Shown piece after piece: positions 1 through 64,000 of a stretch of DNA of 64,000 bases. The notes under the pieces were generated by a model. The model was not told the DNA's origin and searched no databases. It saw only the letters and a program-made list of their open reading frames with translations. The translations under genes were made by a program, and so were the position numbers. Source of the DNA: an uncultured Clostridium sp. (GTDB lineage: Bacteria; Bacillota; Clostridia; Lachnospirales; Lachnospiraceae); NCBI GenBank assembly GCA_945915475.1, contig CAMEFI010000012.1, forward strand, positions 1-64,000. The letters are read 5' to 3'. Within the stretch, counting starts at the first letter, position 1. Every line of letters starts with the position of its first letter.

Positions 1-61
1 TTAGGATACTTGTCAAATCTGCACAACTCAATATGCATTTTCAAGAGTTTCGCAAACGCCT
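1..61 (-). mobile_element. Partial copy of the window's 205-260 bp inverted-repeat element (cut by window edge)
   Basis: Read on the minus strand, this is the left end of the repeat found at 23440 and 38361. The inverted-repeat end AGGCGTTTGCGAAAC is followed by the same GAGTTGTGCAGATTTGACAAG stretch that forms the basal stem in the other copies. The element end is at position 61. The rest lies outside the window, so a target duplication cannot be checked. Confidence 0.75.
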
Positions 62-117
62 AAAAACACTATATCTATCATACTTGTTAGAGGATTAGAA
101 TGCAAGAACATATTCGA

Positions 118-891
118 TTATTTTTCGCCGTTTTGATATTTTTCCCGATACTCCTGTACAAACCCCTTAAACACTTCCCAGCGGTCTTCATGTTCTACAA
201 AATATTTCGGGCAATTCTTTCCCGTCACATCATAATGCCTGATCAAATGATCCATATCTAAATGATAATAATTCATAAGCTGTGCCACTAAATATACACA
301 GTTGTTATAGGTAGCATCATTAAAATTCCCCGTATCATCCGGATGACACATTTCAATGGAAATACAGATATCGTTCAGGTTGTTAGAGCAATATGCCATT
401 TCGTTGCAAGGAACACACTGAATAATCTCTCCTTCTAATCCGATAACAAACTGGGCACTGGCATAGGTCTCCCGGGTATCTTTCAGATTCTCAAAATAAT
501 TTCGGTTCTGCTCTGCCGTGGAACCGGGATTTGCTGTATAATGAATCACTATGTACTGCGGATTCGTCGTGAGGGCAAGACCTGGTCTGGAATAGGGATT
601 CACTGTGAGAAACTCTTCCGTAATCGGCAAATCCGGAAATTTCTCTGCCACACCGGAAAGTGGAGGAACCTGAATCATTTCCTCCGTTGTGGTCTCCGTT
701 GTCGTTTCATGCATCTGACGGTAATAATACCGAAATGCATATATAATGGCAGACAGCACAAAAAAAGCAGAAATCATCACGATGCCTGTTGCAAATAATC
801 GCCTTTTCCGCTCATTTAAACGAGTTTTATTTTGGGGTCGGTTATTCCTTCTTGTATTCTTGTTATAAAACTGATTGTATTTTGGGTTCAT
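118..891 (-). CDS. Membrane-anchored N-acetylmuramoyl-L-alanine amidase (Amidase_2/PGRP type)
   Basis: This 257-residue protein should cut the amide bond between muramic acid and the stem peptide of peptidoglycan, outside the membrane. The N-terminus is very basic (residues 1-31), then a single hydrophobic segment at about 33-53, a Thr/Glu-rich linker, and the catalytic domain from about residue 95. Candidate zinc ligands of the amidase_2 fold are visible as His117 (VIHYTA), His219 (IRHYDV) and Cys227 (GKNCPK), with Glu180 in an SIEMCHP segment. Its start overlaps the stop of the upstream GIY-YIG gene as ATGA, so the two are probably translationally coupled. Whether it acts in growth, division or sporulation is not visible. 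Confidence 0.85.
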   Translation of the reverse strand: MNPKYNQFYNKNTRRNNRPQNKTRLNERKRRLFATGIVMISAFFVLSAIIYAFRYYYRQMHETTTETTTEEMIQVPPLSGVAEKFPDLPITEEFLTVNPYSRPGLALTTNPQYIVIHYTANPGSTAEQNRNYFENLKDTRETYASAQFVIGLEGEIIQCVPCNEMAYCSNNLNDICISIEMCHPDDTGNFNDATYNNCVYLVAQLMNYYHLDMDHLIRHYDVTGKNCPKYFVEHEDRWEVFKGFVQEYREKYQNGEK

Positions 892-1199
892 TCATTACAC
901 TTCTTTATCTTATCGTTAATCTGTTGGATGATAAAACTTCTGTCTGACTCCACCTGGTTGATCAACAACTGCTTCTCTTTATGTGTCAGTTGCTTAATCG
1001 CCCACTCCCGCTGCATCGCCTGCTGCTTTGTTGCAAAGGTTTCATAATAAACAAGCTGTACGGGTAATCTGGTCCTGGTATATTTCGCTCCTTTGCCGGC
1101 ACTATGGCATTGGATGCGTTCCTCTAAATGATTCGTCCAACCGGTATACAGGCTTCCATCTCCACATTCCACGATATACGTGTATGCTGCATCTTCCAT
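888..1199 (-). CDS. GIY-YIG domain protein (UPF0213-like)
   Basis: This small protein of 103 residues has the single-domain GIY-YIG nuclease fold. The signature is seen as TYIV followed eleven residues later by YTGWTN, then Arg-rich and KGAKYTRTR segments typical of the stand-alone UPF0213 (YhbQ/YazA) group. The open frame runs further upstream to 1355. The ATG at 1199 is preferred because AGGAG lies about 11 bases before it and the extra 52 residues have no family counterpart. Its stop overlaps the start of the amidase gene (ATGA). Nuclease activity has been reported for members of the wider group, but the substrate here is unknown. Confidence 0.8.
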   Translation of the reverse strand: MEDAAYTYIVECGDGSLYTGWTNHLEERIQCHSAGKGAKYTRTRLPVQLVYYETFATKQQAMQREWAIKQLTHKEKQLLINQVESDRSFIIQQINDKIKKCNE

Positions 1200-1429
1200 C
1201 GTATCCTTTTCTCCTATTATAAAGTCCCGGATTCGGTATACCTCTGCCGGAAAGCAGACATATACCACTAGTTGTATTTTCTCACAAATATGGTGAAATG
1301 ACAATGGTTCCATAAAAAAATCCAGGACGAATTTTCCCAACAGTTCACAATCCATTCTATATTCTTAGTGTATGCATACCTGCCGAATTGTGTTACGGAT
1401 AGCAAAAATTCTTGCTCCAATTGTCGGTT

Positions 1430-1624
1430 TTATTCGCAATCAAAATTTCTTACTGTACCGGTTGCCCATGGACTTCCCACATCACAACGTCCATGGTGAT
1501 GCACTTCTTCCACGGAACCTGCTGTCTGTTCTTCAGAAACCATCACTTTAATACGTCCCACACCTGCCTCTGCTTTTTCATCTAGAATTTTGATGATATT
1601 GTCAATATCCTGCTGATTTGTCAT
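1430..1624 (-). CDS. Small conserved-looking protein with HHHGRC motif, function unknown
   Basis: This 64-residue protein has an acidic, helical-looking N-terminal half and a C-terminal half carrying VHHHGRCDVGSPWA, a His/Cys cluster that could bind metal. The ATG at 1624 has AGGAG eight bases upstream; the longer reading starts with a GTG at 1633 and has no better ribosome site. No family can be named with confidence. It sits between the dihydrouridine synthase gene and the GIY-YIG gene, on the same strand as both. Confidence 0.6.
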   Translation of the reverse strand: MTNQQDIDNIIKILDEKAEAGVGRIKVMVSEEQTAGSVEEVHHHGRCDVGSPWATGTVRNFDCE

Positions 1625-1668
1625 TATTTCCACTCCTCATATTCTAATTATATCCCTTGATAGCCCAC

Positions 1669-2643
1669 CTATTTCTGTGTCTTATTATCTTCACTGAAGA
1701 CTCTTCTCGCCGCTTCCTGATATTCCTCCGGTCTGTTGGCTTTTCTTACTTTCTTTAACGCTTTCTCAGCTTCCGGAAACATTTTCCCTAAATAAAACCA
1801 CACTTCCTTCATTTTAAATAATGCATCCTTCTCACTGTTCAAAGCCTCCCGATAACCGGCATACAACCGGTCATGATATTCCTTTAATTCCTCTGCAGTG
1901 ATTGGCTGCCCGGTCTGAATTTCCCGTAGCAATCCCGGATTTGCCACCACACCTCTTCCAAGCATAATCCGTTCCAGATTCGGAAATCTCTGGTGGATGG
2001 TTTCATAATCTTCCTTTGTAAAAATATCCCCATTATAACAGACCGGATGGACACTCTGTTCCAACGCGTATGCAAATACTTCCAGATTCGGATGATTCCT
2101 ATAATAATCCTTCTGCAGCCGCGGATGAATGATAATCTCAGAAAACGGGTACCGGTTATACACCTTCAAAATATCTTCGAACTCTTCTGGAAACTCCATT
2201 CCAATCCGTGTTTTAACAGAAACGGAAAACTTCTGTTCCTCCGGGAGTCCGGACAGTTCTTCGAAAATGGTTTCAAAGAACCGGTCCAATATCACAGGCT
2301 CATCCAAAAATCCACTTCCCTTTTTCTTGGACACAACGGTAGCTGCAGGGCATCCTAAATTCAGATTCACCTCATGATATCCTAATTCTGCCAACATATT
2401 ACATGTGTCCAGAAACTGCTGTGCATCATTGGAAAGAATCTGGGGCACAACATACATTCCCCGGTTGTGTTCCGGTGCTACTTCCTTTCGTTCTCTTGTC
2501 TTCAGTATCTTTTTCCTGGTTGGTGCAATAAACGGAGTAAAATACTTGTCCATATCCCCAAACATGGCATGATATACATTCCGGTACACATACCCGGTCA
2601 CTTCCTCCATGGGCGCTAAATAAAATTGCATAATCCTCTCCAT
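1669..2643 (-). CDS. tRNA-dihydrouridine synthase family flavoenzyme
   Basis: The Dus family reduces uridine to dihydrouridine in tRNA using FMN and NADPH. The opening QFYLAPMEEVTG is the usual Dus beta-strand start, the catalytic cysteine is Cys98 in NLGCPA, and the VKTRIG strand at about 143-148 and a later LGRGVV segment bind flavin phosphate. Length 324 is normal. The start codon overlaps the stop of the upstream WYL gene by one base (TAATG), so the two form an operon. Methionine 5 is a possible alternative start. The family has several branches and the modified position cannot be assigned from sequence alone. Confidence 0.88.
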   Translation of the reverse strand: MERIMQFYLAPMEEVTGYVYRNVYHAMFGDMDKYFTPFIAPTRKKILKTRERKEVAPEHNRGMYVVPQILSNDAQQFLDTCNMLAELGYHEVNLNLGCPAATVVSKKKGSGFLDEPVILDRFFETIFEELSGLPEEQKFSVSVKTRIGMEFPEEFEDILKVYNRYPFSEIIIHPRLQKDYYRNHPNLEVFAYALEQSVHPVCYNGDIFTKEDYETIHQRFPNLERIMLGRGVVANPGLLREIQTGQPITAEELKEYHDRLYAGYREALNSEKDALFKMKEVWFYLGKMFPEAEKALKKVRKANRPEEYQEAARRVFSEDNKTQK

Positions 2644-3623
2644 TACTTAATATAGCTTTCTATCAACATATCCATCTGCTCCACAACACTCTGTGGTCCA
2701 ATAATCTTTACTCCACCGATTCCGATAATCCAGCCGAGAAAATTACCGCTAACCGCTACGTCCACCCGAACCTGAAAGTGTTCATCATCAACCTTTTGCA
2801 TATGAATGTCTCTGCCAAACCGGTCAATAATTACATTTGCCATGTTGTTCTCACAAAGAAGTGTTACGATTTCATCTTTACCAGCATACATACCAAATCG
2901 ATTTTTCGTATATACCGATTTATCTTTTTTCTTGAAAATATCTCTTCCCCTTCGACATTTTCCATCTTTCACCGACACATCCTGCATCTTATCAACACGA
3001 TAAGTTTTCAAATCTTCAAATTCTTCATCATAGGCTTCCAGATAATAATTGCCATCATCGTATATGAGTGCCCATGGACTTACCTCATACATTTTTCCAT
3101 TGTGTTTCAATTTGGGTTTGCCACTCATATCCCATTCAAAATAATGAAATGCAATCTGGTAATTTTGATTCATCGCTTCATGTATCTGATCCACCGTGTA
3201 AAGAATGCTTTCATTCATACTCTTTACTCTGTCTGCAACATATACCTGACGCTTTAATAGCTTTGCATCATAAGTACTAACCAGTGCCGTAAGTTTTTCA
3301 ATCAGCTTCTTACTCTTTTTCTCTGTGATAAACTTTGAATTTTGTACCACATCGATTAGAAACTTTAGCTCTGCAACTTCAAAATCCCGATTACCAGCAT
3401 GGTAATATGTTTTATTACCTTCCGTTGTCTTTATGATTTCAATTCCAAAATCATCAAGTGCCTTAAAATCTTCATAGATTGTTTTTCTATGTGCATCAAT
3501 ATCATATGCAGAAAGCTTATCTATAATCTGTGGCATGGTTAATCCATGCGTATCATCTGTCTCTGCCTGCATGATGCGAGCAAGGTACAAAAGTTTTAAT
3601 TTCTGATTGTTTCCTCTTGCCAC
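2643..3623 (-). CDS. WYL-domain transcriptional regulator with N-terminal winged HTH
   Basis: This is a 326-residue protein. Residues 1 to about 75 form an HTH_11-like DNA-binding region (LPQII/TIYEDFKAL-type helices). The middle and C-terminal parts form a WYL domain, with YEVSPWALIYDDGNYYLEAYD and LKTYRVDKM as its core strands. WYL domains sense ligands, often nucleic-acid-related, and are frequent regulators of phage defence and DNA-damage genes. The start is a GTG at 3623 with AGGAGG seven bases upstream. It is transcribed just ahead of dus and lies about 1 kb from the end of the phosphorothioation operon, but nothing seen ties it to that operon directly. Confidence 0.85.
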   Translation of the reverse strand: MARGNNQKLKLLYLARIMQAETDDTHGLTMPQIIDKLSAYDIDAHRKTIYEDFKALDDFGIEIIKTTEGNKTYYHAGNRDFEVAELKFLIDVVQNSKFITEKKSKKLIEKLTALVSTYDAKLLKRQVYVADRVKSMNESILYTVDQIHEAMNQNYQIAFHYFEWDMSGKPKLKHNGKMYEVSPWALIYDDGNYYLEAYDEEFEDLKTYRVDKMQDVSVKDGKCRRGRDIFKKKDKSVYTKNRFGMYAGKDEIVTLLCENNMANVIIDRFGRDIHMQKVDDEHFQVRVDVAVSGNFLGWIIGIGGVKIIGPQSVVEQMDMLIESYIK

Positions 3624-3726
3624 AACTGTCCCTCCTGCAAACTTGTTGAAAAATGTAATAAACCATTACAATTGTATCACAATTCTCTATTACAAGAAAG
3701 TGACAGTTTCAAAAATTGATACCCGG

Positions 3727-4116
3727 TTATTCTTCTGAAACCAGTTCACTCTCCGCACAACCACCATCACCGATTGATGCCTTTTCATCATGCTTTTGCG
3801 CTTTTTCATTCTGGTCTTTTAATCCCTCCACCACGCGGCAAATTACTTTCGAGGACGTAATGAACATAACTTCCACCACAAATTTCTTCTTCACTTTTTC
3901 ATAAATTCTGCCGGCGCTCAATGTACCTGTCGCCGCAGTATAAGGACTATTCGCAATGTATCCCACGGTTCCAATCTCTTTCATGACAACCTTAATTGCC
4001 TCATCATCATATGGATTATTCTTCTCCTTGATGCATTTGAGCTTCTTTCCCACCGAAAAAGGTCTCAACCCATAATAATGATTCATTCCTGTAATTGTAA
4101 CGTACTTTTCTTTCAT
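3727..4116 (-). CDS. HIRAN-domain protein
   Basis: The first 80 or so residues match the HIRAN pattern: an ITGMNHYYG strand, GKKLKCIKEKNNPYDDEAIKV and GTVGYIANS. HIRAN domains bind DNA ends or stalled-fork structures and occur alone or fused to helicases. The C-terminal 45 residues are charged and low in complexity. The ATG at 4116 has AAGGTG six bases upstream; the upstream GTG at 4125 would put the ribosome site too close. The gene is followed upstream by a copy of the repeat element. A DNA-repair or defence role is inference. Confidence 0.75.
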   Translation of the reverse strand: MKEKYVTITGMNHYYGLRPFSVGKKLKCIKEKNNPYDDEAIKVVMKEIGTVGYIANSPYTAATGTLSAGRIYEKVKKKFVVEVMFITSSKVICRVVEGLKDQNEKAQKHDEKASIGDGGCAESELVSEE

Positions 4117-4132
4117 AACACTCACCTTTCCT

Positions 4133-4145
4133 TCTTCTAAAAATA
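4133..4145. repeat. Left direct repeat (target duplication) of element copy at 4146
   Basis: This stretch ends in TTCTAAAAAAT and the right flank at 4403-4415 carries TTCTAAAAAAAT, the same with one extra A in the run. It is best read as a 12-13 bp target-site duplication. Confidence 0.6.
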
Positions 4146-4402
4146 GGTAATTGCGAAACTCTCATTTTTTGAATATGAGTTGTGCAGATTTAACATATTT
4201 ATAAGCAGGTACTTTGAACCCGCCGGTACTTCCTTGAGCACTTAGTGAATGCAACGCATGAACCCTAGTGCGAAAGAGAGCAGCGCTGTGAGGTTCTTTC
4301 GAACCTAGTACCGTTGCGGGTGAGAGTAGCGAAAGCGTGCCTGCGATAAATTGTTAAATCTGTACAACGAATTCAATAAAGTATATTGTTTCGCAATTGC
4401 CT
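4146..4402 (+). mobile_element. Inverted-repeat element with internal RNA-like hairpin, 257 bp, divergent long form
   Basis: Ends are AGGTAATTGCGAAAC and, inverted, AGGCAATTGCGAAAC. Inside, GTTGTGCAGATTTAACA pairs with TGTTAAATCTGTACAA to form the basal stem. The conserved core follows: GCAGGTACTTTGA, GCCGGTACTT, then AGTACCG, TGAGAGTAGCGAAAGCG and TGCCTG. Relative to the copies at 23440 and 38361, the tip between GGTACT and AGTACC is enlarged by about 45 bases that contain their own small hairpins (ATGC-AAC-GCAT; AGGTTC-TTTC-GAACCT). No protein is encoded. Confidence 0.8.
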
Positions 4403-4415
4403 ATTCTAAAAAAAT
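4403..4415. repeat. Right direct repeat (target duplication) of element copy at 4146
   Basis: ATTCTAAAAAAAT matches the left flank TTCTAAAAAAT apart from one A. It overlaps the U-tract of the terminator of the phosphorothioation operon. Confidence 0.6.
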
Positions 4416-4450
4416 AAGAACCAGAAAGAGATTATCTCTTATCTGATTCT
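4408..4450 (-). terminator. Rho-independent terminator of the phosphorothioation operon
   Basis: On the minus strand, AGAATCAGATAAGAGA folds back on TCTCTTTCTGGTTCT with a short loop and a few mismatches, followed by a run of seven T. It lies about 120 bases after the stop of the last operon gene. The stretch between (4451-4573) holds nothing else recognisable. Confidence 0.65.
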
Positions 4451-4573
4451 CATTATAAAAATTTTGGTGTCCAATAAACATGCCTTGCATATCGAATTTG
4501 TGTTCTTCCAATTGTGAACACGCGCGTTTACAATCTGCCATTACATTCCAAAATCAACAAAATATTTTCTCTA

Positions 4574-5092
4574 TTATTCCTTGACACTCATCAATTCTTC
4601 ATTATTTAGTAACGCGACAATGTTAGCCACCCTTGGTTCCGTATAGACATCCTCATAACTAGTAGGTCTGACAACCAATTCTTCATGAAGGAACTCTATT
4701 CCTGCTCTTGCATAGGAATTGAATATTTCCATATGTTCCTGCATCTTTTCCTGCGTTTCTGGTTTTCTAAAGGCCCGGTCAATTCTCTCCTGTTCTGAAA
4801 GTCCTTCTGATTCATCTAATAATAGCACCATCTTCATAATGGTATTCAACTGCTGTTCAAATCCTGCAATCTGCTCTAATTGAATATTTCTACGTTCTGA
4901 AGAATTATCTAGATCTGCGCGTTCTCCTAGCTTCAACCCTACAACTGCTGCTACCGCATACAGATCAATCAATCTTTTAAAAAAGGAGTTTGCTATCTTG
5001 TTCTTTTCCCACAGCTCATCTACCATTTCCCTGTGTTTTCCATAAATACAGATTGTATCATTAAAATATTTTAACTGTAATTCCCTACCCAT
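4574..5092 (-). CDS. Accessory protein of the phosphorothioation restriction module, family not recognised
   Basis: This 172-residue, mostly helical, acidic soluble protein is the last gene of the operon, three bases after the DndD-like gene and with GGAGG eight bases before its ATG. The segment FFKRLIDLYAVAAVVGLKLGE is the most distinctive part and faintly recalls DndE-type proteins, but it is longer than usual DndE and I would not name it so. By position it would be one member of the three-gene cassette known as sspFGH, which partners sspBCD in many bacteria. That assignment rests on context. Confidence 0.6.
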   Translation of the reverse strand: MGRELQLKYFNDTICIYGKHREMVDELWEKNKIANSFFKRLIDLYAVAAVVGLKLGERADLDNSSERRNIQLEQIAGFEQQLNTIMKMVLLLDESEGLSEQERIDRAFRKPETQEKMQEHMEIFNSYARAGIEFLHEELVVRPTSYEDVYTEPRVANIVALLNNEELMSVKE

Positions 5093-5094
5093 GC

Positions 5095-7119
5095 CTATGC
5101 CTCCTTACAACGTTCTATACTTGAACTATTTGCATCCTGCTCTTTCGTAACCCGGTATGTATACGTTGCGTCTGTATATTGTGATAAATTCGTTGCCTCC
5201 CAATCCTTATCCAGCATAAAAATGATAACCTGTTCAGACACAGTCGGCAATACTTTTGCAATCAGGCCTATATTATCATCACTTAGCTTTGAAAACGGAC
5301 CGTCAAGTACTAATGGAAGATTTAACACATAATTATCTTCAACCTCTCTGGCCTCTTCTTTTTTCTGCTTTGCAAGTTCTAAAATACTGACAATAAACAC
5401 AAAATTTCTTGCAATCTGTTCCCCTTCTGATAAGACCTTTTCTTCGTATCTTGATGTCTGTCCATCCTGACCAATTCTCTTATAATATAGGTGCAATTTG
5501 TAATCTTCCTCTAATGCAGCTTCTTTCTCCTGCTCGTTAAACATTAGAGAAAAGTTACGTTTCATCAATTCATTCAATTCACCCAGTAAAGGACTCTGCC
5601 TTTTCTGATATTCTGCTTCCGCCCGGTCATATAATGCTTCTGCATAAGCAACCATTCTTTGTCTTTTTAGGTTCTGTTCGGTATGCACCCGGGATTCATC
5701 TAGTTTCTGCTCAAGTTTTTTGATTTCTTCCTTATATCCCTCAATATTTATATTACCGATCCGTATCTTTTCCCTTTCCTGTCTTTCAGCCACACGATTA
5801 GATTCCATTTTCCGCCGTTCCTGTTCAAAATTAATGGTACGGTCAATTTTTTTATTGATTCGGTCTATTTCCTCCTGAGAGTCATCCCTTGTCTGTTTCT
5901 CCCCTTCATATAAGTCCGCCTTTTCCAGGATCTCATCATACAATTTCTTACCCTCACCTCGCCATGTCTCCAGCATTCCCTGAAAACTATTTACAAAAGT
6001 AGCAATGGATTCCGGGTAAATCACCTTCTTTAATTCCTCAAGCTTCTTATATTCAGGAGAATCCGGTTCAATAGGATGTCCACACAAACATTGTCCCATT
6101 TCTAACAGATAATCGATCGTAGCCCCTGTAAGATCGGGTATCTGTGATCCTTCTATGGGACTATTTTTCAACATGGTTACAACCTGCTCTAATAAAGATG
6201 CCGAAAAATATTTATATGAGTCACTAAACCCATTGACAATGTCTTTATAATAATTCTCCATCAACCGATTGCTTCTTTCCATATTGTGTTCTTCTCTCTT
6301 CAGATCCTGTAGCATATCTTCTGTTTTTTTATTATTGCGAAGAATCTCTTCTGACTCGGCAACTTTTTTTGCACGATTTTCCGCCAGTTCTTTACTTTCG
6401 CGAATCTTTTCTTCTTCTCTCACGATTTTTGCTTCATAATCATTAATTTTTCTATTCAGTTCCATTTCTGATTCGCTCTCCGCAACAAATGAATTACGTA
6501 TCAGGCGAATAACACTTTTCCCTCTTCTATCCTTCAAGTGATATTTCATGTAAGAAAGTGGGCTGATTCCCATAATGGTATTAATTGCATCCTTAATATC
6601 TTTTGTCTTGTCTGCTTCATTATTCCAACGCTCTCCATCAAACAGGAAGTAACTAGACAGTTCCCGTGGAAACATTAACTGTACTCGGTCCTGTACTTCT
6701 TCCCCCTCCCGATAGTCACTCCATGCACCATCTTCCCGCGTTCTGTATAATAATTTTTCACTAATCTGTTTACTCGTATATCCAAAACCTTTCCGGATAA
6801 ACTCTGCTTTTCGGACAAACTCATGAACAACCTGTCCATCTTCAATCTGTATCTCTACACTTACGAGCTTCCGATCATTAGGTCCCATCTGTGCTAGAAT
6901 TTCATTATTCAACAGGTTTGTATCTTTGCCCTTTGTATATTGTGTGTCAATCACATTCCCATATAATCCCCATCGAAACGCCTGTGCGATTGTGGTTTTT
7001 CCGAAAGTATTATTGCCTAATACAACTGTGACATTCTTCTCCGGATCCGTAGAAAATAAAAGCTTATTCTCCCCTTTGTATCTCATAAAATTTGTCATTT
7101 TTATCTGTCGAAATTTCAT
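5095..7119 (-). CDS. DndD-like SMC-type ATPase (phosphorothioation-associated)
   Basis: This is a 674-residue ABC/SMC-like ATPase. The Walker A GNNTFGKTT sits at 35-43. A DndD-typical SYFLFDGER motif follows at about residue 165, then a long coiled coil interrupted by a zinc-hook-like CLCGHP around residue 340. The C-terminal half carries the signature VLSEGEQIARNF and Walker B LPLVLDGPFSKL. DndD-family ATPases work with sulfur modification of DNA or with the linked restriction step. Here it sits in the downstream, restriction-like half of the operon rather than beside the sulfur-insertion genes, so a role in sensing or cutting unmodified DNA is likelier than sulfur insertion itself. The gene follows the 52-residue ORF by four bases. 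Confidence 0.85.
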   Translation of the reverse strand: MKFRQIKMTNFMRYKGENKLLFSTDPEKNVTVVLGNNTFGKTTIAQAFRWGLYGNVIDTQYTKGKDTNLLNNEILAQMGPNDRKLVSVEIQIEDGQVVHEFVRKAEFIRKGFGYTSKQISEKLLYRTREDGAWSDYREGEEVQDRVQLMFPRELSSYFLFDGERWNNEADKTKDIKDAINTIMGISPLSYMKYHLKDRRGKSVIRLIRNSFVAESESEMELNRKINDYEAKIVREEEKIRESKELAENRAKKVAESEEILRNNKKTEDMLQDLKREEHNMERSNRLMENYYKDIVNGFSDSYKYFSASLLEQVVTMLKNSPIEGSQIPDLTGATIDYLLEMGQCLCGHPIEPDSPEYKKLEELKKVIYPESIATFVNSFQGMLETWRGEGKKLYDEILEKADLYEGEKQTRDDSQEEIDRINKKIDRTINFEQERRKMESNRVAERQEREKIRIGNINIEGYKEEIKKLEQKLDESRVHTEQNLKRQRMVAYAEALYDRAEAEYQKRQSPLLGELNELMKRNFSLMFNEQEKEAALEEDYKLHLYYKRIGQDGQTSRYEEKVLSEGEQIARNFVFIVSILELAKQKKEEAREVEDNYVLNLPLVLDGPFSKLSDDNIGLIAKVLPTVSEQVIIFMLDKDWEATNLSQYTDATYTYRVTKEQDANSSSIERCKEA

Positions 7120-7123
7120 GTAC

Positions 7124-7282
7124 TTATTCCCCCTTCATCTCAAGTTGAATAATCTTAACAATTTGTTTTACCATCTTGTTATCATCCAGTCTTCCGGTTC
7201 TCAAATTTTTCGATTCTTCCATAAATATACGCAGATACATCTTTTCCAACACTTCTTCATTCAAATCATTCTCATTATTCAT
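7124..7282 (-). CDS. Small protein (52 aa) within the phosphorothioation operon
   Basis: This short reading frame lies between the helicase and DndD-like genes and was found by reading the gap. Its ATG at 7282 overlaps the helicase stop by eight bases, with GGAGGA seven bases upstream, and it ends four bases before the DndD-like start. The product is predicted helical and charged, beginning MNNENDLNEEVLEKMYLRIF. Its size and setting fit the group annotated as DNA-modification-system-associated small proteins. I am recalling that family and could not compare sequences. Confidence 0.7.
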   Translation of the reverse strand: MNNENDLNEEVLEKMYLRIFMEESKNLRTGRLDDNKMVKQIVKIIQLEMKGE

Positions 7283-9437
7283 AATCGTCCTCCTCCATTT
7301 GTTTTATGTCTTCCATATCAATAGTTACTCCATAAACATCCTGCAGCTCATCCATAACATTTTCCGCCTCAATACGATTTCTTGCCAGGCGTCCAAATTC
7401 ATAGATTCTTGCAAATTCACCTAAAATAATAGATTTGTCTTCCTCGTAGTCCCCAAATGCGACTTCATCGAACCGTCTCGGCAGTGTCACAAAATCATAT
7501 ATTACCGCCTTCTCTTTTCCCGGTGCCTTTCGAAGTAAACGCCCTCTTCTTTGTATAAATTCTTTTGGATTTCTGCTACTTGCCAGAATAAATGCGGTTC
7601 GAATATCCGGAATGTTCACCCCTTCATCCAAACACCGTATTGCTGTAATAGCCTGATAATTTCCATCCGCAAAACATTCTTTTATCAGATTACGTTCTTT
7701 CAGATTCTCCTCGGAAGTAAACTGATGTGTGGCAATGTCAAATTCCTGATTCATCATATGGGTAATATATTGGATCTGTTTTTCAATCTTTGGGTCTTCT
7801 CTTTGAGACTGTTCTACTTCTATATTGGTTGCACCACAATAGACAAGCATATATTTTTCCTTCCGGTAACCCTCCAATAATCCCCGTAGAACTTCAATCT
7901 TTTCTTCTGCACCTGCCAACAGTCTCGACCGCTTGAACAAAAGCATCTGTCCCATCTCATTTAATACCGTTTTCCCATGCTCTACTTCCACACACTGTTT
8001 AATCTGTCTTGTCAGTTTTCGGTATTCCTTAAACTCGGATTGCGACAGAAATGCATATACCGGATGATAATCATATTCTACAAGATTACCATTACAAATA
8101 GCCTCTTCCAAAGAATACGTAATACATCGTTCCCCGAAATACCGGAATATCCGGTTCGTTCCTTCTATATCCCTATGCCGTTCAATCGTCGCCGACAGTG
8201 CCAGACGATATTTCACCGTTTCATGTAATAAATGAGATATCCGTTCTGCTCCAAAATTATGCGCTTCGTCCACCACCAGAAGAAAATTCATATCCTCATC
8301 CACCGCATGTAACATTGCCTGAATCTCTTTATCACAATAAGTTGCATTCGTGGTAATACAGACAAATGCTTTCCCTTTACTCCGAAAAGTCTTAAAGGCG
8401 TTCATCAACTTCTGTTTCCAGTTTTTTGTTGTAGACTGAGAATGTGCAATAATCGGATTCACTCCCCAGGAAACCACATCTTCTTCCCATTGCCCCACCA
8501 AATGAATATACGGACATACAATAAGTACTGCCAGCTTCCCATTCAGGTTCTTTCCTAACTCAGAAATTGCACCTAATGCTGTAAAGGTCTTACCCGTACC
8601 AGTTGCCATATCAAAAATTCCACGATAATTCTGTTGTTTCCAATTCTTAATCGCTTCGTACTGATACTCTCTTAATGTCACCCCCTCCGGTGGCTTCAGA
8701 AAATCACCCTTTACATATCCTTTGTAACTTCCAAACTGTTTATAATCAATATCATAATTAACCGGACCTCTTTGAAATTCTTTTAATTTTTCAACGATAA
8801 TTTTGGGAAAAGGAATCACTTTTACTTTGTTCGTGGAATCGCTCCATAAATGGTCAAAATTATGTTCTAATGCGTCCACATATTCCCTTAGTCCTTCATA
8901 CCAGTCCTTATACACAAGAATGGATTCAAAATTATTCTTATAAGCATTTTCCGAATCATTCATAGATCCATTAAAACCAACCCGATTACCTTCTGCATCA
9001 TAAAACACTGCAATCTTTTCATGATAAATGTCTATTCCATTATCATCCTCTAAAAAAGCCAGTTTCAATTCCAAGGTTCCATCTGCAATGAGCGTAGCCA
9101 TTAGATTCAGACGCTCTTCTTCAAACTCATTTACCGGCTCCGTAATAGATCGTTCCAGACAACCAGTCATGACTTCTTCTCTCGTCTTATATCCAAAATC
9201 AATTGCCTCCAGATCTTCTTTACTTAATCGTGGTGAGCATATGATCTGAATTTTCCCACCTCGCTTTGCCATACCGGTCAGTCCGGCAGATAATTCAATC
9301 AATGATGTTGTAGAAAAGAAACCAACTGCCCTTTTGTATATTGTTGTCTGATCTAATACCGGCAACAAAAATTGTCTTACATAATCCTGTTCATCGCTCC
9401 TATATTGAATATCAATACTTAATTCACGAAATCCCAT
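7275..9437 (-). CDS. PLD-nuclease / DEAD-DEAH helicase fusion, restriction component
   Basis: This is a 720-residue protein. The N-terminal ~200 residues hold a phospholipase-D-like nuclease motif, His139-x-Lys141 followed by GFNGSMN at 154-160. Then comes an SF2 helicase with Walker A ATGTGKT (278-285), DEAH (390-393), SAT (415-417) and a C-terminal QRRGRLLR motif VI. The same architecture is annotated as the restriction enzyme of phosphorothioation systems. In this operon it would recognise and nick or cut DNA lacking the sulfur mark. The gene starts 13 bases after the cysteine desulfurase stop and overlaps the next small ORF. Identity as one of the SspF/G/H proteins is inferred from context. 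Confidence 0.85.
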   Translation of the reverse strand: MGFRELSIDIQYRSDEQDYVRQFLLPVLDQTTIYKRAVGFFSTTSLIELSAGLTGMAKRGGKIQIICSPRLSKEDLEAIDFGYKTREEVMTGCLERSITEPVNEFEEERLNLMATLIADGTLELKLAFLEDDNGIDIYHEKIAVFYDAEGNRVGFNGSMNDSENAYKNNFESILVYKDWYEGLREYVDALEHNFDHLWSDSTNKVKVIPFPKIIVEKLKEFQRGPVNYDIDYKQFGSYKGYVKGDFLKPPEGVTLREYQYEAIKNWKQQNYRGIFDMATGTGKTFTALGAISELGKNLNGKLAVLIVCPYIHLVGQWEEDVVSWGVNPIIAHSQSTTKNWKQKLMNAFKTFRSKGKAFVCITTNATYCDKEIQAMLHAVDEDMNFLLVVDEAHNFGAERISHLLHETVKYRLALSATIERHRDIEGTNRIFRYFGERCITYSLEEAICNGNLVEYDYHPVYAFLSQSEFKEYRKLTRQIKQCVEVEHGKTVLNEMGQMLLFKRSRLLAGAEEKIEVLRGLLEGYRKEKYMLVYCGATNIEVEQSQREDPKIEKQIQYITHMMNQEFDIATHQFTSEENLKERNLIKECFADGNYQAITAIRCLDEGVNIPDIRTAFILASSRNPKEFIQRRGRLLRKAPGKEKAVIYDFVTLPRRFDEVAFGDYEEDKSIILGEFARIYEFGRLARNRIEAENVMDELQDVYGVTIDMEDIKQMEEDDYE

Positions 9438-9450
9438 ATTCTTGTCTCAC

Positions 9451-10605
9451 CTACTCCTCCGCCAGTTCCTTCACGGCTTCCACAAAAGCATCCACATCCT
9501 CTTTTGTCGTAAAACACCCGATACTTGCCCGCACCACACCGAGACTATCTTTATCCTTTAAGTATTTATGAATCAACGGTGCACAGTGGTAGCCCGTCCG
9601 CACAGCAATTCCATAATCCTGGTCTAACAGCATACCAACTTCATCCGATTTGTAACCATCTATGTTAAATGCCACCATACTAATGTGACGATTTCGGTCA
9701 GATGGCAAATATAGGTGAATATGTGAAATATCCGCCATCTGTTCTACCAAATACCTTGTCAATTCTCTCTCCTGCTGTTCCACCTCCGGATGCTCTGCAA
9801 GATAACACAGACCTGCATTCAGTCCCTCTATTGCAATAATATTGGGGCTTCCAGGCTCTAAGCTTTCCACCCCCTCCGGCATATCCAGATTCAGGGAATC
9901 CGTTCCCGTCCCCCCATACAATACCAGATGCAACGATATACCTGTATTATTCACATATCCGGCAACACCAAATGGTCCGTACATGGTCTTATGTCCTGCA
10001 AATACAATGAAATCCATATCACCTGTTCTCACATCAATTGGCAGCAGTCCGCAGGACTGAGATGCATCTATAATAACCATTGCGCCTGCCTGCTTTGCGA
10101 AAGCGCTCACTTCCTCAATTGGCAGAATATAGCCTGTCACATTACTCACATGACTCATGAAAACATAATCCGGCTTTTTCTTTGCAAAGAGATACGGAAT
10201 ATCTTTTAATTGCAATTCCAGCTTTTCCTCATCAAGCGGGAGCTCTAACACCGTAAATCCATATTGTTTCTGATATGCATAAATGGTTCGTGCCACTGCA
10301 TTATGCTCAAAGGGAGACAGATATACCACATCGGATTCCTTCCACTGTATCCCACCAATAATCAGATTCATGGCAATGGTGGCAGAAGCAGTAAATACCA
10401 CTTTTGCTTCCGGTTTCCCCTGAATGAAATGGCGCACCAGCCCTCTTGTGTCTTCAATCCGGGTAGCAGCACATTTGGCTTCCTCATAACTGCCTCTGCC
10501 TGCATTTACTCCTATGCATCTTGCCGCATCATTCATGGCAATATAGACATCCTCCGGTTTTGGATATGTAGTTGCCGCATTATCAAAATATAATCTTTGT
10601 CCCAT
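9451..10605 (-). CDS. sspA: Cysteine desulfurase of the phosphorothioation system (SspA-like)
   Basis: This 384-residue PLP enzyme takes sulfur from cysteine and hands it to the DNA-modifying sulfurtransferase. It opens with YFDNAATTYPKP; the PLP lysine is Lys206 in FAGHKTMYGP and the persulfide cysteine is Cys341 in RTGYHCAPLIH. This short active-site loop matches the SufS/CsdA-like class. It lies between the SspC-like and helicase genes with gaps of 9 and 13 bases. Many phosphorothioation loci borrow a housekeeping desulfurase; here one is built into the operon, but not in first position as in the classical sspABCD order. The symbol is given by context and fold. Confidence 0.85.
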   Translation of the reverse strand: MGQRLYFDNAATTYPKPEDVYIAMNDAARCIGVNAGRGSYEEAKCAATRIEDTRGLVRHFIQGKPEAKVVFTASATIAMNLIIGGIQWKESDVVYLSPFEHNAVARTIYAYQKQYGFTVLELPLDEEKLELQLKDIPYLFAKKKPDYVFMSHVSNVTGYILPIEEVSAFAKQAGAMVIIDASQSCGLLPIDVRTGDMDFIVFAGHKTMYGPFGVAGYVNNTGISLHLVLYGGTGTDSLNLDMPEGVESLEPGSPNIIAIEGLNAGLCYLAEHPEVEQQERELTRYLVEQMADISHIHLYLPSDRNRHISMVAFNIDGYKSDEVGMLLDQDYGIAVRTGYHCAPLIHKYLKDKDSLGVVRASIGCFTTKEDVDAFVEAVKELAEE

Positions 10606-10614
10606 ACAACACCT

Positions 10615-13600
10615 CTAACTCAGCAGGTTCTCCAACAAGGAAACCAGAACACTTACCTTCTGGTTAACCTCCAAAGTATCTCCAAATTCATCCATGGCTT
10701 CCTCCATGGCATTCTTAAGAAAGAAACTGGTACTATCCTCCTGTGAATGGAAGAATTTCTTCACTCTGTGCCCCTTACTGTCAGTAAATTCAATACTGTT
10801 CTGATCATCCCGGGTCATTGTACCCGTGTCTTTAATACCCTCAATCTCGCAGCGTATCATGGTCATTGCTTCCCTATACTGTACGGCAGATTCTTTATTC
10901 CAGTCCTCCACATACACATCTATGGCAATCTTGGACAACTTACTGATAATCTGCTCCTCGTCATGACTGCTCAGATGTTCTACATACCCCATAAAACCAC
11001 TGATCTGCGTATTGTGAAGATAGGACTTAGACTGTTCACTTTGATTGTCATACCAGTTTTTCAGGCAATTGGTTATATTGTCACTGCTTTTTCCGCCAAA
11101 AATCTCTTTTGTGACAGAAAGTGCTTCCTGCTTCATTCCTGAAAGCAATCCGTCCATTGTTTTTTTGACTGTAGTTAATATTGGCACACAATAAGAAATG
11201 TCCATTACCTCTGCATCGACACATTGCTGCATTACTTCAGGAATATCCATAAACAGGAAATCCCTTGCATTCAGTTCATATTTTTGTAATTTTCGATTCC
11301 AGAGTTTTACCATCTGATATTCCACTTTTCCAAATTCCAGATGATATTTCTCCTTATCCAGGGTCTCATAATCCGCGATTCGTACACACTGCGGCAGACT
11401 GCGGTACCATTTCTGCATCTGCACCACAATGCGTTCTAAGCGGTTGCTGCCCTGTAATGCATTTTGATCCTCCTGTGGAAATAAATATTCCAATCCTTCT
11501 AAATATTGTTCTTTCTGAAGTGTAGCCACTTCTACAAACAATTCATACCCACAAGGATGTTCATTGATATTATTAAGAACGGTACTGTCTAATGACAACT
11601 CTTTTCCGTTTGCATATATGACCGGCAGATCTGCTAATTCTGAAAAAACCTTTGCCAGAAAAATCGGGATCACTCCACGCCGGACTCCATATGGCTCTCC
11701 CTGTAAGATCTGATACAGACTTTGAAAATTCTGTTTTCTTCCGGATGCCTTCCGGACAAATTCCTGAATCCTGGCAAACACCTCTTCCACATGCTCGTCC
11801 ATCTGTCCATCCGCAATTCCTGTTTTTACCATGACCGCCCGGTAAATTGTAGCCTCCGGTGCTGTTCCCCTGTCATAGTCTTCGCAGGATTCCCGGGCAA
11901 GAAGCCGCATAACCACTTTATCTCTTGCCTTTCGGATTGGAGCTGAAATATGTTCCCGGTTAATGGATTCATTATTCACCTTTGGTGTATTCCCATAATA
12001 ATCGGACAACAAATCACTTAAGAATACATTGAAATCCGCCTGGTTCCGAAGCTTCTCTGTCTTTCTATCGGAACAATGGAATACCCTGCACTGCTTCCGG
12101 TTTACCATATAATCCGACTCCAACAGCACATTAATCTCATTTGTGAGATCTTCCACATACAAATTCAATTCCTGCTCCAGCACAACATTATCCGCGATAA
12201 ACTGCTCATCGAAAAGTAGTTTCTTAACCGCAGTCAGTTTTCGAAGCAATGTCCCATAATCATTTCTTTTCTTCGGGTACAATACGACAATCCGTTTGTC
12301 ATGTAACATCCTAACCTTTTGTAGGATTGCCTGCATCTCCTCCTCCGGATCTGCTTCGGATTTCTCACGGATAATGGCAATAATCTTGCCATCCGCATGG
12401 CTGGAAATACCAAGCACATCCGATTCTTCCTTTGCAAACAGCATATCCGGATCCGGCAACGCCAGAAACTGTTCCATACCCATATAGGTATATTGAAAAT
12501 ATCTGGTCATGGCAAAAATCTGGTTATACCGTTTTGGCAAAATAAAATCTAATTCCGACACATTATGCAGTCCTGCTGCCAGATCGATATTTTTATAATT
12601 GTGTGCCATCAGACCCCGAATCTCTTTTTCCACATCCACCCCTACATTATTCTTAAAGGTGTATGTTCCAAGGGAATAACGGTATAAAAGAATCTCCTTA
12701 TCTAATAACTGCTTCTTCACCTCTTCATAATCTTCTTTACTCAGTCCTGCTGCCAGACGAATCCCTTCATCTGTTGCCGGAAGCTGCTCTCTTTGATGAA
12801 TCATCAATATCAGCGCCAGCGCCTTAATCACCCTCCTTGCTTTCCGGGTTTTTGTCTTCCTAAGTGCATAATCCGCTTTCAGCCACTCATTGTGAATCAA
12901 TGCACTATGCTCTGTCTCCATTAACAATTTATCAAAATAATCATACACAAGATCTGCGCAAGCATAATCTTCCATTGTATGTGATTCATTGGCAATAAAC
13001 TCCCGCAGTGAATGTTTCTGTTTTCCTGCAATGAAGGTAAAAATGGTCCGTTCATTCTGTGCAATCATCTCACTAATTCTCAACAACAGATATGTGGCAG
13101 CCGGTGTCAGCGGATAACAGCCATATCCCACGATTTTCTCGTAATCCTCTTTGCGGAACAACTCTTCATAACACGGTAAATGATAAGAATCCTCCACCAG
13201 TTGCTGGTAAGATTTCATCTTATATATTTCCTGATAATCCGGCTGTTTTTTCGTGATGGCAGATGCGATTAACTCATAATTATTCTTTGCAGATACAACG
13301 AAACGGATCTCCTTGAGGCGTCCTTCCACTCCCCGGAATGCATCTATCCGTTCCTTTGACAACTGCCTGCCATATTCCCGGATACTCTTGTGTGCCACAA
13401 AAGTAATATGCAATTGCTCTTCTGCCCCGGATTTATCTGCAAGTTCACATAGATCCTGCAGCACTTTCATATCTGCCGCGAAGGCATTCCCCTGATATCC
13501 CTCAATATATTTGCTAAATTCATCAAAAATAATATAGATTCCTCCATATCCATGTTCTTTACACAGGATATCATTTACACTCTGATAAAGATCTCTGGCT

Positions 13601-14268
13601 TTGGCAACTAACATCGGCTCAAAAGTACTTCCTGCCGTCAACAATGGATAGCTGTCCATAAAGAACTGTAACGCAACGGAATCCATTTTCTTCATTCTGC
13701 GCATAAACTGTGCCATGGTACATTCCTGTTCCTGCAGCATTTCCTCAAACTGACTGTAGGTATCCGGATAGTCTTTTTTCCATTCCCGAATCTTGTCTAA
13801 TGCTTTGGAATAGTATGTGTCCGGCGTCACTGACGCAAGTCCTTCCCTCTCTAATGCCTGGTATAATGCCCTTGCAAAAGAACGGTCAAGAGATTCTTCT
13901 CCCCCATCCACAAGAACCGGAAGGAATGGTTTCGTCTGTTTTCTCACCTGCCTGATATGGGCAGTAATGGTACCATCCATCTGTTCCATCCGGTCAAGAG
14001 TCTCTTCTATAACCGGAATACTCTGCTTGCGAAACAGATTCAACAACAGCAGAATGAGATGGGATTTTCCTTTCCCATAAGGGCCTATGAGAATGGTTGC
14101 CCGGTTATACGTCTGTTCTCCAATGGCCGTGATATACTGGTCAAGAACCTCAAGCGATGACATGGTCGGTATATAATCTGCTATCTTGTCATGATTATCA
14201 AGATCCAGAAACAGATTCACAGACTTCTGAAATCGATTATCTATTGTAACAACCTGTTTTAATTCCAT
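10615..14268 (-). CDS. sspC: Large P-loop ATPase, SspC-like (BrxC/PglY-type)
   Basis: This is a 1217-residue soluble ATPase. The Walker A ILIGPYGKGKSHLILLL is near residue 60 and a Walker B-like GIYIIFDEFSKYIEG near 240. The rest is long and mostly helical without further motifs I can name. It resembles the large ATPases called BrxC/PglY in BREX and SspC in single-strand phosphorothioation. Between a DUF4007 gene (19 bases upstream) and a cysteine desulfurase gene, SspC is the natural reading. Its ATPase would power or license sulfur insertion at the nick made by SspB. Confidence 0.8.
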   Translation of the reverse strand: MELKQVVTIDNRFQKSVNLFLDLDNHDKIADYIPTMSSLEVLDQYITAIGEQTYNRATILIGPYGKGKSHLILLLLNLFRKQSIPVIEETLDRMEQMDGTITAHIRQVRKQTKPFLPVLVDGGEESLDRSFARALYQALEREGLASVTPDTYYSKALDKIREWKKDYPDTYSQFEEMLQEQECTMAQFMRRMKKMDSVALQFFMDSYPLLTAGSTFEPMLVAKARDLYQSVNDILCKEHGYGGIYIIFDEFSKYIEGYQGNAFAADMKVLQDLCELADKSGAEEQLHITFVAHKSIREYGRQLSKERIDAFRGVEGRLKEIRFVVSAKNNYELIASAITKKQPDYQEIYKMKSYQQLVEDSYHLPCYEELFRKEDYEKIVGYGCYPLTPAATYLLLRISEMIAQNERTIFTFIAGKQKHSLREFIANESHTMEDYACADLVYDYFDKLLMETEHSALIHNEWLKADYALRKTKTRKARRVIKALALILMIHQREQLPATDEGIRLAAGLSKEDYEEVKKQLLDKEILLYRYSLGTYTFKNNVGVDVEKEIRGLMAHNYKNIDLAAGLHNVSELDFILPKRYNQIFAMTRYFQYTYMGMEQFLALPDPDMLFAKEESDVLGISSHADGKIIAIIREKSEADPEEEMQAILQKVRMLHDKRIVVLYPKKRNDYGTLLRKLTAVKKLLFDEQFIADNVVLEQELNLYVEDLTNEINVLLESDYMVNRKQCRVFHCSDRKTEKLRNQADFNVFLSDLLSDYYGNTPKVNNESINREHISAPIRKARDKVVMRLLARESCEDYDRGTAPEATIYRAVMVKTGIADGQMDEHVEEVFARIQEFVRKASGRKQNFQSLYQILQGEPYGVRRGVIPIFLAKVFSELADLPVIYANGKELSLDSTVLNNINEHPCGYELFVEVATLQKEQYLEGLEYLFPQEDQNALQGSNRLERIVVQMQKWYRSLPQCVRIADYETLDKEKYHLEFGKVEYQMVKLWNRKLQKYELNARDFLFMDIPEVMQQCVDAEVMDISYCVPILTTVKKTMDGLLSGMKQEALSVTKEIFGGKSSDNITNCLKNWYDNQSEQSKSYLHNTQISGFMGYVEHLSSHDEEQIISKLSKIAIDVYVEDWNKESAVQYREAMTMIRCEIEGIKDTGTMTRDDQNSIEFTDSKGHRVKKFFHSQEDSTSFFLKNAMEEAMDEFGDTLEVNQKVSVLVSLLENLLS

Positions 14269-14287
14269 GACTATTCCCCTAACATTT

Positions 14288-15148
14288 CTAATGATGTGTA
14301 TAATATTCTACTGCTACTTCCTCCGGAGTAAATGATTTCTCCCGGTAAACCATATCCAATCCGGCTGTGCGGTTTACTGTAATCCACTCTTCATTTTCCA
14401 GTTCATCCAAATACAAATTGAGTGCAGTCCGGCTTAAATTCAGTAGTTTTCCCGGGCTATTCTTTCCGTTCATCAGATCGTCAATGGATACACTTTCCCA
14501 ATCCGTTCCAAGCATATATCCCATGCAATACAGAACTACATTACGATGAAGCAATTTGAGGTTGGGTGTCGTCTTCGTATAATGCTCTCCATTTTTCCGA
14601 AGCAGTCCAAGTCCTGCAAAGGGACTAATCTTCTTATCCTCCGGATCATAATCCTGCTCTTTTGCTGCATAATACATATTGATCAATGCATTACAGTCAT
14701 CCTTTACAGATCGTTCCGACAGTTTTCCCTCTGTTACGTATGCTCCAAGCCAGTCAGACAGTTCCTCTGCCAACTCTTCCTTTGTGAATTCTTCCTCCAC
14801 TTTATGAAAGAACAGATACCATGACGTGGCTCCTGCCTCATTTCCCGCTATTCCAATATGAATCAACCACAGTGAAAAAGCAGCCTCCAGATAGGGATCC
14901 ATCTTATAGATCATCTCTCCCAATTCCGTAAGATGACTTTCCTTACCGGATTTGTCCGGAATGAGACCTGCCGTTTTCATCCAGTAACGAATTGCCTTTG
15001 CCATATTCGTGCCAACGCCAAGGGCATCCGCGCCATAATTCTCCCCAAACACAAAAGGATTCTCCGTAACAGCCTGCATCCCTTTCGTAAGCCATCCTTC
15101 CCGTAAGATAAATGTTTCATGCCCCTTAATCTTGTATTTCTTTCCCAT
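14288..15148 (-). CDS. sspB: DUF4007 protein, SspB-like DNA nickase
   Basis: This is a 286-residue protein. The start GHETFILREGWLTKGM (residues 9-24) is the hallmark of DUF4007, the family of SspB. SspB proteins nick one DNA strand so that sulfur can be placed in the backbone. Length is typical. Further conserved-looking segments are GVGTNMAKAIRYWMKTAGL and the C-terminal helices around LNLSRTALNLYLDELENEEW, a probable winged-helix part. It starts 32 bases after the sulfurtransferase gene and 19 bases before the ATPase gene. Confidence 0.87.
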   Translation of the reverse strand: MGKKYKIKGHETFILREGWLTKGMQAVTENPFVFGENYGADALGVGTNMAKAIRYWMKTAGLIPDKSGKESHLTELGEMIYKMDPYLEAAFSLWLIHIGIAGNEAGATSWYLFFHKVEEEFTKEELAEELSDWLGAYVTEGKLSERSVKDDCNALINMYYAAKEQDYDPEDKKISPFAGLGLLRKNGEHYTKTTPNLKLLHRNVVLYCMGYMLGTDWESVSIDDLMNGKNSPGKLLNLSRTALNLYLDELENEEWITVNRTAGLDMVYREKSFTPEEVAVEYYTHH

Positions 15149-15180
15149 ATGGGTAATTCCTTTCTCCTATGTTACTTAAT

Positions 15181-16899
15181 CTATGAATTACGCTTGGTAG
15201 CCAACACCTTTCGCATATAACATCCTGATACAAAATGACCGACACACTGTCCGCAGCGGACACAGCGCTCATCTGATATTTCATATGAAACATGCCCCTC
15301 TGCCGTTTCATGAATCGAGATAGCATCATGCTTGCATACTCCTTCACAGGCAAGACAAGCCATACACATCTGATATTTGGTAAGCTGGCATTTCACCCGT
15401 TCCTCCGCTGTCTTCATGGATCTTGCACCCGCGAAATGGCTATTATATATCGTAACTTTCAATGTGGTGCTTCCTGTTCTGCCCTGCAATTTCACAACCG
15501 GTTCCCCATTACGGTTCATCACATATACCTCACCCAGCCGCCTATTGCCCATTTCATAATTCAGATAACCAAAAGGTTTAAACAATTCATACAACTGTGG
15601 CGTCACTGGTCTGGTCAACTCGTAATTAAATGCATTCTCCTCTGTGGCACAGGGTTTGAATTCCACCACCGCATTTTTGGCATAATCAAGACCATTGCCT
15701 CCCTGACGTGCTTTCCATTTTCCGGTATCCACATAGACTTCTGCATCCGGTTTGCCCACTGACAGAGCAAAGTCAATGAGCATCTGCCGAAAATGCCGGG
15801 ATTGCTCCGGCATATACACCTTTGACAAAAATTCTGACCAACCGCTGTTATTCGGGCAGCACCAGCATCCCACCCTGGAATACCCCAAACGATATGCACG
15901 ATTAAAATCAATTCCTGTTGTAAGCAGATACAGCCATACGTCAAAATCCAGCCAGTCAATGATGGGAGATACCGTTATCTGCTTGGCAATCTTCGGACTA
16001 TTGGATTCCCTTTCATATTTGCTCCGGCTTACAGACTCACTTCTTCGAATGCCATAAAAGGCAATAATCCGCTCCTTCTTCCCAAACAAGGTCTGTATCT
16101 TTCTTGTAATGGCACCTGTCTTAAAAATGGTACAGCACCAACGCATAACGCGACTTGGCGGTCCCAGTAATTTACACAATTCTTCAAAATCTTTATCCTT
16201 ATTCCTTGAGGAAAGTACCGGCGTGGTTTTACTGTGTGCACGTTTGAATCTCTCTACATAGGCATATGTTTCCGGAAACTCCAATGTGGTATCTCCAAAA
16301 ATATGAAGAATTCTGGGATTCGATAATGCTCTTGTCACCAGATCTCCTGTTACTGTGGAATCCTTACCTCCACTAAAAGATACAAACATGTCTTTTGCAT
16401 CACACCCCTGGGTCATCTTCCGGATATAAGATGTGGCTTCTGACACAATATCTTCATATCTGCGGCGATTCGCCCTGATGAATTTGTCTATTATCAATTG
16501 AAAAGACTCATACCCATTCTCCGGCGTATATTCCTGTATTGTCTGACTTACACTTTCTACGTCGACTTTCGTTAAATTGCTGATAGAAAAGGGCAGATGC
16601 CTGCCATTCACATAATATCGATTACCTGCGGCATTCCATACAGAATCTCCATAAAATTCCATTGGTGTCCCAAGTACTGCCTCAATCAGCAAGCGTTCTT
16701 CCGGAAATACCGGACGAATATCGGAACCGATTCGTTTCCCCCGTTTGCCACAGCAGCCACACACCGGATCAAAGAGGGGCACCTGGCACTCTTCGCACCA
16801 GAAGATATCTGAGCGAAGCAACTGTGTCCGTTCCCCACATACCGGGCAAATACTGCTTGTACATTCCATATTGTCTTTGTCACATCTATAAGTAATCAT
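15181..16899 (-). CDS. sspD: PAPS-reductase-family sulfurtransferase with zinc ribbon and ferredoxin domains (SspD/DndC-like)
   Basis: This 572-residue protein has three parts. The first ~60 residues carry four CxxC-type pairs (CPVC, CEEC, CGCC and neighbours), probably zinc-binding. The centre is an ATP-pyrophosphatase/PAPS-reductase domain with FSGGKDS at 176-181 and later Cys pairs (RWCCTIFK, GCWCCPN) able to hold an iron-sulfur cluster. The last ~80 residues show two ferredoxin motifs, CMACLACEGVC and CVRCGQC. Such a protein would activate DNA phosphate and insert sulfur. The ferredoxin tail suggests it carries its own electron supply. The ATG at 16899 overlaps the stop of the preceding small gene (ATGA); the longer frame to 16944 would overlap that gene for no reason. 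Confidence 0.82.
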   Translation of the reverse strand: MITYRCDKDNMECTSSICPVCGERTQLLRSDIFWCEECQVPLFDPVCGCCGKRGKRIGSDIRPVFPEERLLIEAVLGTPMEFYGDSVWNAAGNRYYVNGRHLPFSISNLTKVDVESVSQTIQEYTPENGYESFQLIIDKFIRANRRRYEDIVSEATSYIRKMTQGCDAKDMFVSFSGGKDSTVTGDLVTRALSNPRILHIFGDTTLEFPETYAYVERFKRAHSKTTPVLSSRNKDKDFEELCKLLGPPSRVMRWCCTIFKTGAITRKIQTLFGKKERIIAFYGIRRSESVSRSKYERESNSPKIAKQITVSPIIDWLDFDVWLYLLTTGIDFNRAYRLGYSRVGCWCCPNNSGWSEFLSKVYMPEQSRHFRQMLIDFALSVGKPDAEVYVDTGKWKARQGGNGLDYAKNAVVEFKPCATEENAFNYELTRPVTPQLYELFKPFGYLNYEMGNRRLGEVYVMNRNGEPVVKLQGRTGSTTLKVTIYNSHFAGARSMKTAEERVKCQLTKYQMCMACLACEGVCKHDAISIHETAEGHVSYEISDERCVRCGQCVGHFVSGCYMRKVLATKRNS

Positions 16900-17087
16900 T
16901 CCTTCACATCCATATCTTCCGGCCGAATTCCAAGATACACACATACCTCTAAAAACTCTGTTGCGTCTAGCACAGCACCCGTATCCGGAATCAATTTTTC
17001 AATCCCTACTCCCGTATCCTTCGACACCCGCTCCGGTGATATATGTTGTTGCCGGATATAATTAGCCAGACGATTTGTTACGTTCAT
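16896..17087 (-). CDS. Small HTH-like protein leading the phosphorothioation operon
   Basis: This 63-residue protein is the first gene of the operon, with AGGTGGAGG about six bases before its ATG and an ATGA overlap with the sulfurtransferase gene. The pattern LANYIRQQHISPERVSKDTGVGIEKL looks like a compact XRE-type helix-turn-helix, with a C-terminal segment LEVCVYLGIRPEDMD as in the last helices of XRE domains. It could bind the CCGAGAA sites at the operon promoter and autoregulate. The HTH reading is by eye and no homologue was checked. Confidence 0.65.
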   Translation of the reverse strand: MNVTNRLANYIRQQHISPERVSKDTGVGIEKLIPDTGAVLDATEFLEVCVYLGIRPEDMDVKE

Positions 17088-17101
17088 TCTTCCTCCACCT
17101 T

Positions 17102-17192
17102 TTCTCGGATTTGTAGAATTTCATCTCATATTTTTCTATTATATTCTTGTTTACCGAGAAATTCAACCGTTTTCATTCTCATTTTCCGAGAA
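17102..17192. promoter_or_regulatory. Three CCGAGAA sites in the divergent promoter region, candidate operators
   Basis: TTCTCGG at 17102-17108, CCGAGAA at 17154-17160 and CCGAGAA at 17186-17192. The middle one fills part of the spacer of the minus-strand operon promoter, one is in its leader, and one is next to ATTCTC-N7-GAGAAT (17175-17193), just before the -35 box of the plus-strand XRE gene. The placement suits a repressor controlling both directions. Confidence 0.5.
17138..17166 (-). promoter_or_regulatory. Sigma-A-type promoter of the phosphorothioation operon
   Basis: On the minus strand, TTGAAT (17166-17161), a 17-base spacer and TATAAT (17143-17138), about 50 bases upstream of the first gene. 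The spacer contains the TTTCTCGGT operator-like site. Confidence 0.65.
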
Positions 17193-17196
17193 TCAA

Positions 17197-17225
17197 TTGA
17201 CACTATTTTTTTACTGGGCTAATAT
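17197..17225 (+). promoter_or_regulatory. Sigma-A-type promoter of the XRE gene
   Basis: TTGACA at 17197-17202, 17-base spacer, TAATAT at 17220-17225. This gives a leader of about 100 bases before the ATG at 17334. Confidence 0.65.
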
Positions 17226-17333
17226 AAAAAAAACACTGGAAATCCCCGTACAGAATAATGAATGGCACATCCTGAAATAAAAAGAGAGAATTACACAAAA
17301 TATATGTAAATAATGTTATGAAAGGATATAAGG

Positions 17334-17669
17334 ATGAATAAAGAACAAATGGGCAGAATGCTCCGCTATTACAGAAACTTACACAATTACTCTATTCAGA
17401 CAGTATCTGACCGGTTAAATGATGTCGATCTGCCAGCAGCAACCAAGACCATTTATTCATGGGAAGCCGGACGCACCCAGCCGGATGCTGATCGTCTGCT
17501 TTTTCTCTGCAAACTATACGAAATTGATGATATTTTAGCGGCATTCGGATATCAGAGCACCGATTCAAAGCCACTTCATATAACAGAATTTGAAAAAGAA
17601 TTAATTACCGCCTACCGGAATCATCCGGAAGTGCAATCCGCTATCAATAAATTACTCGAACTTGATTAA
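17334..17669 (+). CDS. XRE-family helix-turn-helix regulator
   Basis: This is a 111-residue protein. Residues 3-65 form a Cro/CI-type domain: MLRYYRNLHNYSIQTVSDRL, then TIYSWEAGRTQPDADRLLFLCKLYEID as recognition and closing helices. The C-terminal 40 residues are helical and may dimerise. It is divergent from the phosphorothioation operon across 246 bases that contain both promoters and three CCGAGAA repeats, so it is a candidate controller of that operon. No partner toxin or phage gene lies nearby. Confidence 0.82.
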   Translation: MNKEQMGRMLRYYRNLHNYSIQTVSDRLNDVDLPAATKTIYSWEAGRTQPDADRLLFLCKLYEIDDILAAFGYQSTDSKPLHITEFEKELITAYRNHPEVQSAINKLLELD

Positions 17670-17783
17670 ATACATCCAAACTGCATTTCTAAAAAAATGA
17701 AAAACATTTGAGAAAATGGAAAAAATATAGTATAGTGGATGAAGATTCAGACACGATTTCATTTTGTACCATTGGAGGACATT

Positions 17784-18230
17784 ATGTTAGAGAAAGCCAT
17801 CGAGATAGCAGTAGAAGCACATAGAGGACAGATTGACAAAGCCGGTAAGATATATATTCTTCATCCCATGCGGGTTATGCTGCGGGGACAGAATGAAACA
17901 GAAATGATTGTCGGCATTCTGCACGACGTTGTGGAGGATACTCCTGTCACTCTGGAAATGCTGCGTTTAGAAGGTTTTTCTGATGAAGTACTGGTTGCAG
18001 TTGAGTGCATTACCAAGCACGAAGGGGAAGCCTATGGTGATTTCATTGACCGTGTACTCACCAATCCGTTGGCAACCCAGATCAAGCTCTACGACATAGA
18101 AGATAATCTGAATCGCGACCGTATCCCCTATCCTACCGAAAGAGATAAGGCGCGCTTTCAAAAATACGAGAAATACCATAAAATAATTCTGGATCAACTT
18201 ACAAAATATCACGAAGCAGGAATCATCTAA
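17784..18230 (+). CDS. HD-domain hydrolase, SpoT/MESH1-like
   Basis: This 148-residue single-domain protein has the metal-binding HD pattern of RelA/SpoT hydrolases: His in VEAHRGQ, ILHPMRVM, HD in GILHDVVED, and a late Asp in YDIEDNLNRD. Small alarmone hydrolases with this layout degrade (p)ppGpp or related nucleotides; the true substrate is not visible. The ATG at 17784 has TTGGAGG six bases upstream; the longer frame from 17739 has no ribosome site. Its stop codon overlaps the stop of convergent dinB inside a terminator hairpin. Confidence 0.78.
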   Translation: MLEKAIEIAVEAHRGQIDKAGKIYILHPMRVMLRGQNETEMIVGILHDVVEDTPVTLEMLRLEGFSDEVLVAVECITKHEGEAYGDFIDRVLTNPLATQIKLYDIEDNLNRDRIPYPTERDKARFQKYEKYHKIILDQLTKYHEAGII

Positions 18231-18248
18231 TGATCCTGCTTCTTTTTT
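18213..18248 (+). terminator. Terminator hairpin containing both convergent stop codons
   Basis: GAAGCAGGA pairs with TCCTGCTTC, extended by TCAT/ATGA with one bulge and a CTA loop, followed by six T. The TAA of the HD gene and the TAG of dinB both lie in the hairpin. Confidence 0.85.
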
Positions 18249-19462
18249 GCGGAAGATTTCGATGTGTAGAAACTGCCTCTTTGTATAGCACCGTTTCCGT
18301 ACCGTTCCCGGATCGAATCCAGAGCATTATCCAGATCCCGTTTCTTATCATGGCTTTCAAGGTCAAACAGATTCAACTGGCGGTTACCACCATCTTCTAC
18401 CTTGCTTGCTGCAACACCGATCAAACGGATGGGGGAGCCATCCCATAATTCATCAAACAGTTCACAGGCAACTGCGTAGCACTCATCCGTTACATCTGTT
18501 GGCGAAAGCAGTGTCCGCTGATGTCTTCTCACAACAAAATTACTGTCTTTCAATTCCACCGATAACACCAACGCCTGCACGTGGTCTTTTCGCATTCTGC
18601 CACACACCGATTCACACAACTTCATAATCGTATGATATGCCGATTCACTGTCTTTGATATCATAGGGTATAGTGGTAGAATTTCCATATCCTTTCTGTAC
18701 TGCCTCAGTACGATCCGTTAGTGTCAGATCAATTCCATTTGCAAAATTATAGATGACTTCACCATGACTTTTGAAATGGGATCGCAACACATTGGGATCA
18801 CAGACAGCAATATCTCCGATGGTATGCAACCCAAGGGAATGTAATTTAACCGCAGTTGATTTTCCAACATAGAACAAATCCTCTACCGGAAGTGGCCACA
18901 TTTTCTCTTTCATCTCATCCGGGAATAACGTATGTACCTTGTCCGGTTTCGTAAAATCACTCGCCATTTTTGCAAGGAGACGGTTAGATGAGATTCCGAT
19001 ATTGACCGTAAATCCAAGTGTCTGTCGTATCTCATCCTTCAGCTTATGGGCAAATCCCACCGGTTCCCCATACAGACTGTATGTACCGGTCATATCAAGA
19101 AATGCCTCGTCAATGGAATACTGATCCACCACCGGAGCATACTTTTCAAACAGCGTCATCAGTTCTCTAGAACGCTTTCTATAATAATCCATATGCGGCT
19201 TGTATGCCTTAAGTCCCGGACATTTCTTCATGGCAGACACCACCGGCTCTCCCGTCTGAATCCCATATTTCTTTGCCGACTGGGATTTTGCAAGCACTAC
19301 CCCGTGCCGGGTACTGATATCCCCGCCAATAATGGCGTCCTGTTTCCGAATATCCTCTGTCTCTCCAAGCTCCTCCATCCTGTAGATTGCCTCCCAGCTT
19401 AAAAACGCATTATTTACATCAATATGAAAATATACCGTTTCCGAATGTCTTTGCGTATCCAT
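18227..19462 (-). CDS. dinB: DNA polymerase IV (Y-family, DinB)
   Basis: This 411-residue error-prone polymerase copies past DNA lesions. Catalytic motifs are clear: Asp15 in FHIDVNNAFLSWE and Asp118-Glu119 in YSIDEAFLDMTG, with the fingers segment STRHGVVLAKSQSAKKYGI and a little-finger region after residue 240. The helix-hairpin-helix LFYVGKSTAVKLHSLGLHTIGDIA is present. The DVNNAF in place of the DMDAFF of E. coli fits the UmuC/DinB-like clade of Clostridia. AAGAAGG lies eight bases before the ATG. No LexA-type box was recognised upstream. Confidence 0.88.
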   Translation of the reverse strand: MDTQRHSETVYFHIDVNNAFLSWEAIYRMEELGETEDIRKQDAIIGGDISTRHGVVLAKSQSAKKYGIQTGEPVVSAMKKCPGLKAYKPHMDYYRKRSRELMTLFEKYAPVVDQYSIDEAFLDMTGTYSLYGEPVGFAHKLKDEIRQTLGFTVNIGISSNRLLAKMASDFTKPDKVHTLFPDEMKEKMWPLPVEDLFYVGKSTAVKLHSLGLHTIGDIAVCDPNVLRSHFKSHGEVIYNFANGIDLTLTDRTEAVQKGYGNSTTIPYDIKDSESAYHTIMKLCESVCGRMRKDHVQALVLSVELKDSNFVVRRHQRTLLSPTDVTDECYAVACELFDELWDGSPIRLIGVAASKVEDGGNRQLNLFDLESHDKKRDLDNALDSIRERYGNGAIQRGSFYTSKSSAKKKQDH

Positions 19463-19591
19463 CTTTTCAACCTTCTTTTTGTGAATTTAAAGATCATCTA
19501 TAGATTTTCCTATTTTATAAATACTCATCCTATGCTATACTAAACATACCATATTATATAGTAATAAGCAATTTTTGAAGGGAGAACACAA

Positions 19592-20596
19592 ATGAACACC
19601 AGTTGCAAAGAGATCCAGTTGAACGGAGCACCCGTTATCGAAATGAAAGCCGGCGGATATCTTGCCATCATTGCCCCAACCGTTGGCAGCAATATTGCAA
19701 GACTAAGAGACTGTAAGAATAAGATTGAGATTCTTCGTTATCACAAAGAGAATCCCATCAAGAAGTTAACTGCCAATCCTGAAACATACGGTTTACCAAC
19801 CCTTTATATCCCGAACCGTCTCAACCACGGTGTACTGAAAGTAAGTGACGCAACCTATCAGTTCCCGGTAAATGAAAGCCGTTTTCAGAATTACATACAC
19901 GGTTTTCTTCACAAAAGAAATGATACCGTAATCGAAATGACAACCGAAGATGGGAAAGCCATTGCAAGAACACAGTATATCTATGATGAGAAAGATCTAT
20001 ACTTTGAATATTTTCCGGTGAAATTTCAGGCAGATTATGAATTTATCTTAGATGAAGAAGGCATGCATTACAACTTCACCCTGACCAATCTTTCTGACAA
20101 ACAAATGCCTTATGGTGTCTGCAACCACGCAGCATTCCGGGCACCATTTACAAAGAAAGGAAAAGGCAAAGATATCCGGCTTCAGATTCCGGCAGTAAAA
20201 CGCTGCATCTTAAATGACCGCCAGCTTCCAACCGGCGAAGTACGGGAGCTTTCAGCTTATGACGAACAGTATGTAAAAGGTACCAAGCATGTAATTAAAT
20301 CTCCTATCAACAATGATATGTATACTGTCACCACCGGTGAATTAGACGGAAAACCTTTCTATGGTGCAATCATGACAGACAGCATATCCGGCAAACGCAT
20401 ATGCTATGAAGTAGATGAAACTTTCAAATTTTTCATTGTATGGAATGATAGGGGCACCAAAGATTATTTCTGTCCGGAACCAATGAGCTGGATGATTGAT
20501 GCACCAAACCTTGATCTCCCTGCTGAGGAGACAGGCTATATTGAGCTGGCACCAAATGAGAGCAAGACCGTAAAAGAACATATTTTTACAGCATAA
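19592..20596 (+). CDS. Aldose-1-epimerase-like (galactose mutarotase fold) protein
   Basis: This 334-residue cytosolic protein has the beta-sandwich mutarotase pattern: IAPTVGSNIARL near the start, PNRLNHG, a GFLHKR strand, YNFTLTNLSDKQMPYGVCNHAAFRAPF with the His that normally sits in the active site, and FFIVWNDRGTKDYFCPEPMSWMID near the end. It probably interconverts sugar anomers and lies just upstream of cellobiose phosphorylase, whose product is alpha-glucose 1-phosphate plus glucose. AAGGGAG is eight bases before the ATG. The precise sugar is unknown. Confidence 0.78.
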   Translation: MNTSCKEIQLNGAPVIEMKAGGYLAIIAPTVGSNIARLRDCKNKIEILRYHKENPIKKLTANPETYGLPTLYIPNRLNHGVLKVSDATYQFPVNESRFQNYIHGFLHKRNDTVIEMTTEDGKAIARTQYIYDEKDLYFEYFPVKFQADYEFILDEEGMHYNFTLTNLSDKQMPYGVCNHAAFRAPFTKKGKGKDIRLQIPAVKRCILNDRQLPTGEVRELSAYDEQYVKGTKHVIKSPINNDMYTVTTGELDGKPFYGAIMTDSISGKRICYEVDETFKFFIVWNDRGTKDYFCPEPMSWMIDAPNLDLPAEETGYIELAPNESKTVKEHIFTA

Positions 20597-20656
20597 TATA
20601 CGAAATTATTTTTTATATCTTTTTCCATAAAATGTACCAAAAAAAATTGTTTTTTC

Positions 20657-20685
20657 TTGTGTTTTATCGTTATTTATACTATAAT
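20657..20685 (+). promoter_or_regulatory. Promoter of the cellobiose phosphorylase gene
   Basis: TTGTGT at 20657-20662, 17-base spacer, TATAAT at 20680-20685. The start codon is some 200 bases further on, so the transcript has a long leader (about 20692-20887) without a recognisable reading frame or known riboswitch. Confidence 0.6.
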
Positions 20686-20887
20686 GTATCCATACGGCTT
20701 TTTTCCAGAGCAGGGATTCTGTTTCAACATACAATATGGGGAGTTTCCTTTCTGGAATCAGAAGATAACCGCGCGTAACGAAGCATAGAGTGAGGAGAGT
20801 TTCGTGACTAATTTACATAGACATTCTCCCGGTTTCCGGTTCTTCTATCATAATTAGCCCATCACATGAAAGAGAGGTATTGAAAAC

Positions 20888-23365
20888 ATGAAATTTGGAC
20901 ATTTTGATGATGCCAAAAGAGAGTATGTAATCACTACACCTAAGACTCCATATCCATGGATTAACTACTTAGGTACACAGGGATTCTTCTCATTAATTTC
21001 GAACACTGCGGGAGGTTACAGCTTCTATAAAGATGCTCGTCTTCGTAGAATTACCCGTTATCGTTACAACAACGTTCCTATCGATATGGGCGGACGTTAT
21101 TTCTACATTAACGATGAGGGAACCATTTGGAACCCAGGCTGGTCTCCGGTTAAGACCGAACTGGACGCTTATGAGTGTCGTCATGGTATGGGCTACACTA
21201 TCATTACCGGTAAGAAGAACGATTTGAAGGCAGAGGTTACATTCTTTGTTCCTCAGAATTATAACGGAGAGGTTCAGCAGGTTGTACTGACCAACGAAGG
21301 TACTGCACCTAAGTCTTTTTCTCTGTTCTCATTTGCAGAGTGGTGCTTATGGGATGCTCAGGATGACTGCACCAACTTCCAGAGAAACTTCTCAACAGGT
21401 CGTGTTGAGGTAGCCGGTTCTACAATTTACCACAAGACAGAATACAGAGACCGTCGTGATCATTTTGCATTCTACACAGTAAATGATGACATTGACGGAT
21501 ATGATACAGATAGAGATTCCTTTTTCGGTCTTTACAACGGATTCCATAATCCACAGGTTGTAGAAGCAAACAAAGCAAACAACTCCTTTGCAGACGGATG
21601 GTCACCAATCGCTTCTCACTTCAAGAAGATTACTTTAGCTCCAGGAGAGTCTAAGACATTGATATTCATTCTTGGCTACGTTGAGATGCCTGTTGAAGAA
21701 AAGTTCGAAGCAGACGGCAAGACAATCAATAAGACAAAAGCACTTGCCATGATGGAACAGTACAACACACCTGAGAAGGTTGCTGCCGGTCTTGATGAAT
21801 TAAGAGCTACATGGGATAAGCTTCTTGGTGTACTTAATGTTGACACTCCGGACGACAAAGTTAACAGAATGGTTAATATTTGGAATCAGTATCAGTGTAT
21901 GGTAACATTTAACCTTTCACGTTCTGCATCCTACTTCGAGTCAGGTATCGGACGTGGTATGGGATTCCGCGATTCTAACCAGGATGTATTAGGATTTGTT
22001 CATCAGATTCCTGACCGTGCAAGGGAAAGAATTATCGATATCGCCTCTACACAGTTCCCGGATGGTGGATGTTATCATCAGTATCAGCCACTCACAAAGA
22101 AGGGTAACGCAGATATCGGCGGAGACTTCTCAGATGATCCATTATGGTTAATCCTTTCTGTTTCTGCCTACATTAAAGAAACAGGTGATTGGGGAATTCT
22201 TGATGAGATGGTTCCTTATGACAATGATATGTCTAAGGCTCAGCCACTGCTTGACCATTTGAAGGTTTCCTTCTACCACATTGTTAACAATTTAGGACCT
22301 CACGGTCTTCCACTTGCAATGCGTGCTGACTGGAATGACTGTATCAACCTTTCTTGTTTCTCAGATACACCGGGTGAGTCTTTCCAGACTTACACAAACC
22401 CTAAGTTCGCTGCCGAAGGCGGTTACTCAAAGGTTGCTGAGTCCGTTATGGTTGCTACATTATTTACATATTCCGGTCCTAACTACGTTGCAATCTTAAA
22501 GCATTTAGGAAAAGATGATGAAGCTGCTGCTGCTCAGGCTGAGATTGATAAGATGAAAGCAAATATCATGGAACATGCCTGGGATGGTGATTGGTTCTTA
22601 AGAGCATATGATGCAAACGGTGAGAAGATGGGATCTAAGGAATGTGAAGAAGGACAGATTTTCATCGAGCCACAGGGATTTGCCATTATGTCAGACATCG
22701 ATGAAGAAGCAACAAAGAAGACGCTCAAATCTATCGATGAAAGACTGAATACAGAGCATGGTCTTGTACTGAATAATCCTGCATTTACCAAGTACTACGT
22801 TCAATACGGTGAGATTTCTACTTACCCAGGTGGATACAAGGAAAACGCTGGTATCTTTACACATAACAATGCATGGATTATCTGTGCAGCTGCTTATGCC
22901 GGAGAAGGTGACCAGGCATTCAAGTATTACTCAGAAATCGCTCCTGCGTTTACAGAAGAGACTTCAGACCTTCATAAGACAGAACCATATGTATATGGTC
23001 AGATGATTGGTGGTAAGGATGCTGGTTCCGATATCGGACAGACCGGAAAGAACTTTGGTCAGGGTAAGAACTCATGGTTGACTGGTACTGCTGCATGGAA
23101 CATGGTAGCTATTTCCCAGTACATCTTAGGTATTGCTGCCGACTTTGACGGATTAAGAATTGATCCTTCCATTCCATCTGCTTGGGACGGTCTTTCAGCT
23201 AAGAGAGAGTTCCGCGGTGCTACATATGATATCAAGATTTCTAATCCGGATCATATCTGTAAGGGTATCAAGAGCGTAACCGTTGATGGTGCTGCCATTG
23301 AGGGCAATGTTCTCCCAGTATTCGGAGACGGCAACACTCACAGCGTAGAAGTCGTAATGGGCTAA
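20888..23365 (+). CDS. Cellobiose phosphorylase (GH94)
   Basis: This 825-residue enzyme splits cellobiose with phosphate to alpha-glucose 1-phosphate and glucose in the cytoplasm, saving one ATP per disaccharide. The opening [20 protein letters not shown] and [10 protein letters not shown] are typical of cellobiose rather than chitobiose or laminaribiose phosphorylases. The (alpha/alpha)6 barrel carries the general-acid region ADWNDCIN with Asp481 and Asp484; FADGWSPI and [14 protein letters not shown] are also family-typical. Codon use is more biased than in the neighbours, as expected for strong expression. It is transcribed from its own promoter after the mutarotase-like gene and closed by a terminator. 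Confidence 0.92.
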
Positions 23366-23389
23366 TCCCCATAACACACAACTATAACC

Positions 23390-23426
23390 GGAGCTGTCGC
23401 ACAAATCTGCGGCAGCTCCTTCTTAT
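23390..23426 (+). terminator. Terminator of the cellobiose phosphorylase gene
   Basis: GGAGCTGTCGCA pairs with TGCGGCAGCTCC (one G.T) around CAAATC, followed by TTCTTAT. A copy of the mobile element begins immediately after. Confidence 0.8.
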
Positions 23427-23439
23427 ATTTATACCCTTA
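23427..23439. repeat. Left 13-bp target duplication of element at 23440
   Basis: ATTTATACCCTTA is repeated exactly at 23648-23660 on the other side of the element. Confidence 0.85.
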
Positions 23440-23647
23440 TAGGCAATTGCGAAACTCTTGAAAATGTATATTGAGTTGTGCAGATTTGACAAGTATCCTA
23501 AGCAGGTGCTTTGAGACCGCCGGTACTTAACGAGTGTAAAACACGAGTTTAGTACCGCTGCGAGGCGAGAGCAGCGCAAGCGTGCCTGTGAGGATATTGT
23601 CAAATTGCACAACGTTTATAGAAGAAACAGGCGTTTCGCAAACGCCT
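23440..23647 (+). mobile_element. Inverted-repeat element with internal RNA-like hairpin, 208 bp
   Basis: The terminal repeats are AGGCAATTGCGAAAC and, inverted, AGGCGTTTGCGAAAC. The basal stem pairs TTGTGCAGATTTGACAA with TTGTCAAATTGCACAA, continued by TATCCT/AGGATA and CAGG/CCTG. The apical core holds CGGTACT/AGTACCG, a distal arm GTGT/ACAC flanked by facing GA dinucleotides, and a GC-GCAA-GC tetraloop hairpin before TGCCTG. It is about 95 percent identical to the copy at 38361 by eye and carries no reading frame. Confidence 0.88.
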
Positions 23648-23660
23648 ATTTATACCCTTA
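23648..23660. repeat. Right 13-bp target duplication of element at 23440
   Basis: ATTTATACCCTTA, identical to 23427-23439. Confidence 0.85.
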
Positions 23661-23827
23661 GAGGATTAGGGTGTCAAAAGCCCATTTTAAATATGTGACC
23701 TGACACATCGCATAAAAAGGATTGTATGATTTTTAAAACACATTTACACTTCCTCAATAATGCTACATGGAACGTGTTTCACAATTACCTAATTACCTTG
23801 TGCATAAATGAAGATAGGAGGCTCAAC

Positions 23828-24001
23828 ATGGATTTGTGCGACCAGTGCGTGCACTTTGTATATGATGAAGATTGGGAGTGCTACTCCTGTGATGTGAATT
23901 TGGACGAAGACGATATGGTCAAGTTCTTACAAGGAAGAAATACTAATTGCTCTTTTTTCCGGTTAGATGACGAATATGGTGTTGTACGACATCAAATGTA
24001 A
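23828..24001 (+). CDS. DUF6472-type small cysteine-rich protein
   Basis: This 57-residue protein is full of paired cysteines (CDQC, CYSC and a later NCSFF) and acidic stretches, with the ending DDEYGVVRHQM. This matches a small family common in Lachnospiraceae (DUF6472) whose role is unknown; metal binding is likely from the Cys pairs. The ATG at 23828 has AGGAGG about six bases upstream. The frame opens further upstream to 23726, but that part has no ribosome site and no family likeness. Confidence 0.75.
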   Translation: MDLCDQCVHFVYDEDWECYSCDVNLDEDDMVKFLQGRNTNCSFFRLDDEYGVVRHQM

Positions 24002-24027
24002 TGAATCACAACATACAACAGCAGAAT

Positions 24028-24088
24028 AAAAACTGCCACACAATAGTAACATCCGCATCTGCTATGCTATTACCGTGTGGCAGTTTTT
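24028..24088. terminator. Bidirectional terminator between the DUF6472 and acpP genes
   Basis: AAAAACTGCCACAC at 24028-24041 pairs with GTGTGGCAGTTTTT at 24075-24088, with an inner AATAG/CTATT pair. The A and T runs serve both directions. Confidence 0.85.
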
Positions 24089-24114
24089 ACTTTACGATCA
24101 AGTAGTCCGAAGGA

Positions 24115-24348
24115 TTATGCCTCAACTCCGTGAGCCTTTAAGTATTCAATAACATCCTCAACTGTAGCAATGTTCTCTAATTCCTCTGATGGAATCTCAA
24201 CGTCATACTCTTCCTCAAGAGCCATTACTAACTCAAATAAGTCTAATGAATCTGCTCCTAAGTCATCCTTGAAATTGGAAGATAATTCGATCTCGCTCTC
24301 ATCAACACTAAGCTGCTCAGCGATAATTTCTTTCATCTTTTCTAACAT
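24115..24348 (-). CDS. acpP: Acyl carrier protein
   Basis: This 77-residue acidic protein carries growing acyl chains on a phosphopantetheine arm. The attachment serine is in the motif [11 protein letters not shown], preceded by SSNFKDDL and followed by the usual helix [25 protein letters not shown] lies about eleven bases before the ATG. The gene stands alone, away from any fab cluster in this window, between a bidirectional terminator and its own promoter, so it could be the housekeeping ACP or a dedicated one. Confidence 0.9.
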
Positions 24349-24411
24349 AATATTGCTTTCTCCTTTTACATTATGATTGGGGTCTTCCGACTACCACTCT
24401 TATCAATGTTG

Positions 24412-24440
24412 ACTATACAACATGATATATATCATGTCAA
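24412..24440 (-). promoter_or_regulatory. acpP promoter with 18-bp palindrome in its spacer
   Basis: On the minus strand, TTGACA (24440-24435), 17-base spacer, TATAGT (24417-24412). The spacer region holds the perfect palindrome ACATGATATATATCATGT at 24420-24437, a candidate operator. Confidence 0.65.
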
Positions 24441-24500
24441 GTTATCCTTTGAAAAAATATGTAAAAATCCCAAATTTTTCACATTCAATACAATTCTTAG

Positions 24501-26552
24501 CTAGATCTTTCCATTTTCATCAAAATAAATATGTTCAAATTCATCCACCGGCATAGGTTTCGCAAAGTAAAATCCCTGTGCAACATCACAGGAGGATGAT
24601 TTCAGGAAATCCACATGTTCTTTTGTCTCCACGCCCTCGGCAATAACGCCAAGCTTCAGATCCTTTGCCATAGCAATGGTATGACTAATCACAATCTTAC
24701 CCTTATCTGTAGACAATTTCTTATCTAAGAAATCCTTATCAATTTTAATGGTATCCACCGGTATCTGACGAATCATATTAAGTGAAGAATAACCAGCACC
24801 AAAATCATCAACCTCTAACAGGAATCCCATAGTCTGTAACTGTTCTAATACATCATACAAATCCTTTGAATCATAGAAAAATGTTTCTGTTATCTCCAAA
24901 GTCAAATAGGATGTTGGAATATTATATTTTCTAATGAGACGTTTCCATGCACCAATCAGATCATTATGCTGAATATGATACCGTGAGATATTCACAGACA
25001 AAGGAACGAGTGTTCTGCCCTCGTCACGCCATCTTGCAAGGGTCTTACAAGCTTCTTCCCACATATATTCATCCAATCGCAAAATGAAGCCATTCCGCTC
25101 AAATAAAGGAATAAAATCGTTAGGCTGAATCAATCCCTTCACCGGATGTTTCCATCTTGCAAGCACCTCCGCACCACATATCTTCCCGGTAACCAGATTA
25201 TACTTCGGTTGCAGATACATGAGAAACTGTTTATTCTGGATAGCTGCATTCATATCCTGCTCAATCTCTGTATTTTTAATAATCTCTGCACGGTACTGTT
25301 CATCATAAAATGCACAGAAATTCATGGCATTCCCCTTCACTGTTCGTGCTGCGAGAGTTGCCCGGTCACACATCAGATTGATTGGAATGGTTGTATCCGT
25401 AACCAAATAAATTCCATATGTTGTATTAATATCAAAAGAAAATTCATTCTTATAAATCGCCTTACGAATCTTCTCTATTAACTTAATCACATCGCCCCGC
25501 CTATCATACATCACACAAAGCAGAAACATGTCTGAATGTACTCTGCAATACAACGCACCTTGCGGAACCTTCTCCTTTAATACATGCGCAATATGTTTCA
25601 GTACATCGTCTCCTGTACTCATACCAAACAGATCATTAATCAGTTTGAATTTATCAATATCAAATGAAATAATAGCATGATTCCTTGTGTCATTCTCCAT
25701 AATCATGCGACCCGCATCTACATAAAAACGATTCACATTCGGGATATTTGTCAAGGTATCAAATTCCGAACGATACCGAAGAGTCTCATAGGAACGGGTT
25801 GCCTCATCTACGTCTTTGAGTGTTCCAATTATCCGGACAATCTGTCTCTTGTCATTGCGAATAAACTGAATACAGATTCGATACCAGACCAATTGTCCTG
25901 TCTTCGTCTTCAGTCGACAAGTCACCTCACGAAAATCGTCCTCCCGTTTAGAAAATAGCATATTGTATATATCACAATCCTGCTCATATATCAAATCTCT
26001 TGTTGCATCATCTAACAGAAAATTAATGTTATGAATCTCATCAATTCCAAACTTTTCCTGAAACAGAGGCGATACATAATATGTATTCTGTTCTACATTA
26101 TATTCAAATACTATAGTCCGTAACTGGCTGACTACAGTCTGATACAATTCTCCCGACAAGCGCAGCTGTTCCTCATAAGACTGCGTCTTCGCCTCGAGAT
26201 TCATCTTGGCAATTAACAACTCCTCTGAATCTAAAATCGTATACATGACTGCGGGTACCCCATTATCCCATGCTAATGCCGTTATCTTCACATGGACGGT
26301 ACGGTCAAAATTCTCAAAATACCGTTCTACAATATGCTCTTCTCCATCTGCATCTTTAAACGGACAGATCTCACAAGGATCATCCTTTCCTTTCATCACA
26401 TGATAACAGGTCAATTCCGTTATCTCTTCCCCAAAAATTGCCTTTGCCTTGGCATTTGCATAGATCACACTATGATCCTGCCCATCAACAGCAATCATAG
26501 CCTGCTCAGACAAATCCATAATCTGGCATGCAAGTCCCTTTGCCTTATCCAT
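24501..26552 (-). CDS. PAS - degenerate GGDEF - EAL protein (c-di-GMP phosphodiesterase)
   Basis: From the chosen start this protein has about 683 residues and no membrane segment. Two PAS-like sensor regions occupy the first ~240 residues, the first with a CYHVMKGKDDPCEICPF cluster that could hold a metal or heme. The GGDEF domain keeps FDIDKFKLINDLFG but its active loop reads HSDMF instead of GGDEF, so it should not make c-di-GMP. The EAL domain looks complete: AEVLARW, LSVNISRYH, EITETFF, DDFGAGYSSL, IKIDKDF, AEGVET. The ATG at 26552 is preceded by a moderate AGGTGG; in-frame starts at 26564 and 26609 are possible. Transcribed divergently from the Fur-family gene. Confidence 0.85.
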   Translation of the reverse strand: MDKAKGLACQIMDLSEQAMIAVDGQDHSVIYANAKAKAIFGEEITELTCYHVMKGKDDPCEICPFKDADGEEHIVERYFENFDRTVHVKITALAWDNGVPAVMYTILDSEELLIAKMNLEAKTQSYEEQLRLSGELYQTVVSQLRTIVFEYNVEQNTYYVSPLFQEKFGIDEIHNINFLLDDATRDLIYEQDCDIYNMLFSKREDDFREVTCRLKTKTGQLVWYRICIQFIRNDKRQIVRIIGTLKDVDEATRSYETLRYRSEFDTLTNIPNVNRFYVDAGRMIMENDTRNHAIISFDIDKFKLINDLFGMSTGDDVLKHIAHVLKEKVPQGALYCRVHSDMFLLCVMYDRRGDVIKLIEKIRKAIYKNEFSFDINTTYGIYLVTDTTIPINLMCDRATLAARTVKGNAMNFCAFYDEQYRAEIIKNTEIEQDMNAAIQNKQFLMYLQPKYNLVTGKICGAEVLARWKHPVKGLIQPNDFIPLFERNGFILRLDEYMWEEACKTLARWRDEGRTLVPLSVNISRYHIQHNDLIGAWKRLIRKYNIPTSYLTLEITETFFYDSKDLYDVLEQLQTMGFLLEVDDFGAGYSSLNMIRQIPVDTIKIDKDFLDKKLSTDKGKIVISHTIAMAKDLKLGVIAEGVETKEHVDFLKSSSCDVAQGFYFAKPMPVDEFEHIYFDENGKI

Positions 26553-26622
26553 AATCCACCTCATTTTCACCGAAAATCGCAGTGTTTCTCTTATTTTTCC
26601 TATGGTCAATTATAACACAGTA

Positions 26623-26663
26623 TTGACATTTTGGAAAGAATTATTATATAATGGAAATAATAA
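26623..26663 (+). promoter_or_regulatory. Promoter and possible Fur/PerR-type box of the Fur-family gene
   Basis: TTGACA at 26623-26628, 18-base spacer, TATAAT at 26647-26652. The overlapping stretch TTATTAT-N9-ATAATAA (26641-26663) is an AT-rich inverted repeat around the -10 box and could serve autoregulation. Confidence 0.55.
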
Positions 26664-26685
26664 TCGTTACTATTTGGGAGGAGTT

Positions 26686-27078
26686 ATGGTGGAACAAACA
26701 ACTTTGAAACGAAGTAAGCAAAGAGAAGCTATTATAGCCTATTTGAGGATGCATAAGAACCATCCCACAGCAGATATGGTTTATCAGGATATTCGAAGCA
26801 CAATTCCCAATATCAGTCTCGGAACCGTGTATCGTAATCTCTCTCTTCTATCAGAACGTGGTGAGATATTGCGTCTATCCTGTGATGGCAAGACCGATCG
26901 CTTTGATGCAGATACAAGACCTCACTATCATTTTATCTGCAAGGAATGTGGATGTGTTCAGGATATTGACCTGCCCTACCAGGAATCCCTTGATATCCTT
27001 GCCAGCGAATCATTCTCCGGCACCATTGCATCACATACCCTTCTCTTCGAGGGACTTTGCAGCGACTGTGTCTGTTAA
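26686..27078 (+). CDS. Fur-family transcriptional regulator (PerR-like)
   Basis: This 130-residue regulator has the N-terminal winged helix QREAIIAYLRMHKNHPTADMVYQDIRSTIPNISLGTVYRNLSLL and a C-terminal dimer/metal domain with DTRPHYHFICKECG. Two CxxC pairs, CKEC and CSDC near the end, form the structural zinc site. Overall it resembles PerR more than Fur or Zur, suggesting peroxide or iron/manganese sensing, but the sensing residues cannot be proven by eye. The ATG at 26686 follows GGGAGGAG; the open frame from 26602 is only upstream sequence. Confidence 0.83.
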   Translation: MVEQTTLKRSKQREAIIAYLRMHKNHPTADMVYQDIRSTIPNISLGTVYRNLSLLSERGEILRLSCDGKTDRFDADTRPHYHFICKECGCVQDIDLPYQESLDILASESFSGTIASHTLLFEGLCSDCVC

Positions 27079-27088
27079 TATGCAATCC

Positions 27089-27159
27089 AAAAAGGACTGT
27101 CACATTCAGTAATACTTTCCAAAAAGATAGTACTGACTTGAATGGGATAGTCCCTTTTA
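27089..27159. terminator. Bidirectional terminator-like cruciform between the Fur-family and spoIIQ-like genes
   Basis: AAAAAGGACT and AGTCCCTTTT form an outer stem (one mismatch); CATTCA/TGAATG and CAGTA/TACTG pair inside. A and T runs lie at both ends. Confidence 0.6.
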
Positions 27160-27168
27160 TAATATCTT

Positions 27169-27996
27169 CTATTCGATAAAAAGAGCAGGATCAACCGGGG
27201 TATCCCCTTGCAACATTTCAAAGAACAGATGACTTCCTTCTTCCGTGAAACTATCTGTCGGATTACCAATGGTTCCAACAGAATCTCCTGCTTTCAGGTA
27301 ATCTCCCTCTTTCACATATATCGTATCTAACTGTCCATAGACAAGGCTGTAATCGTTACCAATATAAACCGTTACCAGATTACCATAGATATCATCGCTT
27401 GTTACTTTCGTTACTTTGCCAAGATATGCGTTCTTAACAGTCGTTCCATTGCCAGCCGCAATCAGCATACCGGGATTGCACCGGTACTGGTCCAGCGTCT
27501 TAAAGTGTACAGTAGTTTCCATACTAAATGGAAGGATTACTTCGCCATTTACCGGCCAGGTAATCGTCTTATCACTTGTAAAATCAAGTTCACCTGCATT
27601 GGAAGTAACCGGAAGTGCATCCTTGCTGTCTGTATCACTCAATGCCAATGATTGAGAAGCTGCCTCAGCATCTTCCGTCGATTGCGAGGATGTTTCCGCG
27701 GTATTCACCTCTTGTTCAGCTGTAGACGTTTCCTTTGTTATATTTTGCTGAGTCGTCGCCTCACTCTTTTTGACTGTCTTTGCATTTGTTTCTTTTGCCT
27801 CTGTCGCCTGTGTCGTAATCGTCGCATAATCGGATGCCTTATTCAGATCCACTTCATTGCTGGCCAGCTGATTTCCATTCTGTTCTACCGTATACACTGC
27901 AACCACTGCAAGCACTGCAAGTAACCCAAGACCCAATGCTACATAAAAAGCATTATCTTTTAACTTCTGTAAAAATGTTGTATCATCATTTTTCAT
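27169..27996 (-). CDS. SpoIIQ-like membrane protein with degenerate M23 domain
   Basis: This protein of about 275 residues has a short cytoplasmic start, one membrane segment (ALGLGLLAVLAVVAVYTV), a Thr/Glu/Ser-rich linker and a C-terminal LytM/M23 fold. The zinc-site residues are partly lost: the usual YGHL reads VYGQLDT and the usual HLHFE reads SHLFFEM, so it probably does not cut peptidoglycan. SpoIIQ, the forespore partner of SpoIIIAH, is a degenerate LytM protein of this kind, and the gene lies two genes from spoIID as in other Clostridia. The ATG at 27996 has AGAGG eight bases upstream. Confidence 0.75.
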   Translation of the reverse strand: MKNDDTTFLQKLKDNAFYVALGLGLLAVLAVVAVYTVEQNGNQLASNEVDLNKASDYATITTQATEAKETNAKTVKKSEATTQQNITKETSTAEQEVNTAETSSQSTEDAEAASQSLALSDTDSKDALPVTSNAGELDFTSDKTITWPVNGEVILPFSMETTVHFKTLDQYRCNPGMLIAAGNGTTVKNAYLGKVTKVTSDDIYGNLVTVYIGNDYSLVYGQLDTIYVKEGDYLKAGDSVGTIGNPTDSFTEEGSHLFFEMLQGDTPVDPALFIE

Positions 27997-28049
27997 ATTC
28001 ATCACCTCTACAAGTAGCTTTTCCATAGAAATGATGATTTATTCACTCT

Positions 28050-29522
28050 TTATTTTTTTAATTGGTATGTCACACTTAAGGTCGTCACATTACCAAAAAT
28101 ATCCTTCGCACAATATAGGACAATATAAGGTTCTCCCTCCTGATAGGTAAGTGGACGGCTCACAGTCACCTCTACCTGTCCGCTATTATCACTTGCCTCA
28201 ACAAGACCTAACAAATAATTGTCATCTAATATATTAGAGATATGGATATCTCCCTGCAATTCATTCTTTAACGCAATCTTGGGTGCCTCCATATCCACAT
28301 CCACCGAAAGCACAATCACATCCGACTGATTACCCTCGGAATCCTTTGCACGATATTTGACATGACATTTGCCATAGCCTTTTTCCAGAATTTCAGAATA
28401 ATCCACCAAAACAGCACTGTCTTCCATCATGTGACTGCCATCATACGCCTTCACATTTTGAAGCAGCAGATCCAGCAACTGTTTTGTCGATGATACATCA
28501 TATGCTCCAATGGAGCTCACCTTTTGGTTTACATATAATACCGGCGCCTGATCATCTTTAATAATTATATTAGCTGTTGCAGTACCGGTTATTCCTGTCT
28601 CATCTGTAACAGAATACTCTATCTTATACGTACCACAGGTATCTTCGTCCACCTCGCCTTTTATTTTCATGTAATTCGTTACGTCCTTGCCTGTAGAATC
28701 CAGTGCTGTCACACCTGCTGCAATATCAAAATCGGAATATCTCTCAATCTCCCGGTCATAGGCACCCAAAATAACCGGAATATTGCCCATATACGGATTG
28801 TCCCGATCCGGATCCGTAGGATCCCAATTGCCCTGTTCGCCACCACTGGTAATAACGGCCGACACCGGTTTACCTAGTGGTCCATCATAATCACTCTCAA
28901 ATATCTCAACGTATGTCTTCTCACTACAATTCTCATAAATCCACTTTGCATCAATCACAGATAAACGCACACAGCCTGCAGATACGCTCTGTCCTAACTT
29001 ATTATATTCCTCAACCTCTAAATCTGCCTTGTTCTGCGTAAAATACGGTACAGAATGAAACAAAAAATCACCTGTAATCGCTGTTGCATATTGTCCATAT
29101 ACCCCGTTATCTAATGCAAGCCACTCTTCCCTGTCACCTAGATCAAAGATTCCTTCCGGCGTATTCCCCGACTCACCCACGGAACAGACCATTGCTTTCA
29201 CAGGTTTGCTGTAATATCCATCTTCTCCTACTGCATAAACAGTGACCACATTCTTTGTCTTATTCACTTTAATACAATAAGGAAGTCCATTATCCTTTAA
29301 GTCGCTGCCATTATAAAATTGTTGCTCCGGCTGGTTTTCTGAACCATTCGTTCCACCATCCCTGATTACTTCTCCGCTATAATTCCCCAAGTCCGCTGTT
29401 CCCGCCTTATAACTTACCATCTTTGCCTTGCCATCATAGCAATCCGCAACAAAGACGATAAGCATACTTAACACAAACATAAACGGAACACTTGTAAGGA
29501 AAAAATGGTATCTCCGTTTCAT
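28050..29522 (-). CDS. Membrane-anchored L,D-transpeptidase (YkuD) with C-terminal Ig-like domains
   Basis: This protein of about 490 residues has a membrane anchor near residues 8-28. A YkuD domain (about 75-210) carries the catalytic SAGCVRLSVIDAKW and an upstream His in FLFHSVPY; it forms 3-3 cross-links or links proteins to peptidoglycan. Two bacterial Ig-like (DUF5011-type) domains follow, recognisable from DQAPVLYV and DMEAPKIALKN starts. The ATG at 29522 is preferred over a GTG 15 codons earlier because GAAGG lies nine bases before it. The gene sits between spoIID and the spoIIQ-like gene, suggesting a role in engulfment or spore wall synthesis, though this is only context. Confidence 0.82.
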   Translation of the reverse strand: MKRRYHFFLTSVPFMFVLSMLIVFVADCYDGKAKMVSYKAGTADLGNYSGEVIRDGGTNGSENQPEQQFYNGSDLKDNGLPYCIKVNKTKNVVTVYAVGEDGYYSKPVKAMVCSVGESGNTPEGIFDLGDREEWLALDNGVYGQYATAITGDFLFHSVPYFTQNKADLEVEEYNKLGQSVSAGCVRLSVIDAKWIYENCSEKTYVEIFESDYDGPLGKPVSAVITSGGEQGNWDPTDPDRDNPYMGNIPVILGAYDREIERYSDFDIAAGVTALDSTGKDVTNYMKIKGEVDEDTCGTYKIEYSVTDETGITGTATANIIIKDDQAPVLYVNQKVSSIGAYDVSSTKQLLDLLLQNVKAYDGSHMMEDSAVLVDYSEILEKGYGKCHVKYRAKDSEGNQSDVIVLSVDVDMEAPKIALKNELQGDIHISNILDDNYLLGLVEASDNSGQVEVTVSRPLTYQEGEPYIVLYCAKDIFGNVTTLSVTYQLKK

Positions 29523-29612
29523 ACTCTTTTGCCTTCTTCGTTCTATTCTCAATGGTAATTGTTTCACTTTTTGTTTTCATTATTCCATAAAATAAAGAGA
29601 CTGTCAATGTGG

Positions 29613-30608
29613 TTATGAAACCTCTTTGTAGCTTACAAGACTCACATTTTGATAGTAATAATCAAGAATTTCTTTCATTGTTTTTCCCTCCTTTGCCATA
29701 CGGTTCGCTCCATACTGCGATACTCCCAAACAATTTCCTGTACCGAGACATACAAAACGCAACCCCTCTTCTCTTTTTTCAACGTAAAAATTCAGAGATG
29801 GCAAATGAAACATCTGCATTGCTTCCTCTCCTGTATAGGAATCTCCATTCACACGTATTTTTTTAACAAATCCATTCTTTGTACTTTCTTCTATCTCCAC
29901 TGCTATTTCCTGTTGTTCTTCCCTTTGTGTATCCGTATCCTTTCCTTCCTTTTCCCCATTTGTGTCTGCCGCTGTATTCCACTGATTCACACATTCGGCC
30001 AACTCTTTTTCCGAATACTCTACCAGATTCATGTAATGTTTGGCTTCCACATCACGACTGCTCTCCACCGATTGCAGATAAGACACCTCTTCCCCTAATA
30101 TCTCTTTTGCACTGGCCGTCTTTCCAATACTAACCTCATGGTAACATGCCATAATCAGATTTCCCTCTTTTGCCAATACTTTTCCCGCTGTATCCATCAC
30201 TGCCCTCTCAAATCGTTTTTCCTGCCTCTCATAATTGCGTTCCCCCCACATTTCTTTTCGTTCCTCTACTGAAATATATGTATACGGGATATCCTCCGCA
30301 TCCTTTGTCCCTCTCTCCTTCATTTCTTTCAACAGGTTGGTACGAATCAAAACCGCCTGCAATTTCAATGTTTCTTCTTCATAATCCGGCGAAATAACTC
30401 CTGCTAAAATGCCCAGTACATATTCCTCCACATCCATAGGCTTATAGATTCCATCGATTTCCACAAGAATTTCCTGACCCATATGGCACGTCTCCATATT
30501 TCGGTCCCCCTGGCCAATTACCAGTTGTGGAACAATGGCACATACAATTACACAGATCAGACATGGTACTCCCACCATTCCCAGTAGCAATAACAACCAT
30601 TTTCGCAT
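29613..30608 (-). CDS. spoIID: Stage II sporulation protein D (SpoIID)
   Basis: This protein of 331 residues has an N-terminal membrane helix (WLLLLLGMVGVPCLICVIVC). SpoIID is a lytic transglycosylase driving engulfment of the forespore. The family pattern is visible in MDVEEYVLGILAGVISPDYEEETLKLQAVLIRT, ACYHEVSIGKTASAKEILGE, YLQSVES and the C-terminal GNCLGVSQYGANRMAKEGKTMKEILDYYY. A charged insert of ~45 residues (NGEKEGKDTDTQREEQQ) interrupts the middle. The ATG at 30608 is used; the GTG at 30626 lies inside the ribosome site, which itself forms the 3' arm of the terminator of the gene upstream. Confidence 0.85.
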   Translation of the reverse strand: MRKWLLLLLGMVGVPCLICVIVCAIVPQLVIGQGDRNMETCHMGQEILVEIDGIYKPMDVEEYVLGILAGVISPDYEEETLKLQAVLIRTNLLKEMKERGTKDAEDIPYTYISVEERKEMWGERNYERQEKRFERAVMDTAGKVLAKEGNLIMACYHEVSIGKTASAKEILGEEVSYLQSVESSRDVEAKHYMNLVEYSEKELAECVNQWNTAADTNGEKEGKDTDTQREEQQEIAVEIEESTKNGFVKKIRVNGDSYTGEEAMQMFHLPSLNFYVEKREEGLRFVCLGTGNCLGVSQYGANRMAKEGKTMKEILDYYYQNVSLVSYKEVS

Positions 30609-30614
30609 AAAAAT

Positions 30615-30646
30615 AACCTCTCCCACTAATCTATGTGGAAGAGGTT
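30615..30646 (-). terminator. glgP terminator whose 3' arm carries the spoIID ribosome site
   Basis: On the minus strand, AACCTCTTCCAC pairs with GTGGGAGAGGTT (one mismatch) around an eight-base loop, followed by ATTTTT and the spoIID ATG. The spoIID Shine-Dalgarno GGGAGAGG is inside the stem. Confidence 0.7.
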
Positions 30647-30675
30647 GTTTCTATGTCATATTTGCAAAAGAATTG

Positions 30676-33147
30676 TTACTTTGAAATCTTCTTAACAGGA
30701 GCTTTCTTTGGCATTGTAACAGTAACTTTCTCTAAATGCCAAATATCACGTACATATTCCTCAATGGTACGGTCAGATGAGAACTTACCGGCACAGGCTG
30801 TGTTAAGCATTGCCATTCTAGCCCATCCTTTCTCATCTCTGTACGCTGCATCTACTTTCTTATGAGCCTCACAGTAAGAATCAAAATCCTTCAATGTGAA
30901 GTATACATCTTCTTTGATCAATGAATCATAAATATCACGGAACAACTCTGTATCATCACTGTAAGTACCATTGATCAACTGTGTCAATACACGACGAACA
31001 TTGGCATTGCTGTTGAAGATATCCTGTGGATGATAGTTCTTATCACGCTCATAAGCCATAACCTCATCTGCTGACAATCCGAAGATAAATGCATTGTCTT
31101 CGCCAACTTCTTCTACGATCTCAACATTTGCACCATCCATGGTTCCAAGTGTCGGAGCACCATTTAACATGAACTTCATGTTACCTGTTCCGGACGCCTC
31201 ACGGGAAGCAGTAGAAATCTGCTCAGAAACATCCGCAGCAGCAAAGATCAACTCTGCATTGGATACACGGTAGTTCTCGATAAATACCACCTTAATCTTA
31301 CCCTTGATAGACTCATCATTGTTAATCACATCTGCTACAGCATTAATTAACTTAATGGTAAGTTTTGCTCTCTTATATCCGGCAGCAGCTTTTGCACCGA
31401 AAATAAATGTACGAGGCACAATATCCATCTCCGGATGTTCCTTGATCTCATTGTATAAATGCATAACATGTAATATGTTAAGTAACTGTCTCTTGTACTC
31501 ATGCAATCTCTTAACCTGAACATCAAAGATAGAACGCGGATCTACTTCAATTCCATTATGTTCTTTGATATATGCAGCCAGGCGAACCTTATTCTGGTAC
31601 TTGATATTCATGAATTCCTGCTGGCACTTCTCATCATCTACATATACCTTCAACTTAGAGATATGCGACAGATCAGTAATCCACTCATCTCCGATCTTAG
31701 AGGTAATCCAGTCTGCTAACAATGGATTGCCATGTAACAGAAAACGTCTCTGAGTAATACCATTGGTCTTATTATTGAACTGTTCCGGACGCATCTCATA
31801 GAAATCCTTAAGCTCACGTTTCTTAAGAATCTCTGTATGCAATGCTGCAACACCATTAACAGAAAAGGAACCGGCAATTGCAAGATGAGCCATCTTAACC
31901 TGACCATCATAAAGGATTGCCATGCTCTTAACCTTCTCCGGATTATTTGGATATTTCTCACGAATCATGTTTACATATCTACGGTCAATCTCCTCGATAA
32001 TCTGATATACACGAGGTAACAGACGAGAGAATAATTCAATTGGCCATTTCTCTAATGCTTCTGACATGATTGTATGGTTGGTGTACGCACATGTATGGCA
32101 TGTAATATCCCATGCATCATCCCACTCAAGGCCTTCCTCGTCAACCAGGATTCTCATAAGCTCTGCAACCGTAACAGTTGGATGGGTATCATTCAACTGG
32201 AATGTAATCTTCTTTGGAAGATCATGCAGGTCACTATTATTCTCTTTAAACTTGTTAAGTGCAGTCTGGATAGATGCTGAAATGAAGAAATACTGCTGTT
32301 TCAGTCTTAACTCCTTACCTGCATAATGGTTATCATTCGGATATAATACTTCAACAATAGTTCTTGCAAGATTCTGCTGTTCCACTGCCTTCTGATACTC
32401 ACCTTTATCAAAAGAATCCAGGTTAAAATCCTGCATTGCTTCTGCATCCCAGATTCTCAATGTATTAACAACATTATTGCCATAACCGATTACCGGTATA
32501 TCATATGGAACTGCACGGATAGACGAATATCCTTCCTGAACAAAATGATTCCTTCCATCTTTATATTCTACCTTAACATGGCCGCCAAATTTGACCTCAC
32601 AGGCATACTCTGCACGACGAACCTCAAATGGATTACCATCTCTTAACCAGTCATCCGGTTTCTCAATCTGATATCCATTCTGGATCTCCTGGCGGAACAT
32701 ACCATAACGATAACGAATACCGCAACCATATGCCGGATATCCCAATGTTGCAAGCGAATCAAGGAAGCATGCTGCCAAACGTCCCAAACCACCATTACCA
32801 AGAGCTGCATCCGGTTCCTGATCTTCAATTACATTCAGATCAAAGCCTAACTCGTCTAATGCATCCTTTACCTCTTTGTAACAAGTTAAATTGATCAGGT
32901 TGTTGCCAAGTGCTCTACCCATTAAGAATTCCATGGATAAATAGTAAACAGTCTTTACGTTCTGCTTCTCATACTCCTTATGAGTTGCAATCCACTGATC
33001 GATAATGGTATCCTTAATCGCATAAGATACTGCCTGAAATACCTGTTGCTCCGTTGCTTCGTCAATTGTCTTACGATAAAGAGTCTTGACATTATTAACA
33101 ACTTCTTTTTTGAAAGCTTCTTTGTCAAAGTCTAACTTTCTAGCCAT
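30676..33147 (-). CDS. glgP: Glycogen/starch (alpha-glucan) phosphorylase
   Basis: This 823-residue PLP-dependent enzyme releases glucose 1-phosphate from alpha-1,4-glucans. Family marks include EFLMGRALGNNLINL, EPDAALGNGGLGRLAACFLDSLATL, FQLNDTHPTVTVAELMRIL, HEYKRQLLNILHV and the PLP-lysine segment SGTGNMKFMLNGAPTLGTMDGANVE. The ATG at 33147 is preferred to one at 33183 because GGAGG lies about ten bases upstream only for the former. Length fits single-domain bacterial GlgP. It stands apart from any glg operon in this window and, with cellobiose phosphorylase, shows heavy use of phosphorolysis. Confidence 0.92.
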   Translation of the reverse strand: MARKLDFDKEAFKKEVVNNVKTLYRKTIDEATEQQVFQAVSYAIKDTIIDQWIATHKEYEKQNVKTVYYLSMEFLMGRALGNNLINLTCYKEVKDALDELGFDLNVIEDQEPDAALGNGGLGRLAACFLDSLATLGYPAYGCGIRYRYGMFRQEIQNGYQIEKPDDWLRDGNPFEVRRAEYACEVKFGGHVKVEYKDGRNHFVQEGYSSIRAVPYDIPVIGYGNNVVNTLRIWDAEAMQDFNLDSFDKGEYQKAVEQQNLARTIVEVLYPNDNHYAGKELRLKQQYFFISASIQTALNKFKENNSDLHDLPKKITFQLNDTHPTVTVAELMRILVDEEGLEWDDAWDITCHTCAYTNHTIMSEALEKWPIELFSRLLPRVYQIIEEIDRRYVNMIREKYPNNPEKVKSMAILYDGQVKMAHLAIAGSFSVNGVAALHTEILKKRELKDFYEMRPEQFNNKTNGITQRRFLLHGNPLLADWITSKIGDEWITDLSHISKLKVYVDDEKCQQEFMNIKYQNKVRLAAYIKEHNGIEVDPRSIFDVQVKRLHEYKRQLLNILHVMHLYNEIKEHPEMDIVPRTFIFGAKAAAGYKRAKLTIKLINAVADVINNDESIKGKIKVVFIENYRVSNAELIFAAADVSEQISTASREASGTGNMKFMLNGAPTLGTMDGANVEIVEEVGEDNAFIFGLSADEVMAYERDKNYHPQDIFNSNANVRRVLTQLINGTYSDDTELFRDIYDSLIKEDVYFTLKDFDSYCEAHKKVDAAYRDEKGWARMAMLNTACAGKFSSDRTIEEYVRDIWHLEKVTVTMPKKAPVKKISK

Positions 33148-33254
33148 GTCTTCGTTCTCCTCCTTGTAATCCGGACCATTCATATGTCCATTTTATTATA
33201 TTATTCCTCAAACCCAGATTCTATTTTACCAAAAACCACCAGTTTTCACAAGTC

Positions 33255-34814
33255 TTATTTCTTTTTTGAGCGAATTCCTTTTGCATTCACATAATACTTC
33301 CCTATCCATTTGTTACATTGCATCTTACCGGTAGACTTGCTGAAATAACGATACTTACCATTTATCTTCTGCCATCCCTTTTGCATGCCCCCGGTTTCTT
33401 TATCGAAATAATAGTAATATCCGTTTATCTTCTGAAAGCCAAATAACATCTCGTTCGTATCCGGATCAAATCCATATTTCTTGCCCTTGATGCTCACAAC
33501 ACCCGATGCCATATACCCATTCTTATCCACATAGCAGACTACATTACCGATACAGTAACGACCATTTCTCAAATTCACACCATTGGCATCAAAGAGATAT
33601 TTGTGAACGCCATCGGTGTAACTCTCTCCTTTCACAATGGCACCATTTCCTTTTGCCAGATAACGCTTGCCATCTACAGTAAACCAGCCCGTCACCATCT
33701 CACCGGAAGGGTTTAAATAAATGGTGTCATTGCCGACATTCTGAAAACCTGTACACATCTTTCCCGTCATCTCATCAAAATAATACCAGACACCATCTGT
33801 CTTGACAAAACCACCGGCCTTCTTGCCAGACGTTGTACGATAATAAGTTCCATCCGTTTCCACACTGATCTTTCCGGAAACAATCTTCTTATTCAGATTA
33901 TAATAGGATATAATAGACTTCGCATCAGCCTTTCCTACTTTTGTACGTTTTGCTTTTGTACGGAAGAAACGGTTGCAGTCACTGGCACTGGTAATATACC
34001 CATGTTCTATAATAACACTTGGAATCTCCTGCACCACACCTCTTCTGACAATAGAGTAGTAATCTGCCAGTTTGCCATTACTGTACCGGTTACCACTCGC
34101 CGAGCGCCGAAGAAGCAATCCTCTGTTGGCAATACCAATTGCTTTCAAATTATTAAGGGCAAGCCTGCCAAACGCCTGTGTCTCTTTCCGGATATTGTCA
34201 TGATATCCGGATTGATATGCCGTTAACACATTTGCACCGCTGCTTCTTCCTGCATTAATATGCATGCTGACAAGAAAATCGGCATCCAGCTTCTTCGCAT
34301 AATTGTTCCTTGCACTTAAACATCCACCCAGTCCAAGGCTTTCGCAACAACTGTCAGCATCTCTTGTCATATATACCGTAACATCACCATATGTATCTAA
34401 CACCTCCCGGCATGCCTCCGCAATATCCATCACCACAACTTCTTCCCGTAAGCCATTTCCTGCAGCTCCCGAATGTTTCCTGCAATGTCCCGGATCAATC
34501 ACAATTACCCGGGATGTAAGCGGCGACAATCCTGTAGCCTCCACGTCCGCTGCCGGTACAACCGGCTCATACACAGTTGGTGTTTCCACCACTCTCTCCG
34601 TCGTGGTATTGCCTTCCGTTGCAGTGGTTGTCTCCACCGGATTCTCAGCGGAATCCGTATTATCAGAGGTCTCCCTTGTGACAGAAGTCTCCTCCCCCGT
34701 CGTTTCACTATTTCCCGGTAAATTCGTATTGTCCGTTGCCTGCACCGGCATCGCCAGACATCCTGCCATAACTGCAACTAATATCCATGAAGTAAATTTC
34801 TTAATTGTTTTCAA
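33255..34814 (-). CDS. Secreted N-acetylmuramoyl-L-alanine amidase (Amidase_3) with cell-wall-binding repeats
   Basis: This protein of about 519 residues has a signal peptide (KKFTSWILVAVMAGCLAMPVQA), a Thr/Glu-rich linker, a zinc amidase domain of type 3 (VIVIDPGHCRKHSGAAGNGLREE, FLVSMHINAG, SVIIEHGYITSASD) and about seven aromatic repeats of the YYFDEMTGKMCTGF / RYFSKSTGKMQ type that bind wall polymers. The start is likely a TTG at 34814, with GGAG eight bases upstream; the longer TTG frame from 34841 has no ribosome site and would place charged residues before the signal peptide. Role: wall turnover or cell separation. Confidence 0.85.
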   Translation of the reverse strand: MKTIKKFTSWILVAVMAGCLAMPVQATDNTNLPGNSETTGEETSVTRETSDNTDSAENPVETTTATEGNTTTERVVETPTVYEPVVPAADVEATGLSPLTSRVIVIDPGHCRKHSGAAGNGLREEVVVMDIAEACREVLDTYGDVTVYMTRDADSCCESLGLGGCLSARNNYAKKLDADFLVSMHINAGRSSGANVLTAYQSGYHDNIRKETQAFGRLALNNLKAIGIANRGLLLRRSASGNRYSNGKLADYYSIVRRGVVQEIPSVIIEHGYITSASDCNRFFRTKAKRTKVGKADAKSIISYYNLNKKIVSGKISVETDGTYYRTTSGKKAGGFVKTDGVWYYFDEMTGKMCTGFQNVGNDTIYLNPSGEMVTGWFTVDGKRYLAKGNGAIVKGESYTDGVHKYLFDANGVNLRNGRYCIGNVVCYVDKNGYMASGVVSIKGKKYGFDPDTNEMLFGFQKINGYYYYFDKETGGMQKGWQKINGKYRYFSKSTGKMQCNKWIGKYYVNAKGIRSKKK

Positions 34815-34992
34815 TCTTGTTTCTCCTATCTGTATGTTCAAACCTGTATGACTACAGGCTGTGGGTTGATTTTTTCACATTAACCTCTCTATTATACTGA
34901 GTTTTTCCGGCTCATTCAAGACTAACTTTCTTATCTCATAGATGTTATAATGGTAAAAAATATGTTCACAAGTAATTTGGGAGGTTGTCATT

Positions 34993-35385
34993 ATGGAATA
35001 TCTATGGAAAGACAGAAAGCGCACAATATTTGGTTTACCACTCTCTTTCACCAAATATATGGTAACGGAAGAACGCTTATTTATTGAGCAAGGTTTTCTG
35101 AATAAAAAAGAAGACGAGGTCCGCTTATACCGAATCACCGATCTATCCCTGAACCGTTCTTTCGGACAGCGGATATTTGGAGTGGGCACGATTCATTGTT
35201 GTTCTGCCGATAAGACACTGGGAGATTTTGATATTGTAAGCGTCAAACATCCCCGGGATGTCAAAGAGCAATTATCTGAATTGGTAGAAGCACAAAGAGA
35301 TGCCAAACGTGTTACCAGCCGTGAATACATGATGGATCACGATGACGAACACGATATGGACGATGACATTCACGATCTGCAATAA
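34993..35385 (+). CDS. Bacterial PH-domain (DUF304-like) protein
   Basis: This 130-residue protein has a PH-like fold of the YdbS/YdbT kind: FTKYMVTEERLFIEQGFLNKKEDEVRLYRITDLSLNRSFGQRIFGVGTI. There is no membrane segment. The C-terminal tail is a run of Asp and His (MDHDDEHDMDDDIHD) that could bind metal. GGGAGG lies some eight bases before the ATG. Function unknown. Confidence 0.75.
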   Translation: MEYLWKDRKRTIFGLPLSFTKYMVTEERLFIEQGFLNKKEDEVRLYRITDLSLNRSFGQRIFGVGTIHCCSADKTLGDFDIVSVKHPRDVKEQLSELVEAQRDAKRVTSREYMMDHDDEHDMDDDIHDLQ

Positions 35386-35389
35386 CAGA

Positions 35390-35424
35390 TAAAGGGCATA
35401 TCTTATCAGGATATGCCCCTTATG
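35390..35424 (+). terminator. Terminator-like hairpin between converging PH-domain and ptsI genes
   Basis: AAGGGCATATC and GATATGCCCCTT pair around TTATCAG. Only a short T run follows, so it is weak in the plus direction; for ptsI on the minus strand it can act as a stem with an A/T-rich tail. Confidence 0.55.
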
Positions 35425-35428
35425 AATT

Positions 35429-37048
35429 CTACTTATATGATGTCTCGCGGATTACTTTTCTTACCGGAAGTACAAAGGTCGGCGATACAGAAAGCTCATC
35501 AATGCCCATCTTCACAAATCTTTCCGTCAAAGAAGTATCTGCTCCAAGTTCTCCACAGATACCTACCCAGCAGTTCTCCTTATGTCCATTGTCGATTACC
35601 ATCTGAATCATCCGAAGAATTGCCGGATGATGGGAATCATATATCGGATCCAGCTTTGGATTCTGGCGGTCAATGGCAAGGGTATACTGTGTAAGATCAT
35701 TTGTTCCAATACTGAAGAAATCTACTTCTTTTGCCAACAGGTCTGATATCATAACAGCTGCCGGCGTCTCAATCATAATGCCAAGTTCAACTTCACCATA
35801 TTCGATTCCACCCGCATCTAACTCTGCCCGAACCTCTGCACAGATTTTCTTGATATCCTGTACCTCTTTTACAGAAATAATCATGGGAAACATAATGGAA
35901 ATTGTTCCAAATGCTGACGCCCGGTAAAGAGCACGAAGCTGCGTCTTAAAAATGTCAACCCGATCTAAACAGATACGAATTGCGCGATACCCCATTGCCG
36001 GATTCTCCTCATGCTCCATGTTGAAGTAATCCACCTGCTTATCAGCCCCAATGTCCAATGTACGAATAACAACCTTCTTACCAGCCATATTCTGTGCAAC
36101 GGTCTTATAGACCTGAAACTGTTCTTCCTCTGTCGGATAATCTTCTTTCTCTAGGTATAAAAACTCACTTCTGAATAATCCAATTCCCGCTGCATCATTT
36201 GCCAGTACATTTGCCACATCAGCAACGCTTCCGATATTGGCATATAAATGAATATGTCGGCCATCTACAGTCTCATCCGGCTGCCCCTTCAGCTTGGAAA
36301 GCAATTCTCTCGCTTCTTCTTCCTTCTTTTTCTCTTCCAGGTATTTCTCTAATGTCGCAACATCCGGATCCACATAAAATATTCCATTCTTGCCATCCAC
36401 AATTGCCATCTTGCCATTCCATTCTTCTTTGATATCAACACCAATCAATGCCGGAATATTCATGGTTCTTGCCAGGATCGCTGTATGAGAATTCGAAGAT
36501 CCTAATCGGGTTACAAACGCAAGCAGCTTTGTCTTATCCATCTGCACTGTCTCACTTGGTGCCAGATCCTCTGCCACAACGATAACCGGTTCATCTCCCA
36601 AATCACCATCCGTATTTCTTCCTGTAAGTGCACCGATCACACGTTCAGAAATATCCTTCACATCCGCTGCCCTTGCCTTAAAATATTCATCATCCATCTC
36701 CGCAAACATCACAGAAAAATTATCCCCTGTTGTCGCCACAGCAAACTCTGCGTTCACACCATCATTACGAATAATATTATATACTGAATCATTATAATCA
36801 TCATCCTCTAACATCATGGCATGCACTTCAAAAATCATTGCATTCGCTTCTCCGACTTCTGCAACAGCTTTATCATGTAATATCCCAAGCTGTTCAATGG
36901 CTTTTGCCTTTGCCTCTTCATATCTTGCAATCTCTGCTTCCGAATTTTCAACCTTCTCCCGTTTTACCTGCTGCTGATTCTTTGAATAAAATAATACTTT
37001 ACCGATTGCAGTCCCTTTGAAAATAGACTTGCCTTTAAACTGTTCCAT
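35429..37048 (-). CDS. ptsI: PTS enzyme I (phosphoenolpyruvate-protein phosphotransferase)
   Basis: This 539-residue cytosolic enzyme moves phosphate from phosphoenolpyruvate to HPr. The phosphorylated histidine is His188 in LGSSNSHTAILARTM. The C-terminal PEP-binding barrel shows GIGLFRSEFLYLE, MGYRAIRICLDR, EVELGIMIETPAAVMI, FFSIGTNDLTQYTLAIDRQN and the catalytic Cys in WVGICGELGAD. The active-site loop has SSN where GGxT is more usual. It follows ptsH on the same strand after 88 bases that hold a hairpin. Length is slightly short of the usual 570, which is common in Clostridia. Confidence 0.92.
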   Translation of the reverse strand: MEQFKGKSIFKGTAIGKVLFYSKNQQQVKREKVENSEAEIARYEEAKAKAIEQLGILHDKAVAEVGEANAMIFEVHAMMLEDDDYNDSVYNIIRNDGVNAEFAVATTGDNFSVMFAEMDDEYFKARAADVKDISERVIGALTGRNTDGDLGDEPVIVVAEDLAPSETVQMDKTKLLAFVTRLGSSNSHTAILARTMNIPALIGVDIKEEWNGKMAIVDGKNGIFYVDPDVATLEKYLEEKKKEEEARELLSKLKGQPDETVDGRHIHLYANIGSVADVANVLANDAAGIGLFRSEFLYLEKEDYPTEEEQFQVYKTVAQNMAGKKVVIRTLDIGADKQVDYFNMEHEENPAMGYRAIRICLDRVDIFKTQLRALYRASAFGTISIMFPMIISVKEVQDIKKICAEVRAELDAGGIEYGEVELGIMIETPAAVMISDLLAKEVDFFSIGTNDLTQYTLAIDRQNPKLDPIYDSHHPAILRMIQMVIDNGHKENCWVGICGELGADTSLTERFVKMGIDELSVSPTFVLPVRKVIRETSYK

Positions 37049-37071
37049 GTTAACCTCCTATCTGTATAGTA

Positions 37072-37115
37072 GAAAAGGCCATCACAGTACATCTTGTGTA
37101 ATGCGATAGCCTTTC
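37072..37115 (-). terminator. Hairpin between ptsH and ptsI, possible attenuator
   Basis: On the minus strand, GAAAGGCTATC pairs with GATGGCCTTTTC (one G.T) around about twenty bases, followed by only TTTTC. This may lower ptsI relative to ptsH or stabilise the ptsH message. Confidence 0.55.
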
Positions 37116-37136
37116 ATCCACAAAAGGTATCTCTTC

Positions 37137-37394
37137 TTACAGGTTCTCCTTCATAAACTCTTCCATCTTAGCGATTGCAGCGTCCTCATCATCACCTTCC
37201 GCTTTGATCACAACCTCTGCTCCTGTCTTAACACCCAGACTCATCACTGCCATTAGCTTTGTAGCGTCCGCACTCTTACCATTGGCCTCTAATGTAATCT
37301 TAGAAGCGAATTCCTTCGCCTCCTTCACCAACATTCCTGCCGGTCTTGCATGAATTCCAATCTCGTCAGTAATTACATAAGTAAATTCCTTCAT
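37137..37394 (-). CDS. ptsH: HPr phosphocarrier protein lacking the regulatory Ser46
   Basis: This 85-residue protein carries phosphate from enzyme I to the sugar transporters on His15 (GIHARPAGM). Aligned by eye to Bacillus HPr, the usual serine 46 segment (KSIMGVMSLG) reads TKLMAVMSLG, so residue 46 is lysine with a threonine before it. That would remove or change the HPr-kinase site used for CcpA-type catabolite control. The ATG at 37394 follows GAGAGGAC; the frame to 37433 is not used. The gene is first of the ptsH-ptsI pair. Confidence 0.88.
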   Translation of the reverse strand: MKEFTYVITDEIGIHARPAGMLVKEAKEFASKITLEANGKSADATKLMAVMSLGVKTGAEVVIKAEGDDEDAAIAKMEEFMKENL

Positions 37395-37509
37395 TGATAA
37401 ATGTCCTCTCTTTCTCAGGAATCTCATCACCATATGTGAGAACGATTACCCATATTTCATATCACATATTTGTGAAGATTCCCATATTTTTTTGTTTGTT
37501 TATGAGATG

Positions 37510-37538
37510 ATTATAACAAATGCATAATACAAAGTCAA
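37510..37538 (-). promoter_or_regulatory. Promoter of ptsH-ptsI
   Basis: On the minus strand, TTGACT (37538-37533), 17-base spacer, TATAAT (37515-37510). This gives a leader of roughly 110 bases before ptsH. Confidence 0.65.
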
Positions 37539-37643
37539 TTATTTCCTTGACATTTTCGTCATTTTCTTCAAAAAATTTCTTACGTGTCATCCATCTTCAT
37601 CTATCTGCACATAATACGGTATCGTTTTCATATACTTTTTCTT

Positions 37644-38285
37644 TCATTTCCTATTATTTCCAAATATCTGATGAATTCCATATGAATACACACTCTCTCC
37701 CACTGCACTAGTATTACTGATTTTCTCTAAATTATTCCTCACATCTTCCTGTTTCCGAAATGTGCAGGATACATTACCGCACAGAGAACAATGCTCACAT
37801 CCACTCTGTTTCTTGTCATCCACATACTGTGCTGTAAATACTACACTCTTTGCAGGATGCAACATTCCATTCTTCCACTCTATGTACTCCGGCTGAAGTT
37901 TCATTAGTCCATCCTGTATTCCATCCTTTTCCGGAAATCTGTAACGACCTAACCACATACCCATCTTCTCATACACATGTACATTTACCCGCTCATATGC
38001 CTTTGACAGCAATTCCATCCCCACACATTCCACACAATATGCCAGCAACAGATTTTCCGCCACAACATCTGATAACTTATCGTATTTTTCGCCAAGCGTA
38101 ACTGCACAGACCGCACTTTTTTCCTCATATCCAATTATCATCTCCACCCGGATCACCTCGCACACAAACCTCACACAGGATATAATCATTTCCATATCCT
38201 TTTTTTCGAAATGATATCGTTCCATAAACTCCGGCATTTTAATCTCTTTATATTCGATTACACACGAAAATTGTTCCGTTACCAT
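37644..38285 (-). CDS. Possible B12-dependent methionine synthase activation-domain-like protein
   Basis: This is a 213-residue soluble protein. The stretch AVCAVTLGEKYDKLSDVVAE, then LLLAYCVECVGMELLSKAYE, GRYRFPEKDGI and MLHPAKSVVF follows the pattern I associate with the stand-alone MetH reactivation-domain proteins of Lachnospiraceae. A C-terminal cysteine set, CEHCSLCGNVSC followed by TFRK, fits the same group. The match is from memory and weak, so the name is tentative. The gene lies upstream of ptsH on the same strand but ptsH has its own promoter. Confidence 0.5.
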   Translation of the reverse strand: MVTEQFSCVIEYKEIKMPEFMERYHFEKKDMEMIISCVRFVCEVIRVEMIIGYEEKSAVCAVTLGEKYDKLSDVVAENLLLAYCVECVGMELLSKAYERVNVHVYEKMGMWLGRYRFPEKDGIQDGLMKLQPEYIEWKNGMLHPAKSVVFTAQYVDDKKQSGCEHCSLCGNVSCTFRKQEDVRNNLEKISNTSAVGESVYSYGIHQIFGNNRK

Positions 38286-38347
38286 ATTTATCCTTAACCT
38301 TTTCTAATAATTTTTAATATTTCAACACATACTTTCCATATTGTAAC

Positions 38348-38360
38348 ACAAACTTTTTCT
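38348..38360. repeat. Left 13-bp target duplication of element at 38361
   Basis: ACAAACTTTTTCT, followed by an ambiguous A, is repeated exactly at 38568-38580. Confidence 0.87.
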
Positions 38361-38567
38361 AGCTAATTGCGAAACTCTTAAAAATGTATATTGAGTTGTG
38401 CAGATTTGACAAGTATCCTAAGCAGGTGCTTTGAGACCGCCGGTACTTAACGAGTGTGAAACACGAGTTTAGTACCGCTGCGAGGCGAGAGCAGCGCACG
38501 CGTGCCAGCGAGGATATTGTCAAATTGCACAACATTTATAGAAGAAGCAGGAGTTTCGCAAACGCCT
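38361..38567 (+). mobile_element. Inverted-repeat element with internal RNA-like hairpin, 207 bp
   Basis: The ends are AGCTAATTGCGAAAC and, inverted, AGGCGTTTGCGAAAC. Basal stem and core are the same as in the copy at 23440, with about ten single-base differences. Several fall in loops (TGTAAAACA to TGTGAAACA); one changes the GCAA tetraloop to GCAC. It is inserted 29 bases before the start codon of the DUF421 gene and creates an apparent but false N-terminal extension of that reading frame. Confidence 0.9.
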
Positions 38568-38580
38568 ACAAACTTTTTCT
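38568..38580. repeat. Right 13-bp target duplication of element at 38361
   Basis: ACAAACTTTTTCT, identical to 38348-38360. The AGGAGG of the DUF421 gene follows at 38584. Confidence 0.87.
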
Positions 38581-38596
38581 ACTAGGAGGTACGTTT

Positions 38597-39304
38597 ATGG
38601 AATATCTTACTATATGTTATCAGGCTCTGTTTTCTATTATTGCCTTATTAGTGCTGACCAAATTCATGGGGTACCGGCAAGTCTCCCAGTTCAGCATGTT
38701 TGACTATATAAACGGTATCACCATCGGGTCTATTGCCGCTGAAATGGCAGTGGACTTAGAGGGAAACTTCCTGAAGCCATTAGTGGCAATGATAATCTAT
38801 ACAATAGTTGTCCTGCTTCTATCTAAAATATCACAGAAATCCATTAAACTTCGCAGACTAATCAACGGAAAAGCCATTACCATTTATCAGAATGGTAAGA
38901 TCTATAATGAAAACCTGCGCAAAGCAAAGATGGATGTAGATGAATTCTTAGTGGAATGCCGTGTTAACGGCTACTTTGACCTGTCACAGATCGAAAGTGC
39001 CATTTTAGAGCCAAACGGCAAGATCAGCATTTTGCCCGTAAGTGAAGAACGTCCTGCTACGCCAAAAGACCTAGGCATAACACCAACTCAGGAGGAAGTC
39101 TTTGCCAACATTATTATTGACGGAAAAGTCATGAAGGAAAATCTCAAACACGTCGGCCGGGATATGAACTGGCTCAACCAGAAATTAGAAGGACAGAATA
39201 TCAAAAAAATCGAGGATGTCTTTCTCGCAATCTGTGACAAACAGGATAACTTCTATGTCTATCCGAAAGTCAACCAAATCGTGGATCAGGACATCCTCGG
39301 ATAA
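38597..39304 (+). CDS. DUF421 (YetF-like) membrane protein
   Basis: This protein of 235 residues has three membrane segments in its first ~85 residues (ALFSIIALLVLTKFMGYRQVSQFSMFDYINGITIGSIAAEMA and FLKPLVAMIIYTIVVLLLS), then a soluble part with KAITIYQNGKIYNENLRKAKMDVDEFLVECRVNGYFDLSQIESAILEPNGKIS, the DUF421 hallmark. The family occurs widely in Firmicutes, some linked to sporulation, with unknown chemistry. The true ATG is at 38597 with AGGAGG seven bases upstream. The longer frame from 38456 runs through the mobile element and is not real. The insertion just upstream may have changed its promoter. Confidence 0.85.
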   Translation: MEYLTICYQALFSIIALLVLTKFMGYRQVSQFSMFDYINGITIGSIAAEMAVDLEGNFLKPLVAMIIYTIVVLLLSKISQKSIKLRRLINGKAITIYQNGKIYNENLRKAKMDVDEFLVECRVNGYFDLSQIESAILEPNGKISILPVSEERPATPKDLGITPTQEEVFANIIIDGKVMKENLKHVGRDMNWLNQKLEGQNIKKIEDVFLAICDKQDNFYVYPKVNQIVDQDILG

Positions 39305-39312
39305 GGTATTCT

Positions 39313-40197
39313 CTATTCGTCTTCCTCCTCCGGATTCGAGGTTGCAGCAATGATATCGCTAATGGAACGTCTGGTATTCGTCTCCGGCTCTTTTTCCACA
39401 TCTGTATTCTCTTCTTCTATACTCTCAAAGTCTGTACTCTCCTCTCTCCCGGGATTCTTTTCTTTCCTTGCCATCTCCTCTGCCAGTCTTGCAACCTCTA
39501 TCTTGGAATCTGCATAGGTATTATCATATCCCACAAGAGCTGCTTCTTCCTCAGGCGTCATGTGTTCCTCTTCGCCTAAATACGGCTTAAATATATGCCG
39601 GAATACCAATGCCTGTAAATAAGCCACCAGCGCCACCCCAATAAAGAACACTGCAATTCGCGCAAAGCTTACAATATAGACCGCAAAGGCAGCCAATGCA
39701 AAGATTGCCCAGATCAATAGCGTCTCCGGAACATGCGTAAGTACCATTGCCATTGCATTCTTAACGGTTCCTTTGATGGTATTACTGAACTTTGCAAGCA
39801 GTGGCCAGACAAAAGTAAATATCATCAGATATACCATGAGCATTACCACGCTGATAACCGTTAACGGTTTGTACATGGTCACCCCGGTTTCCTTCCACTG
39901 CGTTATCCAAAACCAGACATCGACTCCTAAAATAATTCCTACTGCAAGCATGATCAGCCACATAATGGTAGCCTGCTTGAAATTCTCCTTAAAGCTCTTC
40001 ACATACATTCTGAATATGTAACCATCTTCTCTACCCCAGGCATTGATTGCCACATAATACAAAGCTGTAAGCGCCGGTCCAATGGTAATGACAGGTATAC
40101 AGCTTATCAAAAAAATCACATTCAACACAACCATATCTGCAATCCTGTTCATAAATCGAAAAAACGGATTGTCCAAATTAAATACACTATCTAACAT
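39313..40197 (-). CDS. DUF624 (YesL-like) membrane protein
   Basis: This 294-residue protein has about five hydrophobic segments in its first 200 residues, with the DUF624 pattern NPFFRFMNRIADMVVLNVIFLISCIPVITIGPALTALYYVA and a conserved YVKSFKENFKQATIMW. A long, highly acidic C-terminal tail of ~80 residues follows (EEEHMTPEEEAALVGYDNTYAD onward), longer than usual for YesL. The family often accompanies sugar ABC transporters, but here it stands alone, converging on the DUF421 gene with only eight bases between stops and no terminator seen. Confidence 0.8.
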   Translation of the reverse strand: MLDSVFNLDNPFFRFMNRIADMVVLNVIFLISCIPVITIGPALTALYYVAINAWGREDGYIFRMYVKSFKENFKQATIMWLIMLAVGIILGVDVWFWITQWKETGVTMYKPLTVISVVMLMVYLMIFTFVWPLLAKFSNTIKGTVKNAMAMVLTHVPETLLIWAIFALAAFAVYIVSFARIAVFFIGVALVAYLQALVFRHIFKPYLGEEEHMTPEEEAALVGYDNTYADSKIEVARLAEEMARKEKNPGREESTDFESIEEENTDVEKEPETNTRRSISDIIAATSNPEEEDE

Positions 40198-40315
40198 CTT
40201 ATAAAAGTTCCTTCCTGATTAAAAATTACCTATAACCTTTATCATAGCCTACCCATGCCATTACTTCAAGTGAATTTTAAGTGAATTTTGAATAAAAGCA
40301 TTTTTTATAATTTTC

Positions 40316-40343
40316 TTGACAAACTCCCAAAATACACTAAACT
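40316..40343 (+). promoter_or_regulatory. Promoter upstream of lysA
   Basis: TTGACA at 40316-40321, 16-base spacer, TAAACT at 40338-40343. The leader has a small GGTG/CACC hairpin and is too short for a lysine riboswitch. Confidence 0.5.
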
Positions 40344-40411
40344 ATTGTTTAGGTGTGCATTTCACCTTCTATTATAAAGAAACTCAACATAGGAAAGGAT
40401 ATATTTGAATT

Positions 40412-41671
40412 ATGAAAACACCATTTGTTACCAAAGAACAGATTGACCAGATTTGCGCCAAATACCCTACTCCATTTCATCTGTACGACGAGAAGGGAAT
40501 CCGTGAGAATGCCAGAAAGCTTCAGAAAGCATTTTCATGGAACAAAGGATATAAGGAGTTCTTCGCAGTAAAGGCTACTCCAAACCCAACAATATTACAT
40601 ATTCTGAAAGAAGAGGGCTGTGGAACAGACTGTTCTTCTTATACAGAATTATTAATGTCTGACAAATGCGGTTTTGACGGCAAGGACATTATGTTCTCAT
40701 CCAACGATACCCCTGCCGAGGACTTTCAGCTTGCTGCAAAGCTTGGTGCAACCATCAATCTTGACGATATCACCCATATTGATTTCCTAAAGGACAGCAT
40801 CGGTTATATTCCAAAGCGAATCTCCTGCCGTTTTAATCCCGGAGGAAAGTTCTCAATTGCCAATACCATCATGGACAACCCGGGAGACGCCAAGTATGGT
40901 CTGACCCGTCCACAGATGACAGAGGCTTTCAAGCGTCTGAAAGAACTGGGTGCAGAAGAATTCGGTATACATGCATTTTTGGCAAGTAACACGGTAACAA
41001 ATGACTACTACCCAACCTTAGCCAAAATCTTATTCCAGACAGCAGTGGAATTAAAGGAAGAAACCGGCGTACACATTTCCTTCATCAACCTTTCCGGCGG
41101 TGTGGGAATTCCGTATACTCCGGACAAAGAGCCAAACGATGTTCTTGCCATCGGCGAGGGTGTCCGTAAGGCATACGAAGAAGTACTGGTTCCTGCCGGC
41201 ATGGGCGACGTAGCAATCTATACAGAACTTGGACGCTTCATGCTTGCTCCATATGGTCATTTAGTAACCAAGGCTATTCATGAAAAACATACCCACAAGG
41301 AATATATCGGTGTGGACGCCTGTGCAGTCAATCTGATGCGTCCTGCCATGTACGGTGCTTACCATCACATCACGGTTATGGGCAAAGAAAATGAACCGGC
41401 TGACCATGTATATGATGTGACCGGCTCTCTTTGTGAGAACAACGATAAATTTGCAATCGACCGCAAGCTTCCGAAGATTGACATGGGCGACATTTTAGTA
41501 ATCCATGATACCGGAGCACACGGATTTGCAATGGGATATAATTACAACGGCAAATTGAAGTCCTCTGAAATTCTTCTGAAAGAAAACGGCGACTCCGTAA
41601 TGATTCGTCGTGCAGAAACTCCGGAAGATTATTTTGCAACCTTAGACGGTTACTGGAACGTAGAGGTATAA
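40412..41671 (+). CDS. lysA: Diaminopimelate decarboxylase
   Basis: This 419-residue PLP enzyme removes CO2 from meso-diaminopimelate to make lysine. The PLP lysine is Lys54 in FFAVKATPNP. The alanine-racemase-like barrel shows GCGTDCSSYTELLMS, FGIHAFLASNT (His of the PLP phosphate side), INLSGGVGIPY and YTELGRFMLAPYG. The C-terminal sheet ends with the substrate-binding CENNDKFAIDRKLP and HDTGAHGFAMGYNYNG. It belongs to the branch that shares features with carboxynorspermidine and related decarboxylases, so substrate is very likely but not certain. plsC, hydE and hydG follow on the same strand. Confidence 0.87.
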   Translation: MKTPFVTKEQIDQICAKYPTPFHLYDEKGIRENARKLQKAFSWNKGYKEFFAVKATPNPTILHILKEEGCGTDCSSYTELLMSDKCGFDGKDIMFSSNDTPAEDFQLAAKLGATINLDDITHIDFLKDSIGYIPKRISCRFNPGGKFSIANTIMDNPGDAKYGLTRPQMTEAFKRLKELGAEEFGIHAFLASNTVTNDYYPTLAKILFQTAVELKEETGVHISFINLSGGVGIPYTPDKEPNDVLAIGEGVRKAYEEVLVPAGMGDVAIYTELGRFMLAPYGHLVTKAIHEKHTHKEYIGVDACAVNLMRPAMYGAYHHITVMGKENEPADHVYDVTGSLCENNDKFAIDRKLPKIDMGDILVIHDTGAHGFAMGYNYNGKLKSSEILLKENGDSVMIRRAETPEDYFATLDGYWNVEV

Positions 41672-41728
41672 TCATCCATTTATATAAACCGTAAATGAAC
41701 GAAAAAATACAGACAGGAGGATATTCCC

Positions 41729-42463
41729 ATGGCCAAACGCCTTACCATGATGCTGTTTCGCAACATTTTGCTGTTGCCATATTTGTTCGTCAAACTTTTG
41801 TACTATGCAGGCTCTTCCAAAGTAAGCGAAGAGAAAAAATATAAATTGATTCGTTTGATTGGTCTTAGAGGATGCAAGTGTGGCAATGTCAATGTTCACG
41901 GATATGGACTTGAGAATCTGCCACAGGAATCGGGCTATATCATGTATCCAAATCATCAGGGGCTTTTTGATGTCATGGGTCTGGTCTATCTCGATCCGGC
42001 ACCATTTGGCGTTGTAATCAAAAAAGAGACCTATGATATTTTCCTGCTCCGCAAATTAGTTCAGACTTTAGGCGGATTATTTATGGACCGCAACGACATC
42101 AAACAGGGATTACAGATTATCAATGAAATGGCGAATCAGGTAAAAGCCGGGCGGAATTTTCTAATCTTTCCGGAAGGTACACGTTCTAGAAACGGTAATC
42201 ATTTAGGCGATTTCAAAAGCGGAAGCTTCAAGGCGGCCACAAAGGCAAAATGTCCCATTGTACCAATTGCCATTATCGATAGCTATCTGCCATTTGACAC
42301 AAATTCCATTCGCCATGTGGATGTTCAGATTCATTTTCTGCCTCCAATTCCATACGAAGAATACAAAGGTATGAAAACAACAGAGATTGCTGACATGGTG
42401 AAATCCCGTATTGAAAAGGTAATTGAAGAAAATGAACACAATTTTGACAACCAGCCTGGATAA
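41729..42463 (+). CDS. 1-acyl-sn-glycerol-3-phosphate acyltransferase family (PlsC-like)
   Basis: This 244-residue membrane-associated acyltransferase of phospholipid synthesis has the catalytic HX4D motif NHQGLFD with His76 and Asp81. The second block is FPEGTRSRNGNHLGDFKSGSFKAA and the third is PIVPIAIIDSY. An N-terminal hydrophobic stretch (LFRNILLLPYLFVKLLYYA) anchors it. AGGAGG lies nine bases before the ATG. Its end overlaps the start of hydE by about 30 bases, so the two are co-transcribed and probably coupled. Confidence 0.88.
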   Translation: MAKRLTMMLFRNILLLPYLFVKLLYYAGSSKVSEEKKYKLIRLIGLRGCKCGNVNVHGYGLENLPQESGYIMYPNHQGLFDVMGLVYLDPAPFGVVIKKETYDIFLLRKLVQTLGGLFMDRNDIKQGLQIINEMANQVKAGRNFLIFPEGTRSRNGNHLGDFKSGSFKAATKAKCPIVPIAIIDSYLPFDTNSIRHVDVQIHFLPPIPYEEYKGMKTTEIADMVKSRIEKVIEENEHNFDNQPG

Positions 42464-43478
42464 ATTAGAAAGCCACAAATTCCTTGAACACAGAGATTTT
42501 GTGGCTTTATTCAATCATAATTCCACAGAATTAAGGGAATATCTTGCACAGAAAGCCGATGCTGTCCGAAGAGAACACTTTGGAAATCGCATCTATATCC
42601 GGGGACTTATTGAATTCACAAACCACTGTAAAAACAATTGTCTCTATTGCGGAATCCGTGCCGCCAATACAAAGATACAACGTTACCGGCTCTCGAAAGA
42701 AGAGATTCTTTCCTGTTGTCAGCAGGGATATACCCTCGGGTTTCGTACCTTCGTCCTTCAAGGCGGGGAAGATCCGTACTACACCGATGAGCGAATGACA
42801 GATATCATCTCCCATATCCGCTCAAGATATCCGGATTGCGCCATTACTCTTTCCCTCGGGGAACGGAGCTACGAAAGTTATAAGCTGTTATACGAGGCTG
42901 GTGCCAACCGGTACCTGTTACGCCACGAAACTGCTAATCCGGAACACTATAAGCGTTTGCACCCGGATACCATGTCCTATGATAACCGCATGCAATGTCT
43001 CAGAAATCTGAGGGAAATCGGATATCAGGTTGGCTGTGGGTTCATGGTGGGTTCCCCTTACCAGACAGCGGATGACCTTGCAAATGACCTGTTATTTATT
43101 GAACAGTTCCGCCCCCACATGGTGGGAATCGGACCATTTATCCCCCATAGTGACACCCCCTTTGCCAACCAGTCCGCCGGTGCCCTGGAAGATACTTTAC
43201 TCCTGCTAAGTATCATTCGGCTGATTCATCCCAATGTATTATTACCTGCCACCACCGCCCTGGGCACTATTTCTCCAAAAGGACGTGAACAGGGCATTCT
43301 TGCAGGTGCTAATGTTGTCATGCCTAATTTGTCCCCCGTTGGTGTACGCAAACAATACAGTCTATACGACAACAAAATCTGTACCGGTGATGAATCCGCC
43401 CAATGTATATCCTGCATGTCAACACGGATGCAAAGCATTGGATTCTCCATCGTTACTGATCGCGGCGATTACCACTAA
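42432..43478 (+). CDS. hydE: [FeFe]-hydrogenase maturase HydE (radical SAM)
   Basis: This 348-residue radical SAM enzyme takes part in building the H-cluster of [FeFe] hydrogenase. The SAM-cluster motif is CKNNCLYC, in the HydE/PylB-type context FTNHCKNNCLYCGIRAANTKIQRYRL. Also typical are FRTFVLQGGEDPYYTDE, LSLGERSYESYKLLYEAGANRYLLRHETANPEHY and GFMVGSPYQTADDLANDL. The last part holds CISCMSTRMQSIGFSI. The ATG at 42432 lies within plsC; a TTG nine bases earlier (42423) is closer to an AAAAGG and could be the real start. hydG follows after 35 bases. Confidence 0.88.
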   Translation: MNTILTTSLDKLESHKFLEHRDFVALFNHNSTELREYLAQKADAVRREHFGNRIYIRGLIEFTNHCKNNCLYCGIRAANTKIQRYRLSKEEILSCCQQGYTLGFRTFVLQGGEDPYYTDERMTDIISHIRSRYPDCAITLSLGERSYESYKLLYEAGANRYLLRHETANPEHYKRLHPDTMSYDNRMQCLRNLREIGYQVGCGFMVGSPYQTADDLANDLLFIEQFRPHMVGIGPFIPHSDTPFANQSAGALEDTLLLLSIIRLIHPNVLLPATTALGTISPKGREQGILAGANVVMPNLSPVGVRKQYSLYDNKICTGDESAQCISCMSTRMQSIGFSIVTDRGDYH

Positions 43479-43513
43479 GAAATGAAAAATATATCAAGAA
43501 AAGAGGAATATAT

Positions 43514-44932
43514 ATGTATAATCCAAATTCACTTCACGCAGAAGAATTTATTAATCATGCTGAGATTATGGATACACTTGCATATAGTGACGCCCATAAA
43601 AATGATCGGGTACTCATTCAGGAGATTTTAGAAAAAGCAAGAGAACGCAAGGGGCTTTCCCACAGAGAAGCAAGCGTTCTCCTGATGTGCGCGGACAAAG
43701 ATCTGAACCAGGAGATATTTCATTTAGCAGAACAGATTAAAAAGGACTTCTACGGAAACCGGATTGTATTATTTGCTCCATTATATCTCTCTAACTATTG
43801 TGTCAACGGCTGTGTCTACTGCCCTTACCACGCAGTCAATAAACACATTCCAAGAAAAAAACTTACACAGGAGGATGTCCGCAGAGAGGTTATGGCATTG
43901 CAGGATATGGGACACAAACGCCTTGCCATTGAAGCCGGAGAAGACCCTGTTCACAACCCCATCGAATATATCTTAGAGTGCATGGACACCATATACTCCG
44001 TTCATCATAAAAATGGGGATATCCGCCGGGTTAATGTCAACATCGCAGCAACCACGGTAGAAAATTACCGAAAATTGAAAGATGCCGGCATTGGAACCTA
44101 TATCCTTTTTCAGGAGACCTATCATAAAAAAAGCTATGAAAAACTCCACCCCACCGGGCCAAAACACGATTATGACTACCACACAGAAGCTATGGATCGT
44201 GCCATGGAGGGCGGTATCGACGATGTGGGATTAGGGGTTTTATTCGGATTAGAGTTGTACCGTTACGAATTCGCAGGCATTCTCATGCATGCAGAACATC
44301 TTGAAGCTGTCCACGGTGTAGGTCCACATACCATAAGCGTTCCCCGGATCCGCCGGGCAGATGATATCGATCCATCCACTTTCGACAATGGTATTGACGA
44401 TGATACATTTGCAAAGATTGTTGCCTGCATCCGCATTGCCGTTCCTTATACCGGAATGATCGTATCCACCAGAGAAAGTCAGGCATGCCGTGAAAAAGTA
44501 TTACATCTTGGCATCTCCCAGATCAGTGGCGGTTCCCGTACTTCCGTTGGAGGCTATTACGAAAAGGAACCCGAAGGAGAAGATTCTTCCCAGTTCGATG
44601 TCAGTGACAACCGGACCCTCGACGAAGTTGTCCGCTGGTTAATGCAAATGGATTACATTCCAAGTTTCTGTACCGCCTGCTATCGTTCCGGACGGACAGG
44701 CGACCGTTTCATGAGTCTTTGCAAGAGTGGCGAGATTCAAAACTGCTGTCTTCCCAATGCACTTATGACGCTAGAGGAATATCTGGAGGATTATGCTTCC
44801 AAAGAAACTGCCATTCTTGGCAGGAAACTAATTGAAAAAGAACTGGAAAGCATCCCGAATCCCAATGTAAAAGACATTGTCACGAAGCACCTATATGACA
44901 TTCATGCCGGCCAGCGGGACTTTCGGTTTTAA
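43514..44932 (+). CDS. hydG: [FeFe]-hydrogenase maturase HydG (tyrosine lyase)
   Basis: This 472-residue radical SAM enzyme breaks tyrosine into p-cresol, CO and cyanide for the hydrogenase H-cluster. The SAM-cluster motif is CVNGCVYCPYH. The family-typical segments GEDPVHNPIEYILECMDTIY, VNIAATTVENYRKLKDAGIGTYILFQETYHKKSYEKLHP and GLGVLFGLELYRYEFAG follow. The second-cluster domain carries SFCTACYRSGRTGDRFM and a further CxxxxxxxNCC. GAGGAATATAT precedes the ATG. hydF, the scaffold gene, is not in this window. Confidence 0.92.
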   Translation: MYNPNSLHAEEFINHAEIMDTLAYSDAHKNDRVLIQEILEKARERKGLSHREASVLLMCADKDLNQEIFHLAEQIKKDFYGNRIVLFAPLYLSNYCVNGCVYCPYHAVNKHIPRKKLTQEDVRREVMALQDMGHKRLAIEAGEDPVHNPIEYILECMDTIYSVHHKNGDIRRVNVNIAATTVENYRKLKDAGIGTYILFQETYHKKSYEKLHPTGPKHDYDYHTEAMDRAMEGGIDDVGLGVLFGLELYRYEFAGILMHAEHLEAVHGVGPHTISVPRIRRADDIDPSTFDNGIDDDTFAKIVACIRIAVPYTGMIVSTRESQACREKVLHLGISQISGGSRTSVGGYYEKEPEGEDSSQFDVSDNRTLDEVVRWLMQMDYIPSFCTACYRSGRTGDRFMSLCKSGEIQNCCLPNALMTLEEYLEDYASKETAILGRKLIEKELESIPNPNVKDIVTKHLYDIHAGQRDFRF

Positions 44933-44940
44933 GGGCAAAC

Positions 44941-44967
44941 AAAAAGGGACTATTCAGTCCCTTTTTT
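44941..44967. terminator. Bidirectional terminator between hydG and the GGDEF-EAL gene
   Basis: AAAAAGGGACT, loop ATTC, AGTCCCTTTTTT. Confidence 0.88.
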
Positions 44968-44988
44968 ATATCTAAACTTTTATTCGAA

Positions 44989-46914
44989 TCATCCTGCCGC
45001 CTGCTGAATCAGTTCAGCAAACTCTTCTCCCGGAATGGCCTTTGAATAATACCAGCCCTGCAGGTAATCGCAACCAATTCCTGTCAGATGCTTCTGTTGT
45101 TCCTGTGTCTCTACTCCTTCTGCCACAATCCGAACCTTTAACTCTTTCAGCATTCCTACTGTAAATTTCAGTGTTATATTAGCCCGTTCATTCTCAAAGG
45201 CATCCCACACCATAAGCTTATCAAGCTTAATAATCTGAAATGGTAACTGATGCAGATATCCAAGAGTGGAATATCCTGACCCATAATCATCCAACGAGAA
45301 CGAGATTCCTCTCGCATGCAGTTTCTCAATGTTCTCCTGCAGGACAGCAAGGGAATTCACCGCCGCTGTCTCCGTTACCTCAAGGTTAATCTGTTCCGGT
45401 GCAATATGATAATAATCCATAATCTCAATCAGATCTTCCACAAAATTCTGCTGCATGCACTGCACGACAGAAACATTGACTTCTATATACTCAATTGTTG
45501 TATCCTTGAGATTATGTTCAGAAATGAAACGGCATACTTTTTCAAAAATCATTGTGCCAAGCTTCAATATCATTCCATTCTTCTCAGCAATCGGAATGAA
45601 AATCTCCGGAGAGATATTCCCCAGCAAATCATCATTCAATCTAACCAAAGCTTCCGCTGACGTATAACATTGTTTCTCTGTATTAAAGATTGGCTGGTAA
45701 TAGACTTCAATGGTATCACGGTCCATCGCCAGTTCAATCGCCTTCTCAATGGCTTTCTCTTTGCGAAGCGCATGCAAATCCATATCCCTTGCAAATATAA
45801 CAGAACCCTTGCCCTGTGTCTTTGCCGATAATACGGAATAATCAATCACATCCACCAGCGTCTCCATTGTATTGCCATCCTCCGGATAGGAAACACAGCT
45901 GATTGTCGTCGACAGCATGACAGATACATCCTCTGTGATCCATGGATGCCGGAATCGTTCCTTTATCAAATCCAACACCGCATACATATCTGCTTCGCCA
46001 TGCCGAACCTGAAGTACAAACTGATCTGCTCCATAACGGTACACCCGTCCTTTGTTAGTAAGGGTTGTCAGATAATTCGCCACCTGCATCAACATGATAT
46101 CGCCAGTAGTAACCCCAAATGTCTTATTCACAAACTTGAAATCATCTAATGCCAATATAATCAAGTCAAAGTCTTTCTGGGCTTCAATATCTCCACGAAG
46201 AATCTCATCCATCATACTGCGGCTAAGCACCTTCGTATTACCATCCAGCATATCCGCCGGATTCTGTGCAACTAAATACAGTACAAGCAGCGATATTGCA
46301 ATCAGAAAATCAATAAATAATGTATACGGAATGTAATACTGCGCTACAACACCAAAAGCAACCAGTACACCAAACAATCCAATCATAGACAGTCGTTCAA
46401 AGGAAAGGATCCGAATATAAACAACCGCATACACCAATCCATACATTACCGCATATAGTGTAACCCAATTGAGCCACATCATATCTGCTGTCTCAACATA
46501 TCCCGTTCCGGGTATTATCTGATATAGATTCTGCCTCAGACAATTATATCCCACTATACCAATATATGCCGCAATCGGCAGCCAAAACAATATAAGCACA
46601 ATCCGGTTCCTATTATGAACAATGCTCTTACCAGACCACATAACCATATAATACATGAACAATAATGGCAACATATACTGTACCGCAATATAGAAATCCA
46701 CAAGCAGAATTCCAGATCTTCCAACTGCCTCTCCGTTCCCGGCTAGCATTTGTCCAATCGCAATATTACATACGATGGACACACATTCTACACCAACCAT
46801 TGCAAGGAACAAATGGCTTCTTTTCACTGCAACATACTGCTTGGATACATGCAATGCGATTACAACGCCTAATACGATAAGGGCACATATCTCGTAATCT
46901 ATATTCCACTCCAT
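44989..46914 (-). CDS. Membrane GGDEF-EAL protein (c-di-GMP phosphodiesterase)
   Basis: This is a 641-residue protein. The first ~235 residues form about seven hydrophobic segments, a membrane sensor not otherwise identified. The GGDEF domain keeps ILALDDFKFVNKTFGVTTGD but the active loop is GADQF instead of GGDEF, so synthesis is unlikely. The EAL domain has SAEALVRL, YIEVNVSVVQC, LEVTETAA, LDDYGSGYSTL, IIKLDKLM and AEGVETQEQ and looks intact. It is 34 bases after the GH25 gene, so both are probably in one transcript, linking c-di-GMP with a wall enzyme. AGGGGGA lies nine bases before the ATG. Confidence 0.87.
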   Translation of the reverse strand: MEWNIDYEICALIVLGVVIALHVSKQYVAVKRSHLFLAMVGVECVSIVCNIAIGQMLAGNGEAVGRSGILLVDFYIAVQYMLPLLFMYYMVMWSGKSIVHNRNRIVLILFWLPIAAYIGIVGYNCLRQNLYQIIPGTGYVETADMMWLNWVTLYAVMYGLVYAVVYIRILSFERLSMIGLFGVLVAFGVVAQYYIPYTLFIDFLIAISLLVLYLVAQNPADMLDGNTKVLSRSMMDEILRGDIEAQKDFDLIILALDDFKFVNKTFGVTTGDIMLMQVANYLTTLTNKGRVYRYGADQFVLQVRHGEADMYAVLDLIKERFRHPWITEDVSVMLSTTISCVSYPEDGNTMETLVDVIDYSVLSAKTQGKGSVIFARDMDLHALRKEKAIEKAIELAMDRDTIEVYYQPIFNTEKQCYTSAEALVRLNDDLLGNISPEIFIPIAEKNGMILKLGTMIFEKVCRFISEHNLKDTTIEYIEVNVSVVQCMQQNFVEDLIEIMDYYHIAPEQINLEVTETAAVNSLAVLQENIEKLHARGISFSLDDYGSGYSTLGYLHQLPFQIIKLDKLMVWDAFENERANITLKFTVGMLKELKVRIVAEGVETQEQQKHLTGIGCDYLQGWYYSKAIPGEEFAELIQQAAG

Positions 46915-46948
46915 CGCAAACTATCCCCCTCTACATACTACACGCCAT

Positions 46949-47878
46949 CTATTGTAATGGCATCATTTCCAAATTCAAATCTACAGGTCCTGATATCCCT
47001 GCTACCGTTCCGCTCTCCGTATACTGCCAGATTGAGAACTCATACGGCCAATCCGGTTCATCTGCATACTGCGCAAACCAGATCGGATAATTATATATCT
47101 GTTCCAAGTCCAGGTATAATGCATAATACATCCGGTACGTGTACATCATGGCTCTATGTCCGGAAGCCTGGATTGTATCCAAAAAGCCCAATGCTGCCTG
47201 TGTATGCTGTTCAGCCGTCAGATCATTGGTTCTTGCATCTTCCGCCATAGGATCTTCCCTGTCTAATACAATCGGATAGGCCAATCCATAATCACCCAGG
47301 TTACTCAGAACAAAATTCGCTTCTTCCACGCCTTCTTCATAAGTAGTTGCCTGGGAATAAAAATACACCCCTACCGGAATTCCCTGTTCTGTAGCCCCGG
47401 CAATATTCGATGAATAATACGCATCTAAGGCAAGTCCGCCGGATGTATAACCTCTATATCCTAAACGAATAATCGCAAAATCCACCTGTGTGGCCACAGT
47501 TGCCCAATCAATTGCCCCCTGATGCTCCGATACATCAATTCCCACTTTCCTCGCAGAGCCATCTGCCTCTACATAATTCTTAAACACACCATCGGTCTGT
47601 AAACTGGAAAAATCCCAATCATTCCGCTTAATATTGGCACTAATCTTAATCTTATGTTCTGTGCCAAATTTATCTGTTGCCATGATATAACTTGCGTGCA
47701 TAAAACGTTGATAATTATCCTCGCATCTTGCCGCAATATCTGCATTACTGTAACCCGCTGCCGCTTCAGACATCTTCATGGTAAATGCCTGTCCTTTTCC
47801 GTAATACTCCTTCTGACACCCGCAAAGACTCAATGCTGAAACAACCAAAAGACCAGCCATCATCATATATTTTCTCAT
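46949..47878 (-). CDS. GH25 lysozyme-family lipoprotein
   Basis: This 309-residue protein has a lipoprotein signal (LLVVSALSLCGC) that anchors it outside the membrane. The C-terminal ~200 residues are a GH25 muramidase barrel: KVGIDVSEHQGAIDWATVATQVDFAIIRLGYRGYT, GVYFYSQATTYEEGVEEANFVL, YPIVLDREDP with the catalytic acidic pair, and YPIWFAQYADEPDWPYEFSIWQYT. The segment between is of unknown fold. It probably cuts glycan strands in the cell wall. GGAG lies seven bases before the ATG, and it is co-directional with and just upstream of the GGDEF-EAL gene. Confidence 0.87.
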   Translation of the reverse strand: MRKYMMMAGLLVVSALSLCGCQKEYYGKGQAFTMKMSEAAAGYSNADIAARCEDNYQRFMHASYIMATDKFGTEHKIKISANIKRNDWDFSSLQTDGVFKNYVEADGSARKVGIDVSEHQGAIDWATVATQVDFAIIRLGYRGYTSGGLALDAYYSSNIAGATEQGIPVGVYFYSQATTYEEGVEEANFVLSNLGDYGLAYPIVLDREDPMAEDARTNDLTAEQHTQAALGFLDTIQASGHRAMMYTYRMYYALYLDLEQIYNYPIWFAQYADEPDWPYEFSIWQYTESGTVAGISGPVDLNLEMMPLQ

Positions 47879-48109
47879 CTGTGTTCTCCAATCCAGTTAT
47901 AAAAGCCGTACTCCACTACTTATTGTCAGCTATTAAAAGATTATTCACCTTTTCATTTTTTTCTTCCCCAAACTTATTATAATAAGGCATTTTGTTTCAT
48001 TATACCTTAATTTGATAAAATCCTCAATGGATTTTATCCTTTTCTTTTTTCTTTTGTGCATATTGTAAAATTTGAGTTAATTTTTTTATAATATTTTACT
48101 TTACAGTTA

Positions 48110-48138
48110 TTGACTTCCATTTTTAATGATGATAAACT
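48110..48138 (+). promoter_or_regulatory. Promoter of the cold-shock gene
   Basis: TTGACT at 48110-48115, 17-base spacer, TAAACT at 48133-48138. The leader of roughly 100 bases before the ATG is long, as is usual for cold-shock mRNAs. The rest of the gap 47879-48109 is AT-rich without a recognised feature. Confidence 0.6.
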
Positions 48139-48243
48139 TACCATGTATTTATAAAGCGTTATTCGATACCATCACTTCTCGCTATGTTTTGGTATTCACA
48201 TTACCTCTATTGATACACTATACATTATAAGGAGGTACTTTTC

Positions 48244-48450
48244 ATGAACAAAGGTACAGTAAAATGGTTCAATTCTACTAAGGGATTCGGTTTCATTACC
48301 AACAGCGAAACTGGCGAGGATGTATTCGTACATTTTTCTGGTATTGTTGCAGATGGCTTCAAGACTTTAGAGGAAGGTCAGTCTGTTACATTTGATATCG
48401 AGCAGGGTGCAAAGGGCGCTCAGGCAGTGAATGTTACAGTAATAGCTTAA
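48244..48450 (+). CDS. Cold-shock protein (CspA family)
   Basis: This 68-residue single OB-fold protein binds single-stranded RNA and DNA. RNP1 is KGFGFIT (13-19) and RNP2 is VFVHFS (27-32). It starts [18 protein letters not shown], normal for the family. AAGGAGG lies nine bases before the ATG. A strong terminator follows. The product acts as an RNA chaperone at low temperature or as a general growth-phase factor. Confidence 0.93.
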
Positions 48451-48480
48451 TGGATCTTTTCCTATTGTAAGAATCTTAGA

Positions 48481-48521
48481 AAGGCTGTTGTAGAAGCTAT
48501 TTCTTCTACAACAGCCTTTTT
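48481..48521. terminator. Terminator between the csp gene and nrdD
   Basis: AAGGCTGTTGTAGAA pairs perfectly with TTCTACAACAGCCTT, followed by a T run in the plus direction. Confidence 0.88.
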
Positions 48522-48553
48522 GTTGTCCTGCATTTCTTTGGTCGCTATTCTTC

Positions 48554-50725
48554 CTAAAGATGCAAAACTCTCTCTCTAATCTCCTGGGTTCTTCCCTGAT
48601 TCCAGAACTGCGTACCAATATAACCACAAGTACGCCTTGCCACATTCATGGTATCTTCATCCGTATTCCCACAATTCGGACATTTCCAAATCAGCTTGCC
48701 TTCTTTGTCGGATGCAATCTGAATCTCTCCATCATATCCGCATTTCTGGCAATAATCACTCTTCGTATTCAACTCTGCATACATAATATTATCATAAATA
48801 TGCTGCATCACCGCAAGGACTGCATCTATATTATTCTGCATATTCGGCACTTCCACATAGCTTACGGCACCACCCGGCGAAAGCTCCTGGAACTGTGCTT
48901 CAAAGCTTAACTTATGAAACGCATCAATCGGCTCTGTTACATGCACATGATAACTGTTGGTAATGTAATTCTTATCTGTCACGCCCTCAATCTTGCCAAA
49001 ACGCTTTTGTAAGCATTTTGCAAACTTATAAGTGGTTGATTCCAACGGTGTTCCATATATACTAAAGTCAATATTCGTCTCCTGCTTCCACTTTGCACAG
49101 GCTGCGTTCAGGCGCTCCATAACCTCAAGAGCAAATGGTGTTGCTTCCGGATTCGTATGTGACAATCCTGTCATGTATCTTGTACATTCACAAAGCCCGG
49201 CATATCCCAATGAAATGGTAGAATATCCATTATACAACAGCTTATCAATGGTCTCACCCTTCTTAAGACGGGCCAGTGCACCATACTGCCACAGGATTGG
49301 CGCTACATCCGAAGGGGTTCCCTTCAAACGATTATGGCGACACATAAGCGCTTCATAACAAAGTTCCAAACGTTCGTCTAATATTTTCCAGAATTTCTCC
49401 ATATCTCCCTGGGAAGAGCAGGCCACATCCACCAAATTCAATGTCACAACACCCTGATTGAATCTTCCATAGAACTTCGGCTTATCATTCTCATCATGGT
49501 ATACGGTAAGGAAAGAACGACATCCCATACACGGATAACAGTGTCCCTGTTTCAGCTTCTTCATTACCTTCTCTGAAATGTAATCCGGAACCATTCTCTT
49601 TGCGGTACAGGTTGCTGCCAACTTTGTCAGATCCCAATACTTGCTGCCTTCCCGCACATTGTCCTCCTCTAATACATATATCAGCTTAGGAAATGCAGGA
49701 GTAATATATACGCCCTTCTCATTCTTGACGCCTAAAATCCTCTGTTTGAGCATCTCTTCAATCACAAGGGCAAGGTCATCCCTTGTCCGGCCTTCCGGTA
49801 CCTCATCCAAATACATAAACACGGTAACAAATGGTGCCTGACCATTGGTCGTCATCAAAGTAATGACCTGATACTGAATCATCTGCACTCCACGCTTGAT
49901 CTCTTCTCTCACCCGCAGCTCTGCAATCTTGGCAATCTGCTCCTCATCCACCGTCACACCGGCTTCTTCATATTCTTCCCGTACAATCTTCAGATATTTC
50001 TTCCTGCTCACATCCACAAATGGTGCTAAATGGGATAAGGTAATACTCTGTCCTCCATACTGGGAACTTGCAATCTGTGCAATACTCTGTGTTGCAATAT
50101 TGCAGGCCGTTGAGAAACTTTTCGGACGGTCAATCATGGTCTCACTAATCACCGTTCCATTCTGGAGCATATCCTCTAAGTTCACCAGACAGCAGTTATG
50201 CATATGCTGTGCAAAATAATCCGAATCATGAAAATGGATCAGCCCCTCCTCATGGGCTTTCACAATGTGATCCGGAAGGAGAAAACGCTTGGTAATGTCC
50301 TTGCTGACCTCTCCTGCCATATAATCACGCTGTACACTGTTCACCACCGGATTCTTATTGGAATTCTCCTGCTTCACTTCTTCATTATTGCATTCGATGA
50401 GACTGAGAATCTGTTCATCTGTGGAATTGGCCTTACGAACCAAAGCTCTCTTGTAGCGATAAGTAATATACTTTCTTGCCACCTCAAAAGCCTGAGCCTC
50501 CATAATCTCATTCTCTACCAGATCCTGGATCTCCTCGACACTGAAAGTACGATTCATACTGCTACAGGTAAGGGTGACTTTCTTCGCAATCTCCTTAATC
50601 TGTTCCGGGGTTAACCGGTTCTTCTCCAGCACTTCATTATTGGCCTTTTCAACCGCAGCTACAATCTTAGAAATATCAAATGCTGCCTCTGTCCCACTCC
50701 TCTTAATAATTCTCATGTCACACAT
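48554..50725 (-). CDS. nrdD: Anaerobic ribonucleoside-triphosphate reductase (class III)
   Basis: This 723-residue glycyl-radical enzyme makes deoxynucleotides without oxygen. The first ~90 residues form an ATP-cone (IIKRSGTEAAFDISKIVAAVEKA) for allosteric control. The barrel contains HFHDSDYFAQHMHNCCLVNL, the catalytic cysteines and CYPCMGCRSFLTV. At the end, four zinc cysteines (CQKCG and CPNCG) precede the glycyl-radical loop RRTCGYIGTQFWNQGR. The start may be the ATG at 50716 rather than 50725; ribosome-site spacing does not decide. nrdG, the usual partner, is not adjacent: the downstream neighbour is the convergent cold-shock gene. Confidence 0.93.
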   Translation of the reverse strand: MCDMRIIKRSGTEAAFDISKIVAAVEKANNEVLEKNRLTPEQIKEIAKKVTLTCSSMNRTFSVEEIQDLVENEIMEAQAFEVARKYITYRYKRALVRKANSTDEQILSLIECNNEEVKQENSNKNPVVNSVQRDYMAGEVSKDITKRFLLPDHIVKAHEEGLIHFHDSDYFAQHMHNCCLVNLEDMLQNGTVISETMIDRPKSFSTACNIATQSIAQIASSQYGGQSITLSHLAPFVDVSRKKYLKIVREEYEEAGVTVDEEQIAKIAELRVREEIKRGVQMIQYQVITLMTTNGQAPFVTVFMYLDEVPEGRTRDDLALVIEEMLKQRILGVKNEKGVYITPAFPKLIYVLEEDNVREGSKYWDLTKLAATCTAKRMVPDYISEKVMKKLKQGHCYPCMGCRSFLTVYHDENDKPKFYGRFNQGVVTLNLVDVACSSQGDMEKFWKILDERLELCYEALMCRHNRLKGTPSDVAPILWQYGALARLKKGETIDKLLYNGYSTISLGYAGLCECTRYMTGLSHTNPEATPFALEVMERLNAACAKWKQETNIDFSIYGTPLESTTYKFAKCLQKRFGKIEGVTDKNYITNSYHVHVTEPIDAFHKLSFEAQFQELSPGGAVSYVEVPNMQNNIDAVLAVMQHIYDNIMYAELNTKSDYCQKCGYDGEIQIASDKEGKLIWKCPNCGNTDEDTMNVARRTCGYIGTQFWNQGRTQEIRERVLHL

Positions 50726-50762
50726 TCCTTCCCTTCAAACATAATGCTCTTGGCAATATAAT

Positions 50763-50786
50763 GTGCCAGCCATCCATGGCTGGCAC
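50763..50786. repeat. Perfect 11-bp inverted repeat in the nrdD leader
   Basis: GTGCCAGCCAT at 50763-50773 and ATGGCTGGCAC at 50776-50786 form a strong hairpin between the nrdD promoter and the gene. There is no T run, so it is more likely a leader structure than a terminator. Confidence 0.65.
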
Positions 50787-50828
50787 AACATCTTGTGTTA
50801 TTGTATATCACTTCTTCCCAAAATGCAA
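50784..50828 (-). promoter_or_regulatory. nrdD promoter with NrdR-box-like palindrome
   Basis: On the minus strand, TTGCAT (50828-50823), 17-base spacer, TACAAT (50805-50800). Just downstream lies CACAAGATGTTGTG (50797-50784), matching the NrdR consensus CACWATATATWGTG at 12 of 14 positions. Only one box is evident, whereas NrdR usually uses two. Confidence 0.5.
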
Positions 50829-50960
50829 GAACATATTTCGACACCTGCAGACATAAAACAACGTATATTCGTACCCTTATACAGAATGCACAAAGATTTT
50901 AGTGATATTTATCAAATAGAAGTTTCATGTATCTTCACCATTAGATGAACTGATTTCACA

Positions 50961-51560
50961 CTACTTCTCCTGCATGCATCCTTTTACATAATCTACAATT
51001 ACTTTTGCCGTATTCTTCACTCCCAGTCTGCTGCTACTGACACACAGATCATACCCCCTTGAATCTCCCCATTTACTATCCGAATAATGATTATGATAAG
51101 CCTTTCTCTTCGTGTCATGCCTTGTAAGCTTGGCCTGTGCCTCCATCTCAGACAGATTAAACTTCTTCATAACATGCGCAAGCTTATACTCTTTATCCCC
51201 CATTACAAACACTTTAACAAGATCCTTGTAATCCTTCAGCGCCGTCTCCGCACATCTGCCGACCACAACAAAGGATTCACCCTGCGCCGCTTTCTTCTGC
51301 AAATACTCAAACTGCATATTTGCCACCACATCCTCCATGGCATTGGAATGTCCGTTCACACTCCGTCCAATAAGGAAATTCCTAGGCTTCTCATCATATT
51401 TGCGAAGTTTATCTGCAGACATCTCATTCTCATCAGCAACTGCATCTAACAGATTCCGGTCATACAATGCGATTCCCAGTTCCTTTGCAACAAGCTCTGC
51501 CACTTCATGTCCACCACTACCGTACTCTCGACTGATTGAAATAATCATTTGCTCTGCCAT
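50961..51560 (-). CDS. Cytidylate-kinase-like family protein
   Basis: This 199-residue protein has a nucleoside-monophosphate-kinase fold. The start MIISISREYGSGGHEVAELVAKELGIALYDRNLL carries a P-loop of the GSGGxx type found in the AAK6/cytidylate-kinase-like group of Clostridia. A VVVGRCAETALKDYKDLVKVFV strand and the lid-like RHDTKRKAYHNHYSDSKWGDSRGYDLCVSSSRLG follow. The ATG at 51560 has GGAGGA nine bases upstream. The family substrate is not established. The true cmk is normally distinct, so no symbol is given. Confidence 0.8.
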   Translation of the reverse strand: MAEQMIISISREYGSGGHEVAELVAKELGIALYDRNLLDAVADENEMSADKLRKYDEKPRNFLIGRSVNGHSNAMEDVVANMQFEYLQKKAAQGESFVVVGRCAETALKDYKDLVKVFVMGDKEYKLAHVMKKFNLSEMEAQAKLTRHDTKRKAYHNHYSDSKWGDSRGYDLCVSSSRLGVKNTAKVIVDYVKGCMQEK

Positions 51561-51625
51561 AATAAGTCCTCCTTCCAATCACTTGATTTGTATTGATTAT
51601 TATAACATAATACCGCGCAACAAGA

Positions 51626-51649
51626 AAGAGTTTCGCTTGCGAAACTCTT
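51626..51649. repeat. Palindrome made of two element-like ends head to head
   Basis: AAGAGTTTCGC, two T, GCGAAACTCTT. The sequence GCGAAACTCTT equals the inner part of the left end of the repeat elements, here present in both directions with no gap. Confidence 0.65.
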
Positions 51650-51682
51650 CCCGCGTGATTGGTGTCCTTTTCCTTTGTAAAG

Positions 51683-51817
51683 GCAATAAAATAAGGTCTG
51701 TAGTTCAGGCACGTTCTCACTTCTCCCGCCTCATAACGAACACTAAATTCGCGCTTCGCGCTCATTAAGTACCGACGATCTCAAAACACCTGAATCTACA
51801 CGACCTTATTTTATTGC
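51683..51817 (-). ncRNA. Divergent structured-RNA-like hairpin related to the element core
   Basis: The basal stem is a perfect 16-bp pairing of GCAATAAAATAAGGTC with GACCTTATTTTATTGC, unrelated in sequence to the other copies. Within it, read on the minus strand, the conserved core recurs: TTCAGGTGTTTTGAGA, TCGGTACTTAATGAGCGC, GCGCGAATTTAGT, TGAGGCGGGAG, GTGAGAAC and GTGCCTGAA. The GNRA-type hairpin is GT-GAGA-AC here against GC-GCAA-GC elsewhere, and the distal arm is GCGC/GCGC against GTGT/ACAC. Expression is not known, so RNA is an inference from compensated pairing. Confidence 0.6.
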
Positions 51818-51918
51818 TTAAGTATCTTTTTTGAGGCACCGCTCTAATTTCAGTGCGACAACCCTCTTTCCTTCTTCATATATGGGTTCACTCACTCTTT
51901 CTCCAAAACTTTGCTATT

Positions 51919-53274
51919 CTAACAATACCGCACGAAAATCATAACCATGGAGATGAGTATTACGATCACAGTTGCCGGCGCTGCCGTCTTACAATACTTA
52001 CCCCATCCAATCGGATAACCATTCTTTGCTGCCACAGAGGTCCCCACAACATTGGCAGATGCACCGATTGGTGTTGCACTACCTCCAATATCCGTACCCA
52101 TGGATAATGCCCAGGCAAGTACGGAAAGATCTGTTCCCGTTGTTGCAGCCAGACTCTTAATAACCGGAATCATGGTTGCCGCAAATGGAATATTATCCAC
52201 AAATGCACTGGCCACCGCAGACACCCATATAATAATGGCAATCATCACATAGATATTACCGCCACTGACATCTCCGATAAAGCCTGCAATCAGTTCCAGA
52301 ATACCGGTCTGTTCCAATCCACCTACAACCATAAACAAACCGATAAAGAACAACAGCGTCTTATAATCTACTTTCTTCAAAAGTCCCAAGGCATCTTTGC
52401 CAGCTGTAAGCAATGTAATCAACGCAATTACAGTGCCGATAAATGCAACCGTAAGATGTGTCGTTGCATGGGTGATCAGTAATACAACTGCACAGCCAAA
52501 AATCACACAACTGATAATAAAATCCTTCTTACTGGTAATTGCTTCCTTTGGATCCGGCATAGAAGATGGATCAAACTCCTGACCTTCCTCCTGAATCAAT
52601 TCTTTTCTGTATACCATAAAGAAATAGAAAATTACAACCACTAATGCCACACCGGCAATCAGACCGGTATTGGTGAGGAAATCACCAAAGGTATATCCTA
52701 AGGATGTTCCGATAATAATATTCGGCGGATCTCCACACATGGTGGCAGAACCACCTAAGTTCGCACAGAATATCTCCGATAAGATCATCGGAATCGGGTC
52801 AATCTTCAATAATTTTGCGAGTTCTACCGTAACAGCTGCCAGGAACAAGATAACAGTAATACTATCGATAAACATGGAAAGCACCGCAGCCATCACCATA
52901 AATACCACAAACAACGGAATCGGCTTATAGTTAACCAGTTTTGCCAGTCTCATACAAAGCCACTGGAAAAATCCCGCTTTTGCCATTCCCTCCACCATAA
53001 TCATCATACCTGCAATGAATATAATTGTTGCCCAGTTAATCCCGGAAGAAGATTCTTCTGCACCTACTGCGTACCAGAATCCCGGTGTGAAAATGCTTTG
53101 TACATTCAACGTGTCCACAATTGCACTCATGCTATGCATACCAAGACCGAACACCAATACAAGGGTCAGCACACCACATACAAGGGTAACAACCTGACGT
53201 TCAATCTTATCTAACACGATTAGTACAAACATTGCAACAAAGATAACCACTGCCAAAACCTGTGCCATTGTCAT
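51919..53274 (-). CDS. Ion transporter of the IT superfamily (SLC13/ArsB/CitMHS-like)
   Basis: This membrane protein of about 451 residues has 11-12 hydrophobic segments in two similar halves, each ending in a loop of the family: IFCANLGGSATMCGDPPNIIIGTSLG and ALSMGTDIGGSATPIGASANVVGTSVA. This inverted-repeat hairpin pattern is typical of ArsB/NhaD/SLC13-type carriers. The substrate could be an anion, a dicarboxylate or Na+/H+ and is not decided by the sequence. The ATG at 53274 has GGAGGA about eight bases upstream; the upstream frame to 53322 lacks a ribosome site. No ars genes are near. Confidence 0.82.
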   Translation of the reverse strand: MTMAQVLAVVIFVAMFVLIVLDKIERQVVTLVCGVLTLVLVFGLGMHSMSAIVDTLNVQSIFTPGFWYAVGAEESSSGINWATIIFIAGMMIMVEGMAKAGFFQWLCMRLAKLVNYKPIPLFVVFMVMAAVLSMFIDSITVILFLAAVTVELAKLLKIDPIPMILSEIFCANLGGSATMCGDPPNIIIGTSLGYTFGDFLTNTGLIAGVALVVVIFYFFMVYRKELIQEEGQEFDPSSMPDPKEAITSKKDFIISCVIFGCAVVLLITHATTHLTVAFIGTVIALITLLTAGKDALGLLKKVDYKTLLFFIGLFMVVGGLEQTGILELIAGFIGDVSGGNIYVMIAIIIWVSAVASAFVDNIPFAATMIPVIKSLAATTGTDLSVLAWALSMGTDIGGSATPIGASANVVGTSVAAKNGYPIGWGKYCKTAAPATVIVILISMVMIFVRYC

Positions 53275-53451
53275 CTTTTCTCTCCTCCTATATTCCCTTA
53301 CCGTTTCATTCCTCAAATGCAAACGGCATTTTATCCGTCCTTTATAATAGCATTATGAAGAAAATAAATATATAGACACAGTTCATAATTTTTTCGTCCT
53401 TTTTTGTAAAATTTTCGACATATCGTTAAAAGGCTGTTGGTTTGTATGATT

Positions 53452-55545
53452 TTATTCCTCTTTTGTTCCCGGATATACCGTCCCGTCAAAAATCAACACA
53501 TCGCGTGGGTTCTCATTGGTATTCCTATCCACATTCAATGCATCTACTTCTTCTCTTGTTAGAATCATTTCATCCGGCAGTGTATAATTCTCCCGGTCAT
53601 AAAGAATACCATATGTATAATCCTCGTCTGCTCTCCATGTATCCGTTTCTTCATCATATTCAAATGTTACATCTGCGGTTCTGTCATGTCCCGCAACGTC
53701 TGTGAATTCCATATTTTGAATCATGATAGAGGCTGTCGGATAATCCTGAAACTTTGCTCCTTTTATAAATTCCTCATGTTCATCAATATATCTTCCGTCT
53801 ACCCATATATTACTCACGTTATGAATTGGACTAGATGAGATTACATATGAGTATTCATGATTCTCTACGCCCTTGGTCAAATATGCATAGCAGGGCCAAG
53901 TACTATGGTCACTGCCCACCCGAATCCAGCTGCTGTATTCAATCATATCCAGTGCATCATCTAGCATTTTCTCATATTTTTCATTGTCTTTATTTGCAAG
54001 TTGCCGATACTCCTCCCATTTTGCTTCCATACGTTCCATTGTTCCCGTTGTTGCAAAATCGTCTGCCGAACCATCAAACAGGTACAGTTTTTCGATATGG
54101 TCAACATACAGCGGATTATGGTCTCCACTTCCAAATCCACCATATGTTTCTGTTACCCCATCTTTGCTTATATTGATAAGACAATGATCGTTAGGAACTG
54201 CTGTTATTTCACAGTCAGGTGCTAACATTCTTGCCACTGTTGCTATGGTATGCGGAACTCCATATGAACTAAGTACATATGGATATAACGCTTCCAGCAA
54301 GAAACTGTCCGTTGAATCTTTATACATTTCATTGGTATGATACCACAAACCATGCTCCGGATAAATAGATGTACAAAGAAACGGATACTGGATATAACCC
54401 GTTATATCCTGCTCTACCACCTCCTGCGGATATAATGCCAAATCCATGCCGCCTGCCACTGCACTCATTTTGTCAAAGAAGGACATATCCGCTGTTGTAT
54501 AAGTCTCCAGTAAATAATTATACATATCCTTTACCGGTACACACTCCACTGTAACACCTGTATCACGTCCTTTATCAATCTGTAAAAAACTAAAAGGTCC
54601 CACATCCGTAGAAATAACATATGAGCTCTTCCCGTCAGCCATTTTCATCAAATGAAGTGTCCCTCCATCCGAAGAATCCCCTTGCCTCTTACATATATAT
54701 CCTCCCTTTACACGCCCTGTTTTTTTGTTTTCATACTCCACATCAATAAAACGTTCCACTGTAGGGCGAATTTCGCATTGCGTAGTACTCCCTTCTTCAC
54801 GATATATACTTTCCGTGTCCAAAAAATAAAAGCTTTCCGGATTCGGATTATCCGTTCTTACATAGAAGTATTCATTAAAAGGCGGCAGCAATGGTGAAAT
54901 GGAATAAGAATATATAACTTTATCTCTTACTTCAATTGCACATGTCGTTCTCACCCCTCCTGCCATAGCCGTAATCATTGTCGTTCCTTCTTTTAACGCA
55001 GTGATTTCTGCCTTTTTTTCATCTTTCTTGGAAACCTTTACCACGGAAGTATCACTACTTGTCCATACAATGTTCAAGTTGGTTGCATTTGACGGAGTAA
55101 CACTGGCAGTAATAACTGCATTCTCTCCCTCTGTCAGACAAAGTTCCGATTTATTTAACTGAATTGAAGTAACTTTAATGTCTTTTTTACTAACTGTGAC
55201 CTTATACACATACTTGACCTTACATTGTTTTTTCCCTTTTTTGTATGTAATAATCTCATTTATTTTTACAAAACCTTTTTTCTTGGCTGTTACTTTTAAT
55301 TTGGTACCTTTCTTTTTGACAGATACAATGCCTTTTTTTGAAAGACAGTAGGAAACTTTCTTTATTTTATAACCTTTTTTCTTCGGTGCCTGTAAAGTTT
55401 TCGTTTTTTCACTTTCAAGCGAAAGTGAAAAACTTTTGGTTTTTGTCGTAATTTTTTTGCCACTGGCATTAACAGAAGAAACAAAGATATTTGACAACAA
55501 AAATACAAACACAAAATAAAAAATCAAAACATTCCTTTTTTTCAT
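53452..55545 (-). CDS. Secreted protein with Ig-like (Big_2) domain and transglutaminase-like region
   Basis: This protein of about 697 residues has a signal peptide (VLIFYFVFVFLLSNIFVSSVNA), then a very Lys-rich repeat-like region, then a Big_2 domain (VTSIQLNKSELCLTEGENAVITASVTPSNATNLNIVWTSSD). The large C-terminal part is of unknown family. Its segment SSYGVPHTIATVARMLAPDCEITAVPNDHCLINI followed by YGGFGSGDHNPLY could be a papain-like/transglutaminase fold. The ATG at 55545 has AGGAGG nine bases upstream. It is last in the minus-strand run of surface genes. Probably surface-bound; exact role unknown. Confidence 0.7.
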   Translation of the reverse strand: MKKRNVLIFYFVFVFLLSNIFVSSVNASGKKITTKTKSFSLSLESEKTKTLQAPKKKGYKIKKVSYCLSKKGIVSVKKKGTKLKVTAKKKGFVKINEIITYKKGKKQCKVKYVYKVTVSKKDIKVTSIQLNKSELCLTEGENAVITASVTPSNATNLNIVWTSSDTSVVKVSKKDEKKAEITALKEGTTMITAMAGGVRTTCAIEVRDKVIYSYSISPLLPPFNEYFYVRTDNPNPESFYFLDTESIYREEGSTTQCEIRPTVERFIDVEYENKKTGRVKGGYICKRQGDSSDGGTLHLMKMADGKSSYVISTDVGPFSFLQIDKGRDTGVTVECVPVKDMYNYLLETYTTADMSFFDKMSAVAGGMDLALYPQEVVEQDITGYIQYPFLCTSIYPEHGLWYHTNEMYKDSTDSFLLEALYPYVLSSYGVPHTIATVARMLAPDCEITAVPNDHCLINISKDGVTETYGGFGSGDHNPLYVDHIEKLYLFDGSADDFATTGTMERMEAKWEEYRQLANKDNEKYEKMLDDALDMIEYSSWIRVGSDHSTWPCYAYLTKGVENHEYSYVISSSPIHNVSNIWVDGRYIDEHEEFIKGAKFQDYPTASIMIQNMEFTDVAGHDRTADVTFEYDEETDTWRADEDYTYGILYDRENYTLPDEMILTREEVDALNVDRNTNENPRDVLIFDGTVYPGTKEE

Positions 55546-55560
55546 AACAGTTAACCTCCT

Positions 55561-55713
55561 ATTCTTTTTTCTGTTTTTCCCTGATAACAGACAATTCCGC
55601 TTCCAGCTTTGTAATATCAAAATTGCCTGATTTGTCTTCAATGATACCGTTGTAATTCCTTTATTAATCTTTGATTTTACCACATCAATTGCATTCTGAT
55701 CTTTCACTCCCAT
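55561..55713 (-). pseudogene. Possible remnant of a small frameshifted gene
   Basis: Between two surface-protein genes, one frame reads from an ATG at 55713 (VKDQNAIDVVKSKINKGIT). A second frame then continues as a plausible coiled-coil tail (GIIEDKSGNFDITKLEAELS...) to a TAG near 55562. A single frameshift would join them into a 50-55 residue protein. It may equally be chance. Confidence 0.25.
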
Positions 55714-55720
55714 CCTTCGC

Positions 55721-58186
55721 CTATTCCTCTACTACATCTATGTCTGCTAACGCCTGGACATTGGTATCCACTAATTCATTCTGCTTTTTGTTATAGATAT
55801 ATAAATCCCCGTTACCTTTCTTCATGTTATAATCCGTCAGATAGTAAAAGCTACCGTCTTCTAAGACCATATAGTCATTAACATCATCCGCCAGTTTAAC
55901 TTGTTTACCATTCTTCAAACAGTATACGCTGTATGTTTCCAGCTCATCCTCTTCCTTCTCAAAATCCGTTGTGTAAAACAAGCAGGATTTTCCATCTATA
56001 TCTTCAGCAAACATCGAATATACACCCGAAGCAATCCTTTCTACCTCATCATTGTTGTACATCATCAGGGTACCTTCTCCTCCATCACAATAGGCAGCTC
56101 CATCCGCGTCCCATTCTTTTAGATAATATACCGTATTACCATCAATTTTGATAAATTGAAAAGGTCCAACTGGTGTCATTACAGCTACATTATCTATCCT
56201 TTTCTTATTCCGGTACAATCCGGCAGCCATATTATCCGAATCATAATCCTTTACATATATGATATCATCCTTAGCAGAATCCAAATATGTATACCCCAGA
56301 ACATCCGTATCATAGATTTCTTCTTTCTGGAGTTCCCCTTCTGTTATCTTTATCTTCACCAAATCTCCATCCTGCAGAAAAGTTATACAGCCTGCATCCT
56401 CATGCAGGCAAATGTCATATGCACCTTGCAGGGTTCTGTCCGGAAGCTCACAAGCAACACCTCCAAGTGCTAATACAGCTTTGCTATTAGAACTATCCTT
56501 CGGAAACAAATTCTGAAGTCTGATAACCAAACCTTCAACAGTAATATCCTCAACCGTGCCGTCTTCTCCCATGCACTCAGACAGCTTTACCGACTGAACT
56601 GCAGTATCATCATTACATGCAAAAATACCTGCAGCCTTTTGTTCAGCATAATCATAACATTTTCCCTGCCCGGTTATCCGTCCGATTTCTTTTGATTCCG
56701 TCCCATTGTAATAATAATAGACTGTATCCGTTACAGAAAATGTTGCCTGCTCAATCTCCGCATTCAATTCATTCCAGCTTGCAGCCGTCTCATATGCCTC
56801 GTAAGCAGCGAAATATTCCGCATAAGCTTCTTCCCATTTTTCATATGCCTTATTGTACTTCTTGCAAGCCTTTTCATATGCTTTCTCATCATCATAGTCA
56901 GACCTTTCCGGATATTCCGGTAATTCCGGATATTCCGGTTCCTCCACCACTTCACCAGATGCAACATCATTGATAATATAATCTGCAGCATTTAATTGTT
57001 TTTTCTCATTTACTGTATAATATACCTCACCGGTATTATATACTTTCAGTACATAAGTATTCAAATCTGATGTACCGGTCAATGCACTTTCGTCTATATT
57101 CTCAGCAAGCTTTTTACTGTTACCATCAAAGTCAGCCAGATACAATTCCTGTACTTCATTCACATAGCAGATTTTTGAAAAATCATCTGATACGGCAAAC
57201 CAGTTATGCTCTGTATCCGACAGCATCTTTTCTATTCCATTTTCCTTACAATACAAACCGGAACCACCACAATATACAATTCTGCTTCCATCACTATTTA
57301 CCTTAAATTGCTCTACATTCCTTCCTATTTTTTCCTTTGTCTCGAAATTATAGGCATATAAATCCCCATTTTTTATATAAAAAATCCGGCTACCATTTTC
57401 CGTAACCTCATAATACCCCTCAATTTTTGAATCAATTTTCACCGGTTCCGTATCCGGATCTTTCAATGAACGGTAATATAATGAATACTGAATGTCGTGA
57501 TCATCCTCTTCTTCATCATAGGATCGCAGCATATCTTCAGGATAAACAATACGCTCCTCATCTTCATATACTGTTACATAATCCTCAATCTTATCCGGTT
57601 CCGCTTCCTGATCTTCATAATATTCATCCTCATAGTATTCGTCCTCATAGTATTCATCCTCATCTTCATCCTCATAGTATTCATCTTCATCATACTCTTC
57701 TGTAGCAACCATTGCTTCATCATATTCATATTCATCTTTATTCTCTGTTTTCTCAAGAATCTTCCCACTGAGCATATTGACATCTTCTTTACCATCCTTC
57801 ATGTACAGTCTGTCATCCTTAACATAGAACAGCCGGCTCGTATTCTTCTTCCCTGTCTTCCAAACAATGCACAAAGCCCCCACACCTGCTATCAGAACAA
57901 CCGCTAATACCAGAAGTATATATACCCCCTTCTTCTTTGTCCTTCCATCAGCAAGAGATTTTTTTTCATTCTCCTTTTCCAGTCCCATCTGTTGTGCAAT
58001 ACGATTGCCGCAAGCCGGACAGAATTCATATCCGGAATCCAGCTTATTGCCACAGGCGGGACAAAATAATATTTCTGCGTCTTTCTGTTCTGTGTTATTC
58101 TTCTCTGACTCCACCTTTGCACCACAGTTTGCACAAAACAATGCTTCATCTGGCAGTTCCTTCTTACAACTTGTACATATTTTCAT
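55721..58186 (-). CDS. Double zinc-ribbon membrane protein with acidic repeats and large extracytoplasmic region
   Basis: This is an 821-residue protein. Two zinc ribbons open it (CTSCKKELPDEALFCANCG and CPACGNKLDSGYEFCPACG), then a basic stretch and one membrane helix (GVYILLVLAVVLIAGVGALCIVW). The outside part begins with an extremely acidic region containing repeated DEYYE units and continues with many strands of the form YYxxxGDLYxY, suggesting a beta-propeller-like fold. A helical Tyr/Glu-rich segment with PEYPELPEYPE lies near residue 420. It is followed and preceded by other surface genes on the same strand. Function unknown; the architecture suggests sensing across the membrane. GGAG is seven bases before the ATG. 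Confidence 0.7.
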   Translation of the reverse strand: MKICTSCKKELPDEALFCANCGAKVESEKNNTEQKDAEILFCPACGNKLDSGYEFCPACGNRIAQQMGLEKENEKKSLADGRTKKKGVYILLVLAVVLIAGVGALCIVWKTGKKNTSRLFYVKDDRLYMKDGKEDVNMLSGKILEKTENKDEYEYDEAMVATEEYDEDEYYEDEDEDEYYEDEYYEDEYYEDQEAEPDKIEDYVTVYEDEERIVYPEDMLRSYDEEEDDHDIQYSLYYRSLKDPDTEPVKIDSKIEGYYEVTENGSRIFYIKNGDLYAYNFETKEKIGRNVEQFKVNSDGSRIVYCGGSGLYCKENGIEKMLSDTEHNWFAVSDDFSKICYVNEVQELYLADFDGNSKKLAENIDESALTGTSDLNTYVLKVYNTGEVYYTVNEKKQLNAADYIINDVASGEVVEEPEYPELPEYPERSDYDDEKAYEKACKKYNKAYEKWEEAYAEYFAAYEAYETAASWNELNAEIEQATFSVTDTVYYYYNGTESKEIGRITGQGKCYDYAEQKAAGIFACNDDTAVQSVKLSECMGEDGTVEDITVEGLVIRLQNLFPKDSSNSKAVLALGGVACELPDRTLQGAYDICLHEDAGCITFLQDGDLVKIKITEGELQKEEIYDTDVLGYTYLDSAKDDIIYVKDYDSDNMAAGLYRNKKRIDNVAVMTPVGPFQFIKIDGNTVYYLKEWDADGAAYCDGGEGTLMMYNNDEVERIASGVYSMFAEDIDGKSCLFYTTDFEKEEDELETYSVYCLKNGKQVKLADDVNDYMVLEDGSFYYLTDYNMKKGNGDLYIYNKKQNELVDTNVQALADIDVVEE
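57612..57690. repeat. In-frame 15-base tandem repeats encoding DEYYE
   Basis: Units of the form ATAGTATTCATCCTC occur about four to five times, with a shorter ATCTTCATC variant between. Changes in copy number would keep the reading frame. Confidence 0.75.
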
Positions 58187-58254
58187 TTGTTTTCTCCTAT
58201 CCTCTTTCTTTGTTTTCTGTGGTTTTTGAAATCCATGACCGGTCTTTTCCCCTT

Positions 58255-59799
58255 CTAATATGAAAAGTCCAGTGCATTTGCCAAATTTTCAGGTGTAATA
58301 TCTGCCACCGTTTCAAAAATATTAATTGCATCCTTTTTCAGCTTTTCTATCTGCTTATTTGCCTTTTTAGCAGTTACTTCTTTGCCATCTATGGTTGATT
58401 TCATCTTCTCCGGACTGCAATAGGTTAACGCTTCCTCATTTCCCTGTTCTACAAGAAGCTGAGCCGTATTACATGCAATGCTTTTGCTTAATACCATATT
58501 GGTTCCATCATAACTATATGCATCCATATTATTATTGCCACCCACTTCTATTGCATAATTATCACTCACGATAACCCCCTGTCTTTCTTTCAGATAAGTA
58601 TCAAATGCACCCGGAATCAGATACGGGCTGCCAAACTCTGTCTCAGGAAACATAATGGGAACCACCCTTTGTTCCCTGATGGCAAACAACATTCCGGTTC
58701 TCTCAAGTGTATCCTCCCCAATACTCAGCATAATCTCCGGCATGTCATTGTCATCCAGATAAACAAGGGAAAAATGTGCGACAGCTTCCGGATGCATCTC
58801 CCTTACAGAAACTATAGCATCAAGAAATGCCTGTGCCGCTTCAGCCGATTCCGGAAAACCGACATTAATTATATCCATGTTACCATCTGCCACTGCAACA
58901 ATAAAATCATAATAAGCCTTTCTCCAGACAAAATCCGGGTTCATCTCCAACGCCAGCACAACCGGTCCTGCCTCCATTGTTTCCGGAGTAATTTGAATCT
59001 GCTGTTCCACATCCATATAATACTGTTTTGTCATCTTAACCGTATGGGTGCCAGAAAACAAATAATCCACATGATAAGTAACGGTTCCATCTCCGTTTGC
59101 CGTTAATTGATCCTGCGGCACATCTGCACCGTCAAATGCAAAGGCTGCTCCCTCCGGCATTACAATATCAATATCTTCTGCTAACATATCCGGTTCTTCC
59201 AGCTTCCAGGTTGGAAAGATAAGAAACCTTTTTTCTTCCTGCTGTCTTACTATAAAAACATCTGAAAAAATCTCTTTATTATCCTTATCCAATAGTATAA
59301 GCCTATATTGTTTCTGCCCTGTTTTGTTATTATCCTCCTGTGCGTCAGACTCCATCCCAAGCTCTTCTAAATGATAGGATTGCACTGTAGAAAATTCATC
59401 TGCCGCCCATGTTTCGTATTCGTCACTGTCCGCCCTTAAATACTGAAAGTAATCATATGCATCTTTCCACCTTCGCTCTGTAAGTGCATCGGCAAATGCC
59501 TTCATATATGCCTCATCACCAGTTTGATATAATCCGACTCCGATACCTGCCCCAGACAATATCAGGATAACAAGCCCCACTATCAATGCTATTTTCAATC
59601 CTTTTTTCGGTTTTTTAACCGGCATCACTATAATCGGTTGATCCAAGTCCCAGTATTCTTCTGCTATCTGCAAATTTGTCTGTTCATCAGCTTTTATATT
59701 TGCATTAACTTCACTGGAATTCATCTGCAGCTTTGTACCGCAATACATACAAAATGATGAATCATTATCATTTTCTTTTCCACATTTACGACAAAACAT
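58255..59799 (-). CDS. Zinc-ribbon membrane protein, TcaA-like architecture
   Basis: This 514-residue protein begins with a zinc ribbon (CRKCGKENDNDSSFCMYCG), followed by a linker, one membrane helix (IALIVGLVILILSGAGIGVGL) and an extracytoplasmic part. There, ADALTERRWKDAYDYFQ and FSGTHTVKMTKQYYMDVEQQIQI resemble the repeated domains of the TcaA family, which has been tied to glycopeptide response and cell-wall stress. The C-terminal 200 residues are unknown. Its ATG directly follows the stop codon of the upstream gene with no gap. Confidence 0.7.
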   Translation of the reverse strand: MFCRKCGKENDNDSSFCMYCGTKLQMNSSEVNANIKADEQTNLQIAEEYWDLDQPIIVMPVKKPKKGLKIALIVGLVILILSGAGIGVGLYQTGDEAYMKAFADALTERRWKDAYDYFQYLRADSDEYETWAADEFSTVQSYHLEELGMESDAQEDNNKTGQKQYRLILLDKDNKEIFSDVFIVRQQEEKRFLIFPTWKLEEPDMLAEDIDIVMPEGAAFAFDGADVPQDQLTANGDGTVTYHVDYLFSGTHTVKMTKQYYMDVEQQIQITPETMEAGPVVLALEMNPDFVWRKAYYDFIVAVADGNMDIINVGFPESAEAAQAFLDAIVSVREMHPEAVAHFSLVYLDDNDMPEIMLSIGEDTLERTGMLFAIREQRVVPIMFPETEFGSPYLIPGAFDTYLKERQGVIVSDNYAIEVGGNNNMDAYSYDGTNMVLSKSIACNTAQLLVEQGNEEALTYCSPEKMKSTIDGKEVTAKKANKQIEKLKKDAINIFETVADITPENLANALDFSY

Positions 59800-61638
59800 C
59801 TATCGTGTCTCCCCTTTAATTACTTTGCTCCATGCTCCCGTTACCGTCATCTTCTTTCCATTTACAGTGGAGGTTTTGTAAGAGCGTACCCGTACATAAT
59901 AAGTAGACTTTTTCTTTAATTTGCTTATCGTCCGGGAAGTCTTGCCTTTCTTATTTATGGTGATTGTTTTGCAATTCTTTTTAAACTTTTTATCGCCGGC
60001 ATACTGTACCTGATATCCTGTCGCCTTAGAATCCTTCTTCCAGGTAATTGCAAGCTTTTTGATTCCTGTCTTCACTGACGCACTCTGCTGTCTTGGCTTT
60101 ACTTTCATTGTAGCCGTTACCGTACACGCATTATAATTCTTAGCGGCAGGACAGGTTATCGTAATAACCGCAATACCGGTACCCTTAATTGTAATCATTC
60201 CGGTGGTATCCACGCTTGCCACTTTGGCATTGGAGGTCTGATAAGAAAGTTTCCCCTCACCGGAGGTCAGCTTGGCTCCCAAAGCAAAAGCTCTTGCACC
60301 ATAGGTCTTTACCACTGATTTTTTACATGAAATGGATGGCGTTGCCTTCTCAATTGTAAAAGGCACCGTCACATCTCCAGTATACATACCGGTTCCACTG
60401 ATGACTGCCGTTGCGGTTCCTGCATCTATATTGTTCGTGTATGAAACTGTATAATCCACATCCTGCACAAGACTATAACTTCCATTCGTCACTGAAAATG
60501 CCGGCGTCTGTTCCTTTCCATTATAGACACAGCTGCCCGATGCCAGTGCGACACTGCATTGTGCAATATTCGCCAATTTTACCGGCAGCGGGTAGACAGA
60601 ATCCCCACGAAACTCCCAAGGAAACCAGTCTGCATTACTTCCACGATTTGCATTCAACTGGCTTAAGAACTGGGCAGACTTCATGTAGGTATCCGTGTAT
60701 GCCTTATTATTCAGCTCTGTTCCTGCCGTGGAGCCAAAGTTGGTTGCTGCTGCCGTATCTAACGTGTAACAGTTTGCTACGATGAAACTTGCACTACCTA
60801 CAATCCCCCCTGTTTCCCCCGTCTTTCCGGTTACCTTTCCCGTATTAAAGCAATTCTGCATGGAGCCGTAAAAGGTACCGCACACCCCTCCGGCACATCT
60901 TGGTCCGGTCACAGTGCCCATATTGCAGCAGTTCTCTATTACAGCATTATCAGAAGCAAAATATCCGGCAATACCACCTGCCTCGCTGACATAAGACCCT
61001 GTTGTCACTATACTACTATCTGATGTACAGTTTTTAATCGTCACATTTTTATCGTCACAATATCCAACAATACCACCTGCATAACCACTGTAACAATCAT
61101 TCATTATCTGGGAATCACACACATGGCAGTTTAAAATACTGGCTCCGTAGCAGGCTTCGGCAGCAATTCCAGCAACAGCAACATCAGAATACCCTGAGAC
61201 ATGGCTAAAGGAGCTGTTGCTCACCGTTACATTCTTAACCTCGCCGGACACAGAATTAAACAGCCCAACATTACCGGTGCTTACCACAATAATGCCGGAT
61301 ATGGTATATCCGCATCCATCAAAGGTGCCGGCAAAACCGTCAATCGGCGTAAAGTTATTTACCGTCACTCCATCAAAGACAATATCATTTGTAAGCTTAA
61401 TTACTTTGTCCCTATAGTTATTCCCATTGTTCACCTTTTGTGCAAATTCATTTAACTCCCTTGCGTTGGATATGGTCAGATCCGCAACAGCACTTCTCTG
61501 CTCTAACTCGGTTTCCACAATTGCCGCACTTTCTAATCCGGCTGCCTGTAAAACCGTGGTTGACGGTATTGCACTCAACACAATAACTGCACTTAATGCT
61601 GCTGTAACAATTCTTTTCTTTACATTTCTTTTTTTCAT
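59800..61638 (-). CDS. Secreted surface protein with GLUG, MBG/Big-like and fibronectin type III domains
   Basis: This 612-residue protein has a signal peptide (VTAALSAVIVLSAIPSTTVLQA), then GLUG-type beta-helix repeats (AGGIVGYCDDKNVTIKNC, AGGIAGYFASDNAVIENC, AGGVCGTF, TGGIVGSASF) up to about residue 300. Bacterial Ig-like domains follow (YNGKEQTPAFSVTNGSYSLVQDVDYTVSYTNN; ISCKKSVVKTYGARAFALGA) and then a C-terminal FN3-like domain (KKLAITWKKDSKATGYQVQY). There is no sortase motif. GGGAGGAG precedes the ATG. It probably lies in the cell envelope and is first in an operon with the two zinc-ribbon genes. Confidence 0.8.
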   Translation of the reverse strand: MKKRNVKKRIVTAALSAVIVLSAIPSTTVLQAAGLESAAIVETELEQRSAVADLTISNARELNEFAQKVNNGNNYRDKVIKLTNDIVFDGVTVNNFTPIDGFAGTFDGCGYTISGIIVVSTGNVGLFNSVSGEVKNVTVSNSSFSHVSGYSDVAVAGIAAEACYGASILNCHVCDSQIMNDCYSGYAGGIVGYCDDKNVTIKNCTSDSSIVTTGSYVSEAGGIAGYFASDNAVIENCCNMGTVTGPRCAGGVCGTFYGSMQNCFNTGKVTGKTGETGGIVGSASFIVANCYTLDTAAATNFGSTAGTELNNKAYTDTYMKSAQFLSQLNANRGSNADWFPWEFRGDSVYPLPVKLANIAQCSVALASGSCVYNGKEQTPAFSVTNGSYSLVQDVDYTVSYTNNIDAGTATAVISGTGMYTGDVTVPFTIEKATPSISCKKSVVKTYGARAFALGAKLTSGEGKLSYQTSNAKVASVDTTGMITIKGTGIAVITITCPAAKNYNACTVTATMKVKPRQQSASVKTGIKKLAITWKKDSKATGYQVQYAGDKKFKKNCKTITINKKGKTSRTISKLKKKSTYYVRVRSYKTSTVNGKKMTVTGAWSKVIKGETR

Positions 61639-61699
61639 CGTTTTTTACTCCTCCCTGTAAATTTAATCATTTTTCTTATCGTTCTTTTTCCGATTACAT

Positions 61700-61749
61700 T
61701 AGCCGTTTACTGCTAATAGCATTGTAGCCCGTAAACGGCTATTTTGCAA
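61700..61749 (-). promoter_or_regulatory. Promoter of the surface-protein operon inside an inverted repeat
   Basis: On the minus strand, TTGCAA (61749-61744), 17-base spacer, TACAAT (61726-61721). TAGCCGTTTAC at 61700-61710 and its complement GTAAACGGCTA at 61731-61741 flank the -10 box symmetrically, like an operator. Confidence 0.55.
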
Positions 61750-61880
61750 GTACCGGTACATATTTTCCTTGCACCATTTCCTATGATTCAAAACATAACT
61801 CATCCTATCATATCTTTTCTCTCTTTTGCAGATTTCTGCACATTCTACAGTTCAGATGTCATAAACTACCAAAAAACAGC

Positions 61881-61920
61881 AAAAGGCGACAGGTTTTCCA
61901 CAATAAACCTGTCGCCTTTT
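61881..61920. terminator. Terminator of the BspA-like gene
   Basis: AAAAGGCGACAGGTTT pairs perfectly with AAACCTGTCGCCTTTT around an eight-base loop, 31 bases after the stop codon. The sequence 61750-61880 between it and the next promoter holds nothing else recognisable. Confidence 0.88.
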
Positions 61921-61951
61921 ACATATATATTTCACTTTCAAAATTATCTAT

Positions 61952-64000
61952 CTACTTTGCAGCATTTAACAACTTCTTATATTTGTTCATTGCTTTTTTT
62001 GGCGCTGTAATCTTAACCTTTTTTGGCACATTATGAAGAGTCTTCTTGTCGACCTTGGTAACTTTGGAACCTTTAAAAATAATACGAGTTAAATTCCTGT
62101 CACCATAAAAAGCCTTTTTACCAATGGTTTTCACATTTTTTCCAATGGTTATTTTATTCAAGTTCCTACAATTCATAAATGCTTCATTGCCAATGGTCTT
62201 TACGTTGCTGCCAATGACAACTGTTGTCAGCCTGGTATATTTCTTAAGTGCCTTTTTTTCAATCGCTGTCACCTGAAAAGACTGGCCTAAGATTGTGACC
62301 TTTGCCGGAATGGTAATCGTCCTGATTGTTTTTTTCGATGCACCGGTAAAGGTAACGTATTTTGAAGAGGTTACCTTGTAATTCAAACTATTCACGGCAT
62401 AGATTTCTCCAACCTGAGGTTTGGTTTCCGGTGTTACAGTTTGCTGGCTTTGTTCTGGAACATTCTCCTCTTTCTTGTCCTCTGTCCCAGAATATTGTCC
62501 CATATACGTCACGATATTCGTATTGCCCGTCTGCTGAAGATAAATGGCCGCCTGACTTCCCTCTGCCACATAAATAGTAATATACTGAATATTGGTGATG
62601 TTCTCAATCCCAACATTACTGATATCTTCCAGGTCTTCCGGAACTGTAATCTTAAAGCTTTGGTCACCGTCCATATCAGTCACTCCTGCAAAGGCTTCTG
62701 AATCGATATGCTCTAGTGAAGCTGGCAATACCACCTCTTCCAAAGAGGTACAACTTGAAAATGCATCCTTTCCAATATCTGTAACCATATATTCCACATC
62801 TCCGATTGTCACTGTATCCGGAATCTGAATAACCTTTGCATCAATATCCGTTGTTCCCATATACACTACAGTCGGATTAGCGGTATCCTCCGAAAGAATT
62901 TTTACTTTGCATTTTAAATCAGGAAGAAGATAACCACGTTCTGCATCTGTAAACAAAAATAACATTGAATAGTCAACTCCACTTTCCCCATACACGGTTA
63001 AATCATCCGCACATTCCGTAAACAGACCATCTTCATCTAATATGGAAGTATGGGAGGTAATGGATACATTATTTAAACTTCTACAATAAGCAAAAGCATC
63101 AAAACCGACAGATTCAACATTCGCCGGAATATCGATTACTTTCAGACTACCACAACCATAAAATGCATCACTGCCAATTTTTTTCACATCAGATGGAATG
63201 ACAGAAGCATTGCACCCTGCTATTAATGTTTGTGTTGCTTTTTCTATAATGCAGTTTCCGTTGACATAATATGTCTCATTGTCCGGTGAAACGGTCATTC
63301 TCACAAGATTATTACCACCAAATGCAGTACCGGATATACTCGTTACGCCCGCCGGTATCTCTATTGCTGTCAGGCCGGTTCCAAAAAATGTACGATAATT
63401 AATCGCTGTCACACCAGACGGTATTGTAATCTCATGAATACCCGAACAACCCTCAAATGCTTTTCTGCCTATACTCGTCACACTTTCCGGAACTGTAATT
63501 GTTGTCATCATACAATCTGCAAACGCTTCTTCCCCAATACTTTCCACATCCGTTGGAATAACCGGAAATCCACATCCAAAAATCACCTGTTTTGTTGATG
63601 ATTCAATCAGACAATTGCCACTTACATAATATACCTCATTATCCAATGCAACAGTTATACGGTTAATAGAGTTTCCCCTAAATGCTCCAATTCCAATTGT
63701 CGTCACATCCTTCGGAATCTCAATAGCGGACAGGTTACAACCATAAAAAGCATGGTCACCAATGGATGTTACACCCTCTGGAATTGTAACTGCCGTCAAC
63801 CCGGCACTTCCCTTAAAGGCTTCTTCTCCAATACTTGTAATACCAGGTGGAATTACAGATGCATCACAACCTGCAACCACCTGCGTCCCTTCTATATTTA
63901 CTATACAATTACCGCTTACATAAAAATAAGTGCTATCTGATGCTACGGTTATCGTCCGAATGCCGCTTTCCGCAAAAGCACCGCCCTTTATCAATTGAAC
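61952..64000 (-). CDS. BspA-like leucine-rich-repeat surface protein (N-terminus cut by window edge)
   Basis: The frame is open to the last base, so at least 682 residues are seen and the start is missing. It consists of LRR_5 (treponemal/BspA type) repeats such as SIGEEAFKGSAGLTAVTIPEGVTSIGDHAF, repeated roughly every 23 residues and interrupted by strands like VYYVSGNCLIESSTKQVIFGC. A Glu/Gln-rich linker near the end is followed by a last LRR block (KTIGNEAFMNCRNLNKITIGKNVKTIGKKAF) and a Lys-rich C-terminus without an LPxTG motif. Such proteins are secreted and often adhesive in gut bacteria. It is followed by a strong terminator. Confidence 0.85.
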   Translation of the reverse strand, partial: VQLIKGGAFAESGIRTITVASDSTYFYVSGNCIVNIEGTQVVAGCDASVIPPGITSIGEEAFKGSAGLTAVTIPEGVTSIGDHAFYGCNLSAIEIPKDVTTIGIGAFRGNSINRITVALDNEVYYVSGNCLIESSTKQVIFGCGFPVIPTDVESIGEEAFADCMMTTITVPESVTSIGRKAFEGCSGIHEITIPSGVTAINYRTFFGTGLTAIEIPAGVTSISGTAFGGNNLVRMTVSPDNETYYVNGNCIIEKATQTLIAGCNASVIPSDVKKIGSDAFYGCGSLKVIDIPANVESVGFDAFAYCRSLNNVSITSHTSILDEDGLFTECADDLTVYGESGVDYSMLFLFTDAERGYLLPDLKCKVKILSEDTANPTVVYMGTTDIDAKVIQIPDTVTIGDVEYMVTDIGKDAFSSCTSLEEVVLPASLEHIDSEAFAGVTDMDGDQSFKITVPEDLEDISNVGIENITNIQYITIYVAEGSQAAIYLQQTGNTNIVTYMGQYSGTEDKKEENVPEQSQQTVTPETKPQVGEIYAVNSLNYKVTSSKYVTFTGASKKTIRTITIPAKVTILGQSFQVTAIEKKALKKYTRLTTVVIGSNVKTIGNEAFMNCRNLNKITIGKNVKTIGKKAFYGDRNLTRIIFKGSKVTKVDKKTLHNVPKKVKITAPKKAMNKYKKLLNAAK

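Follow-up and report, generated by a model that had tools for sequence, protein, structure and literature searches.

Short hairpin elements of Lachnospiraceae share their ends with an IS1182-like insertion sequence and mostly lie beside Shine-Dalgarno-like purine runs

Correia and ERIC are short, intergenic and strongly folded bacterial MITEs, and some known MITEs have been proposed to move in trans through an insertion sequence whose ends resemble theirs. Other mobile elements keep to a fixed and safe address that leaves reading frames unbroken, as Tn7 does at glmS and yeast Ty3 does upstream of tRNA genes, and IS110/IS1111 elements carry a guide RNA, a structured non-coding part within a mobile element. 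The BOX, RUP and SPRITE repeats of pneumococcus, which the elements described here resemble in being short, intergenic and strongly folded, are reported to be over-represented between convergent genes, together with pneumococcal insertion sequences (PMC3049150). Most of the elements found here instead precede start codons by a fixed distance, and their covarying core crosses genera.

Unlike that of Tn7 or Ty3, the address would here be the ribosome-binding sequence of many genes rather than one site or one class of gene; unlike in IS110/IS1111, no guide region has been shown, the enzyme is of the DDE type, and the structured core is in the passenger and not in the insertion sequence. In the open-access literature, covered in part through abstracts, we found no description of insertion sequences with a Shine-Dalgarno or ribosome-binding-site address, and nothing on such elements for IS1182, Lachnospiraceae or Butyrivibrio, both of which are weak negatives. 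What is chiefly new in the family is its landing address together with its conserved core, and not the length of its target duplication.

Elements in the window and across the genome

The window, the whole 64,000-nucleotide stretch analysed here, was thought from its letters to hold three full copies and one cut copy of a mobile element; all four are present, with edges within one or two bases of those first given (Table 1). Most ends, once the outermost T and A are included, have the form TAGG...CCTA. With up to three mismatches the 15-base end occurs 11 times in the window, against 2.1 expected, and none of 100 shuffles reaches 11. The flanking sequences are direct repeats, as claimed, and their length, put at 13 bp in the original prediction, is slightly under that, mostly 11-12 bp: the duplication at 23440 is an exact 12 bp (13 if one edge is shifted by a base), that at 38360 is 11 bp (13 with the edges shifted), and that at 4144 is 9 bp. 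A further copy of the core, at 51700-51798, had been missed; it lies between genes resembling a citrate transporter and a cytidylate kinase, and no orthologous context for it was found among the loci examined. Adjoining the 23440 copy is the remnant of a second element (23720-23791): about 60 of its bases are 90-92% identical to an arm of the 524/577-bp class, and after them comes a diverged end, AGGTAATTGTGAAAC.

Table 1 Features of the window in order of position
Feature	Coordinates	Strand	Remarks
Cut copy, 208-bp type, at contig start; one terminal end at 47-61	1..62	-	Window begins at contig base 1
Shine-Dalgarno-like AAAGGTG, offset 14 from the 4144 element edge	4123..4129	-	
Left target duplication TTCTAAAAA, 4144 element	4135..4143	.	
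260-bp non-autonomous element, one long hairpin	4144..4403	+	259 bases folded: -111.7 kcal/mol, z -10.6
Structured core, 4144 element	4200..4349	+	Covariance model R1, 72.1 bits
Right target duplication TTCTAAAAA, 4144 element	4404..4412	.	
GAAGGAG, 1 mismatch to AAAGGAG, offset 17 from the 23440 element	23416..23422	-	
Left target duplication TTTATACCCTTA, 23440 element	23428..23439	.	
209-bp element, main type, hairpin	23440..23648	+	208 bases folded: -91.8 kcal/mol, z -9.2
Structured core, 23440 element	23497..23594	+	Covariance model, 98.9 bits
Right target duplication TTTATACCCTTA, 23440 element	23649..23660	.	
Left target duplication CAAACTTTTTC, 38360 element	38349..38359	.	
209-bp element, main type	38360..38568	+	
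Structured core, 38360 element	38417..38514	+	Covariance model, 87.9 bits
Right target duplication CAAACTTTTTC, 38360 element	38569..38579	.	
Shine-Dalgarno AGGAGG of the downstream gene (ATG at 38597)	38584..38589	+	
Core copy without TAGG...CCTA ends, between AT-rich complementary arms, intergenic	51700..51798	-	Covariance model

A search of the whole genome with the 15-base end gives 290 matches, compared with 88 for the reversed control, and a covariance model of the core finds 49 copies, far above the three first noted. A 208-base query yields at least 35 matches in the same genome that cover at least 196 of the 208 bases at 89-100% identity, plus shorter ones; this is a lower bound, as 40 of the 88 candidates were scored. 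After removal of two spurious end pairings (L001, 352 bp; L112, 609 bp), 43 paired elements of 53-577 bp were counted in the window's genome, 33 of them at 205-210 bp and five at 524-577 bp, and the 524- and 577-bp classes have different arms around the same tip core. When TAGG and CCTA are taken as the edges, 29 of the 43 are flanked by an exact duplication 9-13 bp long, with a mode of 12, five more have one with a single mismatch and nine have none; these elements were admitted in part for having a duplication, and the counts exclude elements with one recognisable end. A fairer set is formed by 33 elements of two relatives (G009 and G014), picked on perfect ends alone: they are all the perfect-end pairs under 300 bp in the scan list of the relatives, and 32 are new, the other (L373) being already in the relatives' set as L064. 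In this second set an exact duplication of at least 9 bp flanks 14 of 33, or 24 of 33 if one mismatch is allowed. A duplication of this length is unusual for bacteria, as had been noted, yet it falls within the range of some known families, IS4 and IS231 among them.

The elements have the features of MITEs: they are short, lack a transposase gene, have inverted ends and a near-fixed duplication, and share those ends with an autonomous insertion sequence. The element is matched in 22 of 25 relatives of the same genus; outside it, 1 of 10 genomes in the rest of the family and 0 of 24 in the rest of the order have a match. Plasmid and phage records hold no match to the element, viral contigs, searched for an autonomous copy, have 15 stretches with one exact 16-base match each, and a search with the core pattern gives none. 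One stretch of the window's own assembly (L304, G000:C23) looks identical, over the part compared, to L233 of the MAG RUG10817 and carries the element subtype of RUG10817; the region could be contamination of the assembly, or could come from a close relative.

Presence at a single gene varies between species. The gene downstream of the 38360 copy has orthologues in eight relatives of the same genus, and six of these, including the closest (G015, 90% amino acid identity), have no core and no element end near the start in the 400 bp upstream. In G006 (L340, G006:C84) the orthologue is preceded by an independent element that has different arms and a duplication of its own, ATAATAGATTAT; in G001 (L341, G001:C59) there is a lone end, carrying one mismatch and lacking the core, that lies 30 bp before the start. 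All three carriers, the window included, have the inner end 29-30 bp before the start codon, and the gene seems to have been struck more than once at the same distance. A clean single copy of the 12-mer at an empty site was not recoverable from these relatives, where the intergenic DNA is too diverged.

A partner insertion sequence in sister species

The elements had been taken to be non-autonomous and mobilised in trans, and an insertion sequence with matching ends and a like duplication is indeed found in sister species; it is 1.75 kb long and encodes one IS1182-like transposase. When six relatives were scanned for perfect ends, G002 proved to have only two, which face each other across 1.75 kb and enclose a single ORF of 491 amino acids. 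These two ends have different sequences, TAGGCGTTTGCGAAACGCC and TAGGTAATTGCGAAACTC. The 208-bp element has a pair of ends that differ from each other just as those of the insertion sequence do, and both are matched by insertion sequences of G002, G008 and relatives. The 491-residue protein contains DUF772 (PF05598; 51.4 bits, cut-off 23.1), the N-terminal domain of the IS1182 family, while its matches to DDE domains lie below cut-off (PF13751, 22.3 compared with 25.1 bits; PF01609, 14.7 compared with 23). The best NCBIfam model is transpos_IS1182, at 77.5 bits against a curated equivalog cut-off of 270, and we therefore name the transposase IS1182-like only.

The insertion sequence thus resembles the IS1182 family, to which IS1272 belongs, in its DUF772 domain, its weak DDE matches, its best model and its single ORF between inverted ends, and differs from it in that low score and in an address beside a purine run. 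IS1272 is reported to replace inverted repeats (a target stem-loop) without a duplication (PMC5678879), in contrast to the 11-12 bp duplications seen here at elements and insertion sequences alike; the comparison is with this one member and not with the whole family.

At 1e-5 the partner transposase is matched in 12 of 60 genomes, at full length in G002 and G008, and has no match in the assembly of the window's genome; at 1e-30 it is matched in 37 of 397 genomes of the family, representing 35 of 334 genera. Of 33 insertion-sequence loci examined, 16 could be scored, as the locus encloses the two ends and these have no more than two mismatches; the other 17 had no end pair, more than two mismatches or an end at a contig edge (L308). 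An exact duplication of 10-12 bp flanks six of the 16, and three more have one with a single mismatch. The partner insertion sequence supports mobilisation in trans, and we infer from the shared ends that the IS1182-like transposase moves the elements; as it is absent from the window's own assembly, the moving enzyme there has been lost, was left unassembled or is another one.

The own genome was also searched for other candidates. A DDE_Tnp_1-type transposase gave one weak match, an ORF on contig C43 that is 23% identical to the partner transposase and is not framed by the ends of the family, and the long-spaced end pairs listed for 20 stretches proved to be degenerate short elements, single ends and chance matches in coding sequence. 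Relatives of the transposase, at 78% and 67% identity, are found on plasmids of Butyrivibrio proteoclasticus B316 and Roseburia sp. 831b. On pCY360 of the former (L334), two tandem copies of the insertion sequence share one 14-bp spacer, CATTTATTTATAAA, which recurs after the second copy.

The landing address

The address is a purine run like AAAGGAG, usually a Shine-Dalgarno sequence, that starts about 16 bp from one edge of the element. With at most one mismatch, AAAGGAG is found 8-24 bp from an edge in 40 of the 43 paired elements of the window's genome, with a mode of 15-17 bp, against 10.2% of 49,319 random intergenic points; the exact heptamer is found in 24 of 43 compared with 0.8%. A called start codon lies 25-40 bp from one edge in 35 of 43, compared with 4.6% of the control points, and in 26 of those 35 the distance is 28-33 bp. 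Binomial probabilities come to 1e-39 (start codon), 2e-36 (motif) and 2e-39 (exact motif). The best-matching side was picked for each element and the control was handled likewise; reading frames in the flanks were required to have a Shine-Dalgarno-like sequence, and starts and intergenic points come from a simple script rather than from annotation. In this set the flank that bears the motif is 84-98% purine at positions 16-23 from the edge.

The same spacing recurs elsewhere. The motif, with at most one mismatch, accompanies 13 of 14 elements of relatives and 12 of the 16 scorable insertion sequences, the misses being L307, L311 (which adjoins another such end), L315 and L270; in the second set it is found at 25 of 33 elements, and a start codon at 26 of 33. 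Three of 43, eight of 33 and four of 16 sites therefore miss the motif at this threshold, and several of them keep runs like GAGGAG or GGAGG. In the window, the 38360 copy is one of the three, its AGGAGG having two mismatches to AAAGGAG, and the 4144 element lies 27 bp from the start codon of a minus-strand ORF. The identity of the elements and their address are well supported.

Motif and start codon are hard to separate: over 20 elements the spread of the distance from the edge is nearly equal for the two (standard deviation 1.60 for the motif and 1.70 for the start codon), so that spacing alone cannot tell them apart. Among the 40 motif-bearing elements of the window's genome, 36 have a possible start triplet within the next 16 bases; the other four are L038, L029, L112 and L027, of which L027 has a start further on. 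In two insertion sequences, L313 and L324, AAAGGAG is exact and the 44 bases compared contain no start downstream of it. The 23440 copy, counted among the 35 elements near a start codon, is probably a false start call, a doubt that arises from the position of its GAAGGAG within the stem of a terminator-like hairpin (judged by eye) 3' of an ORF ending at 23365, where the run is probably not a gene start. Motif sites without a start codon favour reading of the DNA, on few cases.

The hairpin core and a proposed mechanism

The elements carry a covarying hairpin core of about 90 nt, which is found in 42 of 294 genomes of the order and in 21 of 132 genera; all 42 genomes belong to the same family. 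In 53 diverse cores a nested structure pairs 93.4% of cells, and 13 of its 26 pairs show changes in both partners. In 500 shuffles none of the five measures used is ever reached, and sliding the partner by 1-3 columns lowers pairing to 24-38%. The 3' half is partly fixed by the search pattern, which inflates its invariance, while the 5' half is free. A pseudoknot was considered and dropped, as the covarying bases proved after alignment to be those of the nested helix. On the modelled strand there are 81 G-U cells compared with 25 A-C cells. The excess points to a putative RNA of that strand, though a single column supplies 42 of the 81 and another supplies 14 of the 25. Rfam has no family at the core at gathering threshold in the window and 17 loci, and two elements searched at E up to 10 return one chance-level microRNA match each. 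The core is a candidate new structured RNA family, and is absent from all insertion-sequence loci examined.

Among the matches listed, the core occurs in Eisenbergiella tayi and Oribacterium sinus, as well as in many MAGs that carry the label Lachnospiraceae; for a few MAGs the label is Bacteroidales, Muribaculaceae or Mogibacterium, and these may be binning errors. For 70 cores in named genomes (37 of 107 having been left out for short flanks or weak arms), a start codon lies within 60 bp of 6 of 7 cores with the family ends and 31 of 63 without them, counts that have no control, and no convincing recurrent protein gene stands beside the core. Among the 35 elements of the window's genome near a start codon, 11 have the same orientation as the gene, 15 the opposite one and 9 could not be oriented.

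On this statistical evidence from sequence, we consider it likely that the elements are MITEs moved in trans by an IS1182-like DDE-type transposase that cuts with a stagger of about 12 bp and whose targets are picked by a purine run. The enzyme would recognise TAGGCGTTTGCGAAACGCC at one end and TAGG(T/C)AATTGCGAAACTC at the other, would make its staggered cut in the target, and would be directed by AAAGGAG or near forms about 16 bp from the element edge, which is 4-5 bp beyond the duplication. Since the purine run is mostly a Shine-Dalgarno sequence, most insertions would fall about 30 bp before a start codon, a placement that would leave both the ribosome-binding site and the reading frame intact. 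The ends, the duplications, the partner insertion sequence and the spacing to purine runs and start codons are observed; that the transposase or a helper reads the run in DNA is what we infer from them. This mechanism leaves unaccounted the hairpin core, present in the elements and absent from the insertion sequence. A more tentative extension, to which we give rather less than even weight, is that the enzyme reads the Shine-Dalgarno sequence as its address while the structured RNA of its passengers aids transposition or keeps the downstream gene expressed.

Other accounts fit less well. Random insertion, with selection keeping only copies just upstream of ribosome-binding sites, would leave none of the 43 paired elements inside a called reading frame, as is the case, yet it is set against an enrichment near starts of 35 of 43 elements over 4.6% of random points, and it predicts neither the 15-17 bp from edge to purine run nor the presence of the run at sites that have no start; we regard it as quite improbable. 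An address read from a gene in the course of translation or transcription (the ribosome, the nascent mRNA or an open promoter complex), instead of from AAAGGAG in DNA, is less easily dismissed and still unlikely. It gains from the near-constant distance to the start codon and from TATAAT-like sequences seen by eye in several duplications, and loses by the few insertions at a motif with no start codon following (L038, L029 and L112 in the own genome; L313 and L324 among insertion sequences) and by the window copy at 23440, which uses a run in a terminator-like stem. That the repeats are old shared sequence and not mobile, or that some enzyme with no relation to the IS1182-like one moves them, is hardly credible: the lack of a transposase copy in the window's genome speaks for it, and target duplications, near-identical copies at unrelated places, species-specific presence at one orthologous gene and the two ends common to elements and insertion sequence speak against it.

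For the core there is a different reading, namely that it has no role as RNA and acts as folded single-stranded DNA or is a by-product of palindromic structure. Gene orientation is too little biased to suggest a leader-RNA function, the core is missing from the insertion sequences, and the 14 C-A mismatches that one column holds would become G-U if read from the opposite strand; opposed to these are the covariation, with its shuffle control and its collapse on sliding, the G-U excess on the modelled strand (about half of it from one column) and the recurrence of the same core between unlike arms in 21 genera. We hold this account to be a serious possibility, though one that falls short of an even chance.

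If transposition by the IS1182-like enzyme does read its address from DNA, a group of insertion sequences would fit into dense genomes by targeting a motif at the safe edge of many genes, and many genes in these Lachnospiraceae would have hairpins inserted into their leaders, with consequences for expression that could be tested. The insertion sequence has hosts in culture.

The core also occurs in other settings. At L243, L152, L180 and L206 it sits, as judged by eye, at the tip of terminator-like arms whose base has an A-run or T-run. Inverted pairs of cores, spaced about 0.2-2.5 kb, occur in several genera; in L286-L292, from other genera of Lachnospiraceae, two inverted cores are separated by about 0.2-0.6 kb in six loci and by 2.5 kb in L291, sometimes within longer inverted repeats, and these pairs are possibly other mobile units that use the same core.
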